From Clostridia bacterium (lineage in GTDB: Bacteria; Bacillota; Clostridia; Lachnospirales; Lachnospiraceae): 64,000 nt of DNA. The notes below the pieces were generated by a model. The model ran no database searches, had not been told where the DNA came from, and saw nothing but the letters and a program-made list of their open reading frames with translations. A program made the translations under genes and the position numbers. The stretch is from positions 124,001-188,000 of the forward strand of contig CAJTDE010000005.1 in NCBI GenBank assembly GCA_910574835.1. Reading direction: 5' to 3'. Shown here piece after piece: positions 1 through 64,000 of the stretch (the first letter of the stretch is position 1; each line of letters opens with the position of its first letter).

Positions 1-1560
1 GTGTATGATGCTTATGGAATGTCGGAGGCCTACAATAGTACGGATGGCAACAACCCCACGTCCGGCGCAGGAAATCCATACGGTTACAATGGGGAGTACA
101 CCGATCCGGATACCGGCTTCCAATATCTAAGGAGCCGCTACTACAACAGCCAGACGGGAAGCTTTCTGACGGAGGACACTTATTCGGGAAGCATCTTGGA
201 ACCCTTAAGCCAGAACCGCTACATCTATACGGGAAACAACCCGGTGAACCTTGCGGATCCCGGCGGCCATGCCTGGATTAGCGGGACTGCGGCAAAGGTA
301 GCGGCAGCAGCAAAGAAAACGACATCCAAGCCAGGGGCGGTGAAATCCGGTGCGGCAACGGCGGTAAAGAATGCGACAAAGAAAGCAGTAACATCCACAA
401 AGAATACCGTATCAACAAGCAGTCAGAAGAGCAAGGGAAGTTCGAAACAGAATTTAAGCAAGGGTGTTAAAACGGCATCTACAAAGCAGCAGAAGATCGT
501 TACAACTTCAAGTAAAAGTTCCGGTTCCTCTTCTGCAAAAAAGAGCTGGGAAAGTGCGGTAGCCGGCAGTATCACGGGAATAGCGGCAAGCGTAGTCAGA
601 AGGCTTACACCAGGGCATAGTTATATCAACAACAAGCTGTTCACGGCCAGCAGTGCAAAGGAGAGGAAGCTGTGTTCCAATGCAGGAAGGGCGACAGCCG
701 GTGTTAAGCCTACTACGGCAACGGTAGCGCCAGTAATACCCGGAGTTTTTGAAGGACTGGGTGCTCTGTTGTCAGCCTTGGAAGGAGCCTTGGCCGGAGC
801 GGTAGGGGGTGTAGTTGGCAGCGTAATACTACCAGTGGCTTTAGTGGCAGCAGTAGCCGCTTTAGGTATAGGAGCGTATAAATATCTGTCAGAAGAAAAG
901 GTGGCATTGACACCTACTATTGCTGAGCAGATACTTGAGATGGCAAGGAAGAAGAAAGAAGAACAGGAGACCATTAAAGTCGGGCCTGAGGATTATGATG
1001 TTTTAGATAAAGATGGAAATGTGATTTACAAAGGAGGAGGTGGGAGTCAAAATAATAATGATGATGGAGAGGAAAAGCCAGCCCCGGTAGAGCCTAAGCC
1101 GGAAAGCAGTGGTTCGAGTTCGGAAAATGTTCCGGAGGTGAGTGGAGAAAGTGGCAAGTATTCTGAGGAAGAAATAAAAAATATCTTAGATAATCTAAGG
1201 GGCGATGGATTTAAAAATAATCCTTTAAGGCAAGCATATGAGAATGAGGTTGCTGGATTGAAAGAATATGGGGAGGAGTTGTTGGAAAGTGGAATGTCAG
1301 AAGAACAAGTGGCTAGGACATTGAATAAAGCGAGAAGAGATCTGGGAATTAAATATAAAAATGCAACACCACAACCACTCAGAGACTACATTTATGAAAT
1401 TAATATGAAAAGATATGGAGACATATTAGGTCCTACATATGACTGGTTAGTAAATACAAAAGGGGCTACAAATATAGAGATAATTGATTCATCTTCTCGA
1501 CCGAATTTGGATATTGATAAGTTATTATCGGGATTTGAAGAATGGCTAAGGGGGCAGTAA
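1..1560 (+). CDS. Rhs-family toxin, C-terminal part (5' end outside window)
   Basis: This is the 3' portion of an Rhs polymorphic toxin gene that enters from the left; base 1 is not its start. Around residues 25-90 it carries the Rhs-associated core (YNGEYTDPDTGF, LRSRYYNSQTGSF, NRYIYTGNNPVNL), which in this family closes the shell and precedes the cleaved toxin tip. A Lys/Ser/Thr-rich linker (about 100-185), a long Gly/Ala/Val hydrophobic stretch (about 247-292) and a Gly/Asn/Ser spacer follow. The last 140 residues are the variable tip and their DNA becomes AT-rich. The tip has a basic helix (NKARRDLGIKYK) and a Trp-rich end; I do not recognise its toxin family. The next gene starts two bases after the stop, as expected for an immunity gene. 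The linker is nearly identical to that at 10731-11330. Confidence 0.9.
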   Translation: MYDAYGMSEAYNSTDGNNPTSGAGNPYGYNGEYTDPDTGFQYLRSRYYNSQTGSFLTEDTYSGSILEPLSQNRYIYTGNNPVNLADPGGHAWISGTAAKVAAAAKKTTSKPGAVKSGAATAVKNATKKAVTSTKNTVSTSSQKSKGSSKQNLSKGVKTASTKQQKIVTTSSKSSGSSSAKKSWESAVAGSITGIAASVVRRLTPGHSYINNKLFTASSAKERKLCSNAGRATAGVKPTTATVAPVIPGVFEGLGALLSALEGALAGAVGGVVGSVILPVALVAAVAALGIGAYKYLSEEKVALTPTIAEQILEMARKKKEEQETIKVGPEDYDVLDKDGNVIYKGGGGSQNNNDDGEEKPAPVEPKPESSGSSSENVPEVSGESGKYSEEEIKNILDNLRGDGFKNNPLRQAYENEVAGLKEYGEELLESGMSEEQVARTLNKARRDLGIKYKNATPQPLRDYIYEINMKRYGDILGPTYDWLVNTKGATNIEIIDSSSRPNLDIDKLLSGFEEWLRGQ

Positions 1561-1562
1561 AT

Positions 1563-1991
1563 ATGAGTGATACAGAAAATATAATTGAGCTATCAAATAT
1601 AGAAATATATGAATATTGTACACTGAATATAAAGACAGGAGAAAAAGAATATTACAAGACTAAAAAGAAAATATCATATTTTACAGGTTTTTATTATAAA
1701 CATGATGATATTTTTTTTGCATTATATCCTACAGTAAATGGACCTATAATGTATTATGAAGGAAAAGAATATCCATTAAAGAAAGATTTACATATTAGTT
1801 TATTAAAAATGGAAAGGTTAAGGGTATTTTCTATTAAAGAATATAATATTTGTATCAAATATAGTACATCACCATATATCGGATATGATGTATGGTCCGA
1901 GGAGATTGATATCGATCTGTTTTATCAAATTAAACAATTATATAAAAATGATGACTATTACAAAAAATTTACAAAAGATCCATGTCAGTAA
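1563..1991 (+). CDS. Probable immunity protein to the preceding Rhs tip
   Basis: A 142-residue acidic, Tyr/Ile/Lys-rich cytoplasmic protein with no signal peptide. The ATG at 1563 is preferred over one at 1542 (which would overlap the toxin by 19 bases) because it follows the toxin stop directly and has a GGGGG-type ribosome site. Position immediately behind a toxin tip, small size and low GC are the usual marks of an Rhs immunity gene; the assignment rests on context, as I recognise no family. Its last bases overlap the next toxin-tip ORF (1982), which shows that the next cassette was joined here by recombination. Confidence 0.7.
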   Translation: MSDTENIIELSNIEIYEYCTLNIKTGEKEYYKTKKKISYFTGFYYKHDDIFFALYPTVNGPIMYYEGKEYPLKKDLHISLLKMERLRVFSIKEYNICIKYSTSPYIGYDVWSEEIDIDLFYQIKQLYKNDDYYKKFTKDPCQ

Positions 1992-2821
1992 ACCCTATAG
2001 GAAAGATATTCCTAAAACAAGAGAATGGTGTTTTTCCTGGAATAGGGAGTACGGTGATGGAGATTGCGCAGAGGGTGATTAAGGAGCAGGAAGAGCAGAG
2101 AAAAAGAGAGGAATCTTTAAAGAAAACAGAGAATGATAGCAGTGTGAATTTCAGCACTTCGCCTGGAAATGGAGAAAGCCCCGTTGATCTGATTAATGTC
2201 ATGAATAAATGGGCGTTAATTGAGGATATAAGGGGGGCCGAAGGTGTAGGGAATGTAATGGAGATATATAGTAACTATATGAAAGCAGCTGCAAATTTAG
2301 AGGATTCCAGCAAGGTTAGCAGAGGAACTTTGGCTATAATCAAAGAGATAGAGATAGGAGATGAGGGCAATTTGGTTGATGGAATATATATTAAAAATCA
2401 TCAGGCAGAGGATACCGGAATTACTGTGGGGTTTGGTGAAAATATAAAATTAAACATGCAGACAGATTATAAAGATAGATATAATATCTCAGATTTTACT
2501 GAAAATGGGAAAGTAGATATTATTACAGCAACATATCTTTTAGTAGAGCATGTAGATAATGATTATGGGGTAATTTCTGAAAACCTCCCTAACTTAAATC
2601 AAAACCAATTAGAGGCTTTGGTTTATATGAGGTATTTAACAGGAAATGTTGTTCCAGAGGCGAAAGAAATAAAAGCTAATAAATATCAAATTGGGAGAAG
2701 CGAATTACGGAATGTATTTATACAGCATTTATCAAAAAATAATAATTACAATGTTAATAAAGATGGATGGGAAGAACGGGTAGAAAAAGCACTGGATTTA
2801 TATTACACACCCATAAGTTAA
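1982..2821 (+). CDS. Orphan Rhs toxin tip, lysozyme (GH24)-like
   Basis: A 279-residue displaced Rhs C-terminal cassette. Residues 1-37 (MSVNPIGKIFLKQENG and onwards) match the pre-toxin linker inside the Rhs gene at 7096, so this tip once sat on a full Rhs protein. The rest resembles phage-type lysozyme (glycoside hydrolase 24): an IKEIEIGDEG segment, then GITVGFGENI (compare YTIGIGHLL of T4 lysozyme) and later LNQNQLEALVYMRYLTGN, like the family's LTxNQxDALVSFxFNxG. This suggests a peptidoglycan-cleaving toxin acting outside the membrane. There is no Rhs shell, so it is either a silent donor cassette or made as a free protein. The TAA stop is completed by the first base of the inserted IS982 element. 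The lipoprotein at 3460 is the likely immunity partner. Confidence 0.7.
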   Translation: MSVNPIGKIFLKQENGVFPGIGSTVMEIAQRVIKEQEEQRKREESLKKTENDSSVNFSTSPGNGESPVDLINVMNKWALIEDIRGAEGVGNVMEIYSNYMKAAANLEDSSKVSRGTLAIIKEIEIGDEGNLVDGIYIKNHQAEDTGITVGFGENIKLNMQTDYKDRYNISDFTENGKVDIITATYLLVEHVDNDYGVISENLPNLNQNQLEALVYMRYLTGNVVPEAKEIKANKYQIGRSELRNVFIQHLSKNNNYNVNKDGWEERVEKALDLYYTPIS

Positions 2822-3440
2822 CTCGTTGTGCTACTTGATAATTCAAACTGCATAATAAAGAAATGGACTAAAAAAGCCCAAAAAGTCCCTTCCAGATTCT
2901 GAAAGCTATAAATTTCAGAAAATTAACTGCTTGATTTTTACGATGTCACAGGGGGCCTGAAATATGCTGTTGAATGCCATGCACAGGTTATGCCCCAATA
3001 TCTTGTTCTGTAACCGGATGCATAAGCCCTTGAAGTTTTTCGCGAGCACCCTTTCTGCATTCAGTTGTTCGCTAAGCTGTGAAAATACGGTTTCTACCTT
3101 TCTCCGAAAATGGAAGATCAGCTACCGTATCTGTGTGGGCCAGTTATTTTTATAATTGGAAGGCTTCAATGACATCAGGCATATCCCTTTCCTGCGCATG
3201 TCATTAAAAAGGGGTTCTCCGGTATAACCTTTGTTATCAAGGATTACCAGACCCAAGCGGTTATCCGCAAGATCCCGAAGCCCTTCCCGGTCATCCACCG
3301 ATGCAGGGGTGACCTCAAATGCCGTGATATATCCTTCCAGCGTGATCAGGGCATGGACCTTGAAGCATAGTCGTAGTTGTGTACAACTATAGAATAGCAT
3401 ATTTTGTTGAAGTTTTTCTATATCAACTAGCACAACAAGT
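2821..3440 (-). mobile_element. IS982-family insertion remnant with target duplication
   Basis: About 620 bp bounded by imperfect inverted ends: ACTCGTTGTGCTACTTGATA at 2821 and, inverted, TATCAACTAGCACAACAAGT ending at 3440 (18 of 20 matching). It is flanked on both sides by the perfect 7-bp direct repeat TAAGTTA (2814-2820 and 3441-3447). A complete IS982 element is near 1 kb, so this copy is internally deleted. The N-terminal transposase half that is missing here is present in a second fragment at 36640-36906. Confidence 0.88.
2915..3433 (-). pseudogene. IS982 transposase, C-terminal remnant, frameshifted
   Basis: The minus strand encodes FKVHALITLEGYI, TPASVDDREGL and LVILDNKGYTGEPLF, the DDE core region of IS982-type transposases, up to about 3122. 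A frame change follows, and then a continuation (VFSQLSEQLNAERVLAKN) to a stop at 2915. The N-terminal third is absent and has been replaced by translation of the terminal sequence. It cannot encode an active transposase. Confidence 0.85.
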
Positions 3441-3459
3441 TAAGTTAGGAGAAAACAAT

Positions 3460-4005
3460 ATGAAAAAAATATGTACATGCATGATAATAGCAATCGCATT
3501 GATGAGTATGGACGCTTGCACAGCACAGGAGCAGATGGGAAAACTAATTTTTGGAAAAGAAAATTTAATGTTGGAAAAAGCTACGGAAGTTGCAAAAAAT
3601 TCACAAGCACTATCTAAGGAAAATGATGGGGAAGAATATGAGCAAATTTTTATTTCCGATACACAGTTTGTAGAAATTCATTATGGAAATATGGAATTAC
3701 CAGTAAGTGTTGTAGATGAGCAAGTAGATGATCCTTTTTATTATGATTATTATAAAAAAGATATAGAAAAAATGATCTTGAATGAAGAAATGGCAAAGGA
3801 TGTTGCTTTTGTTCTTTTGAAACCTTATTTTAGTAAGTTTTCAGGAAATATCTTCTTTTGCGTACAGTATATACCAGACTATGGATATTATTTTGTGGAT
3901 ATAGGCAGATATGAATCTGTAGTTGGTTATCGTGTGGAGCTTGTATTAGATGAAAAAGACGGAAGAGTAGTATACTTGTGGGATATAGATCCTAGTTTGG
4001 GATAA
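3460..4005 (+). CDS. Lipoprotein, probable immunity to the lysozyme-like tip
   Basis: A 181-residue protein starting at 3460 (AGGAG 9 bases upstream) with a type II signal: MKKICTCMIIAIALMSMDAC, giving Cys20 as the lipidated residue. The mature part is acidic with many Tyr and Phe residues and no family I recognise. Excising the IS982 element places its ribosome site directly on the stop codon of the lysozyme-like toxin at 1982, so the two were once one bicistronic cassette. An extracytoplasmic anchored protein is the right location to neutralise a cell-wall hydrolase. Immunity is inferred from these two facts. Confidence 0.7.
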   Translation: MKKICTCMIIAIALMSMDACTAQEQMGKLIFGKENLMLEKATEVAKNSQALSKENDGEEYEQIFISDTQFVEIHYGNMELPVSVVDEQVDDPFYYDYYKKDIEKMILNEEMAKDVAFVLLKPYFSKFSGNIFFCVQYIPDYGYYFVDIGRYESVVGYRVELVLDEKDGRVVYLWDIDPSLG

Positions 4006-4018
4006 ATTTACGTATGCT

Positions 4019-4352
4019 TCCATAGGAAGAGTAAACGCCAGAACTGAAGGAAACGGCTATACCACCAACTATGCCTACGACCTTTCCAGCTTTATCTTTT
4101 CAATCATATCTGCATAATGGTGATCCACTTGGTGTGCCAACGGTTAATCATCCGGCAGGAAAGTTATTTTATGATTTTGAAACTGCAGCTTTGGATGCCT
4201 TTCACGATAAACAAATTCTTATTAACCAGTATACAAGCGAAAAATATATTGAGGTTCCTAATGGAACTAATGGAACAAAAAGTACATGTGAACCAAATAC
4301 TGTCGATGAACAGATAGGTGTTTATCTTTTGTTGGATTCTTTATTAAATTAA
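4019..4352 (+). pseudogene. Rhs YD-repeat scrap joined to a toxin-tip remnant
   Basis: Bases 4019-4095 encode, with frame changes, YD-repeat-like sequence (GRVNARTEGNGYTT, NYAYDLSS). From about 4100 a different AT-rich segment begins, open as SYLHNGDPLGVPTVNHPAG through to DEQIGVYLLLDSLLN with a stop at 4352. The second part looks like the C-terminal end of a toxin tip whose body is lost; I do not recognise its fold. It directly precedes the lipoprotein gene at 4401, a probable former immunity partner. Confidence 0.6.
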
Positions 4353-4940
4353 TGCTTTTAAAAATTTTAAAATAGTTACAAAGAAGAGAATAGGATAGGT
4401 ATGAAAATAAAAAAAATAGAAACTTTTATGATTGCTGGAATATTTTTATTTGCCTGCAGTCGTAGATTATTTTTTTACGAACAAACTAGTAAACAAAATG
4501 AGCTAAATATTGCCGTATCAAGTATTTTTGGAACTATTCTGTCTTGTGATAAAGAAGTAAAACATCAGAATCCTTATTTTTACGATGCAAATTTATTTAG
4601 CCTAAGTGCGGAAGCATCGTACTATAGTACTATATCGTTTGATGCTAAGGAAAAAGTAAATATAGAAGGAAAGCTGATAAAAAATTATGAAAATGGTGAT
4701 TTGTTCAAACTTAAAATAGGTTTTTTTGAGGATCAGGGATTAATTTATGATAATACATACAAGACCCCTATATATTTAACTGGCGATAGAGTGGTATTTT
4801 ATTTTTATGTAACAAATGAAAAAATATACTTAGTCAATCCATATATTTATAATGAACGAGAAAAACAGGTTTATGTTGGATTGAATAATGAAATGATGTT
4901 GGGGTCAAAAGAGTTTTTAGAAACTCTCTGACTTCCTATA

Positions 4941-6716
4941 TAGTACCTTGAAAATTTTACACAATCCTTATGAGGATAAGATTTTGCATATTTATCTGTG
5001 ATATTGGATAGTTGGCTTCTGCTTTATCATACCAATATCAGGTTTTCGGCATAGTGCCCCAGGCCCTTCCGATATGTGAAGAGCTTTTTAAAGTTCAATG
5101 CCCCGATTTTGCAGCCAAAGAAAAATCTTCCGCTTATCAGTCCTCTGACTGGCATCCTGTCAGTATGGTAGATTCTTCTCAAAATGGAGGGTACTGTTTC
5201 TACTCCATTTCGGATTTTAAAAAGATTGTGGAATTCTTCCGTTCCCATGTACCGTTGTTGCTTTGCCCGTTCATGGGCTTTTACCGATACCGTTACTGAA
5301 CTGACTCGTTTATGAATCTTCGCTTTGCATCGGTCTTTGTTCGGGCATCCTGCACACTGCTCTCTTTTAAACGATATATGGAACTGCTGGGATTTACTTC
5401 CTGTATATCCACAGGATTTTGGTTCATATCCTGCCGGACATCTCAGAACCTTTGTTCCTGTTTCGTTAAAGACGAAATCTGCAAGGATATCATCGACAGG
5501 CTTTCCGGATAAATCGGTATTAACCAGACGGATGTTCTTTTCTTTGGCAAGATCATGGTTTACTTTTCCTGAATAAGCACCGTCTGTAACAAGGATCGTT
5601 TCTTCTTCCTGTACTTCCTTGCGTCCCAGGCTGTCTTTCAAAAACTGGCTGTCGCTGTAGTTGTTCTGCTCGTACTGATAATCCGTGATGACAGAGCCGT
5701 TTTTACCGACTGTCTCTTCCAGATTGGCAGCATACCCCCGATGTTCTTTCCCGGCTTTTTCCCTGAAAGTTGCATCTGGGTCAGAAGGATTCTGAAGGAT
5801 TCCGGAATGAAGCCCACCGTCTTCTTTTGTGCGGAGACGGCGAACCGCTTCTTTTACAACGGTTTGTTCCGAAAGGCAGCGGACCAGAAGCTGATATTCC
5901 GTAACGTCATCATAGTCGGAACCGCATATAGACAGTAGTTTATCTGCGTCTTCGAGGATGTTCTTTAATCGGTTATCCGTTTCAGAATCATTATTGTAGT
6001 AAAAGGTTCTGTTGTAATCATTCGGGTCACAATAATGTCCAAAGTCTTCCGGCAGGACATCCGGATTATTTTTATGGAAATAAACAGCTAGCTTTGCCAC
6101 GCAGGTATAAAGCAGCTCTGTACGGCTGAGTTTTCTGATATTTGCAGCAATCATCATAGAATCCATCCGCTTGATTCGGGGATTAAGATCTATCATTTTT
6201 GCGATTTTCTCACTCAAGCTTGTAATGCAGTTATGGAGTAAATCTATTCCGTAAGCAGACTCATAATCATAGCAGCGTTTGCGGAAGCGTGAAAGTGTTT
6301 TGTCACTCAGAGGCTGTTCTTCACAGCTTGTAGTATGAAGAGCATACTGATACCGGGGATCCAGCATTAAATTTTCAACGATTTCATCATCCGAAATGCC
6401 GAAAACTTCTTTAATGATCAATGCACCAATACAGACATTTACTGGTGTATTTGGTCTTGAGGCATTAGAAGAATATAGAACTTCAAATGGTTCTTCATTT
6501 ATGAAGGGGAAAATATCCTCTGCAAATGATTTTGCCCATGAGTGTTCTAATGCCTTTTGCTCCCGGAACGTCAGCCCGGAAAAACTGTCTGTAAGAGATA
6601 ACTGCTGATAAGAATTTGTTCTAAATGACATATGTATTTACCACCTTCACTTGATAGATACAGTATATCATAGCGGGAGGAAAATAGTGTGTTTGTGTAA
6701 AATTTTCAAGGTACTA
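4941..6716 (-). mobile_element. IS1182-like insertion sequence, apparently complete
   Basis: 1776 bp with perfect 24-bp terminal inverted repeats that start TAGTACCTTGAAAATTTTAC at 4941 and end at 6716. One intact transposase gene fills the interior on the minus strand. The flanks repeat only TA, so the target duplication is short or unclear. The insertion point is inside the centre of a small palindromic element. Confidence 0.85.
5027..6631 (-). CDS. IS1182-family transposase
   Basis: A 534-residue DDE transposase. The N-terminus (MSFRTNSYQQLSLTDSF, then GALIIKEVFGISDDEIVENL and PLSDKTLSRFRKRC) is typical of IS1182 proteins. A later DGAYSG motif and a Cys-rich segment (CAGCPNKDRCKAK) match the C-terminal half of the family. 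Length is full for the family and the frame is intact, so the element may still move. It lies between perfect terminal repeats and opposes the surrounding Rhs genes. Confidence 0.92.
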   Translation of the reverse strand: MSFRTNSYQQLSLTDSFSGLTFREQKALEHSWAKSFAEDIFPFINEEPFEVLYSSNASRPNTPVNVCIGALIIKEVFGISDDEIVENLMLDPRYQYALHTTSCEEQPLSDKTLSRFRKRCYDYESAYGIDLLHNCITSLSEKIAKMIDLNPRIKRMDSMMIAANIRKLSRTELLYTCVAKLAVYFHKNNPDVLPEDFGHYCDPNDYNRTFYYNNDSETDNRLKNILEDADKLLSICGSDYDDVTEYQLLVRCLSEQTVVKEAVRRLRTKEDGGLHSGILQNPSDPDATFREKAGKEHRGYAANLEETVGKNGSVITDYQYEQNNYSDSQFLKDSLGRKEVQEEETILVTDGAYSGKVNHDLAKEKNIRLVNTDLSGKPVDDILADFVFNETGTKVLRCPAGYEPKSCGYTGSKSQQFHISFKREQCAGCPNKDRCKAKIHKRVSSVTVSVKAHERAKQQRYMGTEEFHNLFKIRNGVETVPSILRRIYHTDRMPVRGLISGRFFFGCKIGALNFKKLFTYRKGLGHYAENLILV

Positions 6717-7095
6717 TAGGGACTTTTGACCCCAACATCATGAAATGTTATTAACATACCTTTTATCTACAGATCAGAAAATAATTGCTAATAGTGAAAT
6801 TGTATGCCAGGATGAAAAATTAGATATTGTTGATGAATATGGAAGAGCTATTAATATTGCATTAAAAAATGGGAAAGTCGAATACAGCAGGCGTGAATAT
6901 AATCAAAGTAATGGGGAGTTATCTTTTCATGAAGAGTTTGTATGGGAGAAGGATAAGGGATTAGTTTCTCATGGAAGTGCGTATCGAGTTGAAGCTGATA
7001 TTTTATATTTAAGCGGGATTGAGCAAATATAGGAGTCCGTCTTTTGATGGCAATCCTCTGCGAAGAGGAAGGGAAGCGGGTGTTCTGAATGAGGC

Positions 7096-9402
7096 ATGGA
7101 GACTCCGGAGGGAGAGGTTTATGAAAGACGCTATTGGACCAACGGAACAGATTCGATGGCAGCTCTCTATGACGGAGACGGGAACCGTGTATTTCGGATG
7201 GAGTACGGCGGCAGGACCGGAGGCGGTTCCGTAAGCGGAGCAGAGAAAGAAGAGACTTCCGAATCCATAACCCAGGAGACCGGAGGAGAAGCAGGCAGAA
7301 GCGGCTCGCCTTTAATTCCCCATGCCTGGGAAACGGAGGAAGAGCAGGAAGAGGTAACGGAGACAAGGAACAACATCTTCTGGTACGGCTTCGGCCAGGG
7401 ACTGATTCAGGGACTTACCACCGTGCCCGGTTACTTAAGCCGATGGCTCCACGAGCATTGGGAGTATATTCTTAGGAGAATCGACGTCCACAAGGACTAT
7501 GAGGTCCACACCTTTACGGAGGGAGGGGACGAGGCAAGAAAGCCCAAGGAGGGGGACACATGGACCGCCGCCCTTTATGATGAAATCTTTATACCCTATC
7601 AAGTGGGGGAGGCCGCCCGGGAGAACTATGTGGAGACCAGCTATGTGAATGACGTGAACCGGGCTTATGCGGAGACGTTGATGGAATATCAGGCAGACGG
7701 TTCCGCCGCCAGCATCTATGAATATGGGATTCAGCGTTTAAGCTATACGGATACGGGAAGCCAAGAGCTGTTCACCTATCTCTATGATGGAAGGGGAAGC
7801 GTATCAAACTTAACTTCCCAGTCCGGAGCATCTGTGCTAAGCTATGTGTATGATGCTTATGGAATGTCAACGGCCTACAATAGTACGGATGGCAACAACC
7901 CCACGTCCGGCACAGGAAATCCATACAGTTACAATGGGGAGTACACCGATCCGGATACCGGCTTCCAATATCTAAGGAGCCGCTACTACAACAGCCAGAC
8001 GGGAAGCTTTCTGACGGAGGACAGTTATTCGGGAAGCATCTTAGAACCCTTAAGCCAAAACCGCTACATCTATACGGGAAACAACCCGGTGAACCTTGCG
8101 GATCCCGGCGGCCATGCCTGGATTAGCGGGACAGCGGCAAAGGTAGCGGCAGCAGCAAAGAAAACGACATCCAAGCCAGGGGCGGTGAAATCCGGTGCGG
8201 CAACAGCGGTAAAGAATGCGACAAAGAAAGCAGTAACATCTACAAAGAATACCGTATCAACAAGCGGTCAGAAGAGCAAGGGAAGTTCGAAACAGAATTT
8301 AAGCAAGGGTGTTAAAACGGCATCTACAAAGCAGCAGAAGATCGTTACAACCTCAAGTAAAAGTTCCGGTTCCTCTTCTGCAAAAAAGAGCTGGGAAAAT
8401 GCGGTATCCGGCAGTATCACGGGAATAGCGGCAAGCGTAGTCAGAAGGCTTACACCAGGGCTTGCTTATATGAATAATCAGCTCTTGACTGTTAGCAGTG
8501 AAAAGGAGCGAAAATTATGTTCCGGAGGAGGAAGGCTCCCAAAAGGAAGTGCGGCTGCCGGGGTGGGAGTGATAAAAGGAATCAACCAGGCGATAACAAA
8601 CATCTGGAACAGGTCCATGTCAGTAAACCCTATAGGAAAGATATTCCTAAAACAAGAGAATGGTGTTTTTCCTGGAATAGGGAGTACGGTGATGGAGATT
8701 GCACAGAGGGTGATTAAGGAGCAGGAGACACAAGTTAAAAATAATGGGGAAAAAAACTTGTGGACAGAATTGTCATCCGGAGTTGCGACTTATTTTGATC
8801 AGAATCATATAACAGAAGAGCAAATGGAAGTAATAAACAAAAATATTGAGGATGTATTTGGGGGGAGGAAAGTATATATTCCAGATACGGTTACAAAAGT
8901 GGTAAATGGAGTCACTTCCGAAGTGCATCCTAATATTGATTGGTGGATGATTGGAAATGGTAGATATCCTATAGGGGTTCAAAAAGAGGATGAAAAGTAT
9001 AAAATTGCGGTAGGGCCTAAAATAATAGACCCCGAATATCCAGACGATGGGAAAATACAAGATGATGATTTTGATGGATACTCAAAAAATGTAAAATTAA
9101 TATTAGAACATAAAGTTACAGGAGAAGAAAAGATAATAGAGTGTACAGTAGTAGATTTTAAAGCACATTCATATAATACATATCCAGATGGCCAACCTTA
9201 TAATACGGGTGATATAGTCAGTTTTGATGTGGAAAATGGTCTTATACAAACAGGCATTGCCTATCCGGAATCAAGTAATGCAAAAAAACCAGGGGCTTTC
9301 ACAAAAGAAAGTTCGGACGGAAATATAATTGAATTTGCAGGCCATGCATTAGACTTTGATCCGAATGAATATGTTTTATGCCATTTAATTGTAGTACAAT
9401 AG
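7096..9402 (+). CDS. Rhs-family toxin, truncated shell with uncharacterised tip
   Basis: 768 residues. The reading frame enters in the middle of an Rhs protein (METPEGEVYERRYW, AALYDGDGNRVFRMEYGG), so most N-terminal YD repeats are missing; ATG 7096 is a nominal start with a weak GAGG site. The core is at residues 275-335 (YNGEYTDPDTGF, NRYIYTGNNPVNL). A Lys/Ser linker follows, then the pre-toxin segment MSVNPIGKIFLKQENG near residue 510. The tip (about 545-768) has the pattern YKIAVGPKIIDPEYPDDG, DFKAHSY, IIEFAGHALDF, which I know only as a recurring uncharacterised architecture, possibly a small beta-barrel. It lacks an obvious nuclease motif. The membrane-anchored gene at 9440 is the likely immunity partner. 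Confidence 0.82.
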   Translation: METPEGEVYERRYWTNGTDSMAALYDGDGNRVFRMEYGGRTGGGSVSGAEKEETSESITQETGGEAGRSGSPLIPHAWETEEEQEEVTETRNNIFWYGFGQGLIQGLTTVPGYLSRWLHEHWEYILRRIDVHKDYEVHTFTEGGDEARKPKEGDTWTAALYDEIFIPYQVGEAARENYVETSYVNDVNRAYAETLMEYQADGSAASIYEYGIQRLSYTDTGSQELFTYLYDGRGSVSNLTSQSGASVLSYVYDAYGMSTAYNSTDGNNPTSGTGNPYSYNGEYTDPDTGFQYLRSRYYNSQTGSFLTEDSYSGSILEPLSQNRYIYTGNNPVNLADPGGHAWISGTAAKVAAAAKKTTSKPGAVKSGAATAVKNATKKAVTSTKNTVSTSGQKSKGSSKQNLSKGVKTASTKQQKIVTTSSKSSGSSSAKKSWENAVSGSITGIAASVVRRLTPGLAYMNNQLLTVSSEKERKLCSGGGRLPKGSAAAGVGVIKGINQAITNIWNRSMSVNPIGKIFLKQENGVFPGIGSTVMEIAQRVIKEQETQVKNNGEKNLWTELSSGVATYFDQNHITEEQMEVINKNIEDVFGGRKVYIPDTVTKVVNGVTSEVHPNIDWWMIGNGRYPIGVQKEDEKYKIAVGPKIIDPEYPDDGKIQDDDFDGYSKNVKLILEHKVTGEEKIIECTVVDFKAHSYNTYPDGQPYNTGDIVSFDVENGLIQTGIAYPESSNAKKPGAFTKESSDGNIIEFAGHALDFDPNEYVLCHLIVVQ

Positions 9403-9439
9403 GAACCATAAATCTTTTTATAATAGTAGGAGAAGAGCT

Positions 9440-10465
9440 ATGAATATCAAAAAAAATTATTTAATTAGCTTCTTTGTAGTGGTAGTTATAACTACAGCTT
9501 TTCTGGTTTCAAGTGGTGATAACTCTACAGATAATTATTTATGTAAAAGTTTGAAAAAGGATATAGAAAGAATTGCAGAAGAAACTGCGAAGAACTTAAA
9601 AAAGAATCTCGAAAGGAATGTAAAAAGGAATAAAATAAAATTTATTCCTCCAAATATTATAAAGGAAGAAATAAATAGTTACTCAGACTTTAGAGAATTT
9701 CCGTATGATGATATGGAATATGCAACAGATGGAGTTTTTAAAGTGATAAAGGAGATCTATGAAGAAATTGATTTTTATAGTGAATTTGAAAAAGGAGATC
9801 TGAAACAGTATGATTTTTATAAGGAAAAATTCAAACAACTTTTAACAAATAAAGTCATGATTTACGATAAAAATACAGGGCAAAAAGTATATTTTAAGGA
9901 CTTTTCTTTACGATATGTCTCTGCTGATATTCATGATCTTGAAAATAATTTTTTCTATTTTTTCGATATAGATGGAGACGGTGTGCCAGAGTTATGTATA
10001 TCAGATAATAGGACCTTTGTTTGTGCTTTTGATTATGTGGTGGATAAAGACGAAATGGTGTTGTGGTGTAGCATGATAAGTAGTTATGATAGTTTAAATG
10101 GAACAAAAACAACTCGCTGGGATTGGGACGGAAGTCGTAATATGCTAATAAAATTAACTGCCAGTGGAGAGGAAGAAATGGTTCTTAGTTTTTATTGGAA
10201 AGATGATTTTAATCGAAAGAAAAATAGAGAAGAAATGTATTATATGGTAGGTTTGCCATTATATTCTGCGAAAAATGATAATGGCAACATTACAAATGCA
10301 ATGAAAGAGGAAGCTTACTATGATGAATCATCAACCATATACTATTTTAGAGTTACGGAAGAACAATTTGACGAGCTAACGAGAGATTATTTCATTGCAG
10401 CTGAACAGGCAGATGAAAATATAAAAGAAGTAACGTTTACATATCAGGAACTTTTTGAAAGCTAA
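9440..10465 (+). CDS. Membrane-anchored DxDGxxPELC-family protein, probable immunity
   Basis: 341 residues, start at 9440 with AGGAG upstream. One N-terminal membrane anchor (about residues 9-26) is followed by a charged coiled region and an extracytoplasmic domain with FFDIDGDGVPELC near residue 174, an EF-hand-like calcium-loop pattern, then VTEEQFDELTRDYF near the end. Related proteins occur at 15232, 18381 (frameshifted) and 34749 (5'-truncated), so this is an expanded local family. It sits 37 bases after the Rhs tip gene, which supports immunity to that tip. The exact function is not known to me. Confidence 0.7.
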   Translation: MNIKKNYLISFFVVVVITTAFLVSSGDNSTDNYLCKSLKKDIERIAEETAKNLKKNLERNVKRNKIKFIPPNIIKEEINSYSDFREFPYDDMEYATDGVFKVIKEIYEEIDFYSEFEKGDLKQYDFYKEKFKQLLTNKVMIYDKNTGQKVYFKDFSLRYVSADIHDLENNFFYFFDIDGDGVPELCISDNRTFVCAFDYVVDKDEMVLWCSMISSYDSLNGTKTTRWDWDGSRNMLIKLTASGEEEMVLSFYWKDDFNRKKNREEMYYMVGLPLYSAKNDNGNITNAMKEEAYYDESSTIYYFRVTEEQFDELTRDYFIAAEQADENIKEVTFTYQELFES

Positions 10466-10493
10466 AAACATCAAAAAATACAAAATCTGGAGA

Positions 10494-10730
10494 GCGGATA
10501 AGACGGACTCTGGCAGACGGGGTGGAGTGTCGGTATCATTACGAACTTTTGGGTCGCATCACAGGACTTGACGTTTCGGAGGGAAAAAGTCTGTCCTGGG
10601 AATATAGTGGGGTCAGGGAGCTGATTCGGGAGATGGATGAAAAAGTGAATACGATCTCTTATACCTACGCTAAGCTTCACAGGCTTCTTTCCGTTATCAA
10701 TCTAGAGGGAGCAAAGACCAGCATCCACAA
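10494..10730 (+). pseudogene. Rhs YD-repeat fragment
   Basis: Encodes ECRYHYELLGRITGLDV, LSWEYSGVRELIREMDEK and SYTYAKLHRLLSVIN, which are YD-repeat units of the Rhs shell. At about 10721 it crosses into linker DNA (from CATCCACAAAGAATACCG) but in the wrong frame, ending at 10800. A degenerate second copy of the same unit lies at 23160-23330. Confidence 0.75.
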
Positions 10731-11857
10731 AGAATACCGTATCAACAAGCAGTCAGAAGAGCAAGGGAAGTTCGAAACAGAATTTAAGCAAGGGTGTTAA
10801 AACGGCATCTACAAAGCAGCAGAAGATCGTTACAACCTCAAGTAAAAGTTCCGGTTCCTCTTCTGCAAAAAAGAGCTGGGAAAGTGCGGTAGCCGGCAGT
10901 ATCACGGGAATAGCGGCAAGCGTAGTCAGAAGGCTTACACCAGGGCATAGTTATATCAACAACAAGCTGTTCACGGCCAGCAGTGCAAAGGAGAGGAAGC
11001 TGTGTTCCAATGCAGGAAGGGCGACAGCCGGTGTTAAGCCTACTACGGCAACGGTAGCGCCAGCAATACCCGGAGTTTTTGAAGGGCTAGGTGCTCTGTT
11101 GTCAGCCCTGGGAGGAGCCTTGGCCGGAGCGGTAGGGGGTGTAGTTGGCAGCGTAATACTACCAGTGGCTTTAGTGGCAGCAGTAGCCGCTTTAGGTATA
11201 GGAGCGTATAAGTATCTGTCAGAGGAAAAGGCGGCATTGACACCCACCATTGCTGAGCAGATACTTGAGATGGCAAGGAAGAGGAAAGAAGAGCAGGAGA
11301 CCATCACAGTTGGCCCGGATGATTATGATATTTTAGATAAAGATGGAAATGTGATTTATGAAGGAGGAGGTGGGAGCAAAAATAATAATAATGATGATAA
11401 TAATGGGGAAGAAAAACTGACACCGGCAAATCCGGAGCAGGGGAATGGAGGTTCGAGTTCGGAGAATGTTCCAGATGCAGTAGAAGGGAGCAAAACAGGA
11501 AAGATTTGGATAGGGAATGATAAGTATGTTCCAGAATTAGCGAATGCAATTGAAGCAAGATTTCCAGGACAGATTAAAGCTGTTGAAAGAGTAATATTTG
11601 ATGCAAATGGAAATAGAATTACAGATTTGGATATAGAGTTAGAGAAGATTATAATTCAAGTAAAATCTGGTTCAGCAAAAGGATTGACTCGTCAAATGAT
11701 AAATACTGCTAACGCTACTGGCAAAACGGTTATATCATATACTCCGGATCAGTTATTATCATCAGCAGTTTTAAGAGATGTGAGGTCTAAGGGGTTTAAA
11801 ACATTTGTTGATATGGAATCTTTATTAAAATTTTTAAAAGAGTTTTTAGGAATTTAA
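10706..11857 (+). pseudogene. Orphan Rhs linker plus PD-(D/E)xK-like nuclease tip
   Basis: This frame is open from 10706 to 11857 but has no proper start; a TTG at 11099 is the first possible initiator. Bases 10731-11330 are almost identical to the linker of the first Rhs gene, including the hydrophobic Gly/Ala/Val stretch. The tip (GKIWIGNDKYVPELAN, then RITDLDIELEKIIIQVKSGSA, with the D-x(n)-E-x-K-like core ending in IQVKSG) resembles the restriction-endonuclease fold seen in Rhs nuclease toxins. It is probably a DNase cassette kept without its shell, available for recombination. The partner immunity gene at 13364 has been moved away by a 1.5-kb insertion. Confidence 0.72.
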
Positions 11858-11865
11858 TAATGTTA

Positions 11866-13341
11866 TACCAGTTTACAACGTTTTGATTTTTAAAAAATAA
11901 GATACAAACTCAGCCTCTTTGCGGTATAATTTAAGCGACTAAACCAAAATCCACACGAAAAGAGATGAGTTTGTATCTACCGCTTATTATACCTTAAAGA
12001 TTCCATTTTTAACAGACTGTTTTTATATTTTCAGGATTATTTTGCCACTGCTTCCAGACCCACCATCAGGAATCTGTTCCTGGTGGTCATCTCCATTTTG
12101 ACTCTGGACATGTTCCGTTCCGTACGCTTTGCCCACAGCCATGTGATTTCCGGACTGTCCGATACCTCGCTTAACGCGTTTTACTATATACTCAAAACAG
12201 ATGCCTATGATCACTCTACCTGGAATGACGTTACTGTTACGAAAGCTGTCCAGACTGTTCCTGGCACTTTGACAGATTAGCCAATTTTTCTTTCTATATG
12301 ATGATACCATGATCCAAAAATCCGGTAAGCATTTTGAACTTTGTTCCAAACTCTATGACCACGCCGCCCACAATGGCTCCAATTATCTTAATGGACACTG
12401 CATGGTCAGTTTCCTGCTCTCTGTCCCGGTATACCAGAATGGGGAAATTTTCTATCTTTCTGTCCCGGTGGGTTACCGACTCTGGGATAAAGAAAAGAGC
12501 AAGCTCGCTTTGGCTGCCGATTTGGTGGCTCAGGCCATGAAAGTCATGGATCCTGAGCGTCAGGTGATCTTGTTGTGCGACAGTTGGTATCCCAAAGCGG
12601 AAGTAGTCGCTCTCGTGGAATAGTTTGATAACCTGGAAATGGTCTGTAATGCCAGGGTGGATACGGCTCTTTACGGACTCCCACCCGCTAAAACCGGGAA
12701 AAAGGGCCGTCCCAGAAAGCACGGGGACCGGATTGGGCTGGATGAGATTGTCCTTGGCGACCCCAAAAGTAGTGACTGGCTGGTTGGCATGATGCCGGTT
12801 ATTACCAACCTCTGGAAAGATAAAGTGGTATATGCCTTAGTTACTGCGCCAAAAACGGAAAAGGGAGCCGCCGTCTGTTCCTATGCACAGCTGATCCAAG
12901 AACGATTTCCTTTGACTGGGAGAACAGCGCTGACAAAACAACCTGTTCTTATGGGGCAGAAAATATCTTTTATCTGCCATTGGCCTGGTATGGCCGGAGG
13001 TGGAACATTGAAGTTTCTTATTATGAAGGGAAAACCTTCTGGTCGTTGGATGAATACCGGATCCGCGGTAAGGAAGGGATCGAACGGATGGTGAATTTGA
13101 GCAGCCTCTCCTACAGTGCCATGCCCCTGCTTCCTTACAGTGATGAAAGCTTTTCCGGATATCAGTCCGCCAGTACCCGGGAAACCAGGTACGAAATTGG
13201 TCAGCAAATCCAGTCAGATATAATTTTATGCAGTTTCGGGAAATTTCTCGAAACTATTAAAAATTGTTCTGTTTTGATAAAGGCCGTAGAAGACTACATT
13301 TTATCGGGTTTTAGGAAATTTCAAAAGTTGTAAACTGGTGT
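11866..13341 (+). mobile_element. IS4-like insertion, decayed, with 7-bp target duplication
   Basis: 1476 bp flanked by direct repeats AATGTTA (11859-11865 and 13342-13348). Ends are inverted: ACCAGTTTACAACGTTTTGA near 11868 and TCAAAAGTTGTAAACTGGT before 13340 (one-base gap). The interior is a broken transposase gene on the plus strand. The element separates the nuclease tip from the gene that follows. Confidence 0.8.
12036..13333 (+). pseudogene. IS4/IS701-like transposase, frameshifted
   Basis: Consecutive plus-strand pieces in different frames read as one transposase. They are an N-terminal part near 12050-12280 (RPTIRNLFLVV, GLSDTSLNAFYYIL), a DDE-type middle (12309-12623), a basic GRPRKHGDR segment near 12690, and a C-terminal WNIEVSYYEGK, YRIRGKEGIERMVN portion near 13000-13100. 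Stops and frame changes at about 12280, 12623 and 12990 inactivate it. Confidence 0.75.
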
Positions 13342-13363
13342 AATGTTAGGGAGGAGCACTTAT

Positions 13364-13789
13364 ATGCAATGGATAATTCTAATTGGAGATGAAAATTTCA
13401 ATCTTAATGCATTAAAGTCAATAAAACATAAGGGATGTACCAGATGCTATGACGTACCAGGAATAAAGGGAAGATATTGTGTTGAGTTTGAACAGGAACA
13501 TATATTTTATGATTTTGATTTAGATGTTGGAGAGCTTGCAGAGAACTTAAGCAAAGTACCATATAAAAAACCACATTTCATTATGATGATATATAAATCC
13601 GAAGAGCTTGTTAAACACATATTAAAACTAAAAGATTTTCCTAATACAATTTATGTAGATAATGATTATGGATTAGTCTTACCTCTGAAAGAATTTATAG
13701 AAATAGGTATGCCATTGAATAAAGAAGAAACAGAAGATTATCTTTCAGATAGTGATAATATTATTGTAAACGAAATTTTAGATTATTAG
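13364..13789 (+). CDS. Probable immunity protein to the nuclease-like tip
   Basis: 141 residues from ATG 13364 (MQWIILIGDENFN), with GGGAGGAG 8 bases upstream; an earlier ATG at 13343 lacks a ribosome site and lies in the target duplication of the insertion. Cytoplasmic, acidic, no family recognised. Deleting the 11866-13341 insertion puts this start 24 bases behind the stop of the PD-(D/E)xK-like tip, so the two formed one cassette. A decayed copy of its C-terminus (LLNKEETKTYLSDS) survives at 18181-18245. Confidence 0.72.
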   Translation: MQWIILIGDENFNLNALKSIKHKGCTRCYDVPGIKGRYCVEFEQEHIFYDFDLDVGELAENLSKVPYKKPHFIMMIYKSEELVKHILKLKDFPNTIYVDNDYGLVLPLKEFIEIGMPLNKEETEDYLSDSDNIIVNEILDY

Positions 13790-13802
13790 AGGTGGGAAAA
13801 TA

Positions 13803-14171
13803 GTGAGTATTGAAGAATTTATTAAAAGTATTAGAAATAGGCCTTTAATGTATGTCGAAAAACTAGACATAAATTACGTTAATTATATAGTTATTGGCTT
13901 TTTGATGAGTAACTTAATGAAAGATGACAGTTATAAAATTGATAAGATCTTTCACCGGCATTTTATAGGATGGCTTATAAAGTGGGTAAAGGAAAATGTG
14001 GATTCAAACTATAAAAAGAAAAGTTTTTATTGGCACCATATTTTCATAGAGATAACAGATAATGAAGAGGACGCTGTAAAATTGTTTTTTGAATTAAGCG
14101 AAAAATTTTTTGAAGAATGCAAACTTCAGACTTATCTAGAGGAACATGCTTATGATATGAAGGATCACTGA
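13803..14171 (+). CDS. Small protein of an IxKRPxMYI family, probable immunity
   Basis: 122 residues with a GTG start at 13803 and GAGGTGGG upstream. The opening pattern MSIEEFIKSIRNRPLMYVEK matches the gene at 36947 (LIEKRPQMFIG), and both continue with a hydrophobic helix and a C-terminal LFFELSEKFFEE / IFFELCNEFFQ motif. I take both to be members of one immunity-like family common in Rhs and similar loci, but cannot name it. It lies 13 bases behind the preceding immunity candidate. Confidence 0.65.
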   Translation: MSIEEFIKSIRNRPLMYVEKLDINYVNYIVIGFLMSNLMKDDSYKIDKIFHRHFIGWLIKWVKENVDSNYKKKSFYWHHIFIEITDNEEDAVKLFFELSEKFFEECKLQTYLEEHAYDMKDH

Positions 14172-14480
14172 AAGATATGCCTATGAACATTCTGATTTTG
14201 TTGCAGAGGAAGAGTTAATTGATCTTTGTGAAAAAGAATAAGGATATAACGAAAAAGGCAGTAAACAATGCAAGGAATACTACTTCCAGGAATAAATAGA
14301 GATTGCACAGAGGGGGATTAAGGAGCAGAAAATGAGAAAAGAGCAGGAGGCCAGAGCTGAATCAAGATATGAATTGTGGCATATGGAGGATAATATAAAA
14401 GAAGAAAATAAAACAGTGAAAGTAAATGATTGGTTATCCTTACACACGATACTTTCAGCTGATAATGGTAGAAAGGGATA
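14172..14480 (+). pseudogene. Decayed Rhs tip-linker DNA
   Basis: No intact gene. Bases 14298-14327 repeat the pre-toxin linker (EIAQRGIKEQ; compare EIAQRVIKEQE at 2050 and 8690). AT-rich coding-like scraps lie on either side (YEHSDFVAEEELIDLCEKE at about 14176-14241). These are remnants of at least one lost toxin cassette. Confidence 0.5.
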
Positions 14481-14504
14481 GTATGGAAGGCCATTCTGGA
14501 AAGT

Positions 14505-14640
14505 AACAGAAAGCCGCTTTCAAGCGGCTACCAGTAACAAAATAACGGTTTGTCGGACCGACTTTAGGCGGAAAAGTAACATCGACCCAGTAGGGTCAAC
14601 ATCAAACCACCAGCGGGGCTGGTGGTTCGTGACTCAAAAT
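14505..14640 (+). mobile_element. Hairpin-rich element resembling IS200/IS605 ends
   Basis: A GC-richer 135-bp block with three perfect stem-loops: AGCCGCT/AGCGGCT (14512-14529), GACCC/GGGTC (14584-14597) and AACCACCAGC/GCTGGTGGTT (14605-14627). A weaker CGG/CCG pair lies near 14546. It holds no ORF and its composition differs from the AT-rich surroundings. Subterminal hairpins and a tail reading GTGACTCAAAAT are features of IS200/IS605 ends and of TnpB guide-RNA scaffolds, so it may be a mini-derivative. Family assignment is by appearance only. Confidence 0.45.
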
Positions 14641-14677
14641 TCTTTTGAAAATTAAATATATGGTGAGGTGTCATTTT

Positions 14678-15088
14678 ATGGAATGGATAGTTATTAATAC
14701 AGAAAAAGATATTTTGGATATTCAGAAACAATATGATAATTTTTTAGATGCGGAGATTGTTAGATTTGGATTTGAAAGTGGAAATTATATAGATTCTGAA
14801 TTAGTAGGATATGAGTATATGAAAAATGAGTTGCATGTTATATTTCAAAGAATGGATATCAATCCATTTGAAATTGAGGTTGTTTTTGAGGGAATGAGAA
14901 GAATAAACTTTTATGCTCCATTAATGGATGAACGTTCTTCTTGCATATCATATGCAAAATTCGTTAAAAATGATAGTTTTATTTATTGGACTAAGTGGAA
15001 AGATTTCGATCCATATAATTCGGAACATTTAGAAGCTAATGTGACTTTTATTGAGGCTAAAAAAGCAATGTGGCGGATTATTTGTTAA
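14678..15088 (+). CDS. Small cytoplasmic protein, probable immunity
   Basis: 136 residues from ATG 14678 (MEWIVINTEKDI), preceded by GGTGAGGTG; an upstream ATG at 14645 has no ribosome site. Acidic, aromatic-rich, no signal or membrane segment, no recognised family. Its AT-rich composition and place in a row of immunity-like genes are the only clues. Its toxin is not present. Confidence 0.6.
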   Translation: MEWIVINTEKDILDIQKQYDNFLDAEIVRFGFESGNYIDSELVGYEYMKNELHVIFQRMDINPFEIEVVFEGMRRINFYAPLMDERSSCISYAKFVKNDSFIYWTKWKDFDPYNSEHLEANVTFIEAKKAMWRIIC

Positions 15089-15231
15089 GCTTGAATTAAT
15101 CTGTTGCGTTAGTTAACTAAATGAAAATCTTAATGCTTAGCTATGCCAGGGAGGATGGAATAAGTAGCAACAATGCCTGCGATGCTCAATAAAAGGATAA
15201 GTGGCAGTATTTAAAAGAAGTAGGTGACAAA
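15089..15231 (+). other. Intergenic scrap; start of a 1.13-kb duplicated block
   Basis: Mostly degenerate sequence. From about 15202 (GTGGCAGTAT) it is nearly identical to 18350 onwards, marking the left edge of a duplicated block that contains the next gene and its copy at 18381. Confidence 0.5.
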
Positions 15232-16332
15232 GTGAATAAAAAGATATACATAATATTAACGTTTGCTGCAATCGGATTTCTGGCCTTGCTTGTGGGAATA
15301 GTACATACACCGATAAAGGAGTCGAATGGAAAATTGGTGTCTATGGAAATGACAGAAAATATATGGACAGAAAATAAAAGCTTGGATATTGCCCGGAAAA
15401 ATAAAGAACAGGATCTTCCGGAACAAGAGCAGGCACCTGAAAACAGCATTTTAGATTCCGAAGATCAGGAATTAACAGAAGAAATCAATGAGCAGAATCT
15501 GGCTGCCTTGGAATGGGGAGATGAGTCTCCATTCCATGCATATGAGAGCTATTGGGTCTTTCCGTTTGAAGAAATGGAGTATGCGGATGATAAGGAATTT
15601 AGAGAATTAAGAGAAATTTTCAGTGAAATACAATTTTATGGAGGTTTTCCTTTAGGGGATGAGGAAAAGTATAAAATCTGTAAGGACAAGTATGCACAGC
15701 TTCTTAAAAATGAAATAACCGTTACCGTTCCGGAGACAGGAGAGGAATGTTATTTGGAGAAATTTGATCTTGTAATTGATAAGCATGAAGAAAAGCCCTA
15801 TGATTTGGAACGATATTATTTTTATTTGTTCGATGTGGATGGAAATGATGCCCCTGAGTTATGTCTTTTTGAATTTTTGTGTCCAGGAATCATAGACTTT
15901 ATGTGCATTTTTAAATATGATTTTGATTTGGATAAGATTATATTATGGGAGAATTTTGGTTCCCACTATACTCTTTTGTTTGGCGGGAATAGCATTGCAG
16001 GAGAGAATGGAAATGCGAATGAATTTGATTTCTATCAAGTAGATGAAAATGCAAATCCGATATTTCGTACAGGTTTTGTATGGGAGGGAGCTTTGACAAA
16101 CGGAAATTTAGTATATATGGTAATATTACCGCAATATAAAAATGCAAATAAAGACGAACGGATAGAACAAATGAAAAGAAAGGCATTTTATGAAAAACAA
16201 ACAGGAAGCTATTACTTAAGAATAACGGAAGAGCAGTACGAAGAGTTATCAAGTCATTATTTTAAAGCAAGAGAGAAAGCCGCCGAAGAATTAGATAAGC
16301 TAGAAATGAGTTATATGGAATTATTCGGGTAG
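15232..16332 (+). CDS. Membrane-anchored DxDGxxPELC-family protein, probable immunity
   Basis: 366 residues, GTG start at 15232 behind AGGTG. An N-terminal membrane anchor (about 5-24) precedes an acidic Glu/Gln-rich spacer and the family domain: FPFEEMEYADDKEFRE, then FDVDGNDAPELCLFE near residue 199 and ITEEQYEELSSHYF near the end. It is a longer relative of the 9440 protein and almost identical over its first 270 residues to the broken copy at 18381. This is the intact member of the pair. Confidence 0.72.
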   Translation: MNKKIYIILTFAAIGFLALLVGIVHTPIKESNGKLVSMEMTENIWTENKSLDIARKNKEQDLPEQEQAPENSILDSEDQELTEEINEQNLAALEWGDESPFHAYESYWVFPFEEMEYADDKEFRELREIFSEIQFYGGFPLGDEEKYKICKDKYAQLLKNEITVTVPETGEECYLEKFDLVIDKHEEKPYDLERYYFYLFDVDGNDAPELCLFEFLCPGIIDFMCIFKYDFDLDKIILWENFGSHYTLLFGGNSIAGENGNANEFDFYQVDENANPIFRTGFVWEGALTNGNLVYMVILPQYKNANKDERIEQMKRKAFYEKQTGSYYLRITEEQYEELSSHYFKAREKAAEELDKLEMSYMELFG

Positions 16333-16612
16333 CTCAAAAACCTGTACAAAGAGGACGTAGAGCTATACTTCTATGGCTACGCCTACGACTATTCCGGCTT
16401 TATCACAAGGGAAGAACTATGTGTATGACGCTTATGGAATGTCAACGCCCTATAGCAGCACGAATAACAGCAGCCTTACTTCCGGAATAGGAAATCTATA
16501 CGGCTACAATGGAGAGTACACCGATCCGGCAACACGCATTTTAGGTATATATGATGGAAAATTGCCAGGAAATATTGAAATTTGGACAATAGAGGGAATT
16601 ATAAAGGAGTAA
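16333..16612 (+). pseudogene. Rhs core scrap fused to a lost toxin tail
   Basis: Rhs core pieces (YGYAYDYSGFI in one frame, then YVYDAYGMSTPYSS, YGYNGEYTDPAT) run into an AT-rich tail (RILGIYDGKLPGNIEIW, EGIIKE) that stops at 16612. The tail is probably the last 25 residues of a deleted toxin tip, and the next gene starts four bases later with AAAGGAG inside this tail. The core here is a distinct, more divergent copy. Confidence 0.65.
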
Positions 16613-16616
16613 TATA

Positions 16617-16856
16617 ATGGCTAGAATAATATGCACATGTGGAGCTCAACTAAGTAATAGCGAAGCTCCCAATGATATTCAATTAAAAGTATATACAGAT
16701 AGGGAGTGGGAGGAAATTTTTAATTGTGATAATATCATACCTTGGAGGATACCATTGCCAAAATATGATGTTTGGAGATGCCCTATATGTAAAAGTATAT
16801 ATGTTTATCAGGATGATAAGGAAACACCAATTATGGTTTATCGATTAGAAGTGTAA
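16617..16856 (+). CDS. Small zinc-ribbon-like protein, probable immunity
   Basis: 79 residues from ATG 16617. Two Cys pairs (CTCGAQLSN near the start and WRCPICKSIYVY near residue 60) suggest one zinc site. It immediately follows the remnant of a toxin tail, the normal immunity position. Cysteine-rich immunity proteins are known in these loci, but I cannot assign this one to a named family. Confidence 0.65.
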   Translation: MARIICTCGAQLSNSEAPNDIQLKVYTDREWEEIFNCDNIIPWRIPLPKYDVWRCPICKSIYVYQDDKETPIMVYRLEV

Positions 16857-17050
16857 AGGATAAATGATTGTTATTACTCATTGGTGCCAGTAGCTGACAC
16901 CCAGGGAAATATAACCTCCCATGCTTAAGTGTAAGTCATATGACAAAGCTTACACTGCCCGAGGGCGGCATCTGGCATTACACCTACGACCCGGAGGATC
17001 AGCTTATGAATGGTACATGGCCTGAATTTTGGGGAATTGGGAGATGAAAA
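16857..17050 (+). pseudogene. Rhs YD-repeat scrap
   Basis: Between about 16895 and 17020 the DNA is GC-richer and encodes a YD-repeat-like piece (LPEGGIWHYTYDPEDQLM) ending in GTWPEFWGIG and a stop at 17046. It provides the ribosome site for the next gene. The remainder shows nothing recognisable. Confidence 0.6.
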
Positions 17051-17620
17051 ATGTATAAAACATATAAATATAAAAATGGTGAAATAAAATTATTAAAAAA
17101 TGAAATACCAATGGCAAGAGACTATGAATATAGGTCGAAATTTTTTCAAGTCATAAGGAAAACACAACAATTGGATAATGAATTCTCGCTTGGTATAGAA
17201 ATGAAAATTCATAGGGGAGGAAGAATTTGTTATGGTTTATTAGGAGCGGAAGTGAAATCTGGTAAAAATCTGGAAGCAATAAATGTACATATTGCATATA
17301 CAGATAAAAATAGAATTAGATATAATGATTCTTGCCTAATAAATGATGAATTTGTTTATAAAGGTTTACCAGAAGAGTACATAGAAAAAATAAATAGTTC
17401 CATTACAGAAGAAATTTTAAATAGAAAAAATTTTCCGCAATGTGATATTTTTTTTGATTATGCAGCTAACTGTGAAGTTGGATCAAGTCCTGCCTTATTT
17501 GGGTGCATTGCTAAAATGCTGATTCGTTTAATAAGTTCAAATTTAATGGATCAAATTTTTAATATGGGTATTAAGGAATTTACAGAAGAATTTGTACAAG
17601 ATGTTAATTTGCGATATTGA
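17051..17620 (+). CDS. Uncharacterised cytoplasmic protein, probable immunity
   Basis: 189 residues from ATG 17051, with GGGAG 9 bases upstream. No signal peptide or membrane segment; mixed alpha/beta composition with CEVGSSPALFGCIAKML near residue 145. No recognised family. AT-rich like its neighbours and flanked on both sides by Rhs debris, so an immunity gene without its toxin is the simplest reading. Confidence 0.6.
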   Translation: MYKTYKYKNGEIKLLKNEIPMARDYEYRSKFFQVIRKTQQLDNEFSLGIEMKIHRGGRICYGLLGAEVKSGKNLEAINVHIAYTDKNRIRYNDSCLINDEFVYKGLPEEYIEKINSSITEEILNRKNFPQCDIFFDYAANCEVGSSPALFGCIAKMLIRLISSNLMDQIFNMGIKEFTEEFVQDVNLRY

Positions 17621-17832
17621 AATCAGCGGCTTTCGGAGCCGTGAGTGTGAGTTTGTCTGCCGCAAAGACATCAAAAAGCAGCGGAGTAAACCGTACTTCG
17701 CCCAAGGCGGACTGGCGCCAGAGCATAGCCAAGAGCATGGGCAATACTACCAGCAGTTTTAGTAGGAGCAGCAGTCGTAGGGGTAACTGTTTTAGGAGTA
17801 GAAGGATACAAGCATCTGATGGCAGGAAGTGA
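17621..17832 (+). pseudogene. Rhs linker scrap of a third linker type
   Basis: Two frames are needed to read it: SLSAAKTSKSSGVNRTSP, then a hydrophobic segment (VGAAVVGVTVLGVEGYKHL) that parallels the Gly/Ala/Val stretch of the main Rhs linkers. It differs in sequence from the linkers at 780 and 11110, so a third Rhs gene variant contributed to this island. Confidence 0.6.
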
Positions 17833-17850
17833 AAGGAATGGATATAAAAG

Positions 17851-18135
17851 ATGAACGTAATAGAAAGTTTTTTACAGGCATAAATTAATACACAAGATTT
17901 ATATGATGATATTATTTTTTTTATAACATCATTTCATATTAGGAGAGGGGAATTTGAAGGAAATGAATTTATAATTAAAAAAATGGATCAGATAAACTTT
18001 ATCATATTTTCTGAATACACCTATGACAATGGCGAGTGTGAGATTCATGTAGCAGAAGCTATATATAGAGAGGTATTAGTCAAAAAAATAAATGCATATG
18101 CAGATTCTAAGGGAATTAAGATTCTAAGGATTTGA
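17851..18135 (+). pseudogene. Small immunity-like gene with an in-frame TAA
   Basis: ATG 17851 opens a 95-codon frame (MNVIESFLQA, stop, INTQDLYDDIIFFITSF, ending KGIKILRI and TGA at 18133). A single TAA at codon 11 breaks it; otherwise the frame is clean and AT-rich like the other immunity candidates. GGAATGG-type upstream sequence is weak. Confidence 0.6.
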
Positions 18136-18177
18136 TACAACTTCCTGTAACCGGAGCTGCATAGAAATTTCAGATGA

Positions 18178-18350
18178 AATTTGGATATTATAAAAATAGG
18201 TTTGCTACTGAATAAAGAAGAAACAAAAACCTATCTTTCAGACAGTAAAGGAGACCCGGAACAACATCTTCTGGTATGGTTTCGGTCAGGGGATGCTCCA
18301 GGGGCTTACCACCATACCCGGCTACCAGCCCAGTGTTGGCAAATCTTTTG
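18178..18350 (+). pseudogene. Patchwork of immunity and Rhs core fragments
   Basis: Bases 18181-18245 repeat the C-terminal end of the 13364 gene (LLNKEETKTYLSDS). Bases 18252-18335 repeat Rhs core DNA found at 7363-7440 (NNIFWYGFGQGL there). Both are too short to function and mark recombination points. Confidence 0.6.
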
Positions 18351-18380
18351 TGGCAGTATTTTAAAGAAGTAGGTGACAAA

Positions 18381-19483
18381 GTGAATAAAAAGATATACAT
18401 AATATTAACGTTTGCTGCAATCGGCTTTCTGGCCTTGCTTGTGGGAATAGTACATACACCGATAAAGGAGTCGAATGGAAAATTGGTGTTTATGGAAATG
18501 ACAGAAAATATATGGACAGAAAATAAAAGCTTGGATATTGCCCGGAAAAATAAAGAACAGGATCTTCCGGAACAAGAGCAGGCACCTGAAAACAGCATTT
18601 TAGATTCCAAAGAACAGGAATTAACAGAGGAAATCAATGAGCAGAATCTGGCTGCCTTGGAATGGGGAGATGAGTCTCCATTCCATGCATATGAGAGCTA
18701 TTGGGTCTTTCCGTTTGAAGAAATGGAGTATGCGGATGATAAGGAATTTAGAGAATTAAGAGAAATTTTCAGTGAAATACAATTTTATGGAGGTTTTCCT
18801 TTAGGGGATGAGGAAAAGTATAAAATTTGTAAGGACAAGTATGCACAGCTTCTTAAAAATGAAATAACCGTTACCGTTCCGGAGACAGGAGAGGAATGTT
18901 ATTTGGAGGAATTTGATCTTGTAATTAATAAGCATAAAGAGAAGCCTTATGATTTGGAGCGATATTATTTTTATTTATTCGATGTGGATGGAAATGATGC
19001 CCCTGAGTTATGTCTTTTTGAACGGCTGGAGACAGGAACTAAAAGGTTTACATGCATTTTTAAATATGATTTTAATTCGGATAAGATTGTATTATGGGAC
19101 AACTTTTCTTCCAGTTATAATCTTTTATTCGGCACGAATAGAATTGCAGGAGAGGGAAGCAATATGGATGGCTTTATTTTTTGGTTGGTAGATGAAAATG
19201 CAAAAAAAATATTTCGAATAGGTTTTGCATGGGAAGGAGCTATAACAAATGGGAATGTAGTATATATGGCCATGCTACCACAATATATAAATAATGCCAA
19301 TAGAGATGAACGGGTAGAACAAATGAAAAAAAGGCATTTTATGAAAGACAAACAGGAAGATACTACTTAAGAATAACTGAAGAACAGTACGAAGAATTAT
19401 CAAGCCATTATTTTGATGCAAGAGAGAAAGCCGCCGAAGAATTGGATAAGCTTGAAAAAAATTATTCGGAGCTGTTTGGATGA
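18381..19483 (+). pseudogene. DxDGxxPELC-family copy with a one-base deletion
   Basis: GTG start at 18381, 3149 bases downstream of the near-identical start at 15232. It is collinear with that gene (anchor, FPFEEMEYADDKEF, FDVDGNDAPELC) until about 19327. There the intact copy has ATGAAAAGAAAGGC and this one ATGAAAAAAAGGC, one base short. The frame then ends at 19370, while the proper C-terminus (ITEEQYEELSSHYF, KNYSELFG) continues in another frame to 19483. The deletion in an A tract could be a phase-variable or sequencing-sensitive site. Confidence 0.8.
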
Positions 19484-19579
19484 AAAGAGAACACCTATAA
19501 AAACTTTGATAAAACTTTACCTCAAACTATTATACGAACGATCATTGCCAAACATTTATAAAAATACCAGAAGATTGAA

Positions 19580-19975
19580 ATGAACAAGAATGAATTGATT
19601 TTTACTAACCAACTAAAATGTGATACTTTGCAAAAAGATGAATTGCGAATTGTAATATGTGGGAAAGATGTGATTACGAAAAAAGATTTTCTGGAAACAA
19701 TAGAACAAAAATTCTTTTTTCCGGAATCTTGCTTCGGAAGTTTAGATGCATTTATGGATTATATTCGAGATTTGTCTTGGCTCGATTGTGAAAAAATTAC
19801 TTTAATAATAACAGATAAAGATGATTTTTTGAGTGCACATATTGGTTTGAAAAAGATTATTTTAGATTGCTTTGAAGAGGAGATATTGCCATATTGGGAA
19901 ACGGATGTAGAAAATACGGAGGTTAATGGAAAAAGAAAAGAGTTTTTGGTGTATGTAGTTGATACAATTTGCTAA
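19580..19975 (+). CDS. Barstar-family ribonuclease inhibitor (orphan immunity)
   Basis: 131 residues from ATG 19580. The stretch LRIVICGKDVITKKDFLETI, followed by FPESCFGSLDAFMDYIRDL and ITLIITDKDDFL, follows the barstar pattern (beta strand, helix, then FPxxxGxNLDAxxDxL, then a strand). Barstar proteins bind and block barnase-like RNases in the cytoplasm. No RNase toxin is next to it, so it is an orphan immunity gene. A 105-bp fragment of a second copy lies at 35620. Confidence in the family is high; the cognate toxin is unknown. Confidence 0.82.
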   Translation: MNKNELIFTNQLKCDTLQKDELRIVICGKDVITKKDFLETIEQKFFFPESCFGSLDAFMDYIRDLSWLDCEKITLIITDKDDFLSAHIGLKKIILDCFEEEILPYWETDVENTEVNGKRKEFLVYVVDTIC

Positions 19976-20198
19976 GAGAGTGTGTATATTATCTTTTCGA
20001 TACCATTTTCAGTACTGAATGGAACCGCCGGCTTCCAATATCTAAGGAGCCGCTACTACAACAGCCAGACGGGAAGCAACCCGGTGAACCTCACAAATAA
20101 TTATCAAATTATGAAAATAATTGTTTTTGAAGGGGCCTTAAGTGCCGGTCAAAAATAAATACATAATTAGTATATAAATTTAGAGGAGGTGTGGAAGT
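19976..20198 (+). pseudogene. Rhs core scrap
   Basis: Bases 20028-20095 repeat the core (GFQYLRSRYYNSQTGS, then NPVNL) with an internal deletion between the two motifs. The rest is AT-rich and shows nothing, apart from GAGGAGGTG at 20183, which serves the next gene. Confidence 0.65.
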
Positions 20199-20825
20199 TT
20201 GAATGAAGATTTATATGAAAAGGATACTGTTATTTATAGAAAGCATCATAATTTTTTTGCTGGATTAATGATAGGTTTGCAATATAAACGGACTACACTA
20301 TTAGAAAGCAATTTGAAGCAAATAATGAATATAGGTTTTAGCAATAGTTTAATTTGCGAAAAAAATATTGAAGAAAAAGGAATGGAATTTTATGAAGATT
20401 TTTTGCAAGGTAAAAGAAAAGCTATTAGTGAGAATATGGGTGAAATAGGAATTACAGACATAACGATTCCAAAGGGAGAACCCGAGAAATATTATAGCTC
20501 TAAATATGTGTATTTTGATTCGGATAAAGATGGTTTAAAAGAACTTCATGTTAAGTCTGCTCGTTATTATTATATTATAAAATACGAAAACGGCAATCTA
20601 ATGATATGGAAGCAATTATCACCAGATTGGGAACCGTTAGATAATGGTGCATTTCTTGAAGAACGTATTTTTAGTGCACCAACATACACGGTATATTCAT
20701 ATAGTGTTGTAGATTGTAATGGTAATGATGCTTTTGAAATTAATTTTGGAACATATGATAGCAAGTGTCTGAAGATAACCAAATTAGGGAAAGGAAGAAA
20801 AATAATCGATTATCTTTTACAATAA
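20199..20825 (+). CDS. Uncharacterised protein with a DSDKDGLKEL loop, probable immunity
   Basis: 208 residues; TTG start at 20199 with GAGGAGGTG 7 bases upstream. A short hydrophobic stretch near residues 20-27 is too weak to be a clear anchor. YFDSDKDGLKELHV near residue 108 recalls the DIDGDGVPELC loop of the 9440 family, and a later VDCNGNDAFEI repeats the idea, so it may be a distant relative lacking the N-terminal anchor. Confidence 0.6.
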   Translation: MNEDLYEKDTVIYRKHHNFFAGLMIGLQYKRTTLLESNLKQIMNIGFSNSLICEKNIEEKGMEFYEDFLQGKRKAISENMGEIGITDITIPKGEPEKYYSSKYVYFDSDKDGLKELHVKSARYYYIIKYENGNLMIWKQLSPDWEPLDNGAFLEERIFSAPTYTVYSYSVVDCNGNDAFEINFGTYDSKCLKITKLGKGRKIIDYLLQ

Positions 20826-20843
20826 AGAATAATTAGATTATAT

Positions 20844-21269
20844 GTGTCTAAAATGGATATATCAGTTGAAACAATGATGGGAGAACTTTTTTTAGAATTA
20901 TTTCCTATTGATTGGATGAGAGTAACTATGTTTGCTGAAAATAATAAATATGAAAGGATTCCAGTTTTGATATATAGATACCAGAAAGGATTTGATAAAA
21001 TGTATCAAAATGAGCTGGAAAAATGTGTTGGAATTTTTAAGGGGAGACAGAAATGGACTATATTTCGAAGTTTTAAATCAAGAAATGAAAATTATTTATT
21101 AACTTTACAAAGTGTATTTTGGAAGATGAAAGAATGTGAAAAAGAGAATAGATTATATATAGAAAAAAAGGAGTTTTCTAAAAATTGGAAGAATATATGT
21201 GATGAAGCAATAGAAGACATTCCGCACTTAACTGAACATATCAGAACATATATGAGCAAACTATTTTAA
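20844..21269 (+). CDS. Uncharacterised small protein, probable immunity
   Basis: 141 residues, GTG start at 20844, 18 bases after the previous gene; ATG 20853 is an alternative. Lys/Glu-rich, cytoplasmic, with no recognised family. It shares the AT-rich composition of the surrounding immunity candidates and is followed by Rhs debris. Confidence 0.55.
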   Translation: MSKMDISVETMMGELFLELFPIDWMRVTMFAENNKYERIPVLIYRYQKGFDKMYQNELEKCVGIFKGRQKWTIFRSFKSRNENYLLTLQSVFWKMKECEKENRLYIEKKEFSKNWKNICDEAIEDIPHLTEHIRTYMSKLF

Positions 21270-21284
21270 AAGTTTCCTATATCA

Positions 21285-21668
21285 TGGACCCCTCTAAGCC
21301 AGAGCTGTAACACCTATACTGGGAACAACTCAGTAAACTTTGTTGTGGTACGGAGCATCGGAACCGTGGTGAAGGTGGTGACTGCAAGAGCTGAGGAGGG
21401 CAATAGCCAGCAGCATCACCGGAATAGCAGCAGTTTTAGTGGCCGCCGCTTTAGGCGTAGGAGTGTACAAGTATCTGACAGTGGAAAAAGTGACGGTAAC
21501 GCCTACTATTGCAGAGTAAATACTCAAGGTGGCGAAGAAGGGCATTATAAAAAAGGGCGGCCGGAAGGAGGAAAACCCAAAGAGGATCAATTAAAAAGAA
21601 AAGATACGGCAAAGGTTAAAAGTGAGGAGTTTAAAGAATTTTTGGAGGAACAGGGAGGTACACCTTGA
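21285..21668 (+). pseudogene. Rhs core and linker remnant with short tip tail
   Basis: Core scrap (NTYTGNNSVNF) at about 21305-21340, then a linker remnant readable in mixed frames (ITGIAAVLVAAALGVGVYKY, VEKVTVTPTIAE and a stop). From 21345 an ORF runs to 21668 and ends with KSEEFKEFLEEQGGTP, probably the end of a deleted toxin tip. Its TGA overlaps the TTG start of the next gene. Confidence 0.6.
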
Positions 21669-22315
21669 AAGATTTAATAAATGCAAAGTTATTACAATAC
21701 TTATCTGACCAGATATCACAGAAAGAACTTTATAAATGGTCAGTAAATATGTTACATAAAATGTTAAAAGGAGATATTCTTCAGCTTGACTATTTAGAAG
21801 TATGGGGAATTATAACTGGATTAGTAGAAATAAGCGATATTGGAAAAAAGTCTTGCGATGAGTTAATACAACAATTCAGAAATATTTTGTTAGGAAATGC
21901 ACAGGCTTCATTTACTTTTGCTATTCAAATTCCGCATAAGTTTGTAATGCAAGATTTAATACATTTAAAAAGTAGTCTGCAAAAGCGTTTAGAACAAAAG
22001 GAGTTGTCACAAAAGGAACTGCAAGAATTAAAATTATTAGTTCAAAAAGAGAGTGTTTCAGTCAATACACTTATGGAATTGTTGAAATCGCAGATAATAA
22101 ATTTATTAAAGCTTGGTTATTGCTTTCGTTGGGAAAATACTATAATTTTTGAATTGAAAAGTACGTTGTTTATTAGTAATGATACGGAAATGTCATTGGA
22201 AAAAGAATTATTGTTTAAAATAATTGCATTGTTAGAATGCTATAATGGAGAGAAATGTTTTTTTATTAATGTGAGATTTGAAGGGGGAGTAGGAAATGTT
22301 TCTATTCAGGCATAA
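21665..22315 (+). CDS. Immunity-like protein, first of a paralogous pair
   Basis: 216 residues; TTG start at 21665 overlaps the stop of the toxin-tail remnant (TTGA), with GGGAGG just upstream, so translation was coupled. N-terminal pattern LLQYLSDQISQKELYKWSV, MLKGDILQLDYLEVWGII is shared with the next gene. No named family known to me. Overlap with a toxin tail is strong support for immunity. Confidence 0.68.
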   Translation: MKDLINAKLLQYLSDQISQKELYKWSVNMLHKMLKGDILQLDYLEVWGIITGLVEISDIGKKSCDELIQQFRNILLGNAQASFTFAIQIPHKFVMQDLIHLKSSLQKRLEQKELSQKELQELKLLVQKESVSVNTLMELLKSQIINLLKLGYCFRWENTIIFELKSTLFISNDTEMSLEKELLFKIIALLECYNGEKCFFINVRFEGGVGNVSIQA

Positions 22316-22397
22316 CAACGAAAAACACCTTTGGTAACCTACTGTTATAAAATAGGCAAAAGCCCTGAAGGGCAGAAAAAATCATGGACAAATAAAT

Positions 22398-23096
22398 ATG
22401 CAGATAAATTTAAAAATATTAAAGCAAAAAATAGATGAATACTATAATAAAACTATTTCAAAAGATGACTTGGGAAAATGGGCGTCAAAAGGATATTATG
22501 CATTAATGAAAGGCGAATATATCGAAATAGAAAAATTAGAGATTTACCATTTTGTAAGGACTATTTCTACATTTCATATAAAGCCTAATGATAAAAAAGA
22601 TGAATTTCCCTGTAGTGAGGAAGAGGTTGCTAAAATAAGAGCAATATTGTGTGGAAGAGAGGATATCTGTTATACGTTTAATATTAGAATATATCAAAAT
22701 CTTTATTTGGAGGGAAACTATGCTGTCAAATTAAAAGAATTTAGGAGTCTAAAAGAAATAATTAATAGTGTATCTTTAGAACAGGTATCATCTTCACAAA
22801 TAAATTTTTTAATCGATTATGGGTATAATTATGAACCTCCAAAGGTTTTAACATTAATAGATCTTTTGGAGCAGAATATAAAAGATATCATAATTGAAAA
22901 TATTGATTCAGAGGAAAAGGAGTTAGATTTTATTCAGACAGTCGGTATTTATGCGGGTGGAGGGAGTAAAATAAATCAGCAAAATTTTCTTCCAAGTTTG
23001 AATAAGCTTTTGGACTGTGTGATGGGAAATATATTTTTTAGAATTACAATTACTTATAAAAAAGGAACCCCTTATCTATCTATTATATTATGTTAA
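22398..23096 (+). CDS. Immunity-like protein, second of the paralogous pair
   Basis: 232 residues from ATG 22398 (weak ribosome site). It matches the previous protein in layout: ISKDDLGKWASKGYYAL, MKGEYIEIEKLEIYHFV, then a variable middle and a C-terminal strand-rich part (FFRITITYKKG against FFINVRFEGG). Divergence is high, so the pair is an old duplication or two variants gathered for different toxins. Confidence 0.62.
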   Translation: MQINLKILKQKIDEYYNKTISKDDLGKWASKGYYALMKGEYIEIEKLEIYHFVRTISTFHIKPNDKKDEFPCSEEEVAKIRAILCGREDICYTFNIRIYQNLYLEGNYAVKLKEFRSLKEIINSVSLEQVSSSQINFLIDYGYNYEPPKVLTLIDLLEQNIKDIIIENIDSEEKELDFIQTVGIYAGGGSKINQQNFLPSLNKLLDCVMGNIFFRITITYKKGTPYLSIILC

Positions 23097-23159
23097 AGAT
23101 TGTATCAAAAATTCATAAAAGGCAGTAAAGCCAAAACAGGTTTCTTAGATATTTTATGT

Positions 23160-23504
23160 CTATAATCCGGGCTGGAAGGGACCGCATCACGGGCCTTGAC
23201 GTCCCGGAGGGAAGAAGCCTGTCCTGGGAATACAATGGGGCTGGGGATCTGATTTAGGAGAGGGATGCCAAAGAGAATGCGCTCTCTTATGCCTACGCTA
23301 AGCTGCACAGACTTTCTTCCGTTATCAATCCCAAGGAAGCAAAGGCCAGCATCTACAAAGCAGCAGAAGATAGTTACAACCTTAAGTAAAAGTTCTGGTT
23401 CCTCTTCTGTGAAAAAGAGCTGGGAAAGTGCAGTAGCTAGTAGTATCACCGAAAAAGAGTATGTGGAAGAATTTGAAGGATATGAAATTGAAAAGGAAGA
23501 ATAA
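23160..23504 (+). pseudogene. Rhs YD-repeat and linker remnant with tip tail
   Basis: Broken YD unit at 23160-23335 (GRDRITGLDVPEGRSLSWEY; premature TAG at 23257), then linker DNA from 23345 (STKQQKIVTT, VKKSWESAV) that changes at 23450 to a new tail, TEKEYVEEFEGYEIEKEE, ending at 23504. The tail overlaps the next gene, as a toxin end overlaps its immunity gene. Confidence 0.65.
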
Positions 23505-24006
23505 AATATTATTATCTAGTTTAGTAGTAGTTTTATTATTTTTAATTGTCACTAATAGCAGTAAGAATTATAAGATAGAAATTTTAAAAAATATGAAAAA
23601 TGGATTAGAGGATGAAAGTCTTGTAAATCATTATTGGGAATATATACGAGGAGCAAAAGAACTAAGCAATGTTCCGGTAATAATCAGATATTTTGATATT
23701 GATTTGAATAAAGATGAAGTTGATGATAAGATAGTTGTTCTTATTGGCCCCCCTTTTTCCACTTCTCATGGAGACACAGTTGAAATTTTAATAAATGATA
23801 ATGGGAAATACCATTTGGCTTTTAGCGGAGTCTTTAGAATAAATAAACAAGACAGTAAATATACGCCGTTAGGAAAAATTAATATTTTGAAAGAAATGGA
23901 GAATGGGTTTTATATAATTGAAATATTAGGAGATCAAACGGAAGTGGAACTTATTTATGATAAAAAAAAGGGAGAGTATGAAATGTATTTGACAGATTCA
24001 AAATAA
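23482..24006 (+). CDS. Membrane-anchored protein, probable immunity
   Basis: 174 residues from ATG 23482 (an ATG at 23461 is possible). N-terminal anchor ILLSSLVVVLLFLIV at about residues 7-22, then an extracytoplasmic domain with DIDLNKDEVDDKIVVLIG, again an Asp-rich loop. It overlaps the end of a toxin-tail remnant. An anchored immunity protein would match a toxin acting at the envelope; the toxin itself is gone. Confidence 0.65.
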   Translation: MKLKRKNKILLSSLVVVLLFLIVTNSSKNYKIEILKNMKNGLEDESLVNHYWEYIRGAKELSNVPVIIRYFDIDLNKDEVDDKIVVLIGPPFSTSHGDTVEILINDNGKYHLAFSGVFRINKQDSKYTPLGKINILKEMENGFYIIEILGDQTEVELIYDKKKGEYEMYLTDSK

Positions 24007-24039
24007 GTTTGAGCTTAGGGATTTGTAGCCATATTTTAT

Positions 24040-24180
24040 TAATTTGCTTAGAAAACCGTTATACCTTCACCGGAAACAACCCGGTGAATCTTCACAGACA
24101 TCCGGAACAGGTCCATGTCAGTAAATCCCATAGGAAAGATATTCATAAAACAAGGGAATGGTGTTTTTCCTGGTATTGTA
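24040..24180 (+). pseudogene. Rhs core scrap plus pre-toxin linker
   Basis: Core end (ENRYTFTGNNPVNLH) at 24050-24096, then the pre-toxin linker (MSVNPIGKIFIKQGNGVFPG) at 24116-24175, the same segment found at 1982 and 8620. It then runs straight into the ribosome site of an immunity gene start at 24193, so the toxin has been deleted cleanly. Confidence 0.7.
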
Positions 24181-24192
24181 GGAGATATCAAT

Positions 24193-24250
24193 ATGGAAGC
24201 ATTAATGACATTAAATTGTAGTAATTATTCTTCAAATATAATAGATGAAT
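24193..24250 (+). pseudogene. 5' end of an immunity gene cut by the transposon
   Basis: ATG 24193 (GGAG 9 bases upstream) encodes MEALMTLNCSNYSSNIIDE and is then interrupted at 24250. Joined to 34317 it continues in frame (LTHVLQAFQQIGWGIE) to 34702, giving a 147-residue protein. The transposon between them is 10,066 bp. Confidence 0.78.
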
Positions 24251-24339
24251 GAAACCAGATAAGGAGAAAACTCAAAATTTTGTTTAAGACAGTAGACATA
24301 ACAACGTGGAGTGAATATCTTATCTGGAGAAAATAGAAA

Positions 24340-24714
24340 ATGGCAAATATATTATTTGAGAAACTGGGCGGCAAATATGAGCGGCAAGGAGATTACTTAA
24401 TACCATGCTTGACTGTACTCGCCGAAGAAGAACAGCCGATAGGCACATGGGGACAGCGGCATCTGGACTATCTGAAGCAGTATCGCAAGGTTACATACAC
24501 CAATCTTCTCACAAACGGCAAGCTGAATACATACCTTGCCGACATCGATAGGCAGGCACAGGAACGCTTTGAAAGGCTCATAGAGGGCATGAAACAAGCG
24601 CAGGGCATAACGGAACGCCTAAAGGAAGAAAATGCCTTAGAATGGGTACAACACTTAAATAACATAAGGGCATGTGCGAGACAGATTGTGAACGAGGAAA
24701 TTGTTTTTGCATAA
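24340..24714 (+). CDS. tnpV: TnpV family transposon protein
   Basis: 124 residues from ATG 24340. The sequence (LFEKLGGKYERQGDYLIPCL, HLDYLKQYRKVTYTNLL, GKLNTYLADIDRQAQERF) matches the TnpV proteins carried by Tn4451-type transposons, whose role is not established. It is the first gene inside the left end of the element. Confidence 0.85.
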   Translation: MANILFEKLGGKYERQGDYLIPCLTVLAEEEQPIGTWGQRHLDYLKQYRKVTYTNLLTNGKLNTYLADIDRQAQERFERLIEGMKQAQGITERLKEENALEWVQHLNNIRACARQIVNEEIVFA

Positions 24715-24866
24715 GTACAGAAAGGCGGCAGAAAATTGCCGCCTAAAAATTTTCCGAAAAAGTCTTGCTTGTTACGTTGCGTAATGATTTATAATATGTT
24801 TCAGGAGGTAAAGGACTATGGCAAAATACAGGGCAATCCCAAATGGATATATGACAGTTGATTGAT

Positions 24867-25523
24867 ACCAGATAAGGATAAAAATAGATATGTATGGGCA
24901 GGAGCATAGACTTTCTCCTGCCACGCCTATATTTAGGCGGTTTGACGTTTGGTACGTTTTCCGTATTCACGTTCTATTTCCCGCATTTCTTCATCCGTTG
25001 GAATATCAACAATCCCGACATAGGAATAGTAGATGTCAATATCCTGTGTCCGTTTCCCGTCTTTTTTCTCGCATTCATGGACTACGATTTTATCCACAAA
25101 GGTATTTAAGATTTCGGGCGTTAGCTCGTCAATACGAGTATATTTTTTGGTGACGGCAATTAGCTTGGAAACATTGGTTGCTTCTGTGTCGGCTTCGCTG
25201 ACTTCGGATTTCAAGGTTTCGATTTTGTGTTTTAGCTGTTCCTGCTCAGCTTCATAACCATCTGACAGCTTGTAAAAGCGTTCGTCATTCAGCTTTCCGT
25301 TGACATTATCTTCATAGATTTTGCGGAACAGGCGGTCAAGTTCTTCCATGCGCTTTTCGTCTTTTTCAATCTGTTTCTGCTTTGCGTATAACTCGTATCG
25401 GCGTTCCGCAAGGGTAGTGTCAATCTGCTGTCGGATAAATACCCTTTCAAACTGCTGTAAATAGGACAGGAAATGCTGAAGCTGTTTTAATACCAACTGG
25501 TATAGGACATCTTCTCTGACTGC
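24867..25523 (-). pseudogene. Inverted right-end remnant of a second serine-recombinase transposon
   Basis: On the minus strand, 25523 to 24933 encodes the C-terminal third of a large serine recombinase (FERVFIRQQIDTTLAERRY, RLFRKIYEDNVNGKLNDERF, TKKYTRIDELTPEILN), very close to the protein at 32590 but differing at many positions. Beyond its stop the DNA continues to ACCAGATA at 24867, the same terminal sequence as the real right end. It is the right end of another element lying in reverse. Confidence 0.82.
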
Positions 25524-25532
25524 TTCGCATCG

Positions 25533-25838
25533 TGGTGTGCCGACCAGTGCGGCTATCTGGAAAGCGGCATCATCCCGAAATTCTCCCTCTGCTCGGACGG
25601 TGTAAACTGGTTCAAGGGCAAAAGGCAATGGCAGGATAAGAACTATGAGCCGCAGGCAGGCGACCTTATTTTCTTTGATTGGGGGAGCGACGGCTCAATC
25701 GACCATGTGGGAATCGTGGAGAGATGCGAGAATGGAACGGTCTACACCGTGGAGGGTAACTCTGGGGATGCCTGCAAACAGCAGAGCTATCCAGTCGGGA
25801 GTGGCTCAATATACGGCTACGGAGTGCCAAACTATTAG
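25533..25838 (+). pseudogene. CHAP-domain peptidoglycan hydrolase fragment
   Basis: The plus strand encodes WCADQCGYLESGIIPKFS, GVNWFKGKRQWQD, PQAGDLIFFDWGSDGSIDH (conserved CHAP His) and VYTVEGNSGDAC, and stops at 25836 (TAG). This is the C-terminal part of a CHAP amidase/endopeptidase domain of the type carried by conjugative elements. The N-terminal part with the main catalytic Cys is missing, and the fragment abuts the inverted recombinase remnant, so it cannot work. Confidence 0.75.
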
Positions 25839-25846
25839 CAGGGCAG

Positions 25847-25893
25847 GGCAAAAGGAAACCAGAGGGACTTAATCCTTTGTCTGTTCCTTTGCC
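25847..25893 (+). terminator. Possible terminator after the CHAP fragment
   Basis: Inverted pair GGCAAAAGGAA (25848-25858) and TTCCTTTGCC (25884-25893) around a short inner sequence; the U run is poor, so activity is doubtful. Confidence 0.35.
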
Positions 25894-25992
25894 TTACATA
25901 AGGCAATTACTTTAAAAAAGGTTAGATAAAAAACACCAGAATAGGTTTTTGATTTTTTGAAATATCATAGTTGCTCATAATATAACAAAATG

Positions 25993-26059
25993 ACTATTTG
26001 AATAGTTGACACCACATGACTATTGTGATAGTATACTCAAAAAGAACTATTGCAATAGT
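25993..26059 (+). promoter_or_regulatory. Promoter with three operator dyads for the BlaI-type repressor
   Basis: Three copies of ACTATTnnnATAGT with three-base centres (TGA, GTG, GCA) lie at 25993-26006, 26019-26032 and 26046-26059, spaced 26-27 bases so they face the same side of the helix about every two and a half turns. TTGACA at 26006-26011 and an extended -10 (TGATAGTAT, hexamer 26029-26034) with a 17-base spacer place the promoter among them. The dyads are likely operators for the repressor encoded next. Confidence 0.8.
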
Positions 26060-26077
26060 CATTTTAGGAGGTGCAGA

Positions 26078-26437
26078 ATGAGGATGAAGTTATTTGATTC
26101 AGAATTAAAAGTGATGGAAGTATTATGGAAAGAGGGAAACATTACAGCAGGACAGATTTCAAAAATACTGAAAGAGGAAATTGGCTGGAATAGGAATACA
26201 ACTTACACGGTGATAAAAAAATGTATAGAGAAAGGCGCAATCGAAAGAATTGAACCTAAATTTATCTGCAAGGCAATGATTTCCAAAGAAGACGTACAGG
26301 CATATGAAACAGCGGAATTGATTGAAAGGGTATTTGACGGTTCTAAGAAAAAATTTTTTGCCGCTTTGTTGTCTGAAAAAACCTTGACACATGATGAACT
26401 GCAGCAATTAAAGAATTTGATAAACCAGATGAAATGA
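26078..26437 (+). CDS. BlaI/MecI-type transcriptional repressor
   Basis: 119 residues from ATG 26078 with AGGAGGTG 6 bases upstream. Winged-helix repressor: LFDSELKVMEVLWKEGNITA, KILKEEIGWNRNTTYTVIKK, then a C-terminal dimer helix (SEKTLTHDELQQLKNLIN). BlaI proteins bind paired dyads and are cleaved after a BlaR1-type receptor is activated. The receptor gene follows 10 bases later and three dyads sit in the promoter, so it represses its own operon. Nothing nearby encodes a beta-lactamase, so I do not link it to drug resistance. Confidence 0.9.
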   Translation: MRMKLFDSELKVMEVLWKEGNITAGQISKILKEEIGWNRNTTYTVIKKCIEKGAIERIEPKFICKAMISKEDVQAYETAELIERVFDGSKKKFFAALLSEKTLTHDELQQLKNLINQMK

Positions 26438-26447
26438 GGTGAAAAGT

Positions 26448-28055
26448 ATGTTGCTTAAAATGAGCATCTCAAGCAGTATATTGATTATCTTGATTGTTAT
26501 TTTGCGCTTTGTTGCTTTAAACAGGCTGCCGAAAAAATTTTTTGTGCTGTTGTGGAATATTGCAATACTAAGATTGCTGATACCCTTTGACTTACCGATG
26601 CATTATGGACTTGCTTCACCTATGACAAAATTAGCGGATAGTGGCATCAGTCACTATAATACTGCCAACAGTCCGCTTATAACAGAAACATTAAAAGAAC
26701 CAATTACTGATACAACAGTAGCATTATCTTTAAACAACGTCGCATGGATGACGATTGTTTGGGCAGCAGGTATGGCAGTCATGCTTGTGATTTTCGGGGT
26801 ATTATATTGGAGAGAATATCAAAAAATACGGACAGCATTACCTATTTCAAAAGAAAGCGATGATTATTTCAGGTCAGTGACAACGATTCCTAAACGTGTA
26901 AAGTTATTGGTATCGGACAGAATCTCAACACCTTTAACGTATGGAGTTTTGTCACCTAAAATTATATTCCCGAAAATTTTTAAACTTTCGGACAACACGA
27001 AAATAAAATATGTCCTTACGCATGAAATGATACATATAAAACGGTTGGATAATCTTTGGAAAATAATTATCCTTATAGTGGTGAGCATACACTGGTTCAA
27101 TCCTTTCGTTTGGATAATGTATCGGCTTCTCAACCGTGATATTGAATTATCATGTGATGAAAAAGTGGTTGCTCTTTTGGGAGAAACAGCAAAAAAGGAA
27201 TATGTTACGACGCTTGTAGATTTGGCGGAAAAGCAGTATCATTGGTCGTTTATCTCAAATGGATTTGGAAAGAACGCCATACAAGAAAGGATTGTGGCAA
27301 TCATGACGTTTAAAAAAGCAACTTGTTTAAGCATAGGCTGCACAGTGGTTTTATTAGCAGGCGCGATTACAGTATTTGCACAAAATGATTTTAAAGTGGC
27401 AGGTACTGATGCTGGTACAATGTCTAAAGCCCACATTACGGAAGACAAAAAAAATTATTTGGAAAAAACTGAAATCGAAGATGGTGAGTATTTACATCAT
27501 GGAATTACAGTTATCAATGGAGCTTATTATTACCAAGGCGTGCGCATCCGCATATTCATGGATTTAAGGGAAAACAAATCTTTTGAAACTTTCAGTTTTG
27601 ATAAGGAAGGAACCGTTGATATACGGTTAATACGGTCAAAAAATAATTCTATTAAAAAAATTGAGTATCTCACAAAAGAAGAAGCAGATGAAATCCTTAG
27701 TGATTTTGAAGATAGCGAGTTGGATGGGCAGACGGAAGAACAGCATACGGGTGTGATAACCAGATTAGCAAAAGAAGAACTTCCGAATAAGGTTATAGAT
27801 GCCATAAATTCTTGTGATGATGAAAAATGGTATGTGATTAATGACAAGGAATATCAATATGTTTATTTTAATGGTTTGACTGCCAATTATGCTTTCCAAC
27901 CAGAGATTTATGCTGACAGCCATAGCGGGACTTTACAAATATATGATATGGGTACTTCAACTAAAAATTATGTATTGCTTGAAATTGAACGGAATATTTC
28001 ACTGAAAATTTTATACAACCATTCGCAAGTTTCATATACAGAAATAGCTTTATGA
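26448..28055 (+). CDS. BlaR1-like membrane metalloprotease receptor with novel sensor domain
   Basis: 535 residues from ATG 26448 (GAGGTG upstream). The N-terminal 300 residues are a peptidase M56 / BlaR1 unit: membrane helices at about 5-22, 33-50 and 105-128, zinc motif HEMIH (THEMIHIKRLDNLW), FNPFVWIMYRLLNRDIELSC and CDEKVVALLG. After a fourth helix (CTVVLLAGAITVFA) the extracellular part is not the usual penicillin-binding domain but a 200-residue domain (VRIRIFMDLRENKSFE, GTVDIRLIRSKN, WYVINDKEYQYVYFNG). The same domain makes up the secreted protein at 28116. The ligand is therefore probably not a beta-lactam. Confidence 0.85.
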   Translation: MLLKMSISSSILIILIVILRFVALNRLPKKFFVLLWNIAILRLLIPFDLPMHYGLASPMTKLADSGISHYNTANSPLITETLKEPITDTTVALSLNNVAWMTIVWAAGMAVMLVIFGVLYWREYQKIRTALPISKESDDYFRSVTTIPKRVKLLVSDRISTPLTYGVLSPKIIFPKIFKLSDNTKIKYVLTHEMIHIKRLDNLWKIIILIVVSIHWFNPFVWIMYRLLNRDIELSCDEKVVALLGETAKKEYVTTLVDLAEKQYHWSFISNGFGKNAIQERIVAIMTFKKATCLSIGCTVVLLAGAITVFAQNDFKVAGTDAGTMSKAHITEDKKNYLEKTEIEDGEYLHHGITVINGAYYYQGVRIRIFMDLRENKSFETFSFDKEGTVDIRLIRSKNNSIKKIEYLTKEEADEILSDFEDSELDGQTEEQHTGVITRLAKEELPNKVIDAINSCDDEKWYVINDKEYQYVYFNGLTANYAFQPEIYADSHSGTLQIYDMGTSTKNYVLLEIERNISLKILYNHSQVSYTEIAL

Positions 28056-28115
28056 TGGAAACATGGTATTGAAACTGGTATGCCATAAAGAGCGGATAAA
28101 GGAGGATAATTTCAA

Positions 28116-28805
28116 ATGAAAAGAAAAACAATTTTTTCAATAGTTACAATATTTATTTTTATATTCATGGTTTCTATGCCAATAGCTGCATCTGCAAAGG
28201 GTACGCCATCTAGTAAGCATGTTTCTGAATATGCCCAATTAGGTATTATAAAGAAAGATGATGCGTTCTTTTATAAAAATAAGCGTATCCGTATTTTTTT
28301 TGATGAAAGGGCTGACCGTTCTTTTGAATACAGCTTCGTGGATATTGATGGAACAATTGATATACGTCTGTTGAGAAATAAAGCTGGAGATATTAGCAGG
28401 CTGAAACGGATACCAAAAAAGAAAGCGAATAAAATATTGAAAGATATGCTTGGTTTTGTTCCAAAACACCCCACTGAAAATACGAAACCTCACAAGAAAA
28501 AAGAGTATACTGATATTGAGCGTTGCCAGCTTAAAGATGTCCCTGTCGGAATTAAGAAAGTTATTAAAAAAAGATGCACTAAGAATAAATGGTACATTAT
28601 CAAATCTTCAAATAGAGATTATGTATATTTTAAAAAAGTGCCAAAAGACTTTGCATTCCAAATTATCGGCAAAAATTTAAATATACATGATATAGGGAAA
28701 AAGAAAAAAAATGGTTCTGTACTGCTCTCTATCGGCAGGAATTTTAATTTTACTCTCACTTATAATTCCAAGCCAGTAAAAACCATTATTATAAAAGCTA
28801 AATAG
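28116..28805 (+). CDS. Secreted protein homologous to the receptor's sensor domain
   Basis: 229 residues from ATG 28116 with AAAGGAGG upstream. Signal peptide: IFIFIFMVSMPIAASA near residues 9-27. The mature part aligns along its length with residues 335-535 of the receptor: RIRIFFDERADRSFEYSF, GTIDIRLLRNKAG, WYIIKSSNRDYVYFK, then a C-terminal strand region. It is strongly basic while the receptor domain is acidic. It may be the sensed partner, a decoy or the effector of the system. I know of no characterised homologue. Confidence 0.75.
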   Translation: MKRKTIFSIVTIFIFIFMVSMPIAASAKGTPSSKHVSEYAQLGIIKKDDAFFYKNKRIRIFFDERADRSFEYSFVDIDGTIDIRLLRNKAGDISRLKRIPKKKANKILKDMLGFVPKHPTENTKPHKKKEYTDIERCQLKDVPVGIKKVIKKRCTKNKWYIIKSSNRDYVYFKKVPKDFAFQIIGKNLNIHDIGKKKKNGSVLLSIGRNFNFTLTYNSKPVKTIIIKAK

Positions 28806-28863
28806 AAAGAAACGACTCAAGCAAATGTGTCTGCGTGGATATTTGGCGATTATCACGAGAGTT

Positions 28864-28899
28864 AATACCCCGCTGTTCACAGCGGGGTATTGGTTTATT
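28864..28899 (+). terminator. Rho-independent terminator of the BlaI/BlaR1 operon
   Basis: Perfect 12-bp stem AATACCCCGCTG / CAGCGGGGTATT with a TTCA loop, then TGGTTTATT. It ends the three-gene operon. Confidence 0.75.
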
Positions 28900-29398
28900 A
28901 AAGAAATTCATTTATTTTAGTGCTTGCCAAAATTTATAGATATATTATCTATTTATGTAATGATATTTTTTACATATTTTGTTCTTTCTATAATCATAGG
29001 TAGGACAAGCCCACCAAATAAAAAAAACGATGTTCGGGTGGGCTATTTCGTCATACCCTGACCACCCTCCGACTTCGCTTTTTGAAGTTTGGAGGGATTT
29101 TTATTGCCTGCAAATAGCAAATTCTATTTACATATATCATATCGGGGATGGGCGGACAGCCTGTTAAAAAACTCCTCGTCAGTACATGGGGGCTTTGTAC
29201 CCTGCAAGTAGAAGTCATATTTCTACATATTGGAACTAAAATCTCTCTAAACCGTAAAGGTCACGGAACCTTTGCGGTTTTTCTTTTGTCGTTTTTTATC
29301 GGAATGTGCCGAAGGGCTGTTTCCGCTGTTGGCTGCCGTTCGCCGCCTATCCAATCTGGATTATTACATTTCAAAAATTCAGATTGGAGGAAAAAAGA
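28900..29398. other. Gene-poor stretch with three hairpins
   Basis: No gene is visible. Hairpins: AGCCCACC/GGTGGGCT (29007-29043), CCCTCCGACTTC/GAAGTTTGGAGGG followed by ATTTTTATT (29064-29105), and AAACCGTAAAGGT/ACCTTTGCGGTTT followed by TTTCTTTT (29249-29288). The last two have the form of terminators, the final one directly upstream of the sigma-like gene. Confidence 0.6.
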
Positions 29399-29824
29399 AT
29401 GGCATACAACAACGGACGGGAGAACAGGAAATGGCTTATCTGGAAAGAAGCCGAGGAAAAAATATTGAGGGAACACGGAGTTGATGAAACCACCATTGAA
29501 CAAATCCGCACAGACGACAGGGCAGACTTCAATTCCAACAGGCGGTTTTACCATTGGACAAGCGACTTCGGTGAATACCTTGAGGGGATGGCAGACAGGG
29601 AACAGAATACCGAGCTAAAGACGGTTGCTGATTTACTGGACGAGATTGAGGACGAAACTCTGTATCGGGCATTGCTTACGGTGGACAGGCGTACCCTGCA
29701 AATCATCCTGCTGAAAATGCAGGGCTATTCCACAAAGGAAATCGCCCCGCTTGTGGGATTGACAACGGGTGCTATCTATGCAAGGCTAGACCATCTGCGG
29801 AAAAAGCTGCGGAAGATTTTATAA
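29399..29824 (+). CDS. Sigma-70-like regulator of the transposon
   Basis: 141 residues from ATG 29399, with TTGGAGG upstream. The C-terminal half is a sigma region-4 helix-turn-helix: LLKMQGYSTKEIAPLVGLTT, GAIYARLDHLRKKLRKIL. The N-terminal half is charged with no clear region 2, so it is a small sigma-like or TnpX-associated regulator of the kind found in mobilizable Firmicute elements, not a full sigma factor. A strong terminator hairpin follows. Confidence 0.75.
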   Translation: MAYNNGRENRKWLIWKEAEEKILREHGVDETTIEQIRTDDRADFNSNRRFYHWTSDFGEYLEGMADREQNTELKTVADLLDEIEDETLYRALLTVDRRTLQIILLKMQGYSTKEIAPLVGLTTGAIYARLDHLRKKLRKIL

Positions 29825-29856
29825 CCAGCTAATAAAGGCAGCTTTCTGGCGGGCTA

Positions 29857-29890
29857 TTGGGTGGGGGATAAAATTTCCCCACCCAATTTA
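29857..29890 (+). terminator. Terminator after the sigma-like gene
   Basis: TTGGGTGGGG / CCCCACCCAA stem around an AT-rich loop, followed by TTTAAAATTA. Confidence 0.6.
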
Positions 29891-30334
29891 AAATTATATG
29901 AATAAAATTCCCGTCCACAGGGAATACTAAAAAGTTTGCCCAAAGTATTGACATGGGTACAGCCGCTATGGTATTCTGAAATACCCATGAGGGAATTGGA
30001 AGATTGAAAATGAAATAGCACATAGATGGAAGAATGAAATGTCAGCCAATGGATAAGGCTGACTGCCGCCGAACGTAAGTCGTCCTTTTCGGCTGGCGTA
30101 TGGCAGCAAGGTTTTGAATCCCAAAGCCGTTACATAGCATTGCGAATCTGAGCAGGAGAAAACACTCCTGTCATTCGTGGTGCGGTGTGGCGGCTTTTTC
30201 ATTTATCCAAAAGTCAAGAAAAATCGAATCCAGAACGGAGGTGGAAAGGACATAGGATTTTCTTTTCGGCGGGTAAGGCAGGTATGGAAGAATACTGCTG
30301 CACAGGAAAAATGCTCTGCGGCGTTGTCCACAGA
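29891..30334. other. Non-coding region before the mobilization genes
   Basis: About 440 bp without a supported gene. It contains several short dyads (for example CAGCC/GGCTG pairs at 30039-30060) and GC-rich stretches. Such leader regions commonly precede oriT in mobilizable elements. Confidence 0.45.
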
Positions 30335-30420
30335 GATAGCGAGCATCGGATTGTGTCAGCCACAATCCCGCCCACACAAAACAAGTGGGCGTAACTTACT
30401 CAGGGGACATCCCCTGTTTA
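30335..30420 (+). other. Candidate origin of transfer (oriT)
   Basis: The inverted pair CCCAC/GTGGG (30369-30388) is followed by GCGTAACTTACTCAGGGG, directly upstream of mobC and the relaxase. An inverted repeat next to a nick-like GTAACTTAC sequence just before MOB genes is the normal arrangement for an oriT. The exact nick site is not shown by the sequence alone. Confidence 0.5.
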
Positions 30421-30459
30421 CCCCGAAGAAAGAAAAATAAGACTGGAGGATTGAGGAAA

Positions 30460-30816
30460 ATGAGCAGAGAAAAATCAGAAAAGGTTGTGCGGAGTGTCCC
30501 GATTACTGTCCGATTGAACGAGGAAGAACATGAAAAATTAAAGCAGTGCGCCGCCGCTTGCGGTCTGTCCACCGCCGAATTTATGCGCCAGTTATGCAAG
30601 GGAAACGCCCCTCAGCCACAGCCTAAAACCGAGTTTTGGGAACTGCTAAACAAGCTCTATGAGGTGCATGACGCTTTCAAAAAGTGTGTTCCCTACTATC
30701 TAACCGCCGCCGAAATCTGTAAGGAGATTGAGGATTTTATCTTAGAACTGCAACAGAAAATAACTCTCCCACTACGATTTAATGTAGAAGAACTGATGGA
30801 ACAGGGGGCGGTCTGA
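30460..30816 (+). CDS. mobC: MobC-like relaxosome accessory protein
   Basis: 118 residues from ATG 30460 (TTGAGGAAAA upstream). Ribbon-helix-helix-type start (RSVPITVRLNEEEHEKLKQC, CGLSTAEFMRQLCKG), as in MobC/RHH proteins that bind oriT and help the relaxase nick DNA. It ends one base before the relaxase start. Confidence 0.8.
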   Translation: MSREKSEKVVRSVPITVRLNEEEHEKLKQCAAACGLSTAEFMRQLCKGNAPQPQPKTEFWELLNKLYEVHDAFKKCVPYYLTAAEICKEIEDFILELQQKITLPLRFNVEELMEQGAV

Positions 30817-30817
30817 T

Positions 30818-32182
30818 ATGGCAACAACGAGCTTATGGCATATCAAAGGGCGGCTGAAAGACCTCATTGATTATGTGGAAAATCCAGAAAAGACCATGCC
30901 GAATGAAGATATGCAGGACTTCTTTGACGTGTTCTCCTATGTGAAGAATCCGTTAAAAACAAACGAGGGCGAGTATGTTTCCGCAATCAACGCTCTGAAA
31001 GAAACCGCCTTGCAACAGATGATTTTGACAAAGAAGCAGTACCAAAAGACAGGCGGATATATTGCATGGCACGGATACCAGAGCTTCAAACCAGACGAGG
31101 TAACGCCCGAACAGTGCCACGAAATCGGATTAAAATTAGCAGGGGAAATGTGGGGCGATAAATACCAGATAATTGTTGCCACTCATCTTGACAAAGGGCA
31201 TCTGCACAATCATTTTTGTTTCAACTCTGTTTCTTTCATAGACGGACAGAAATATAATTACTCAAAATCAGAACAGAAAAGGTTGAGGGAAGCGTCCGAC
31301 CGCTTATGCCGAGAGTACGGTTTATCGGTGATTGAAAACCCCAAGAAAGCACCATCCAGACCGCTTTATCTGGACGAAAAGAACGGAAAACCCACACGGT
31401 ACAATGTCTATCGGGAGGATTTAAGGGAGGCAATCAATGGGAGCAGGGATTTACAGCACATGATGAAATACCTTGCCGATAAGGGATATGAGGTTGATTT
31501 TTCGGGCAGCCATTGGAAAATGAAGCTGCCGAAATACAAACATTTCACGAGATTAGACACGCTTGACGAGCGGCTAACCCCCAATTTCATACAGTCATGT
31601 TTAGGCGGGGCTTCCCGATATGGGAACTACAAAGCAAAGATTTCCTACTCTCCCCATATGCCAGAGCAGTATAAAAATGCATGGAAACCACATCAAAAAA
31701 CCACGGGGATTTTAGCGTTGTATTACTACTGGTGCTATCAGTTGGGGATATTCCCCAAAGGCACGGACTACAAGCCGACAAGCCCGCTGATGAAAGAGGA
31801 ATTGCGGAAGTTAGATGAAATCACCACACAGGTACGGTATATGTCCAAGCATAACATTTCCACCCTCTCCGACTTACACGCCGACAGGGAGAAAAACCAG
31901 ACCGAAATGAATAAACTGATTGACTACCGCCAGCACGTGCGGAACAAGGTACGCCGTGCCACACCAGCCGAAAAAGAAAAAATTCGGGAAGAAAAACGGT
32001 GCGTGACGGAGCGGATAACGGAGCTTAGGAAGCGGCTGAAATATGCAGACAGGATTGAAAAACGCTCCGCACACATTGATGACTGCTTAAACCAAATCTA
32101 CGACACGATTGAAAATCAGCGGTCAAACCGACAGAAACAGCCAGTTAAAACAGCACGCAGGAGGGAGGAACCATTGCGATGA
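30818..32182 (+). CDS. Relaxase for transposon mobilization
   Basis: 454 residues from ATG 30818. N-terminal relaxase domain with the metal-binding histidines in ATHLDKGHLHNHFCFNSV (HxDxxHxHNHF type, MOBP/VirD2-like) near residues 127-144. The catalytic Tyr is likely in the first 60 residues (DYVENP, FSYVKNP). The C-terminal third is basic and coiled. It nicks oriT for transfer by a co-resident conjugation system; no transfer pilus genes are present, so the element is mobilizable rather than self-transmissible. Confidence 0.9.
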   Translation: MATTSLWHIKGRLKDLIDYVENPEKTMPNEDMQDFFDVFSYVKNPLKTNEGEYVSAINALKETALQQMILTKKQYQKTGGYIAWHGYQSFKPDEVTPEQCHEIGLKLAGEMWGDKYQIIVATHLDKGHLHNHFCFNSVSFIDGQKYNYSKSEQKRLREASDRLCREYGLSVIENPKKAPSRPLYLDEKNGKPTRYNVYREDLREAINGSRDLQHMMKYLADKGYEVDFSGSHWKMKLPKYKHFTRLDTLDERLTPNFIQSCLGGASRYGNYKAKISYSPHMPEQYKNAWKPHQKTTGILALYYYWCYQLGIFPKGTDYKPTSPLMKEELRKLDEITTQVRYMSKHNISTLSDLHADREKNQTEMNKLIDYRQHVRNKVRRATPAEKEKIREEKRCVTERITELRKRLKYADRIEKRSAHIDDCLNQIYDTIENQRSNRQKQPVKTARRREEPLR

Positions 32183-32481
32183 GCAGACTGTCCGAGGAAG
32201 AAATACAGGCGATTATGGAGGAATACAAGGACGTCCCTATGGTAAATCCAGACAAAATATATCCCCCTCTGCCGCCTGTCCAGAACGTCACGCCCCTTGT
32301 CCGCATCCCAGAGCCGATGAGCCTTACCGAGAAAATCGGCGGCACGGAATACACCGTCAACGCCCATTTCCGAAAAGACGGGCGGGACTTGCTTGTAATG
32401 CTTACGGATATTTTTCGGCGCAGCGCACAGGGATATGGATTTTATGATAATGAGAATTGGGGTGATGACGACGGGGAATAA
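32179..32481 (+). CDS. Small transposon protein with TnpW-like C-terminus
   Basis: 100 residues; the ATG overlaps the relaxase stop (ATGA). The C-terminal part IGGTEYTVNAHFRKDGRDLL resembles TnpW, a short Tn4451 protein of unknown role; the N-terminal Pro-rich part (YPPLPPVQNVTPLV) is extra. Translationally coupled to the relaxase. Confidence 0.6.
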   Translation: MSRLSEEEIQAIMEEYKDVPMVNPDKIYPPLPPVQNVTPLVRIPEPMSLTEKIGGTEYTVNAHFRKDGRDLLVMLTDIFRRSAQGYGFYDNENWGDDDGE

Positions 32482-32589
32482 CAGGCAGCGGAAGAATTAT
32501 CACTTTAAAGCGTTGAAGTTTAAGGGCAGATGTGGTATACTGTACCTACACTTCACAATACCGTGTCTGCTGTCGGAAAGGAGAGCTTT

Positions 32590-34248
32590 ATGAAAAGACA
32601 GCAGGAAGAATTCACGGCATTATATTGTAGATTAAGCCAAGATGATGGGCGGGAAGGTGAAAGCAACAGCATTGTAAACCAGAAAGAATATCTGATGAAA
32701 TACGCAAAAGAACACGGTTTCCCTAACCCGAAATTCTACGTGGACGACGGCTATACGGGTACGAATTTTGACCGCCCAAGCTTTAAGGAAATGTCGTCGG
32801 ACATTGAAAAAGGGTTTGTAAAGACCGTCATTGTCAAAGACTTATCACGCTTCGGCAGGAACTATATCGAGGTCGGCTCATACTCCGAAATCATCTACCC
32901 CGAAGCGGGCGTGAGGTTCATCGCCATCATGGACAACGTGGACACGGGCAGCCTTGAGAGCAACGAATTTGCCGCCTTTACCAACCTTTTTAACGAATGG
33001 TATCCCAAAAGCACGAGCAAAAAGGTAAAGGAAGTCAAGAAAGCGAAAGGGCTTGCAGGCGAGCATTTGGGCGCACCGCCTTATGGGTATTTGCGGAATC
33101 CAGACGATAAAACACGTTGGCTTGTGGACGAGGAAGCGGCGGCAGTTGTCCGCAGGATATTCTCACTCTGTATACAGGGAAAAGGCGTGTCAGCCATTGC
33201 CACAGCCCTCTGGGAAGACAAGGTGCTTACCCCGTCAGCCTACAAGGTGTCAAAGGGAATCGGCGTTGCAAAAAAATCGGAACATCCCTATAACTGGGAA
33301 ACGTCTATGATTGCATCCATTCTGGAAAATGTGGCATATATCGGCGTGACGGAAAGCTTTAAATCCACCCGTTTAGGCTTCAAGAGCAAAAAACGCATCC
33401 CAACCGCAAAGGACAGGCGGACGTATATCGAGGACGCCCATACGCCCATCATTGACAGGGATATGTGGGAAAAAGTGCAGATGATACGGGCGAACAAACG
33501 CAGACCGACCAAAAGCGGAACGACAAGTATCTTTTCGGGGCTGCTCTATTGTGCCGACTGCGGGGCGAAACTCAGCTTAGCCACAGCAAACGGATATGAG
33601 CATTTCCGTTGTTCCATGTATAAAAGGACGAGCAGGGCAAAGGAATGTACACAGCACTATATCCGAGAGGACGCATTAAAACAATTAGTTCTGAAACAGC
33701 TCCAGCAGTTCCTCTCCTATTTACAGCAGTTTGAGCGTGTGTTTATCCGACAGCAGATTGACGCCACCCTTGCAGAACGCAGATACGAGTTATCCGCAAA
33801 GCAGAAACAGATAGAAAAGGACGAAAAGCGGATAAAGGAGCTTGACCGCCTGTTCCGCAAAATCTATGAGGATAATGTCAACGGAAAGCTGAATGACGAA
33901 CGCTTTTACAAGCTGTCGGACGGATATGAAGCCGAGCAGGAACAGCTAAAGCAGGAAATCGAAACCTTGACAGCCGAGGTCAGCGAAGCCGACACGGAAG
34001 CGACCAATGTCACCAAGCTGATAGCCGTCACCAAGAAATACACCCGCATCGACGAGCTGACGCCCGAAGTCCTAAACGCATTTGTGGATAAAATCGTAGT
34101 CCATGAGCGTGAGAAAAAAGACGGGAAACGGACACAGCAAATCGACATCTACTATTCCTATGTCGGGATTGTGGACATCCCCACGGATGCGGAAATGCGG
34201 GAAATGGAACGAGAATATACGCAGCGTACCAAACGTCAAACCGCCTAA
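32590..34248 (+). CDS. tnpX: TnpX-type large serine recombinase
   Basis: 552 residues from ATG 32590 (AAGGAGAG upstream). Resolvase-type catalytic domain: ALYCRLSQDDG with the nucleophilic Ser near residue 15, YVDDGYTGTNFDRPSF, and KDLSRFGRN. Then a recombinase domain (GAPPYGYLRNPDDKTRW), a zinc ribbon with two Cys pairs (LLYCADCGAKLSL and FRCSMYKRTSRAKEC), and a long coiled coil (about 370-470). Large serine recombinases of this type excise and insert Tn4451-family elements through a circular intermediate. Frame intact, so the element may still be mobile. It lies next to the right end. Confidence 0.92.
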   Translation: MKRQQEEFTALYCRLSQDDGREGESNSIVNQKEYLMKYAKEHGFPNPKFYVDDGYTGTNFDRPSFKEMSSDIEKGFVKTVIVKDLSRFGRNYIEVGSYSEIIYPEAGVRFIAIMDNVDTGSLESNEFAAFTNLFNEWYPKSTSKKVKEVKKAKGLAGEHLGAPPYGYLRNPDDKTRWLVDEEAAAVVRRIFSLCIQGKGVSAIATALWEDKVLTPSAYKVSKGIGVAKKSEHPYNWETSMIASILENVAYIGVTESFKSTRLGFKSKKRIPTAKDRRTYIEDAHTPIIDRDMWEKVQMIRANKRRPTKSGTTSIFSGLLYCADCGAKLSLATANGYEHFRCSMYKRTSRAKECTQHYIREDALKQLVLKQLQQFLSYLQQFERVFIRQQIDATLAERRYELSAKQKQIEKDEKRIKELDRLFRKIYEDNVNGKLNDERFYKLSDGYEAEQEQLKQEIETLTAEVSEADTEATNVTKLIAVTKKYTRIDELTPEVLNAFVDKIVVHEREKKDGKRTQQIDIYYSYVGIVDIPTDAEMREMEREYTQRTKRQTA

Positions 34249-34316
34249 ATACAGGCGTGGCAGGAGAAAATCTATGCTCCTGCCGATACATATCTATTTT
34301 TTATCCCTATCTGGTT

Positions 34317-34702
34317 TAACCCATGTTTTGCAGGCGTTTCAACAAATTGGTTGGGGTATAGAAAATAGCTGCGGCGAAGTGGAATTTTTGCCATTGGGCG
34401 ATAATGGCATGTATGAGTGGTTACGTGAAGAAATATCACAAACTAAATTATATAGTATTATTTCAAATAAAATCGCTAATAAGGAGCAGATAGGAATTAA
34501 TTTATTTAATGACAATAGCATGGAAGGAATTTCCTTTATAGCAGATAGTACAGAGCAAATTATACTGAGTTTATCAATAAATAGAAAAGTAATTAAGGGA
34601 AAATATACAGATTTAGTTTGGTATTTAGAGAATATTGTATATAAACTTTTTGATATTGGAGTTGATATACGTTCTTATATACTAGAAGAGTATGGAGATT
34701 AA
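34317..34702 (+). pseudogene. 3' part of the immunity gene split by the transposon
   Basis: Reads LTHVLQAFQQIGWGIENSCG, EVEFLPLGDNGMYEWLREEI and on to YILEEYGD, stop at 34702. The matching start is at 24193, 10 kb away; together they form a clean 147-residue AT-rich reading frame. No recognised family. The present fragment has no start of its own, though it is open to the transposon sequence. Confidence 0.78.
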
Positions 34703-34748
34703 AAATAGAATACTTTAATAAAACTGGAAGAATCAAAAATTAAGTTTA

Positions 34749-35405
34749 TAGTTTATTCAAAAATTCAAGCAATTTTTGAATAACAAGTTTATATTTTATG
34801 ATCCGGATATGAGGCAAAATATATATTTTAAAGATTTTTCTTTAAAATATGTCTCTGCTGATATTCATAATCTTGAAAATAATTCTTTCTATTTTTTTGA
34901 TATAGATGGAGACAGTGTGCCGGAATTATGTATATCAGATAATAATAAGACCTTTGTTTGTGCTTTTGATTATGTTGCGGATAAAGATAAAATAGTGCTG
35001 TGGTATAGTATGAGAAATAGTTATTACAGCCTAAATGGTACAAAAACGGCTCGTTGGGATTGGGACGGAAGCCGTAATCTACTAATAAAACTGAATGCAG
35101 ATGGCGAGGAAGAAATGACTCTGAGTTTTTATTGGAGAAATGATTTTAACCGGAAGAAAAATATAGAAGAAATGTACTATATGTTAGGGTTACCATTGTA
35201 TGCGGAAAAAAGTGAAGAGGACATTATAACAGATGCAATGAAAGCAGAGGCATACTATGACGAATCAACAACAAGATACTATTTTAGAGTTACGGAAGAA
35301 CAATTTGACGAGCTAACGAAAGATTATTTCATTGCTGCTGAACAGGCAGATGAAAATATAAAAGAAGTAACATTTACATATCAGGAACTTTTTGTTCGCC
35401 CTTGA
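34749..35405 (+). pseudogene. DxDGxxPELC-family gene, 5'-truncated
   Basis: The C-terminal two thirds of the family seen at 9440: FKQFLNNKFIFYD, YFFDIDGDSVPELC, TARWDWDGSRNLL, VTEEQFDELTKDYF. Similarity to 9440 starts near 34749 with no start codon or anchor region; TTG 34776 is the first possible start but lacks a ribosome site. The last codons (VRP) are Rhs DNA. It is closer to 9440 than to the 15232 copy. Confidence 0.75.
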
Positions 35406-35619
35406 TTCCCCATGTCCGGGAAATGGAGGAAGAGCAGGAAGAGGTTACAAAGACGAGGCAAGGAAGCCCAAGAAAGGGGATTGCTGGACCTCCACCCTTG
35501 AGGATGATATCTTCATTCCCTATAAAGTAGGGGAAACCGCCCGGGAGAACTATGTGGAGATCAGCTACGTGAATGACGTGAATCGGGCCTATGCATAGAC
35601 ACTGATGGAATATCAGTTA
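35393..35619 (+). pseudogene. Rhs core scrap
   Basis: A GC-rich piece corresponding to 7300-7690 with an internal deletion (KPKKGDCWTSTLEDDIFIPY, ENYVEISYVNDVNRAYA, stop TAG at 35596). It connects the truncated immunity gene to a barstar fragment. Confidence 0.7.
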
Positions 35620-35724
35620 AAATAGGTTTAAAAAAGATTATTTTAGATTGCTTTGAAGAGGAGATGTTGCCATATTGGGAAACGGATGTAGAAAATATGA
35701 AGGTTAATGGCAAAAGAAACGAGC
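35620..35724 (+). pseudogene. Barstar-gene fragment
   Basis: Nearly identical to the end of the barstar-like gene at 19580 (GLKKIILDCFEEEMLPYWET, then VNGKRNE). Only the last third is present, between two Rhs scraps. It records recombination between immunity cassettes. Confidence 0.78.
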
Positions 35725-35860
35725 GGGCCACCACCTACGCTTATTCCGGCTTTATCACAAGAGAGGAAGCAAGACAGCGGGTGGAAGGGAAAACAGAGTT
35801 TTTCATGAATACTTATACTTATAACAATCGGGGACAGCTTGTCTCAGTGTTCACTTTAAA
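35725..35860 (+). pseudogene. Rhs core scrap
   Basis: Encodes ATTYAYSGFITREEARQR, then MNTYTYNNRGQLVSVF, YD-repeat sequence of the Rhs shell, ending as AT-rich DNA with AAAGGAGGT at 35858 begins. Confidence 0.65.
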
Positions 35861-35932
35861 GGAGGTAAAGTCAAAACTTTTTATATATGGGATGGATGTG
35901 CAGCTGATTTTGTTATAGATCTATTAAAAAGT

Positions 35933-36400
35933 TTGGGCTTAATAAAAATGAAAAGGTTATCGATGTCGCGAAAAGACGCTTACAAATTAATTGAAAAAGT
36001 GCATAGCTATACAAATAAGGAAATAGATTTTTCTAATTATATAAAAGAATATCAAGAAATTGAACAAGAAGAATTTGACATAGAATATGAATTTTTAGGG
36101 GTAAGTAATGGATTTTTATCAGAACTTATATACGCAATTACAGGATATAAAGTTGAAGTTTATGGAGAAGTAGAGGAATTATTTACATGCCCTTGTTGCG
36201 GATATAAAACTTTAACAGAGCCATTTAACCCAAAAGAAGGAACAGGATATGATATTTGTCCATATTGTAATTGGGAAGATGATGGAACAACAGATATACA
36301 ATCCTATTGTGCAATTAATAAAGGTAGTATGTTAGATTATCGTAATAAACTTCGCTTAAATTTTAATAAATATTATACAAATAAATGGTTAAAAAATTAG
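35933..36400 (+). CDS. CPCC cysteine-rich immunity-like protein
   Basis: 155 residues with the TTG start at 35933 (ATG 35948 also possible). Near residue 88 the motif FTCPCCGYKTLTE, followed by GYDICPYCNWEDDG, is the Cys-rich CPCC domain found in immunity-type proteins of toxin loci. The frame is open upstream to GTC at 35870, which follows an ideal AAAGGAGGT and would give KTFYIWDGCAADFVIDLLK as N-terminus. A mutated GTG or ATG start there seems likely, so today's start may be poor. Confidence 0.75.
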   Translation: MGLIKMKRLSMSRKDAYKLIEKVHSYTNKEIDFSNYIKEYQEIEQEEFDIEYEFLGVSNGFLSELIYAITGYKVEVYGEVEELFTCPCCGYKTLTEPFNPKEGTGYDICPYCNWEDDGTTDIQSYCAINKGSMLDYRNKLRLNFNKYYTNKWLKN

Positions 36401-36639
36401 ATGATTTAAAAATTTTGTTAAATGAAAGCTGGAAGTGAAAAGCGTCAGACATACCGCCGGTATTCTTATGAAACCAAAGGGGAAACAGGCGGAAGTGGCC
36501 TCCCTGATTTCCCATGCCTGAGAGACACTTATGGAGTACCAGACAGACGGATATGGAAGCATGTCGACAGGAGCAGAAGTACCGGGAGAAGCCGAAAGCA
36601 GAGGAATGGGGATGAAGTAGAAGAAGAGATTCTAAGTTA
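36401..36639 (+). pseudogene. Mixed Rhs scrap
   Basis: GC-richer patches with short matches to Rhs core DNA (GLPDFPCLRD in one frame parallels the LIPHAWE region in another, and EYQTDGYGSM matches MEYQADGS). Not functional. Confidence 0.5.
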
Positions 36640-36906
36640 AGGTAATAATTTCGAAATCGGATATTTTAGCCGTGTGCACGTTCTGCCTTTGCGAAACAGA
36701 CACAGGAACAACCTGCCGGTATCAATCATCAACAATTGTGTAAACAAACAAAATAAAATCTTCAAAAGTTGCTATGAGAGTAGTATAATCATCTTGAAAC
36801 TTCAACATCATGTGTCTCCTTTCATAGTCTGTAGTCGTGTACAACTATAGGATAGCATATGGTGTTGAAGTTTTTCTATATCAACAATCAACTAGCACAA
36901 CAAGTT
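36640..36906 (-). mobile_element. IS982-family fragment with N-terminal transposase region
   Basis: On the minus strand from ATG 36811: MMLKFQDDYTTLIATFEDF, ILFVYTIVDD then TGA, followed in another frame by YRQVVPVSVSQRQNVHTAKI, ending near 36640. The right end (36838-36906, TATCAACTAGCACAACAAGT with a small internal repeat) matches that of the element at 2821-3440. It is the complementary half to that copy. Confidence 0.8.
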
Positions 36907-36946
36907 AATATAATAGATTAATATATTGAGGTTGGAGGACATAGAC

Positions 36947-37273
36947 ATGGATTTAAAAGAACTTATACAGTTAATAGAAAAAAGACCCCAAATGTTTATA
37001 GGAAATTATGGATTAGAAACTCTTTCAGCTTTTATAAATGGTTTTTTGTTTAGCAATAATATAGCACATAAAGAAGACTACATTAGTATTGCTTTTGAAA
37101 ATCAATTTCACAATTGGACAAGAAGAGCATTAGAGAAAAGAACAGGCATAGAATTTGATGAAGAAAGAAATTATGTTTATTATATTAATAAAACATATCA
37201 AGATGAAAGACACCGTTTAAAGATTTTTTTTGAATTATGCAATGAGTTCTTTCAAGTAATAGATTATGTTTAG
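36947..37273 (+). CDS. Small protein of an IxKRPxMYI family, probable immunity
   Basis: 108 residues from ATG 36947 with TTGGAGGA upstream. ELIQLIEKRPQMFIGNYGLE and a C-terminal IFFELCNEFFQVIDYV match the 13803 protein. It is the last gene of the Rhs island, directly beyond an IS982 fragment. Function by analogy and context only. Confidence 0.65.
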   Translation: MDLKELIQLIEKRPQMFIGNYGLETLSAFINGFLFSNNIAHKEDYISIAFENQFHNWTRRALEKRTGIEFDEERNYVYYINKTYQDERHRLKIFFELCNEFFQVIDYV

Positions 37274-37416
37274 ATGTGACAGGAACGGGAACAGTCTGTC
37301 AAGTAACAATCGGGCAGTTGTATCTGAACAATAAATTGGCTTATACAAAATATCAGCGCATGCTTGTGATGCGAAGAAACAATCATAAAAAAGCCTTAAA
37401 ACAATCCTAAAAACTA
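37274..37416. other. Boundary region between Rhs island and PTS operon
   Basis: No gene seen. Composition shifts here from AT-rich island DNA to the moderately GC-rich backbone. Confidence 0.4.
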
Positions 37417-37445
37417 TTGAAGCTTTGTGATAAATGTGCTAAAGT
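37417..37445 (+). promoter_or_regulatory. Promoter of the beta-glucoside PTS operon
   Basis: TTGAAG (37417-37422) and TAAAGT (37440-37445) with a 17-base spacer, 30 bases upstream of the RAT element. Confidence 0.6.
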
Positions 37446-37475
37446 AGAGTTGTTCAAAAGCATATACATGACGAC

Positions 37476-37501
37476 GTGTTACTGGTAATGCAGGCAAGAT
37501 C
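37476..37501 (+). promoter_or_regulatory. RAT antiterminator site for the BglG-type regulator
   Basis: GTGTTACTGGTAATGCAGGC followed by AAGATC closely follows the ribonucleic antiterminator consensus bound by BglG/LicT/SacY proteins. Its 3' end (AAGATCA) is the 5' half of the following terminator stem, so binding of the antiterminator would prevent termination. The regulator is encoded at 41453. Confidence 0.85.
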
Positions 37502-37562
37502 AGATTGAGGTAGGGAAGGAACAGAAAAAGGTTTCTTCATATTTTCGATTTGATCTTTTTTA
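37496..37562 (+). terminator. Leader terminator overlapping the RAT site
   Basis: AAGATCA (37496-37502) pairs with TGATCTT (37551-37557), extended by G-U and A-U pairs to about 12 bp, followed by a run of T. It attenuates the PTS operon when the antiterminator is inactive. Confidence 0.78.
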
Positions 37563-37706
37563 TTGCAAAAGGAAGCTGGACGCAGCTTACGGGAAGGAAG
37601 CCTGCCTGCCGGGGAACGCGGATGGGCAGTCCGGACAGCTTGTACAGCGTATCGCCCCGAAAATCAGGCGCTGTACACAGGAAAAAAGAAAAAGGAGAAT
37701 GAAGCT

Positions 37707-39620
37707 ATGGATTACGGCAGAATCGCCAGTGATATTCTGGCAAATGTAGGCGGAAAAGAAAATGTAAAATCGGTTACTCACTGTTTTACCCGGCTTCGCT
37801 TTGTCTTAAAGGATGACAGCAAGGCCAAGAAGGATGTAGTAGAGCATTTGGAGGGCGTAATCTCCGTTGTAGTTGCAGGCGGGCAGTTCCAGGTAGTATG
37901 CGGCGCGAAGGTGACAAAGATTTATGATGCGGTGCTTCCGCTGGTGGGAGATCTGGATGACAGCGCTTCCGAGGGAGGCAATAAGGGCGGCTTTAACCTG
38001 GTTCTCCAGAAGATTTCCGAGATCTTCACACCCATCGTTCCCGCTATTGCGGCAGCCGGCCTGATAAAGGGACTTCTGGCGGCTTGTTCCAGACTTCCCA
38101 TGTTTGAGGCGTTTACGGCCACAAGTACTTATACGCTGCTTAACACGGCCAGCAATATTATCTTCTATTTCATGCCGGTTTTCCTGGCTTATACGGCTGC
38201 GAAGGCTTTGAAATGCAATCAGGTCATTGCGATGGTTCTGGGCGGCTTCCTCTGCCATCCCGTTGTGGATGCGCTGATTCAGGATGTGGCCACGCCTTCC
38301 ACGATCTTCGGTCTGCCTGTAATTAAAAAGGCATTTACCATCGGAGAATCCACCAAGGTGTTCAGTTATACGGAGTCGGTTATCCCGATTATTCTGGCCG
38401 TGCTGGTAATGGCGGCTCTGGAACGCTTTTTAAAGAAGGTGATTCCGGAGATTCTGCAGATTATCCTGGTTCCCGGACTCTGTCTGATTATTATGCTTCC
38501 GGTAATGCTTGTAGTTGTAGGCCCTGTGGGAATCTATGTTGGTTACTTTATTCAGTGGCTGTATCAGATGCTTTACTCCTTCAGTCCCCTTCTGGGCGGT
38601 ATTATTGTGGGCGGCTTGTGGGGCGTCTGCGTTATCTTCGGCGCACACCGGGCGCTGTTGCCTATCGGCCTTAATGATGTGGCCATTTCCGGAACGAATA
38701 CGCTGATGTGCTTTGCAGGAGCGGCAAACTTTGCTCAGGCAGGAGCGGCCCTCGGCGTTACCTTAAAGACAAAGAGCGCGGAGACAAAGCAGGTAGCCGG
38801 AGCAGCAACCCTGTCGGCGTTCCTGGTTGGTATTACGGAGCCGGCGATTTACGGATGCAACCTGCGTCTGAAACGGCCTATGATCTGTGCGGTCATTGCA
38901 GGAGCACTGGGCGGTGCCATTATGGGTATCGGCAATGCGGTAAATACGGGCTTTGCAAACAACGGTATTTTAACCATTATGTCCTACTATGGAGAGGGCA
39001 CCAGCTTTTCACGCTTCCTGGCTTATCTGATTGGTATTGCGGTGGCATTTGTGGGAGCTGCGGTTCTTACCTATCTGGCCGGCTTTGAGGAGGTTGTGCC
39101 CGGAACAAAGGCAGCCGTTCCGGAGAATGGTGAGGCTCCCTCCGTAAAAGTAACAAAAGAGAATGCGGATCTGACAATTGGCTCTCCGGTAGAGGGCAAG
39201 GCAGTAGATTTAAAGGAAACGGCAGACGAAGTATTTGCTTCGGAGGCGCTTGGAAAGGGAATTGCGGTGATTCCTTCCAAGGGTGAAATCCTGGCTCCGG
39301 CGGACGGAACTCTTTCCGTGCTGTACCCCACGCTCCATGCTCTGGGCTTTGTACTGGACAATGGGGTGGAGCTATTGATTCACATTGGCATTAATACGGT
39401 GGAATTAAACGGAGAACATTTTAAGAAGTATGTGGAACAGGGAGCCAGGGTAAAGAAGGGCGATAAGCTGGTGACCTTTGATATCGATGCTATTCAGAAG
39501 AAGGGATACGATCCTACAGTTATGGTTCTGATTTCCAATACGGAACAGTTCGCCGGCGTGGACGGCGTGCCGGGGGAGCGGGCTTCCTTGGATAAGGATG
39601 TTATCCTGATTAAAAAATAA
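37707..39620 (+). CDS. PTS beta-glucoside transporter subunit EIIBCA
   Basis: 637 residues from ATG 37707 (AAAGGAG upstream); a longer in-frame opening at 37563 lies inside the leader and is rejected. Domain order: EIIB (1-85, phosphorylated Cys26 in VTHCFTRLRF), EIIC (about 105-455, ten or so membrane helices, GAHRALLPIGLNDVA, GITEPAIYG) and EIIA (about 500-637, with LHALGFVLDNGVELLIHIGI carrying the phospho-His). It imports and phosphorylates aryl- or beta-glucosides at the membrane. The adjacent phospho-beta-glucosidase and BglG-type regulator fit a bgl-like operon. Confidence 0.95.
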   Translation: MDYGRIASDILANVGGKENVKSVTHCFTRLRFVLKDDSKAKKDVVEHLEGVISVVVAGGQFQVVCGAKVTKIYDAVLPLVGDLDDSASEGGNKGGFNLVLQKISEIFTPIVPAIAAAGLIKGLLAACSRLPMFEAFTATSTYTLLNTASNIIFYFMPVFLAYTAAKALKCNQVIAMVLGGFLCHPVVDALIQDVATPSTIFGLPVIKKAFTIGESTKVFSYTESVIPIILAVLVMAALERFLKKVIPEILQIILVPGLCLIIMLPVMLVVVGPVGIYVGYFIQWLYQMLYSFSPLLGGIIVGGLWGVCVIFGAHRALLPIGLNDVAISGTNTLMCFAGAANFAQAGAALGVTLKTKSAETKQVAGAATLSAFLVGITEPAIYGCNLRLKRPMICAVIAGALGGAIMGIGNAVNTGFANNGILTIMSYYGEGTSFSRFLAYLIGIAVAFVGAAVLTYLAGFEEVVPGTKAAVPENGEAPSVKVTKENADLTIGSPVEGKAVDLKETADEVFASEALGKGIAVIPSKGEILAPADGTLSVLYPTLHALGFVLDNGVELLIHIGINTVELNGEHFKKYVEQGARVKKGDKLVTFDIDAIQKKGYDPTVMVLISNTEQFAGVDGVPGERASLDKDVILIKK

Positions 39621-39643
39621 GAACTGGAATGGAGGACAGCTAA

Positions 39644-41253
<1,610 letters not shown>

Positions 41254-41452
41254 TGATGTTGGGGGTGGGGCTGTAGGGTGTTTTGCATTGGCTGTTATTA
41301 GGGGTACAAGGGAGCTTGGGGGATTTTTGTGAGTTGTGGTTGTGGAGCGTGTTAGTGGTGATGGAGTTTATAGTAACAGAGGGATAGTGTGAGGGTGGTT
41401 ATGGTGGTTTTTATGGTTGTGTGAATACGGATGAGATGATGGGGAGAGGGAT
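41254..41452 (+). other. G/T-rich leader of the antiterminator gene
   Basis: About 200 bp without a gene. Strong G and T bias on the plus strand begins here (TGGGGG, GTTGTGGTT) and continues into the two genes that follow. GGGGAGAGGG at 41440 is the ribosome site of the next gene. Confidence 0.5.
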
Positions 41453-42304
41453 ATGCGGGTAGTTAAGGTTTTGAATAATTCGTTGGTGCTTGCTTTGGAT
41501 GAACAGGGGCAGGAAACTATTTTGATGGGGAAGGGGATTGGGTTTCATAAGGCCTCGGGGTATGAGTTTGGGGCGGATGAGGTGGAGAAGGTTTTTGTGC
41601 TTCGGGATCGGTCGGTTGCCAGGAGTATTATTCGGCTGGCGGCGGAGACGGATGGGGTGTTTTTTGAGATTGGGAAGAATGTGATTGATTATGCTAAGGA
41701 TACGTTTGAGATGAAGCTTTTGGATCATATTTATCTTTCGCTTACGGATCATTTGGCGTTTGCGGTGCGGCGGGTGGAAAAGGGGATTTTGGTGCCGAAT
41801 TTTTATACCCAGGATATGCAGCGCTTTAATCCCAATGAGTTTCAGGTGGGGCATTTTGCGCTGAAGCTGATTCGGGAGCAGATGGGGGTGGAGCTTCCCG
41901 GGGATGAGGCGGGGAATATTGCTTTTCATTTTATTAATGCTCAGGAGGATCATCCTTATAATGAGAAGAACAGGCGGATTTGGCAGCTGACGGAGGATGT
42001 TCTGGATGTGGTGAAGTATTATTATCAGCTTGTTTATGATGAGGATAGTATTTCTTATTCCAGGTATCTCACGCATATTCGTCTTTTTGCGCAGCGTCTG
42101 GTGTCTGGGCAGCAGCTTCCTGAGGATAGCTCGAGGCTTCTGTATGATCAGATTGCGCAGGTGTGTACCTCGGAGTTTTCCTGTGTGGATCGGGTGGACC
42201 GGTTTGTGCGGGAACGGTTCGGCGTGGGGCTGACGAATCAGGAGGAAATGTATCTGGCGCTGCATATTCACAGGGTTCTTGAAGGCGGAAGGAAGGATTT
42301 GTAG
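41453..42304 (+). CDS. BglG/LicT-family transcriptional antiterminator
   Basis: 283 residues from ATG 41453. RNA-binding CAT domain at 1-60 (VVKVLNNSLVLALDEQGQE, GKGIGFHK), then two PTS regulation domains: PRD1 (about 65-170, conserved His in LSLTDHLAFAV and VGHFALKLI) and PRD2 (about 171-283, YLTHIRLFAQRL and YLALHIHRVL). Phosphorylation by the PTS controls dimerisation and binding to the RAT site at 37476. Codon use is unusually rich in GGG, TTT and third-position G/T compared with the genes before it. Confidence 0.93.
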   Translation: MRVVKVLNNSLVLALDEQGQETILMGKGIGFHKASGYEFGADEVEKVFVLRDRSVARSIIRLAAETDGVFFEIGKNVIDYAKDTFEMKLLDHIYLSLTDHLAFAVRRVEKGILVPNFYTQDMQRFNPNEFQVGHFALKLIREQMGVELPGDEAGNIAFHFINAQEDHPYNEKNRRIWQLTEDVLDVVKYYYQLVYDEDSISYSRYLTHIRLFAQRLVSGQQLPEDSSRLLYDQIAQVCTSEFSCVDRVDRFVRERFGVGLTNQEEMYLALHIHRVLEGGRKDL

Positions 42305-43783
42305 ATGAATGCGTTGATTGTTGATATTGGGACCTCCAGTATGCGGGGGATTCTTTTTACGGAGCAGGGGGAGCGGCTTGCTTCCTGTCAGGTGCTTTAT
42401 GAGCCGGTGAAGTATCCGGACGGGCGGATTGAGCAGGCGCCCAGGGATTTTTCGGGGGCGCTTCGTAAGATTGCTTCTGCTGCTGCGAAGGAAGCAAAGG
42501 AGCAAAAGACGGCGGTGGACGCGGTGGCGGTGACGGCTCAGCGCTCGGCTATTATTCCGGTGGATCGGGACGGGAAGCCGCTGATGGATACGATTATGTG
42601 GCAGGATCGGAGGAATGTGGGGATTTGTAAGGAGCTGGAGGGAAAGAATGATTTGATCTTTGAGCGGAGCGGGGCGCGGATCAATACGGTTTTTTCCGGG
42701 AGCCGGATGGCTTGGATTCTTCGGAATTGTCCCCATGTTTGTGAGAGGCTTTCTAAGCTTGTGAATATTCCGGAGTTTGTGATGCATGAGATGACGGGGG
42801 AGTATAAGACGGATGTGACGTATGCAAGCCGTTCTCATTTGATGAATCTGCGGACGCGGCGGTGGGATGAGGAGATGCTTGGGCTTTTTGGCGTTCCGGG
42901 GGAGCTGCTCTGTGAGATTTTGGAGCCGGGGAGTATCTGCGGCAGGGTGACGGAGGCTTTTGCCGAAGAGACGGGGCTGCCGGAGGGGATTCCGGTGATT
43001 ACGGCCGGCGGAGATCAGCAGTGTGCCGCAGTGGGACAGGGAGCATACCAGGAGGGGACGCTTTCTCTGGTGGCAGGTACGGGGGGATTTTTGGTGACGG
43101 CTCTTGATGCAGTGCCCCAAAACCCGGACCCGCAGTTGATTTTTAACTGTTCTTCGGTGAAAGGGCGCTATATGGTGGAGGCCAATGTGCTTACCTGCTG
43201 TTCGGCTTTTGACTGGTTTGGCAGGAATTTTTATCCTCTGAAGGATGGGGGGATTGATTATGCTGCTATCAATGGAGAGCTTAAGGAGCTTGAGGGGAAG
43301 GTGAGCAGCGCTCTTGTGCTACCTTATTTCCAGGGGCGCAGCACGCCGAACTGGAATCCGGGGGCTAAGGCCCATTTTGGGGAAATTTCGCTGGCGGCCG
43401 GGCGCGGGGATCTGGTGAAAGGGCTTTTGGAAGGTATTTTTCTGGAGATTCGCAATAATATTTTGGTGTTTGGGGATTATGCAGGTATTCAGAAGGCTTA
43501 TATCAGCGGTGGGCTGACGAACAGTGAGGTGATTAATCAGATCCAGGCGGATGTGTATGGGATTTCTCTTTATCATATGGAGGATAGCGAGTCTACGGCT
43601 TTTGGGGCGCTGATGGTGGCTTTGGCCGGCCTTGGCGTTTATGGGACTTTGGATGAGGCTTTTTCCGTGGTGCGGGGAGGCACGGGGGTAAAGTGCTATG
43701 AGCCGGGGAGGGAGCTTTTTGCGGAGTATGAAAAGAAGCGTGAGCGGATGAATGAGATGTATGGAAGACTGTATGGGAGTTGA
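42305..43783 (+). CDS. FGGY-family carbohydrate kinase
   Basis: 492 residues; ATG 42305 directly follows the antiterminator's TAG, so the two are coupled. FGGY kinase fold: LIVDIGTSSMRGILF (phosphate-1 loop), WQDRRNVGICKEL, ITAGGDQQCAAVGQGA, LVAGTGGFLV, and KAYISGGLTNSEVINQIQAD with ESTAFGALMVAL at the C-terminus. Such kinases phosphorylate xylulose, gluconate, glycerol or related sugars. The substrate cannot be read from the sequence; proximity suggests the aglycone or sugar released by the beta-glucoside pathway. Shares the G/T-rich codon pattern of the previous gene. Confidence 0.88.
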   Translation: MNALIVDIGTSSMRGILFTEQGERLASCQVLYEPVKYPDGRIEQAPRDFSGALRKIASAAAKEAKEQKTAVDAVAVTAQRSAIIPVDRDGKPLMDTIMWQDRRNVGICKELEGKNDLIFERSGARINTVFSGSRMAWILRNCPHVCERLSKLVNIPEFVMHEMTGEYKTDVTYASRSHLMNLRTRRWDEEMLGLFGVPGELLCEILEPGSICGRVTEAFAEETGLPEGIPVITAGGDQQCAAVGQGAYQEGTLSLVAGTGGFLVTALDAVPQNPDPQLIFNCSSVKGRYMVEANVLTCCSAFDWFGRNFYPLKDGGIDYAAINGELKELEGKVSSALVLPYFQGRSTPNWNPGAKAHFGEISLAAGRGDLVKGLLEGIFLEIRNNILVFGDYAGIQKAYISGGLTNSEVINQIQADVYGISLYHMEDSESTAFGALMVALAGLGVYGTLDEAFSVVRGGTGVKCYEPGRELFAEYEKKRERMNEMYGRLYGS

Positions 43784-43824
43784 GGCTTTTTATATCCGGT
43801 AAATGAGCGGCAGGCTGATGGGAT

Positions 43825-44013
43825 GTTACTGTTCACCTAGTAGTCCGTATCGGAAATCCTTGTGCATATTTCCGGTCTATTTCTCCGATAGCACAGGTCA
43901 AAAAGCCTCGCCGTAGCACCACTACGTCTGCGTTTTTTGACCTGCACTCTCGGAAAAATATCCTCAGAAATATGCACAAGGATTTCCAGTACGGACTACT
44001 AGTGACCAGTAAC
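43825..44013. repeat. 189-bp long palindrome P3
   Basis: Outer arms GTTACTGTTCACCTAGTAGT (43825) and its near-complement ending at 44013, continuing through CCGTA/TACGG, GGAAATCCTTGTGCATATTTC/GAAATATGCACAAGGATTTCC, and AGGTCAAAAAG/TTTTTTGACCT around a small GTAGC-ACCA-CTACG loop. It can fold along its whole length. Unrelated in sequence to P1 and P2 but similar in design and position (after an operon). Confidence 0.82.
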
Positions 44014-44200
44014 ACGCTTTGCGATGCACAGAAATCGCAAAAAGATGCGATTTCGCGCTGAAAAACTCGGGATTTCCGCACAAAATGTGCGGAAACACCT
44101 CGCGGAACAGTGATGTGTGAACAGTAACGATGGGATGACATCGGTCTGCTATTTTTCTTCTTCTGTTTGTGTTTGGAGATGCATTTGTGGTAAGATGGTT
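44014..44200 (+). other. Structured intergenic sequence after palindrome P3
   Basis: Two further perfect hairpins: GAAATCGCA/TGCGATTTC (44040-44063) and TTTCCGCACA/TGTGCGGAAA (44071-44093). A GTGAACAGTAAC at 44117-44128 is the exact complement of GTTACTGTTCAC at 43825, enclosing the whole 300-bp region. No ORF. It could be a structured RNA or a mobile palindrome cluster. Confidence 0.5.
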
Positions 44201-44245
44201 TATAGCAGAGAGTACTTTGGCTAAGTGAAGGAGGAAAGTCCGGAA

Positions 44246-45190
44246 ATGAAAAGAAAAATGGCTGTAATATTGCTGTCGATGTGCATGGGGATTGCAGGGT
44301 GCGCAGCGAATGGTACAAGTGATGGAAATGACACGAAAACCGTGGAGAGCATGGAGGAAGAAAGCGCCGGGAGTGATATGGCGGATGGGGCAGCAGGGAG
44401 CGGAGAAGCCTTGCAGCAAGAAAAGCAGACGGAGCAGGGTGACGCCGTACAAAATGTACAAGAAGAGGATGGTATGCTTTATCAGGATGTGGTTTTAACA
44501 AGGGAAGCCCCGGCAGATAAGGTGTCCATTGCCGTTCATCCTTCTGTGTTAAGTACTTACAGCATTTATTATTATACGCCTGAAGGCGGAGATCAGGAAT
44601 GGCTTCGGCAATTTTTGGATACGCTGCCATCGGAGGGAGCGGCCGGTACGGGATTGCAGAAGGGGCTTAAGGAAACCGGCTGGCAGGTTGTTTATGAGGA
44701 TAAATACTTTATGGCGTTTGAAGGGGGATACCTGCAATATAGCTTTACGGATGAGAAGGGGGAGCTTGTCGAGTGTTTTGCGGAGGCTCCGAAGCTGTGT
44801 GATTATATACAAATCATGTTACAGGAAAAATTGGGGTATGCTTCATTTGATCCTGCCGATATAAAGGATATTGTATCGGCAAGGATGGAGGTTTGCAGCT
44901 TATTTACCGATTATGAGCTTTACAGCCAGACGGTAACGGATGAGGGAACTTTAAAATTATTGGAAGATTGGTTTTCCAATGCCGAATATATCTATGGAGG
45001 GGCGGACTGCGGAAATCAGTGCGCCTGCCTGGAATTAACATTGGCAGATGGAGAGACGGTTTCCTTATCAATGGCTGTGGATAGCTGTCCTAATTTCGGA
45101 ATAAATGGTGTGTATTATGATTATCGGCCCGTATCTGATTGGGAGAAGCAGGAATTTTTTAAGCTGTTTGATGAAATACCGTGGGAGTAG
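44246..45190 (+). CDS. Uncharacterised lipoprotein
   Basis: 314 residues from ATG 44246 (GGAGGAAAG upstream). Type II signal KMAVILLSMCMGIAGCAANG with Cys22. A Gly/Ser/Glu-rich spacer (25-80) precedes a folded domain with several Tyr and Asp residues and a Cys pair (GGADCGNQCACLEL near residue 255). I recognise no family. Stands alone between palindrome P3 and an Rpn fragment, with no clear operon partners. Confidence 0.7.
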   Translation: MKRKMAVILLSMCMGIAGCAANGTSDGNDTKTVESMEEESAGSDMADGAAGSGEALQQEKQTEQGDAVQNVQEEDGMLYQDVVLTREAPADKVSIAVHPSVLSTYSIYYYTPEGGDQEWLRQFLDTLPSEGAAGTGLQKGLKETGWQVVYEDKYFMAFEGGYLQYSFTDEKGELVECFAEAPKLCDYIQIMLQEKLGYASFDPADIKDIVSARMEVCSLFTDYELYSQTVTDEGTLKLLEDWFSNAEYIYGGADCGNQCACLELTLADGETVSLSMAVDSCPNFGINGVYYDYRPVSDWEKQEFFKLFDEIPWE

Positions 45191-45408
45191 GATGAAACGG
45201 CAAGGACAGGGCAGATGCATATCAGTTCAGACGGGGCGCATGGTGAACCGTCTGAACACCGGGTATAAAATATAGAAGAAGGCGGATTTTGCCGTATCCT
45301 GTCTGTTACGGCTTATTGCTTTTTAACACATCAATCTACTTGATTCAAAAACATTCAAACAATAGGTAACCAACAGGTAACAAAGTATCACACGTTAGAA
45401 AAATTTAC
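45191..45408 (+). other. Intergenic region with a hairpin
   Basis: One perfect stem, GTTCAGACGG/CCGTCTGAAC (45225-45257), sits shortly after the lipoprotein gene. Its words (GTTCAGACGG, GAACACCGGGTAT) resemble parts of palindromes P1/P2, so it may be a degenerate member. Otherwise nothing is seen. Confidence 0.5.
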
Positions 45409-45437
45409 TTGCCATATGGAAAAATTTGGTATATACT
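45409..45437 (+). promoter_or_regulatory. Promoter-like sequence upstream of the Rpn fragment
   Basis: TTGCCA (45409-45414) and TATACT (45432-45437) with a 17-base spacer. It probably drove the nuclease gene now reduced to its C-terminus. Confidence 0.55.
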
Positions 45438-45556
45438 AATTCTGTCGAAGGATTCTAAGAAATTTTCAGACGTATCCGTCAGAGATATCCCGTAGATGAG
45501 AACTTTTTGTAAGGAAAGAAAGATATTGTATCAGATGCGGAAATCCTTTATAATAT

Positions 45557-45802
45557 TTGAAAAAGGGCCTGGAGGAAGGAAAAGAAGAGGGCCGGAAAGA
45601 GGGTAGAGAAGAGGGGCTTGAAGAAGGATTGACAAAAGGCCGGCAGGAAGGAATAGAACAGGGAATGAAAGTTTTAATAAAATTTTGCAGGGAATATTCC
45701 TGTACAAGAGAAGAAACTTGTTCCGGATTGGTTCAGAATTTTTCCGTTTCATTTGAAGAGGCAGAAAAATATCTGAAAAAATATTGGACCGTTCAACTAT
45801 AA
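45557..45802 (+). pseudogene. C-terminal fragment of an Rpn/PD-(D/E)xK transposase-like nuclease
   Basis: 81 residues opening at TTG 45557 with the repeated EEGKEEGRKEGREEG, GRQEGIEQGMKVL pattern and a C-terminal EEAEKYLKKYW. This Gly/Glu/Lys heptad tail and small helical end is the usual C-terminus of Rpn family recombination-promoting nucleases. The catalytic domain is missing, but a good promoter remains 120 bp upstream. It could also be expressed as a stand-alone C-terminal protein, which is known for Rpn genes. Confidence 0.65.
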
Positions 45803-45882
45803 ATGGAATGTTCCGCGGTCCAAAATAGATTTTACAAAGGTGTGCAAAGGAAGCATACGGAAGGAAAACAGGTAAACTGCCA

Positions 45883-47076
45883 ATGAAAAAACAAAAACTG
45901 CTTATTCTGTGGGTAATGATGCTGCTCACGCTTACCGCGTGCGTCAAAAGCCGCCCAAAGACGGATAATTCGGGCGTAGGAGCAGAAAAGCAAAAGTCAC
46001 AAAACGGTGAAAAGCGAAATACAATGGACGCAGAAAATGCGTCCGAAAAAGCGGCGGCTTCTGCTGCGGAACCGGCCGCCTCGGATTTTGAGGATATAGA
46101 GGTTTGGAAAAACGCCTATCTGGAATATCTTTCTGCTTTCGAATACGCCGATTCCTGCACCTACAGTCTAATCTATGTAGATGAGGACGAGATCCCGGAG
46201 CTTGTGGCAGACACCGGCGTTGAGGCAGGAGGCTGTCAGATTTTGACATGGCATGAGGGGACTGTGGACGTTCTGCAGACGTCGCGTTTATATTTTACCT
46301 ATATTGAGAAAGGAAATCTTCTCTGCAATTCCGAGGGAAATATGGGCTATTACTATGATAATGTCTATGCCATAAAGGACAGTATGTGGGAATTTGTCGG
46401 AGGAGGAACCTTCCACGATCCGCCGTCCGGTCCAAAGTTTGATGAAAACGGAGGAGAGGTATTTGAATACGAATGGTTAGAAGAACCGGTAAAGTCTTCC
46501 GAATATGAAGAAAGACTCCATGCCATATACCCGGAAAAACAGGGAAAGACGCCGGAAACCTACTATATCAAGGACGAAATAAGCTCTCTTCTGAAAACAG
46601 GAAAAACCACGTCCGCAAATCACCGTTATGAGCTGATAGTTGAGGATCTTACATGGACTGAGGCCCGCAAAGCCTGTGAGGAGAAAGGCGGCTATTTGGC
46701 AACCCTCACCTCAAGGGAGGAATTTGAGCGCGTTCAGGCACAGATTCTGTCGGAGGAAAAAACGGCGGTTACTTTCTTCACAGGCGCGGCCAATAAAGAG
46801 GGACACTTTGGCTTTACCTGGCTTGAGCCGGGAAAGGGGCAGGGATATGATATGCTGGATCTGTATAATGCCCTGTTTGCAGGCTATTGGCTGAATGGTG
46901 AGCCAAGCTATACCGGGCTGACGGAGGATGGGCAGGAGGTGAGGGAGGACTGTGTATCTCTTATTTACCGTTCCTCTGAGGAAAGATGTTATTTCAATGA
47001 TGTGCCGGATGATATCTTGTCCGCATTTCCTTCCTTTGCCGGACAGGTGGGGTATATCTGTGAGTTTGATGAGTGA
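45883..47076 (+). CDS. Lipoprotein with a C-type lectin domain
   Basis: 397 residues from ATG 45883. Type II signal: LLILWVMMLLTLTAC, Cys20. Residues 25-65 are a polar spacer; the middle (about 70-245) contains YVDEDEIPELVADTG, an Asp-rich loop similar to that of the Rhs-island immunity candidates. The C-terminal 145 residues form a C-type lectin-like domain (YELIVEDLTWTEARKACEEK, GGYLATLTSREEF, EDCVSLIYRSSEERCYFNDV, GYICEF). It is probably surface-exposed and binds a ligand; no partner gene is evident. A terminator follows. Confidence 0.82.
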   Translation: MKKQKLLILWVMMLLTLTACVKSRPKTDNSGVGAEKQKSQNGEKRNTMDAENASEKAAASAAEPAASDFEDIEVWKNAYLEYLSAFEYADSCTYSLIYVDEDEIPELVADTGVEAGGCQILTWHEGTVDVLQTSRLYFTYIEKGNLLCNSEGNMGYYYDNVYAIKDSMWEFVGGGTFHDPPSGPKFDENGGEVFEYEWLEEPVKSSEYEERLHAIYPEKQGKTPETYYIKDEISSLLKTGKTTSANHRYELIVEDLTWTEARKACEEKGGYLATLTSREEFERVQAQILSEEKTAVTFFTGAANKEGHFGFTWLEPGKGQGYDMLDLYNALFAGYWLNGEPSYTGLTEDGQEVREDCVSLIYRSSEERCYFNDVPDDILSAFPSFAGQVGYICEFDE

Positions 47077-47150
47077 AAAAGCGTGCTTGCTGTGATATAG
47101 AAGAAAAAATTACTGCTAAGGCATATCTTTTCATAAAAAATATAATTTTT

Positions 47151-47194
47151 GGAAGTTCGCATCTTTTTTTACATGATGCGGGCTTCCTTTTTTT
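47151..47194 (+). terminator. Rho-independent terminator
   Basis: GGAAG..CGCATC pairs with GATGCG..CTTCC around a short loop, followed by TTTTTTT. Ends the lectin-domain lipoprotein transcript. Confidence 0.8.
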
Positions 47195-47305
47195 GTATGA
47201 TATGGCTGTAACAGGAAAGAAAAGCATAAAACAAATTACAGGTGTGTCGAGGCGGCTTTACCCTTTAGCGCTGTCGCGCAGCGACTTTTAATAGGAGGTG
47301 TGCAT

Positions 47306-48538
47306 ATGTTCGTGTTACAAAATGAGCTTGGGAGATATCCCTTAAAGGTATGGCTTAACAGTGAAAAGGATTTGGAGGCGACCTGTCTGGAGCAGGCTCA
47401 GCATTTGATGCAGCTTCCTTTCCTGCATAAGTGGGTCTGTCTGATGCCGGATACCCACGCAGGCATGGGAATGCCAATAGGCGGCGTGATTGCTGCAAAG
47501 GATGTGATCATTCCCAACGCGGTAGGCGTGGACATCGGCTGCGGCATGGCTTATGTGGGGACCAACATCCCGGTAAAGGTGCTTAAGGAAACCATGACCG
47601 GAAACGGTAATCTGATCCAAGGAATGGTAGGAGATATCCTGCGGAATATTCCCGTAGGCTTTGCCCATCACAAAACGCCTATGCCCTGCTATACAATGGA
47701 TCTGGCTTTGGAAGAGCTGTCCAGATATGAGAAGGAACAGGAGCTGCTTGGGCAGCTTGATGCAGGGTATTTTCAGATTGGAACCCTGGGCGGCGGAAAT
47801 CATTTTATTGAGCTTCAGGAGGATGATAAAGGATTCCTGTCCGTGATGATTCACTCCGGAAGCCGTCATTTTGGGAAGTCTGTCTGTGATTATTTTCATC
47901 AGAAGGCGCGGGAGCTGAATCAGCGCTGGTACAGCCAGGTGCCCGACGAATATCGCTTGGCCTTTCTGCCCGTGGATACGGAGGAAGGGTGTGCGTATCT
48001 GGACTGGATGAACCTGTCTATGGCATTTGCCAGAGAAAACAGGGAGAAAATGATGCTTGCAGTGAAGGCTGTTCTGGAAAAATGGATTGGGAAGCATACG
48101 GATCTGACTTTGGAATACCAGGATGAAATTAACTGCCACCATAATTATGCGGCACTGGAAAATCATTATGGTGAAAATGTGTGGGTACACCGGAAGGGCG
48201 CCGTTCGCGCAAGAAATGGGGAGCTTACGGTAATTCCGGGCGCTATGGGGTCCTACAGCTATGTGGTGATGGGACTTGGAAATCCCGAGAGCTTCTGTTC
48301 TTCCTCCCACGGAGCAGGAAGAGCCTACTCTCGAAAAGGGGCTATGGCGGCTTTTACCTGTGAAGAGGTCATGGTGGATCTGAAGGATCAGGGTGTGATT
48401 CTTGGGAAAAAGAATAAACGGGATGTGGCGGAGGAAAGCCGGTTTGCTTATAAGGATATTGATGTAGTGATGGCAAATCAGAGTGATTTGGTGACGCCGG
48501 TGAAGAGGCTGCGGACGATTGGGGTGGTGAAAGGGTGA
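47306..48538 (+). CDS. rtcB: RtcB-family RNA ligase
   Basis: 410 residues from ATG 47306 (TAGGAGGTG six bases upstream; a GTG at 47300 lies inside that site). RtcB hallmarks: MPDTHAGMGMPIGGVIAA, NAVGVDIGCGMAYV with the metal-binding Cys, GGGNHFIELQ, VMIHSGSRHFGKSV and SSSHGAGRAYSRKGA carrying the His that is guanylated. It joins RNA 3'-phosphate or cyclic phosphate ends to 5'-OH ends, for tRNA or RNA repair. The length suits the short bacterial subfamily. No archease or RtcA gene is adjacent. Confidence 0.93.
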   Translation: MFVLQNELGRYPLKVWLNSEKDLEATCLEQAQHLMQLPFLHKWVCLMPDTHAGMGMPIGGVIAAKDVIIPNAVGVDIGCGMAYVGTNIPVKVLKETMTGNGNLIQGMVGDILRNIPVGFAHHKTPMPCYTMDLALEELSRYEKEQELLGQLDAGYFQIGTLGGGNHFIELQEDDKGFLSVMIHSGSRHFGKSVCDYFHQKARELNQRWYSQVPDEYRLAFLPVDTEEGCAYLDWMNLSMAFARENREKMMLAVKAVLEKWIGKHTDLTLEYQDEINCHHNYAALENHYGENVWVHRKGAVRARNGELTVIPGAMGSYSYVVMGLGNPESFCSSSHGAGRAYSRKGAMAAFTCEEVMVDLKDQGVILGKKNKRDVAEESRFAYKDIDVVMANQSDLVTPVKRLRTIGVVKG

Positions 48539-49271
48539 GGATATTGAGGGGAGCGATATGGCTGGATGGGGGTTCATGAGGAGCCGGGAGGCTGTGCAGG
48601 CTGCGGGCAGGAACCTCCACCCCTGATCGGGGCGGCCCTCCTCCCCTCCGCCGGAAAAGTTTGCCGGTCTTTACGGAAAGTATTGAGATGTAAGTGAGTA
48701 GTTTTTTTGGTGGTATCTTCCGGCAGGTGCCGGTTTGATATAGAGGGTCCATTTTCCTGCATGGGTGATGCATGATTTGCATACGGTGCTTTTGGCTGCA
48801 GGCTTTGGCCTGGGCGGTGCGGCGGCTTTTTAAGTCGATGGCATTCCGGAATGGACGCTGGGAACACGATGTGTCAGAGGTTCGAATCCTCTCCCATATG
48901 AGAAATGGGTAGCTAAGTGGGTATAGCAATCGTAACTTTATTGCAACTGTCAATTGCAAAACAGAGCAGTGGGAGAACGTGATTTCGCTTTTCCCGGGGG
49001 AACTGTGGCTTTTGGGAGCAAGTCTTTTTGCCTTTTGGGGCATGGATGGCTTATTCCGGGGGCGTAAGGGATTTGGAGGTTTTCATTTCGCTTATGGAAC
49101 AGGATTTTCCGGCCGCGGGAAGGCAGTATGGCTTCGGATACCGAAAGGAAACGACAGGGACAGCCTGAACCGTATATGGGTTCGGGACCTCCGTGAAGAA
49201 TCCTTTCTCAAGGGGTCGTCCCCATTTCGGCGGTGGGAAAAGCGGTCGCACTTCCAAATAACAAAATGGTT
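48539..49271. other. Long intergenic region without a supported gene
   Basis: About 730 bp. There are ORFs in all frames but none has a ribosome site, family pattern or codon bias consistent with a gene. GC-rich at first (CCCCTCCGCCGG), with a tRNA T-arm-like word (GAGGTTCGAATCCTC, 48879-48893) that is not part of a complete cloverleaf. Possibly remnants of a lost gene. Confidence 0.45.
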
Positions 49272-49503
49272 GATATTACGGGACTGGAAAACAGTAATAT
49301 GCCTCACAATACACAAATCAATTTACAGGCACATGCATTTGTGACTGGAAATTGATTTCATACAGGTGTGTTGTGAGGGATATTACGGAACTGGAAAACA
49401 GTAATATGCCTCACAATACACAAATCGGTTTACAGGCACATGCATTTGTGACTGGAAATCGATTTCATACAGGTGTGTTGTGAGGGATATTACGGAACTG
49501 GAA
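49272..49503 (+). repeat. 107-bp tandem repeat of hairpin units
   Basis: Two full units begin at 49272 and 49379 and a partial third at 49486, each starting GATATTACGG and containing an inverted pair, CCTCACAATACACAAATC against GATTTCATACAGGTGTGTTG. The units differ at a few compensating positions (AATTTAC/AAATTGATT against GGTTTAC/AAATCGATT), which suggests the hairpin is maintained. A related single hairpin lies at 54200-54270. Confidence 0.85.
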
Positions 49504-49515
49504 TAGGAGATATAG

Positions 49516-50625
49516 ATGAAGTATTTGATTAAGGAACAGGAATGTGGATATTTGTTGAAGAATGGGATTTTGCAGGGCTTGCTGTTTGCCGGAAAGCACT
49601 CTATTTATTCTTTTCTTGGATATGAGCTTCGGATTGTATCTATGGTGGGAAAGGTGGATACCAAGAAGCTTCCGGCGGAGCTTTTGATGCGTCAGCCGGA
49701 GTTTGCAAAGCGCGTGGTTCGGGTGCGTATTCCCGATCATTGTATTGGTATTCATATGGCGGACGGTATTTTCAAGCAGGTTTTGATGGATGGGGAAGCC
49801 CTCTACTGGAATGTGTTTGAGGAAAATGAGATTCGTCTGGTGGATGTCACCGGCGTTCAGATGACGGAGGATCAGGTGCCCGGAATGTATCGTCATCTGA
49901 TTCCTGCCCGGCTTTATAAGAAGGTGGTGATTGGGGAGGGCGAGACGGGACTTCTGTACATAGACGGGCATTTTGACAGGGAGCTTTCCTGCGGAACGTA
50001 TTTTTACTGGAATTATGCTCATGAGGTGTCCTGTAAGGTGTTCAATCTGAAGGTGCAGCAGCTTGATATTTCCGGTCAGGAGATTTTGACGGCGGATAAG
50101 GTGGGGATTCGGTTAAACATTTTGTGTAGCTACCGTATTACGAATCCGCTGGAGCTGGTAAAGAGGCTGGAGGGAGCTTCGAAGCTGCTGTACACCAGAG
50201 TGCAGCTTGCGGCCAGGGAGTATGTGGGGCAGTTTCGCCTGGATGAGCTTTTGGCTGACAAGGAGGCGATTGGAAATGTGCTGAAGGAAAGGCTTTTGGA
50301 GGTGCAGGGGGACTACTGTGTGGAGGTTCTGGATGTGGGAATTAAGGATATTATTCTGCCGGGGGAGATTCGGGATATTATGAATACGGTTCTGGTAGCG
50401 GAGAAGAAGGCCCAGGCCAATGTGATTATGCGCCGGGAGGAGGTGGCTTCCACCAGGAGCCTTCTGAATACGGCGAAGCTGATGGAGGAAAATCCTGTTT
50501 TGTACCGCTTAAAGGAGCTTGAGTATTTGGAGAGGATTTGCGATAAGGTAGGGTCTATCTCGGTGAATGGAGGTGGGAATCTTTTGGAACAGCTTGCGGG
50601 GATGGTGGTGCCGGCCGGGAAATGA
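49516..50625 (+). CDS. Slipin / SPFH-domain protein
   Basis: 369 residues from ATG 49516 (AATAGGAGA upstream). The central SPFH (band-7) domain: VIGEGETGLLYIDGHFDREL, GTYFYWNYAHEVSCKVFNLK, QQLDISGQEILTADKVGIRL, then the helical flotillin-like part (LLEVQGDYCVEVLDVGIKDI, AEKKAQANVIMRREEVASTR). The N-terminal 140 residues are an additional domain and there is no clear membrane helix. Slipins organise membrane microdomains, often with a partner protease that is absent here. Cytoplasmic or peripheral membrane location is inferred. Confidence 0.82.
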   Translation: MKYLIKEQECGYLLKNGILQGLLFAGKHSIYSFLGYELRIVSMVGKVDTKKLPAELLMRQPEFAKRVVRVRIPDHCIGIHMADGIFKQVLMDGEALYWNVFEENEIRLVDVTGVQMTEDQVPGMYRHLIPARLYKKVVIGEGETGLLYIDGHFDRELSCGTYFYWNYAHEVSCKVFNLKVQQLDISGQEILTADKVGIRLNILCSYRITNPLELVKRLEGASKLLYTRVQLAAREYVGQFRLDELLADKEAIGNVLKERLLEVQGDYCVEVLDVGIKDIILPGEIRDIMNTVLVAEKKAQANVIMRREEVASTRSLLNTAKLMEENPVLYRLKELEYLERICDKVGSISVNGGGNLLEQLAGMVVPAGK

Positions 50626-50887
50626 TAAAAGAATTTTGCCTTCTGATAATAATGAGAATGAGGCAGCTTATGTTGAAAAAACGGCAGCCTGTGTGCAAAG
50701 CTATTGCTAAGTTGCTCATAATAGATATAATAATTTCAACAGGTACACCTTCAGCAAATAACCAAAATAGCGGCACAATGGCATTGAAAACGATGCGGGA
50801 TGTTTTTTGCACAAAGCTGTACCGGTATAAAAGAGTGTTTCGCGAAACAAAACCTATGGAAAAGTCCAAGCCCAAGGAGGTGAAGCC
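50626..50887. other. Short spacer with a possible inverted DUF3021 remnant
   Basis: The minus strand can be read as VPLFWLFAEGVPVEIIISIM, which recalls MFALGNEGIPVEVVFQFFM of the DUF3021 protein at 51330. It has no start or intact frame, so I regard it as a possible decayed copy only. AAGGAGGTG at 50875-50883 serves the LytTR gene. Confidence 0.3.
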
Positions 50888-51328
50888 TTGAATATTGAAA
50901 TACATGTGGATGACCAGGCAGAGGATTTGAACATTTCTATCACATGCCGCCAGCTGACCCCCGATGTGGAAAAGATCCTGGCAACTCTGCGGATGATGGA
51001 CCATCAACTGACAGCAAAAAAGGATGACGAAATTCATTTCCTGGATATTGCGCAGATTGTATACATCGAGAGCGTGGACAGAAAATGCTTCATCTATACC
51101 CGGGATGAAGTATACGAATCCGATTTCCGCCTGTATGAACTGGAGCAGCAATTGGAAGAATACGGCTTTTTCCGCGTGAGCAAGTCCTTCCTCATCCACC
51201 TTAAGAGCATCCGCACCCTAAAGGCGGACATCAACCGAAGGATCCGCATTACCATGACAGGCGGCGAGCAGATTATCGCCTCCAGACAGTATGCGGAGGA
51301 ATTGAAAAAAAGATTAGGAGTGAAATAA
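50888..51328 (+). CDS. LytTR-domain DNA-binding regulator
   Basis: 146 residues; TTG start at 50888 with AAGGAGGTG at the right distance. The LytTR DNA-binding domain fills residues 45-146 (DEIHFLDIAQIVYIESVDRK, YELEQQLEEYGFFRVSKSFL, LIHLKSIRTLKADINRRIRI). There is no receiver domain, as in the small LytTR regulators paired with DUF3021 membrane proteins. The next gene, two bases on, is that partner. Likely targets are envelope or transport genes and its own operon. Confidence 0.88.
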   Translation: MNIEIHVDDQAEDLNISITCRQLTPDVEKILATLRMMDHQLTAKKDDEIHFLDIAQIVYIESVDRKCFIYTRDEVYESDFRLYELEQQLEEYGFFRVSKSFLIHLKSIRTLKADINRRIRITMTGGEQIIASRQYAEELKKRLGVK

Positions 51329-51329
51329 A

Positions 51330-51821
51330 ATGGAAGAGAAGAGAAGTATCTTAGATTATCTGGCACAGGTATTATTGATATTTGGGTTTACAATGGCAGT
51401 GATCAATCTGTTCTGCCTTACATTTGGAGCTTCCGCAAAGGGATTTTCCGCAATGTTTGCCCTTGGAAATGAAGGGATTCCGGTGGAGGTTGTTTTTCAG
51501 TTTTTCATGATAGCCATTTTCATTGTGGCTCTCCGCTTTGTATTTTTTACGGACGCCCTGATCCGGAAAATGGCGCCCTGGCTGCGGATTCTGTGTATGA
51601 TGACAGGAATCGTTATCATAATAGCCGTATTTGTAGCAGTATTCCACTGGTTTCCGGTCACCATGTGGCAGCCCTGGGGAATGTTTCTTCTCTGCTTTGG
51701 AATCTCCGCTTTGGGCGGGTATCTGGTAACGGTTAAAAAAGAAAAGGAAGAGAACAGACGAATGGCAGAAGCATTGGAACGGCTGAAGGAGAAGGAAGAA
51801 AGCCCCGGAAACCTGTTTTAG
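51330..51821 (+). CDS. DUF3021 membrane protein, partner of the LytTR regulator
   Basis: 163 residues, start at 51330 right behind the LytTR stop. Four membrane helices (about 12-33, 52-76, 88-112 and 118-137) and a charged cytoplasmic C-terminal helix (KKEKEENRRMAEALERLKEK). LytTR plus DUF3021 is a common Firmicute pair in which the membrane protein is thought to control the regulator. A terminator follows. Confidence 0.85.
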   Translation: MEEKRSILDYLAQVLLIFGFTMAVINLFCLTFGASAKGFSAMFALGNEGIPVEVVFQFFMIAIFIVALRFVFFTDALIRKMAPWLRILCMMTGIVIIIAVFVAVFHWFPVTMWQPWGMFLLCFGISALGGYLVTVKKEKEENRRMAEALERLKEKEESPGNLF

Positions 51822-51861
51822 CAGGGACTTCCAAGCGCTGCTAAAACTTTAGCCACAAGAT

Positions 51862-51910
51862 TTCACCGGGCAGCAGGATTCGGAATCACTGCCCGGTGAA
51901 TTTGATTTAT
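51862..51910 (+). terminator. Terminator of the LytTR/DUF3021 operon
   Basis: Perfect 12-bp stem TTCACCGGGCAG / CTGCCCGGTGAA followed by TTTGATTTATT. Confidence 0.8.
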
Positions 51911-51990
51911 TATATTAACCGCACATTGTAATTACATAAATAATACTTTTCTGAATTGTAATAATTTGGATAGTTTTTTGCAGGAGGGTA

Positions 51991-51999
51991 TGTTATAAT
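51991..51999 (+). promoter_or_regulatory. Extended -10 promoter for the Septu operon
   Basis: TGTTATAAT is a perfect extended -10 (TGnTATAAT); no good -35 is present at 17 bases. Transcription would start near 52006, only about nine bases before the TTG at 52015, which argues for ATG 52066 as the ptuA start. Confidence 0.65.
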
Positions 52000-52065
52000 C
52001 GAACCAGTACAGTTTTGGATAAGCAGGGTTGTATTCATTGGCAGATTGCATTTCGGGAGGATAAG

Positions 52066-53319
52066 ATGAAGGATGTATTTATTACAAAGCTAATTTTAGA
52101 AAAGGTCAGAAATCTAAGCCGGATTGAGATTCCTCTGTCAAGCGAGAATAGAAAACATCTGATTTTCACAGGTAAAAACGGAAGTGGAAAGACAACCATA
52201 CTGGACGGGCTGGCCTGGTATTTAAATCAGCTTGCGCTCACCAATAAATTAGTATGTAATGAAAATGTTCTGTTAGCTGAGAGAAAGTTATTAAAGACAT
52301 TAGAAAAACAAGGTAAACCGGAAGAAATTTTAAAACAGAAAAAGGAAGTAGAGAAATATGAACAAATAGTTGAAGAAATAAAAAATGGATTTACAGTCGA
52401 ATTAAACTGTCCGTATGATGAGATACACCCGTCATTTGAAGCCGGTGAATTTCTCATTGCTTACTATAGGGCGGAGCGGGTTTTCATGGCTGAGATACCG
52501 AAGCACGTGGAGAAGGTGGAGCTGAAAGAGAATTATTCCATCTATGAAAACCCTCGAAAGGATTTTGTAAAATACCTTCTGGATTTGAAAATGACTCAGG
52601 CATTGTCACAGACCGGTGGAAAGCAAGAAAAGGCAGAAGGCATCCGGCAATGGTTTGATAGTTTTGAATCCCTTTTACGGAATCTTTTCGAAAATGAACA
52701 TCTCAAACTGGAATTTGATGAAGAAACTTTCCGGTTCAGTATCAAAGAGCCGGAAAAGGAGGAATATGATTTTAATACCCTGTCCAGCGGCTACGCAGCG
52801 GCGTTAGACATTGTGGTAGACCTGATGATGCGCATGGAAAAGCAGACAGGGCGGAAATTTCAATACAATATGCCAGGGATTGTTTTGATCGATGAGATAG
52901 AGACACACCTTCATTTGGAACTCCAGAAAAAGATCCTGGGACTTTTAACCACCCTGTTTCCAAACATTCAGTTCATTGTTACCACTCATTCGCCTTTTAT
53001 CTTAAACAGTCTGGAGCAAGTGGTGATTTATGATCTGGAGCAGCATTTATTAGTGAAAAATGGTTTGACAGATATTCCCTATGACGGAATCGTAGAAGGA
53101 TACTTCAAAGCAGATGTATTGTCTGATAAATTAAAGGAGAAATTTGGACGTTATCAGGAATTGGTCAAGAAAGCGCATTTAACCGACGACGACTTTGAAG
53201 AAATTGCAAACCTGGAAATGTTTCTGGATGAAATTCCGGATTATCTTGCATTAGGAATCACAACAGAATATCAGCAGTTGAAGCTGGAGCTTTCTAACAG
53301 GGAGGATATTCATGGTTAA
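52066..53319 (+). CDS. ptuA: Septu defence ATPase PtuA
   Basis: 417 residues from ATG 52066 (CGGGAGG five bases upstream), preferred over TTG 52015. AAA/ABC-type ATPase: Walker A FTGKNGSGKTTIL near residue 35, a charged insertion (about 60-190), signature-like LSSGYAAALDIVVDLM, Walker B GIVLIDEIETHLHLE and the switch VTTHSPFILNSL. In Septu systems PtuA senses infection and controls the PtuB nuclease by forming a complex that depends on nucleotide state. The next gene overlaps by eight bases, so they are coupled. It lies outside the Rhs island in backbone DNA. Confidence 0.87.
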   Translation: MKDVFITKLILEKVRNLSRIEIPLSSENRKHLIFTGKNGSGKTTILDGLAWYLNQLALTNKLVCNENVLLAERKLLKTLEKQGKPEEILKQKKEVEKYEQIVEEIKNGFTVELNCPYDEIHPSFEAGEFLIAYYRAERVFMAEIPKHVEKVELKENYSIYENPRKDFVKYLLDLKMTQALSQTGGKQEKAEGIRQWFDSFESLLRNLFENEHLKLEFDEETFRFSIKEPEKEEYDFNTLSSGYAAALDIVVDLMMRMEKQTGRKFQYNMPGIVLIDEIETHLHLELQKKILGLLTTLFPNIQFIVTTHSPFILNSLEQVVIYDLEQHLLVKNGLTDIPYDGIVEGYFKADVLSDKLKEKFGRYQELVKKAHLTDDDFEEIANLEMFLDEIPDYLALGITTEYQQLKLELSNREDIHG

Positions 53320-53974
53320 GATAGAGAGATCCTTTCCGGCGCCGGTTTCTCTTGCGGCAGAAGCCGGCAAAAACAATGGAAGCTATGAAAAACCGGATGT
53401 TGTAGCGAGGCTGATAAAGGATTTCCATAATAAATGCTACATTTGTGAATTAAAGAATCTGCAGGACCCGCAGGTGGAGCATTTACTCCCTCACAAAAAT
53501 GGAAAATACCAGGAAAGAAAGTTTGACTGGAATAATTTGTTCTGGGCCTGCGGACACTGCAATGGTGTAAAAAATCAGAAGAAATATGACGCAGGCATTT
53601 TAGACTGCTGCAAAATTGATCCGGAACAGAAAATTATATTTCGTTTAAAGCAGAACAATATTGAACTGCTTTCCCAAATGGCAGATCCGGATGAGGAGAC
53701 AGTGCGCACGATAGAACTTATAAGAGAAGTTTTCAACCTAAAGAATACAGGACTTCGTGTGTATAAAAGCGATATGCGTCTAAAAGAGCTTCAAAAAGAA
53801 ATGAATCTTCTTTTTGATAATCTGGAAAAGTTGAAGGAAAATCCAAAGTCCGAGCTTGTTCTGCGAAAGCTAAAAGCTTTGCTAAGAAGAGAAGCTGCAT
53901 TTGCTGCCTTTAAAAGATGCTATGTAAAAGAGCACCTTTCCGATTACCCGGAACTGAGGCCGTTGATTTTTTAA
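53312..53974 (+). CDS. ptuB: Septu defence HNH nuclease PtuB
   Basis: 220 residues from ATG 53312, overlapping ptuA. HNH domain of the retron/Septu-associated type: HNKCYICELKNLQDPQVEHL (Cys pair followed by the E-H catalytic element), LLPHKNG, then FDWNNLFWACGHCNGVKNQK with the Asn and second Cys pair. The C-terminal half is helical and charged (about 130-220). PtuB degrades DNA when released or activated by PtuA, protecting the population from phage. No reverse transcriptase or retron RNA is seen next to it, so this is the stand-alone Septu form. Confidence 0.87.
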   Translation: MVKIERSFPAPVSLAAEAGKNNGSYEKPDVVARLIKDFHNKCYICELKNLQDPQVEHLLPHKNGKYQERKFDWNNLFWACGHCNGVKNQKKYDAGILDCCKIDPEQKIIFRLKQNNIELLSQMADPDEETVRTIELIREVFNLKNTGLRVYKSDMRLKELQKEMNLLFDNLEKLKENPKSELVLRKLKALLRREAAFAAFKRCYVKEHLSDYPELRPLIF

Positions 53975-54035
53975 CTTTCCCTTGCCTTTTTTGGCCAAAT
54001 GTAGTAAAATACACCAAAACACATATATATCCGCT

Positions 54036-54135
54036 ATAAGGGAGTAGTTGGCGGCCTGCATATTGCAGAAGCAGGACGTAACAAGATCAACATCATGGCC
54101 GCAAGACCTGGTTTTGTTTGAAACGACGAGACTTA
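54036..54135 (+). ncRNA. Manganese riboswitch (yybP-ykoY)
   Basis: The conserved yybP-ykoY features are present: ATAAGGGAGTAG at 54036-54047 (P1 5' strand plus first loop motif), internal AAGATCAACATCATGGCC near 54082, then ACGAGACTTAT (54126-54135) closing P1. The class senses Mn(II) and commonly precedes mntP and P-type ATPase genes, both of which follow here. The P1 3' strand is shared with the next hairpin, so metal binding should favour read-through. Confidence 0.88.
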
Positions 54136-54171
54136 TCTACAGAAAAAACTGTGGGTAAGTCTTTCTTTTTT
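54130..54171 (+). terminator. Riboswitch-controlled terminator
   Basis: GACTTATCTACAG / CTGTGGGTAAGTC stem with an A-rich loop, then TTTCTTTTTT. The 5' arm contains the CTTAT that closes riboswitch P1, so the two structures are exclusive; this is an ON switch for manganese. Confidence 0.85.
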
Positions 54172-54312
54172 ACAGCAAAGAGAACCAGGAAACAGCAAAT
54201 CCCCCTTACAACACACAAATCAATTTACAAACACAGACACATCGGCCCGAAATTGATTGATCTTAACATGTACCAGCATGGATATTACAGGACGAAAATG
54301 GAGGAATGAACT
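54172..54312 (+). other. mntP leader with a hairpin related to the 49272 repeat
   Basis: Contains ACACACAAATCAATTTAC and GAAATTGATTGAT, an inverted pair closely resembling one unit of the 107-bp repeat. GGAGGAATG precedes mntP. Confidence 0.5.
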
Positions 54313-54897
54313 ATGAGCTTACCGGAACTGTTTATACTGGCCGTGGGCCTGTCTATGGATGCTTTCGCCGTATCCATCTGCAAGGGCCTGTGCGTACCCA
54401 AAGCAGGCTTGCGCGAATGCGGCACAGCCGGAATCTACTTCGGAGGCTTCCAGGCCCTTATGCCCTTGCTCGGCTACCTGCTCGGCGTCCGGTTCAAAGA
54501 ATACATCACCAGTATCGATCACTGGATAGCTTTCATCCTTCTGGGTATCATCGGCATCAACATGATCCGGGAAGCCCGAAGCGCCGAAGAGGAGTGTGAG
54601 GTCTGTTCCGCCGAAGGCAGTCAGAACCCCTTCTCCTTCAAAGCCATGCTTCCCCTTGCCATTGCCACCAGCATAGACGCCCTTGCCGTAGGCGTAACCC
54701 TCGCTTTTCTCCAGGCAGCAATCCTTCCGGCCATCACCTTTATCGGAGCAGTCACCTTTGCAATCTCCGCCGCAGGCATCCGCATCGGAAACATTTTCGG
54801 CAGCAAATGGAAATCAAAGGCAGAGCTTGCAGGAGGAATCATCCTCATTTGCATGGGAATAAAAATTTTATTGGAACATTTGGGAATAATAAGGTAA
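54313..54897 (+). CDS. mntP: Manganese efflux pump MntP
   Basis: 194 residues from ATG 54313. MntP family: [20 protein letters not shown] at the start and [20 protein letters not shown] in the second half, the two inverted repeats with the metal-coordinating Asp residues (SMDAFA and SIDALA), and six membrane helices. It exports Mn(II). Control by the manganese riboswitch upstream fits exactly. The P-type ATPase follows after 28 bases in the same operon. Confidence 0.93.
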
Positions 54898-54925
54898 AAC
54901 AGAACCAGAATGGAGGACGCAATAC

Positions 54926-57535
54926 ATGAACAGCCACAGTCAAACCATAGAAGAACTTCAGCAGCAGCTAAAAACCACCCCCGAAGGCTTAAGCAGCGCC
55001 GAAGCCCAAAACCGCCTGAAAGAATACGGCGAAAACCGTCTGAAAGAAGCTAAGAAACAATCCCTCCTGATAAAATTCCTGGAGCAGTTCAGGGATGTGA
55101 TGGTGCTGATCCTCTTAGCCGCAGCCGCCGTATCCTTTTTCGTGGCACTGTCCGAGCATGACAGCTCCGCTTTCTTCGAACCCATACTTATCCTGCTGAT
55201 CGTCGTATTAAACGCCGTCATGGGCGTCGTTCAGGAAAACAAAGCCGAGCGCTCCCTGGAGGCATTGATGCGCATGGCCGCTCCCCACGCCCGGGTACTC
55301 CGTGACGGCCGGGAGCAGCTCATAGACGCCGCCATGCTCGTCCCCGGCGACGTTATCAAACTGGAAGCAGGAGACTTCGTCCCCGCAGATGCAAGGCTTA
55401 TCACCTCATCCGGTCTCAAATCCGAGGAATCCGCCCTCACAGGAGAATCTCTTCCGGCAGAAAAAGACGCCGCAGCCCTCCTGAATGCGGACGCCCCCTT
55501 AGGAGATCGAACCAACTGCATCTACTCCGGCTGCAGCATCGTCTACGGAACAGCCGAAGCCATCATAACCGAAACCGGAATGAACACCCAGATGGGCAAA
55601 ATCGCCGGCATGCTGGAAGGGGAGAGTGAAGTCAGGACACCTCTGCAGCAAAAGCTTGCCGAATTGGGAACATACATGGGAGCCTTAGCCCTCGTTATCT
55701 GCGCCGTCATCTTCCTTATGGGACTTGCCGGCGGCATGCCGGTGATGGAAATCTTTATGACCGCCGTATCCTTAGCCGTATCCGCCATCCCCGAGGGACT
55801 TCCGGTAATCGTAACCATCGTCCTCTCCATCGGCGTAGAACGCATGGCAAAGCGAAACGCCATCGTAAAAAAACTCCCGGCCGTCGAAACCTTAGGATCC
55901 ACCTCCGTCATCTGCTCCGACAAAACAGGCACCCTGACCCAGAACAAAATGACCTTAACCCAGGCATATGCCGACGGTGAAAGCGAAACCGAAGCCATCA
56001 CCGCCGAAAACACCCCGAAGGTCCGCCGCCTGCTCTTATACGGCGCCCTCTGCAGCAACGGCTCCCTCCGTTTCGAGGAAGAAAGAGAAATCCACATCGG
56101 AGATCCCACGGAAACAAGCATCCTGTCCGCAGCCCGCAAAAACGGCATTTACCAGGAAGAAATCAATGCCCGGCATCCCCGCACAGGAGAGCTGCCCTTT
56201 GACTCCGACCGAAAGCTCATGACCACCATCCACACCATAGACGGAAAAATCGTGGCCATCACAAAGGGCGCCTTCGACATGCTGAAAGACCGCTGCATCC
56301 GGGGCGATCTGGAAAAAGCTTCCGCCGTCACAGGCCAGATGAGCGCCCAGGCCCTCCGCGTCCTGGCCATAGCCTGCCGCACACTGGACAAAATCCCGGA
56401 AGACCTGACAAGCGAAGACCTGGAACAAAACCTGACCTTCTTAGGACTGGTCGGCATGATCGATCCCCCCAGAGAAGAAGCAAAACAGGCCGTAGCCACC
56501 TGCAAACAGGCCGGAATCCGCCCCATCATGATCACCGGCGACCACGTAATTACCGCCTCCGCCATAGCAAAGCAGCTCGGCATCCTGTCAGAAGGCCAGG
56601 AAGCTATCACCGGCACAGATCTAAAAGCCCTCTCCGAAGAAGCCTTCGACAAAAAACTGGAACAAATATCCGTCTACGCCCGAGTCACCCCCGAAGACAA
56701 AATCCGCGTAGTCAAGGCCTGGCAGAAAAAAGGCCGCATCGTCTCCATGACCGGCGACGGCGTCAACGACGCCCCGGCCCTCAAAGCCGCCGACATCGGC
56801 TGCGCAATGGGAATCACCGGCACCGACGTAGCCAAAGGAGCCGCCGACATGACCCTCCAGGACGACAACTTTGCCACCATCGTAGCCGCCGTCCGGGAAG
56901 GCCGGGGAATCTACAACAACATCCGCAAAACCGTAGGCTTCCTCCTGGGAACCAACATCGGCGAAGTCCTCCTGGTATTCAGCTCCATGCTGCTTTTCAA
57001 AGCCGCCCCCTTACTATCCATGCAGCTGCTCTGGATCAACCTGGTCACCGACAGCCTCCCGGCCATTGCCCTGGGCATGGAACCGGTAGAAGACAGCGTC
57101 ATGAACGCACCCCCAAGACCAAAAACCGAGGGAATCTTCGCCCACGGCCTGGGAATCCAAGTCATCCTCCAGGGAATCATGTTCGGCCTCCTGTCCCTAG
57201 CCGCCTTCTACATCGGCAGCAACTCCTCCGGCGGCCTGAAAGCCGGCCGCACAATGGCCTTCCTGGTTCTCGGCTACAGCCAGATCCTCCACGCCTACAA
57301 CATGCGATCCGCCCGTTCCCTCCTAAAAACCGGCATCTTCACCAACAAAAACCTAAACCTGGCAGCCCTAACCTCCCTAACCCTCATGACCAGCGTACTA
57401 TTCATCCCGCCCCTAACCAAAATATTCGGCCTGACCACCCTCACCCTCAGCATGTACGGAACCGGCCTCACCCTGGCCCTCTTCCCCCTAGCAGCCCTAG
57501 AACTGGCAAAAGCCCTTGGCCTCATAGCCAAATAA
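54926..57535 (+). CDS. P-type cation-transporting ATPase (type II, Ca/Mn)
   Basis: 869 residues from ATG 54926 (TGGAGGAC upstream). Full P-type ATPase: N-terminal cation ATPase domain, actuator motif LTGESLPAEK, membrane PEGLPVIV, phosphorylation site Asp near 332 in SDKTGTLTQNKM, KGAFDMLKDRC, and hinge TGDGVNDAPALKAADIGCAM, then four C-terminal helices (NLVTDSLPAIALGMEP). The pattern is that of PMR1/SERCA-like Ca or Mn pumps. Sharing the Mn riboswitch with mntP suggests manganese export. GC content of the third codon position rises sharply in this gene. Confidence 0.93.
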   Translation: MNSHSQTIEELQQQLKTTPEGLSSAEAQNRLKEYGENRLKEAKKQSLLIKFLEQFRDVMVLILLAAAAVSFFVALSEHDSSAFFEPILILLIVVLNAVMGVVQENKAERSLEALMRMAAPHARVLRDGREQLIDAAMLVPGDVIKLEAGDFVPADARLITSSGLKSEESALTGESLPAEKDAAALLNADAPLGDRTNCIYSGCSIVYGTAEAIITETGMNTQMGKIAGMLEGESEVRTPLQQKLAELGTYMGALALVICAVIFLMGLAGGMPVMEIFMTAVSLAVSAIPEGLPVIVTIVLSIGVERMAKRNAIVKKLPAVETLGSTSVICSDKTGTLTQNKMTLTQAYADGESETEAITAENTPKVRRLLLYGALCSNGSLRFEEEREIHIGDPTETSILSAARKNGIYQEEINARHPRTGELPFDSDRKLMTTIHTIDGKIVAITKGAFDMLKDRCIRGDLEKASAVTGQMSAQALRVLAIACRTLDKIPEDLTSEDLEQNLTFLGLVGMIDPPREEAKQAVATCKQAGIRPIMITGDHVITASAIAKQLGILSEGQEAITGTDLKALSEEAFDKKLEQISVYARVTPEDKIRVVKAWQKKGRIVSMTGDGVNDAPALKAADIGCAMGITGTDVAKGAADMTLQDDNFATIVAAVREGRGIYNNIRKTVGFLLGTNIGEVLLVFSSMLLFKAAPLLSMQLLWINLVTDSLPAIALGMEPVEDSVMNAPPRPKTEGIFAHGLGIQVILQGIMFGLLSLAAFYIGSNSSGGLKAGRTMAFLVLGYSQILHAYNMRSARSLLKTGIFTNKNLNLAALTSLTLMTSVLFIPPLTKIFGLTTLTLSMYGTGLTLALFPLAALELAKALGLIAK

Positions 57536-57722
57536 AAAATAAAGGTAATAAAAAAAGAAGAATCCCCAATGGCAGCTACGCATAAAACAGCATCAACCAA
57601 CAAGCTGAACCAGAGCAGCCGCCATACAGGATGCAAAAAATAGCAAGCATTTATAAAAATCAAATAACAAAAAACCACTTACAATTACAAAACCACCCCA
57701 CCCACCCCCAAAAACCAGGGAA
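57536..57722. other. A-rich stretch after the ATPase gene
   Basis: No gene. Long A and C runs (AACCACCCCACCCACCCCC) precede palindrome P2. Confidence 0.4.
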
Positions 57723-57923
57723 GGTCACAAAATGGGGCGGCGCGCTTTTCCGATATCAGGTGTCCGGCTGTTCGCGCACACGCTGTCTGATATGAACGAA
57801 CATTACCAAGAAACCAAAACCCCCTAAAAAAACCACCAAGGTAATGTCCGTTCAGAGCAGACAGCGTGTACGCGAACCGTCCGAACACAGATATGGAAAA
57901 GCGCGCCGCCCCATTTTGTGACC
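57723..57923. repeat. 201-bp long palindrome P2 (conserved inner arms)
   Basis: Outer arms are a perfect 29-bp inverted repeat beginning GGTCACAAAATGGGGCGGCG at 57723 and ending at 57923. Inner arms (57752-57806 and 57841-57895) match those of P1 at 41078-41220: about 52 of 56 bases on one arm in reversed orientation. The loop is A/C-rich where that of P1 is G/T-rich. It has no ORF. Same kind of position as P1: downstream of an operon. Confidence 0.85.
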
Positions 57924-57965
57924 GTACCGTCCGTTTTTTTCACCCCCCTTTTTTTCACAAACCCC

Positions 57966-57994
57966 TTGATCATTTGACAAAAAATTGATAAAAT
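57966..57994 (+). promoter_or_regulatory. Promoter of the decarboxylase operon
   Basis: TTGATC (57966-57971) and TAAAAT (57989-57994) with a 17-base spacer, 54 bases upstream of the first start codon. Confidence 0.65.
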
Positions 57995-58047
57995 GGTAAC
58001 CGGCATGAAATGGTTTAGAATTATCATATAAAAATGGAGGGCTGAAA

Positions 58048-59442
58048 ATGAGTACTACAGCACAAACCTTGGCAGGTAAGAGAATCGAGAGCTTACTTGA
58101 CGAGAACAGTTTTGTTGAAATCGGCGGCATGGTAACCGCCAGAAGCACCGACTTCAACATGCAGCAGACAGAAACACCGTCCGACGGCGTCATCACCGGA
58201 TACGGCGTCATAGACGGCAATCTCGTGTATGTCTACAGCCAGGACGCATCCGTACTGAACGGAACCCTGGGCGAGATGCATGCAAAAAAGATCACCAAGC
58301 TCTATGATATGGCCTGCAAAATGGGCGCCCCCGTCATCGGTCTGATTGACTGTGCCGGCGTCCGTCTCCAGGAAGCCACAGACGCATTAAACGGCTTCGG
58401 CGAGATCTACTTAAAGCAGACCCTGGCATCCGGCGTAGTTCCCCAGATAGCAGCCGTATTCGGAACCTGCGGCGGCGGACTGGCCGTAGTACCGGGCTTG
58501 GCTGATTTCACATTTATGGAGGAGAAAAAAGCAAAGCTTTTCGTAAACTCCCCCAACGCCATCGAAGGAAATGAGATCTCCAAGTGCAACAGCGCATCCG
58601 CAGCATTCCAGGCAGAAGAGGCCGGAAACGTAGACGTAGTAGGAGACGAGGCAGGCATCCTTGCCCAGATTCGCGAGCTTGTAACCATGCTCCCGGCCAA
58701 CAACGAGGACGACGCCTCCTACGAGGAATGTTCCGACGATCTGAACCGCGTATGCGAAGATCTGGGAAATGTAGAGTACTCCGCACCCTACATACTTTCC
58801 AGTATTTCCGACGGAAATGTATTCTTTGAAACGAAAAAGGACTATGCAAAGGACATCGTAACCGGCCTTATCAAGCTCAACGGCGTAACCGTAGGCGCAG
58901 TTGCCAACAACGACGTAGAGCTGACAGCCAGAGGAGCGCAGAAAGCAGCGGACTTCATCAACTTCTGCGATGCCTTCAACATCCCGGTGCTGTCCCTTAC
59001 CAACGTAAAGGGCTACAAGGCAAACATGTGCACCGAGCGCAGCATTGCAAAAGCTATGGCCAGACTCACCTATGCCTTTGCCAACGCCACCGTTCCCAAG
59101 GTAAATGTCATCGCAGGAGCAGCCTACGGCAGCGCCTACGTATCCATGAACAGCAAGGGAATCGGCGCAGATATGGTATATGCATGGACAGGCTCCCAGA
59201 TTGGAATGATGGATGCCAAGCTTGCGGCAAAGATCATGTACGCAGAGGCGGACGCAGCCACCCAGCAGGAAAAGGCTTCCCAGTACGCAGCCCTTCAGTC
59301 AAGCCCCGAAGCGGCGGCAAAGAGAGGCTACGTAGACAGCATTATCGAGCCAAAGGACACCAGAAAATATGTCATTGGCGCATTTGAGATGTTATTCACA
59401 AAGAGAGAAGATCGCCCGGACAGAAAACACGGAACGGTTTAA
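58048..59442 (+). CDS. MmdA-type carboxyltransferase subunit
   Basis: 464 residues from ATG 58048 (TGGAGGG upstream). Crotonase-fold carboxyltransferase of the propionyl/methylmalonyl-CoA family: GLIDCAGVRLQEATDALNGF, AAVFGTCGGGLAVVPGLADF, FVNSPNAIEGNE, then PVLSLTNVKGYKAN and NVIAGAAYGSAYVSMNSKG in the C-terminal half. It transfers the carboxyl group from an acyl-CoA to biotin. It is shorter than typical MmdA (about 510). Followed by the small membrane subunit, biotin carrier and sodium-pump subunit, so it belongs to a sodium-pumping decarboxylase. The acyl-CoA is not certain. Confidence 0.85.
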   Translation: MSTTAQTLAGKRIESLLDENSFVEIGGMVTARSTDFNMQQTETPSDGVITGYGVIDGNLVYVYSQDASVLNGTLGEMHAKKITKLYDMACKMGAPVIGLIDCAGVRLQEATDALNGFGEIYLKQTLASGVVPQIAAVFGTCGGGLAVVPGLADFTFMEEKKAKLFVNSPNAIEGNEISKCNSASAAFQAEEAGNVDVVGDEAGILAQIRELVTMLPANNEDDASYEECSDDLNRVCEDLGNVEYSAPYILSSISDGNVFFETKKDYAKDIVTGLIKLNGVTVGAVANNDVELTARGAQKAADFINFCDAFNIPVLSLTNVKGYKANMCTERSIAKAMARLTYAFANATVPKVNVIAGAAYGSAYVSMNSKGIGADMVYAWTGSQIGMMDAKLAAKIMYAEADAATQQEKASQYAALQSSPEAAAKRGYVDSIIEPKDTRKYVIGAFEMLFTKREDRPDRKHGTV

Positions 59443-59456
59443 GAGAGGTGAATAAT

Positions 59457-60281
59457 ATGAGAAGAAACATGAAAAAAATAATCAGCCTTCTGGCGCTGCT
59501 GGTTTGCGTCATGTCCCTGGCCGGCTGTGCCGAGAGAGAGACGCTTCCCAAGGAGGACATGTACAAGGCCAATTCCGACAAATATGTTGCATTGCTGACC
59601 TCCCAGACCGAAGAAGAGCTGAATGAGCAGATTGCCTATCTGGAAGACAATTTTGAGGACTTTGAGCAGGAGATAGCTCTGTATCCCTATCTTATGGGTT
59701 CGGGAAGCAAGTTTGACTTCACGGCGGACGCATACTTGGCCCTTTTCAAATCCTACGTAAGCAACATGGATGAATTCGGCGCCTATGTAGGTGTAAAGGA
59801 ATATGAGGGCGGCGTGGAAAAGGACGGCGAAGTTACTTACGACGTAGTCTATGAGTTTGAGAAGCATGATATGCGTCTTTCCCTGGTGTACGACAGCCAT
59901 GATATTATCACCACGGTAACGGCAGATCCCATCTACAGCACCGGAGAGATTTTACAGAAGGCAGGCATGAATACACTCCTTGGCATGGGCGTCGTATTTG
60001 CAGTACTGATTCTTATCAGCCTGATTATTTCCTGCTTCAACTTCATACCGGCTATTGAGAAAAAGTTCAGCAAGAAGAAAGCAGCCGAAAAGAAAGCGGC
60101 AGCACCGGCGGTCTCCGCGGCACCGGCGCCTGCTCCGGCAGCACCGGCAGAGACGGCAGTTACCGATGATCTGGAGCTTGTGGCAGTTATTACGGCGGCA
60201 GTTGCGGCAGCTATGGGAACCGCCTCTGCGGACGGCTTTGTCGTGCGTTCCATCAAGCGCAGAAGCAGCCGGAGACGGTAA
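59457..60281 (+). CDS. OadG-like small subunit with lipoprotein extension
   Basis: 274 residues from ATG 59457 (GAGAGGTG upstream). The C-terminal third is OadG/gamma-like: one membrane helix (VVFAVLILISLIISCFNFI near 178-198) followed by a Lys/Ala/Pro-rich tail and a short conserved end (AVITAAVAAAMG, FVVRSIKRR). Unusually the first 150 residues form a lipoprotein: signal KKIISLLALLVCVMSLAGC with lipobox Cys24 and an extracytoplasmic alpha/beta domain. The family's normal gamma subunit is about 80-120 residues, so this is an extended type seen in some Clostridia. Confidence 0.83.
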   Translation: MRRNMKKIISLLALLVCVMSLAGCAERETLPKEDMYKANSDKYVALLTSQTEEELNEQIAYLEDNFEDFEQEIALYPYLMGSGSKFDFTADAYLALFKSYVSNMDEFGAYVGVKEYEGGVEKDGEVTYDVVYEFEKHDMRLSLVYDSHDIITTVTADPIYSTGEILQKAGMNTLLGMGVVFAVLILISLIISCFNFIPAIEKKFSKKKAAEKKAAAPAVSAAPAPAPAAPAETAVTDDLELVAVITAAVAAAMGTASADGFVVRSIKRRSSRRR

Positions 60282-60343
60282 AGAGCATAAACAAAAACAG
60301 CGAATCGTTACAAACATTCAAATTTTTAGGAGGAATCAATAAG

Positions 60344-60715
60344 ATGAAAAATTATACAATCACCGTAAACGGCGTGGCATATGATGTAACCGTAGAAGAA
60401 GGCGGCGCAGGAAGCGCACCGGTACGTGCGGCAGCACCGGCAGCAAAGCCGGCGGCAGCACCGGCTCCCGCAGCAGCAAAGCCGGCGGCAGCAGCGGCAG
60501 GCGGAATCGAAGTGAAGGCTTCCGTTCCCGGCAAGGTATTCAAGGTAGAGGCTTCCGTAGGCCAGGCAGTAAAGGCCGGCGACAGCATTGTGATCCTGGA
60601 AGCTATGAAGATGGAAATTCCCGTTGTTGCTCCCGAGGACGGTACGGTAGCCAGCATCAATGTTGGAGTAGGCGACGCAGTAGAATCCGGCGATTTACTG
60701 GCATCCCTGAACTAA
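60344..60715 (+). CDS. Biotin carboxyl carrier subunit
   Basis: 123 residues from ATG 60344 (TAGGAGG upstream). An N-terminal strand (YTITVNGVAYDVTVEEGGAG), an Ala/Pro hinge (about 25-50), then the biotinyl domain with ILEAMKMEIPVVAPEDG; Lys near residue 89 is biotinylated. It shuttles carboxyl groups between the carboxyltransferase and the sodium-pump subunit. Confidence 0.95.
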   Translation: MKNYTITVNGVAYDVTVEEGGAGSAPVRAAAPAAKPAAAPAPAAAKPAAAAAGGIEVKASVPGKVFKVEASVGQAVKAGDSIVILEAMKMEIPVVAPEDGTVASINVGVGDAVESGDLLASLN

Positions 60716-60755
60716 CGGAAAACTGGAATCCTATCAAACTAACGGAGGTTAAGAC

Positions 60756-61907
60756 ATGGGATATATATTAGAAACACTGGGAAATCTCATGCACCAGACG
60801 GCGTTTTTCAATCTGACCTGGGGCAACTATGTCATGGTTGCCGTTGCATGCTTTTTCCTGTTCTTAGCTATCAAAAAGGAATATGAGCCGCTTCTTCTGG
60901 TTCCCATTGCTTTTGGTATGCTGCTTGTAAATATTTATCCGGATATTATGATCAGTCCGGAGGAATCCTCAAACGGCGTAGGCGGCCTTCTCTATTACTT
61001 CTATGTACTGGATGAATGGGCGATTCTGCCGTCCCTGATCTTCATGGGCGTAGGAGCCATGACCGACTTCGGCCCTCTGATTGCAAACCCCAAGAGCTTC
61101 CTTTTGGGTGCTGCGGCACAGTTCGGTATCTTTGCCGCTTACTTAGGCGCTATGGCAATGGGCTTCTCCGACAAAGCGGCAGCGGCTATCTCCATTATCG
61201 GAGGCGCTGACGGCCCGACTTCCATCTTCCTTGCCGGAAAGCTGGAGCAGACAGCCATTATGGGTCCCATTGCGGTGGCCGCTTATTCCTACATGTCTCT
61301 GGTTCCGGTTATTCAGCCGCCCATTATGAAGCTGCTGACCACGGAAAAAGAGCGTAAGATTAAGATGGAGCAGCTTCGTCCCGTATCCAAGCTGGAGAAG
61401 ATTCTATTCCCCATCATTGTTACGGTAGTAGTCTGCCTGATTCTGCCCTCAACCGCACCCCTGGTAGGCGCTCTGATGCTTGGTAACCTGTTCCGTGAGT
61501 CCGGCGTGGTTCGTCAGCTCCAGGAGACAGCTTCCAATGCACTGATGTACATTGTAGTTATTTTGCTTGGCACTTCCGTAGGAGCTACCACAAGCGCAGA
61601 GGCATTCCTGAACTGGGATACGCTTAAGATTGTTGCCCTTGGTCTGGTTGCATTTGCATTTGGTACGGCGGCAGGCGTTATATTCGGAAAGATTATGTGC
61701 AAGGTCACAGGCGGCAAGGTAAATCCGCTGATTGGTTCCGCAGGCGTATCCGCAGTTCCGATGGCAGCTCGTGTGTCCCAGAAGGTAGGCGCGGAGGCAG
61801 ATCCCACCAACTTCCTGCTGATGCATGCTATGGGTCCCAACGTAGCCGGCGTAATCGGTACGGCCGTAGCAGCCGGAACCTTTATGGCTATCTTTGGAGT
61901 GATGTAA
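60756..61907 (+). CDS. Sodium-pumping decarboxylase beta subunit (OadB family)
   Basis: 383 residues from ATG 60756 (ACGGAGG upstream). OadB/MmdB/GcdB family: LIFMGVGAMTDFGPLIANPK, SIIGGADGPTSIFLAGKL, AYSYMSLVPVIQPPIM, GSAGVSAVPMAARVSQKVGA, LMHAMGPNVAGVIGTAVAAG; nine or so membrane helices. It decarboxylates carboxybiotin and moves sodium ions out. The stop TAA overlaps an ATG of a small out-of-frame ORF of no clear meaning. Confidence 0.95.
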   Translation: MGYILETLGNLMHQTAFFNLTWGNYVMVAVACFFLFLAIKKEYEPLLLVPIAFGMLLVNIYPDIMISPEESSNGVGGLLYYFYVLDEWAILPSLIFMGVGAMTDFGPLIANPKSFLLGAAAQFGIFAAYLGAMAMGFSDKAAAAISIIGGADGPTSIFLAGKLEQTAIMGPIAVAAYSYMSLVPVIQPPIMKLLTTEKERKIKMEQLRPVSKLEKILFPIIVTVVVCLILPSTAPLVGALMLGNLFRESGVVRQLQETASNALMYIVVILLGTSVGATTSAEAFLNWDTLKIVALGLVAFAFGTAAGVIFGKIMCKVTGGKVNPLIGSAGVSAVPMAARVSQKVGAEADPTNFLLMHAMGPNVAGVIGTAVAAGTFMAIFGVM

Positions 61908-62055
61908 TGAAAACAGCCATATTGAATATGGCGGAACCGGAAATAAAACTGGAACAAAAAGCAGTAACATCCCTTGCTGTGCCGGAAAATAAGAGAATCT
62001 TTCCTGATAAGCGGCATGGCAAATGGTGTTACGGAACTGGAATAGGAGGAGAATC
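61908..62055 (+). other. Spacer before the OadA-type gene, with a repeated leader word
   Basis: Contains a 56-codon ORF (61907-62077) starting on the OadB stop, with no family pattern; probably not a gene. TTACGGAACTGGAATAGGAG at 62029-62048 is an exact copy of 49492-49511, placing the same 20-base leader and ribosome site before two unrelated genes. Confidence 0.5.
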
Positions 62056-63462
62056 ATGTCACAGACAAAACCGGTAAGAATTACCGAAACCATACTGCGT
62101 GATGCCCATCAGTCCCTGATTGCTACACGTATGAGCACGGAGCGGATGCTTCCCATCGTAGAGAAGCTTGATCAGGTAGGCTATCACTCATTGGAGTGCT
62201 GGGGAGGCGCAACCTTTGACGCATCTTTACGTTTCCTTCACGAAGATCCCTGGGATCGCTTGAGAAAGATTAAAGACAAAGCAAAGAAAACACCTTTACA
62301 GATGTTATTCCGCGGACAGAATATCCTGGGCTATCGTCCCTACGGCGACGACGTAGTAGAGTACTTTGTACAGAAGTCCATTGCAAACGGCATCGACATC
62401 ATCCGTATTTTCGACTGCTTAAATGACCTGCGCAACCTTGAGACGGCCGTAAAGGCTTCCAACAAGGAAAAAGGCCATGCACAGATCGCCCTTTCCTATA
62501 CTTTGGGCGATGCCTACACACTGGACTACTGGACCAATATTGCAAAAGAGATTGAAAACATGGGTGCGGATTCCATCTGTATCAAGGATATGGCCGGCCT
62601 TCTGCTGCCCTATAAGGCAACGGAGCTGGTAACCGCGCTGAAGAGCGCCGTTAAGATCCCGATTCAGCTTCATACCCACTATACATCCGGTGTGGCTTCC
62701 ATGACCTATATGAAGGCCGTAGAAGCAGGCGTGGATGTCATCGACTGTGCAATGTCGCCCTTTGCGCTGGGAACCTCTCAGCCTGCAACTGAGGTTATGG
62801 TTGAGACCTTCAAGGGAACTCCCTACGACACCGGTTACGATCAGAATCTTCTGGCGGAGATCGCAGACTACTTCCGTCCCTACCGCGACGAGTGTCTGGA
62901 GAGCGGCCTTCTCAATCCGAAGAACATGGGCGTTAATATCAAGACTCTGCTGTATCAGGTACCGGGCGGTATGCTGTCCAACCTGACCTCTCAGTTAAAG
63001 GATCTGGGCGCAGAGGATAAGTACTACGAAGTATTGGAGGAGGTTCCGCGGGTACGTAAGGACTTCGGCGAGTGTCCTCTTGTAACACCTTCCTCACAGA
63101 TCGTAGGAAGCCAGGCCGTAATGAATGTAGTAGCAGGAGAGCGCTACAAGATGGTAACCAAGGAGACCAAGGACGTCCTTTCCGGCAAGTACGGAAAGAC
63201 CGTAAAGCCCTTCAATCCCGAGGTACAGAAGAAATGTATCGGAGATGCGGAGGTAATCACCTGCCGTCCGGCGGATCTGGTTCCCAACGAGCTGGAAACT
63301 CTGGAGGCGGAGATGGCACAGTACAAAGAGCAGGACGAGGACGTATTATCCTACGCACTGTTCCCCCAGGTAGCGACAGACTTCTTCAAATACAGGGAAG
63401 CTCAGAAAACCAAGATGGATGCTTCCGTAGCAGATACGAAGAATGGAGCATATCCTGTATAA
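62056..63462 (+). CDS. OadA/PycB-type carboxyltransferase (oxaloacetate decarboxylase alpha-like)
   Basis: 468 residues from ATG 62056 (AGGAGGAG upstream). DRE-TIM carboxyltransferase: ITETILRDAHQSLIATRM (metal-binding Asp), YHSLECWGGATFDASLRFL, LRGQN-like FRGQNILGYRPYGDDVV, CIKDMAGLLLPYKATEL, IQLHTHYTSGVASM, CAMSPFALGTSQP, then the conserved C-terminal domain. There is no biotin domain, so it uses the separate carrier at 60344. It transfers the carboxyl group of oxaloacetate (or the reverse with pyruvate). Its presence in one operon with an MmdA-type transferase is notable. Confidence 0.9.
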   Translation: MSQTKPVRITETILRDAHQSLIATRMSTERMLPIVEKLDQVGYHSLECWGGATFDASLRFLHEDPWDRLRKIKDKAKKTPLQMLFRGQNILGYRPYGDDVVEYFVQKSIANGIDIIRIFDCLNDLRNLETAVKASNKEKGHAQIALSYTLGDAYTLDYWTNIAKEIENMGADSICIKDMAGLLLPYKATELVTALKSAVKIPIQLHTHYTSGVASMTYMKAVEAGVDVIDCAMSPFALGTSQPATEVMVETFKGTPYDTGYDQNLLAEIADYFRPYRDECLESGLLNPKNMGVNIKTLLYQVPGGMLSNLTSQLKDLGAEDKYYEVLEEVPRVRKDFGECPLVTPSSQIVGSQAVMNVVAGERYKMVTKETKDVLSGKYGKTVKPFNPEVQKKCIGDAEVITCRPADLVPNELETLEAEMAQYKEQDEDVLSYALFPQVATDFFKYREAQKTKMDASVADTKNGAYPV

Positions 63463-63475
63463 GAAATATTAGAAC

Positions 63476-63506
63476 AATGGGGCTGTCTTCTGACAGCCCC
63501 ATTTTA
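63476..63506 (+). terminator. Terminator of the decarboxylase operon
   Basis: Perfect 12-bp stem AATGGGGCTGTC / GACAGCCCCATT with a TTCT loop, then TTT. It may also serve the converging minus-strand gene. Confidence 0.85.
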
Positions 63507-63550
63507 CAGTGTGCCTTGATGTATCATTCTCTCATATAATATTTATGCTT

Positions 63551-64000
63551 TTACAGCTTGTAAAGTGATATGGTTAATGTGCCCTGATCTGCCGCAGCCT
63601 GTATCTGAATAGGTACATCAAAGATATTGGTAAACCGAAGATCCAGTGCATTGCCGGAAATAGTGGCATCCATTCCTACCGGAATATAACCCACGTCCAG
63701 AGAGTGGGGATGCCGTTCGGTAGCCGGCAGTCCGGCGGTCAGCATAGCTGCATACAATGTGGAGGAAACCTGACAGATTCCGCCTCCGATTCCAAGTACA
63801 TATTTTTTATTTACAATCACATTCGCCTTCACATAGCCGTTGGCAGCCGTTCTTGGCAGGATGGCCTGATTAAAGGAAAAACTTTCGCCGGGCTGAATCA
63901 CAAGGCCATTGATTCTGGATGACGCCAGCGCAATATTTACGGCCCGTGAGATATTGGGATTGTAAGCAGTTGCGTAGCTGCCGATAAGCGTATTTGCCGC
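63551..64000 (-). CDS. VanW-family protein, C-terminal part (runs off the right edge)
   Basis: 150 codons on the minus strand, continuing beyond the window. VanW-domain signature: NISRAVNIALASSRINGLVI, PGESFSFNQAILPRTAANGY, GIGGGICQVSSTLYAAMLTA, ERHPHSLDVGYIPVGMDATI, and LYKL at the end. VanW proteins are exported or membrane-anchored, mostly of unknown role, and are found in many Firmicutes without any vancomycin resistance. It converges on the decarboxylase operon. Confidence 0.88.
   Translation of the reverse strand, partial: AANTLIGSYATAYNPNISRAVNIALASSRINGLVIQPGESFSFNQAILPRTAANGYVKANVIVNKKYVLGIGGGICQVSSTLYAAMLTAGLPATERHPHSLDVGYIPVGMDATISGNALDLRFTNIFDVPIQIQAAADQGTLTISLYKL

Follow-up and report, generated by a model that had tools for sequence, protein, structure and literature searches.

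The window analysed here, 64,000 nucleotides from a gut bacterium, opens inside the 3' end of an intact rhs gene (1-1560), as became clear on extending left of base 1, a check proposed in an earlier note made from the sequence alone. The complete ORF (C5:115835-125560) encodes 3241 aa, and 519 of its 3241 codons lie within the window, ending in the toxin tip T1 (about 1108-1557). This gene shows the features of a Rhs polymorphic toxin locus, namely full length, YD repeats, a Rhs core (TIGR03696, C5:124004-124270), a variable tip, and an adjoining immunity gene, I1 (1542-1991), which is the cognate partner of T1 and overlaps rhs by 19 nt. In genome G227, the last part of a 790-aa ORF matches T1 at 76% identity, and on contig C43 of that genome the T1 homologue is followed by an I1 homologue (56%), again with a 19-nt overlap, even if the ORF bearing that tip differs. 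This live pair heads an archive that reaches about 37.3 kb of the window, its right edge being position 37377, from which the sequence is homologous to the array flanks in G007 and G002.

The earlier note had described a 37-kb archive, and its outline holds, while the extent does not, since 27% of the span (24244-34324; 10,081 bp) is an unrelated mobile element that splits an immunity gene. This element encodes a relaxase, a serine recombinase, and BlaI/BlaR1-like cargo (PF03432, PF00239, PF07508, PF05569, PF03965), is 99.5% identical to an element that G007 carries at an unrelated site (C8:81315-91394), and lies outside the archive proper. A transposase that we named by eye as IS1182-type (5027-6631, reverse strand; PF13751, PF05598, PF01609) is inserted in another immunity gene. 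Because both are insertions, the archive without its inserted mobile DNA measures about 27 kb. Degenerate transposase-like DNA, with broken ORFs read by eye, occupies 12023-13333; its stretch 12639-13094 has no Pfam match.

Behind the live gene we find three displaced tips, a single toxin remnant, and at least ten rhs scraps, all on the forward strand. Two long Rhs C-termini are present, as the earlier note proposed: the end of the live gene and a second C-terminus without its N-terminal part (7096-9402; TIGR03696, 7.8e-15), which carries tip T3 (about 8737-9399) and is 94% identical in nucleotides to live rhs across 1380 nt. The two or more orphan tips that it reported are T2 (1982-2821) and T4 (within 10722-11857), to which the remnant X4071 (4071-4352) is added. 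The first 36 or so codons of T2 are rhs linker, 119 nt (1973-2091) matching the second Rhs linker at 97.5% identity; family and PDB searches with T2 gave no useful match. T4 (about 11477-11854) ends a scrap (10480-11857) in which YD codons 1858-1935 are fused to linker codons 2853-3100, the linker being near-identical to the live one; it has no relative among 347 other genomes of the family. X4071 is 51% identical, with an internal gap, to residues 2690-2814 of a Rhs protein in G012, where the counterpart is a longer, open tip.

The recurrent rhs scraps alternate with AT-rich ORFs, as had been noted: ten further stretches are found by tblastn (E <= 1e-3, touching pieces merged), and shorter ones are added by blastn. 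The scraps can be assigned to defined rhs codons, and several join non-adjacent pieces. They comprise codons 2333-2361 fused to 2721-2758 (16333-16534), a YD piece (16928-17023), codons 2557-2585 (18239-18325), a piece sharing 50 identical nt with the live core (20028-20092), core and linker pieces (21301-21668), a YD-to-linker joint of the kind found in the T4 scrap (23183-23457), a core/linker piece (24052-24176), and scraps flanking a 102-nt barstar fragment at 35622-35723 (35396-35897). GC content is 0.39-0.57 in these scraps versus 0.24-0.35 in the small immunity-type ORFs.

The AT-rich immunity candidates, previously put at about fifteen, are present, but they make up 21 loci including the live partner, some candidates being halves of one broken gene. 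All 21 are on the forward strand, with gaps between successive features of up to 618 bp, several of them occupied by scraps. Seventeen are open and four are broken, one each by IS1182, by the mobile element, by a frameshift, and by 5' truncation. Immunity genes thus outnumber toxins, as had been stated, with 21 loci against four tips and one remnant. To say that rhs DNA bounds every cassette goes too far, as 13343 and 13803, 20199 and 20844, and 21665 and 22398 are only 13, 18, and 82 bp apart, respectively, with no rhs match between them.

Only T3 and I5 adjoin among the displaced tips, and most immunity genes have no preceding C-terminus. I5 (9440-10465), with an N-terminal hydrophobic segment, is a membrane-anchored candidate with paralogues at 15232, 18384, and 34776 and homologues at loci L129-L131. 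The paralogue at 15232-16332 is also a membrane-anchored candidate; that at 18384-19483 is its frameshifted duplicate, near-identical over the 5' two thirds and diverged in the remainder, and the third (34740-35405) is a 5'-truncated copy. Transposase-like DNA separates T2 from I2 (3460-4005), an exported or lipoprotein-like candidate with a hydrophobic N-terminus, and T4 from a candidate at 13343-13789. The latter, possibly the partner of T4, has a 27% homologue beside a Fic gene at L139. I3/I4 (4401-7032) is a single immunity gene whose two parts (4401-4931 and 6745-7032) flank IS1182, and in G012 a single 274-aa gene, which lies immediately behind the Rhs tip related to X4071, aligns with both of them. 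The gene split by the 10-kb element (24177-34702) likewise has two parts (about 24177-24243 and 34325-34702), the frames on both sides being read by eye against a homologue at L133, with a 42% match for the right part.

Homologues elsewhere suggest the toxin kind for several orphans. The gene at 13803-14171 is of the papain-fold (Tox-PL-2) kind, with homologues immediately behind PF15643 toxins at L137, a Rhs array, and at L140; an 80% homologue opens contig C61 of G002, which begins there, so that its upstream context lies beyond the contig edge. A second gene of the Tox-PL-2 immunity family (36926-37273) is the last in the array, with homologues at L137 and L133 (26-30%), and shares with 13803 one L137 homologue behind Tox-PL-2. 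An orphan barstar (19580-19975; PF01337, 8.6e-11) has homologues directly behind barnase tips, one of them a Rhs tip in G004 of the same genus (51%) and the other at L146. The orphan at 14645-15088 has a 31% homologue as the second gene behind an EndoU toxin at L136, and the candidate at 20199-20825, whose start is perhaps shortened, has a 43% homologue at L145 lying 3.8 kb downstream of a LXG-glucosaminidase toxin.

Other orphans have homologues in Rhs arrays. The candidate at 16617-16856 has homologues in a G004 Rhs array (63%) and in G015, 119 bp behind a YD scrap (62%); the gene at 21665-22315 has 58% homologues in the G012 and G002 arrays, and the one at 22398-23096 has homologues at L147 (58%) and L149 (30%), the latter flanked by a probable tip and by another Rhs fragment. 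A membrane-anchored gene (23461-24006) and a CPCC gene (35948-36400, ORF from 35933; PF14206, 5.4e-10) have homologues in the G012 array, at 75% and 81%, respectively. No homologue was found in the genomes searched for I2, whose search returned its own copy only, or for the candidates at 17051-17620 (at the threshold used) and 20844-21269. An N-terminal membrane or lipoprotein-like segment occurs in six of the 20 immunity proteins checked.

The absence of these small genes from the neighborhood of Rhs or other polymorphic toxins in other genomes would have spoken against the reading of the earlier note. Instead, homologues of 12 of the 21 loci do occur in other genomes beside a polymorphic toxin or as part of a Rhs array. 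The remaining nine comprise four that form one family, for which one of three homologous loci is near Rhs, two whose homologues have no recognised toxin alongside, and three without a homologue in the genomes searched. Among the 20 matched loci from other genera, 11 show no Rhs, LXG, EndoU, or Tox-PL-2 gene, the Pfam scan having covered one neighbor in seven of these and none in four.

A mis-join of rhs repeats or an admixed contaminating strain seems very improbable as the source of the array, which lies inside a 201-kb contig, has unique sequence between its repeats, and resembles the G012 and G002 arrays in structure. Pointing the other way, the assembly comprises 133 contigs with 4.63% contamination, the short contigs C71, C78, and C84 hold further Rhs pieces, and the recG region on C57 is 81% identical to G007, versus 98% for the array flanks.

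When two displaced cassettes are compared with live rhs, synonymous divergence falls 5- to 26-fold in some patches. For the second Rhs, dS by segment is 0.36, 0.057, and 0.30, the same segments giving 1.11, 0.94, and 1.65 against G012. For the T4 cassette it is 0.012 and 0.31, in a stretch without a G012-type control, and 299 of 300 nt match the live gene. Recombination with the live shell would leave such a pattern, which supports the earlier proposal that rhs-homologous DNA could move cassettes onto the shell. These near-identity patches would also suit a reservoir in which T2, T3, and T4 are kept for weapon switching, orphan immunity being a by-product, and an orphan Rhs toxin of Salmonella is reported to have recombined onto the main gene (PMC3967940). 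Nevertheless, we judge such a reservoir improbable, as T2 retains linker homology of only 119 nt and most of the array has no deployable toxin; cassettes recombinable throughout, as had been envisaged, are not found, most entries having no toxin left to move.

A neutral graveyard, in which decay is random and immunity genes are merely short and recently displaced, of no benefit to the cell, would be consistent with the four broken loci, with the IS1182, the further transposase remnants, and the 10-kb element within the array, and with the many scraps that are plain fragments. Yet 17 immunity loci remain open where so few toxin parts survive, and the homologous genes of G012 and G002 have open frames as well. 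Compared with their G012-array homologues, the orphans at 35933, 23461, and 21665 have dN/dS values of 0.19, 0.25, and 0.26, and 13803 gives 0.25 against G002, at dS of 0.5-1.05. The displaced rhs pieces, expected to be free to decay, also show low dN/dS against the live gene (0.32 for the second Rhs, 0.25 for the T4 linker, and 0.52 for a YD scrap), so that selection on the orphans is not proven and pairwise dN/dS alone cannot tell kept genes from relics. On balance we regard the graveyard as unlikely, and we infer that defence is the retained part of the array.

The locus is likely to be a polymorphic toxin locus of the Rhs type in which a single live gene is followed by a store of displaced C-terminus-immunity cassettes whose toxins are mostly lost and whose immunity genes are retained. 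We hypothesize that the conserved core and linker DNA would let an incoming cassette recombine into the live gene, and that the old tip would then move downstream together with its immunity gene and some core sequence; the displaced cassettes, fused core pieces, and recent-exchange patches seen here point to this step. The toxin part would later be deleted or broken while the immunity ORF stays, as suggested by the half-deleted toxin beside an immunity gene and by the many immunity genes preceded by scraps or by nothing. The orphan immunity genes are probably kept for cross-protection, their products presumably shielding the cell from toxins of related bacteria that still bear those tips.

Published precedents exist for orphan Rhs modules, for orphan Rhs immunity genes, and for polyimmunity loci, and the present locus is a large, mixed, Gram-positive variant. 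Orphan immunity arrays of gut bacteria were reportedly described in Bacteroidales by Ross et al. The Bacteroidales arrays have their own mobile element with a tyrosine recombinase. They are mobile, directed against T6SS toxins, and Gram-negative, whereas the array described here is attached to the bacterium's own Rhs locus, the sole recombinase found among the ORFs scanned lying in the element that interrupts it.

Salmonella has orphan rhs-CT/rhsI modules downstream of main rhs that recombine with it (PMC3967940). Our locus similarly combines a full gene, displaced C-terminal fragments with core or linker homology, and recombination with the main gene, but the modules described there are toxin-immunity pairs, whereas here most entries are toxin-less and the host is a Lachnospiraceae-type Gram-positive. 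In Serratia, two orphan Rhs immunity genes without a C-terminus, one shown to be protective, lie downstream of rhs1/rhsI1, which the authors regard as a departure from the CT-I module pattern (PMC10539506). Both loci have immunity genes that stand alone after a full Rhs pair, but those two genes end a T6SS cluster, whereas our 21 loci are mixed with tips and scraps. Strings of esaG, tipC, or tsaI occur in firmicute T7SS (PMC9484751); the recombining esaG/tipC paralogues recall the 15232/18384 mosaic, and tspA/tsaI likewise has a toxin fragment inside an immunity cluster, but each string is a single family beside a T7SS toxin and ours is a heterogeneous set beside a Rhs gene.

Zhang et al. 2012 (PMC3482391) distinguish polyimmunity loci from toxin arrays and describe them as never broken up by toxin cassettes; extended ones are reported there in firmicutes among others, with a proposed role in cross-protection. 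Our array resembles that description in that it has many mutually unrelated immunity genes, all pointing the same way and differing between related species, but T2, T3, T4, and rhs scraps interrupt it. Small spacing also belongs to that description, and the gaps here reach 618 bp. The displaced cassettes, lost toxins, and retained immunity together suggest a polymorphic-toxin locus part-way to a polyimmunity locus. We tentatively raise the possibility, at slightly less than even odds, of a polyimmunity locus in the making: a toxin-purged heterogeneous store, including proteins acting outside the membrane, beside a live Rhs shell still exchanging DNA. On that view, the polyimmunity locus and the orphan CT-I array would mark two ends of one process, and the locus may show how collected shields against neighbors' toxins form.

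A live gene, several tips, a half-deleted toxin, and stretches of immunity genes alone occur together in this one array, and array content varies between species of the genus, compared at one genome per species. Arrays of the same genus carry some of the small genes in other combinations, four loci being common with G012 (I3/I4, 35933, 23461, 21665), two with G004 (16617, 19580), and two with G002:C61 (13803, 21665). Toxin to immunity ratios, read from gene size and GC, are near 1:1 in G013 and G004, 1:8 in G012, and 0:5 in G002:C61, a contig that starts at its array. Under the tentative reading above, these would be stages from near parity to immunity only, and the origin of large orphan immunity stores becomes testable with this mixed array and the same-genus stages. 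Toxin partners or toxin-locus contexts can now be offered for a dozen immunity loci, most of them without a Pfam family.

Leftward extension past window base 1, which the earlier note had proposed, yields a full rhs gene in a single open frame (C5:115835-125560, 3241 aa). The contig, C5, measures 201 kb, and its bases 124001-188000 make up the window; it belongs to a draft assembly of 5.0 Mb and 133 contigs, with 96.0% completeness and 4.6% contamination. Rhs repeats extend across much of the protein, with a core match at C5:124004-124270. Its final 150 residues form the toxin tip T1, and the next gene, the immunity-type gene I1 (window position 1542), overlaps it by 19 nt. T1 and I1 have homologues side by side in G227:C43 (76% and 56% identical, respectively) that keep the 19-nt overlap; the 790-aa ORF bearing the T1 homologue shows no match to Rhs query residues 901-2700 at 1e-3. 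Because the pair recurs on an ORF of this kind, T1/I1 seems to be a cassette that travels between shells. Just upstream of the live gene lie two minus-strand genes resembling an M56/BlaI pair by eye (L011:9359-10918, C5:113359-114918), the first of which has a 55% homologue immediately preceding the truncated rhs gene in G002:C52.

The array of displaced tips, rhs scraps and small genes that follows had been described as a 37-kb archive, an extent that has to be revised. The segment 24244-34324 (10,081 bp) is 99.5% identical to G007:C8:81315-91394, where it is inverted and flanked on either side by different DNA. Its genes include a relaxase, a serine recombinase, and, alongside an exported protein, a BlaI/BlaR1-type pair; to its left is the start of a gene whose rest is found to its right (by eye, against a 163-aa homologue in G079). 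Since this element is foreign to the archive, the archive is, judged from these sequence comparisons, about 27 kb. Near either end of the element we also observe inverted near-copies (622 bp, 88%) of the 3' end of the recombinase gene. The exported protein, 28116, is a relative (37%) of the C-terminal portion of the preceding M56 protein.

Mapping of the live protein onto the window gives ten further rhs stretches, touching pieces being merged, and nucleotide comparison of the live gene and cassettes adds shorter scraps. Several scraps are fusions that join pieces distant from each other in the gene: the one before the tip T4 joins rhs codons 1858-1935 to 2853-3100, and the one at 16333-16534 joins codons 2333-2361 to 2721-2758. 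The scrap at 23183-23457 has a joint of the same kind as the T4 scrap (codons 1880-1935 with 2881-2916) and aligns to it at 83% and 89%, so it seems that cassettes were copied inside the array.

Between the rhs scraps lie AT-rich ORFs of 79-366 codons. We count 21 immunity-type loci, named here by label or window start: I1, I2 (3460), I3/I4 (4401/6745), I5 (9440), 13343, 13803, 14645, 15232, 16617, 17051, 18384, 19580, 20199, 20844, 21665, 22398, 23461, 34290, 34776, 35948 (ORF from 35933) and 36926. Toxins comprise four tips (T1-T4) and one remnant (4071-4352), which aligns with a gap to a longer tip in G012, and the excess of immunity genes over toxins asserted earlier is thus borne out. Seventeen of the loci are open. 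The four broken ones are I3/I4, split by IS1182 and present as one 274-aa gene in G012, 34290, split by the mobile element, 18384, which is frameshifted, and 34776, which is 5'-truncated; 20199 may lack part of its 5' end. A strongly hydrophobic N-terminus is found in six (I2, I3, I5, 15232, 18384 and 23461) of 20 immunity sequences checked, a set that does not include 34290. A 60-nt repeat with 90% identity is located near both array ends (3373-3432 and 36831-36890).

From its motifs, the tip T2 may be phage-lysozyme-like in appearance. Single-sequence structure prediction gave unusable models for T2 (215 residues) and T3 (mean pLDDT 36 and 38), and a PDB sequence search gave no useful match, with best E values of 0.13 for T4 and 1.5 for T2, and none for T3. 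Rfam shows no match in the window at gathering thresholds. Promoter-like sites (92 vs 69.1, sd 7.5, in shuffles) and terminators (14 vs 11.7, sd 3.7) in 1400-21000 were uninformative.

When the live gene is compared with the second Rhs C-terminus (7096-9402), synonymous divergence is patchy: three consecutive segments (160, 241, and 59 codons), whose borders were set post hoc from the identity profile, have dS values of 0.36, 0.057, and 0.30, whereas the G012 Rhs gives 1.11, 0.94, and 1.65 over those same segments. Against the T4 cassette, a comparison for which there is no such G012 control, a first segment of 120 codons has a dS of 0.012 and a second of 118 codons one of 0.31, with borders set likewise. 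This pattern would be expected if the live gene exchanged DNA with its displaced copies. Among the immunity paralogues, 15232 and 18384 are 94.8% identical in their first part (708/747) and 79.6% in the remainder (317/398), a difference with P = 1.4e-14 (Fisher's test, post hoc border, sites treated as independent).

Only two of 19 loci scanned reached the Pfam cut-off (19580, a barstar, and 35933, CPCC) and none of six window immunity genes scanned had an NCBIfam match, and we therefore searched for homologues and their neighborhoods, using concatenated queries against 149 other genomes of the family and 15 of the same genus. In the 149-genome search at most 4-5 candidates per genome were scored, so its matches are lower bounds. 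Of 40 loci fetched around small-gene matches, 25 entered the neighborhood count, leaving out eight whose sole match was a short CPCC one to 35933 (L151, L155-L161), three matching only the element cargo protein 28116 (L125, L128, L162), and four without a local match at 1e-3 (L141, L152-L154).

More than half of the small genes do occur beside polymorphic toxins elsewhere, as their reading as immunity genes in the earlier note implies: for 12 of the 21 loci, a homologue lies directly behind a toxin, in a polymorphic-toxin locus or in an Rhs array. The barstar homologue starts 7 bp after a barnase tip ORF in G004 (PF00545, 2.7e-11) and stands directly behind a barnase tip in L146 (2e-10). A homologue common to 13803 and 36926 directly follows Tox-PL-2 in L137, as does a 13803 homologue in L140; the I1 homologue directly follows the T1 homologue, and the I3/I4 homologue the G012 tip. 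In L136 the 14645 homologue is the second gene after an EndoU toxin; in L145 that of 20199 lies 3.8 kb downstream of an LXG-glucosaminidase toxin; and in L149 that of 22398 is flanked by an Rhs fragment and a probable tip with no Pfam match. Homologues of 16617, 21665, 23461, and 35933 are found in same-genus Rhs arrays. For the I5 family (four loci), three homologous loci are known, of which L131 has an Rhs piece at a distance of 1.0 kb and the other two have none. Homologues of 13343 and 34290 adjoin no recognized toxin, and that of 34290 adjoins two Tox-PL-2-type immunity homologues in L133. For I2, 17051, and 20844, the candidates scored in these genomes include no homologue.

All 25 loci were checked for Rhs sequence. 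Among the 20 from other genera, five have Rhs within 2.1 kb (L131, L137, L144, L146, L149), and four more have EndoU, LXG or Tox-PL-2 genes (L135, L136, L140, L145). Because only 28 of 61 genomes, counting our own, contain Rhs cores, and none has more than ten, five of 20 should be far above random placement, the expectation being judged rather than exact. The remaining 11 showed no Rhs, EndoU, LXG or Tox-PL-2 gene, which counts against the immunity reading; Pfam covered one neighbor in seven of them and none in four.

Pairwise dN/dS values (Nei-Gojobori) of orphans against homologues in the G012 array are 0.19 for 35933, 0.25 for 23461, and 0.26 for 21665; against G002, they are 0.26 for 21665 and 0.25 for 13803, the contig start hiding what precedes the 13803 homologue. 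Two pieces with a cognate homologue, I3 and 19580, both give 0.19, the latter saturated, and other saturated values (dS above 2) are 0.10 for 16617, 0.12 for 22398, and 0.19 for the 34290 piece. For the paralogues 15232 and 18384 the value is 0.40. Displaced rhs pieces compared with the live gene serve as a reference: the second Rhs has 0.32, the T4 linker 0.25, and a YD scrap of 78 codons 0.52, and the orphan values are not clearly under these. Part of the orphan divergence may predate orphanhood. Displaced cassettes might simply decay neutrally, their immunity genes conferring no benefit, and the low dN/dS of displaced rhs pieces strengthens this alternative, which we still consider rather unlikely, and weakens the reading we favor. 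That selection retains the immunity genes is suggested more by the 17 open loci than by dN/dS. Overall, the region is probably a live Rhs locus with displaced cassettes, from which toxins were lost while immunity genes were kept.

Precedents for the components exist. Polyimmunity loci are described by Zhang et al., who give a heterogeneous example from Bacteroides with 19 immunity proteins and say that toxin cassettes never interrupt such loci (PMC3482391); Koskiniemi et al. report that an orphan rhs-CT recombines onto the main gene (PMC3967940). Other papers describe orphan Rhs immunity genes without a CT downstream of rhs in Serratia, termed unlike the usual pattern (Hagan et al., PMC10539506), recombining immunity strings in firmicutes (PMC9484751), and an Rhs orphan in Streptococcus (PMC12704120). 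Within the open-licence literature searched, no title or opening abstract found reports such an array in Lachnospiraceae. Given these precedents, we class the array with known kinds, as a large, mixed variant from a Gram-positive host.

Comparison with the genus, made between species with one genome for each and with a draft assembly, supports the proposed exchange of cassettes insofar as some small genes recur in other combinations or order; this is seen across species only. In G012:C92, a long Rhs ORF of 2814 codons, without about the first 470 residues of the window protein, is followed by eight AT-rich genes and then by ordinary chromosomal genes (by eye); four of the eight are shared with the window (I3/I4, 35933, 23461, 21665), in a different order. 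G002:C61 has homologues of 13803 and 21665, and G004:C15 of 16617 and 19580; a G004:C15 match to 34290 was not counted, as it covers 17 element-derived residues only. Elsewhere, G013:C1 (L050/L051, G013:C1:200001-240000) has five Rhs-type ORFs and four AT-rich genes standing between most of them, and G059:C36 (L070) has six core matches in 13 kb.

Right-flank homology begins exactly at window position 37377 in both G007 and G002. No rhs match was found in the array flanks of G007 (98% identical) or G002, nor an empty insertion site, left and right flanks being on separate contigs in both. The recG region of our own assembly (L177, G000:C57) is only 81% identical to G007, compared with 98% for the array flanks, possibly due to strain mixture or transfer. 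The Rhs tip of G002:C52 (L054:13513-14334), which has no Pfam match above cut-off, looks like a cell-wall hydrolase by eye, presumably SleB-like, and its exported immunity gene resembles, again by eye, the G012 orphan L048:13557-14417.
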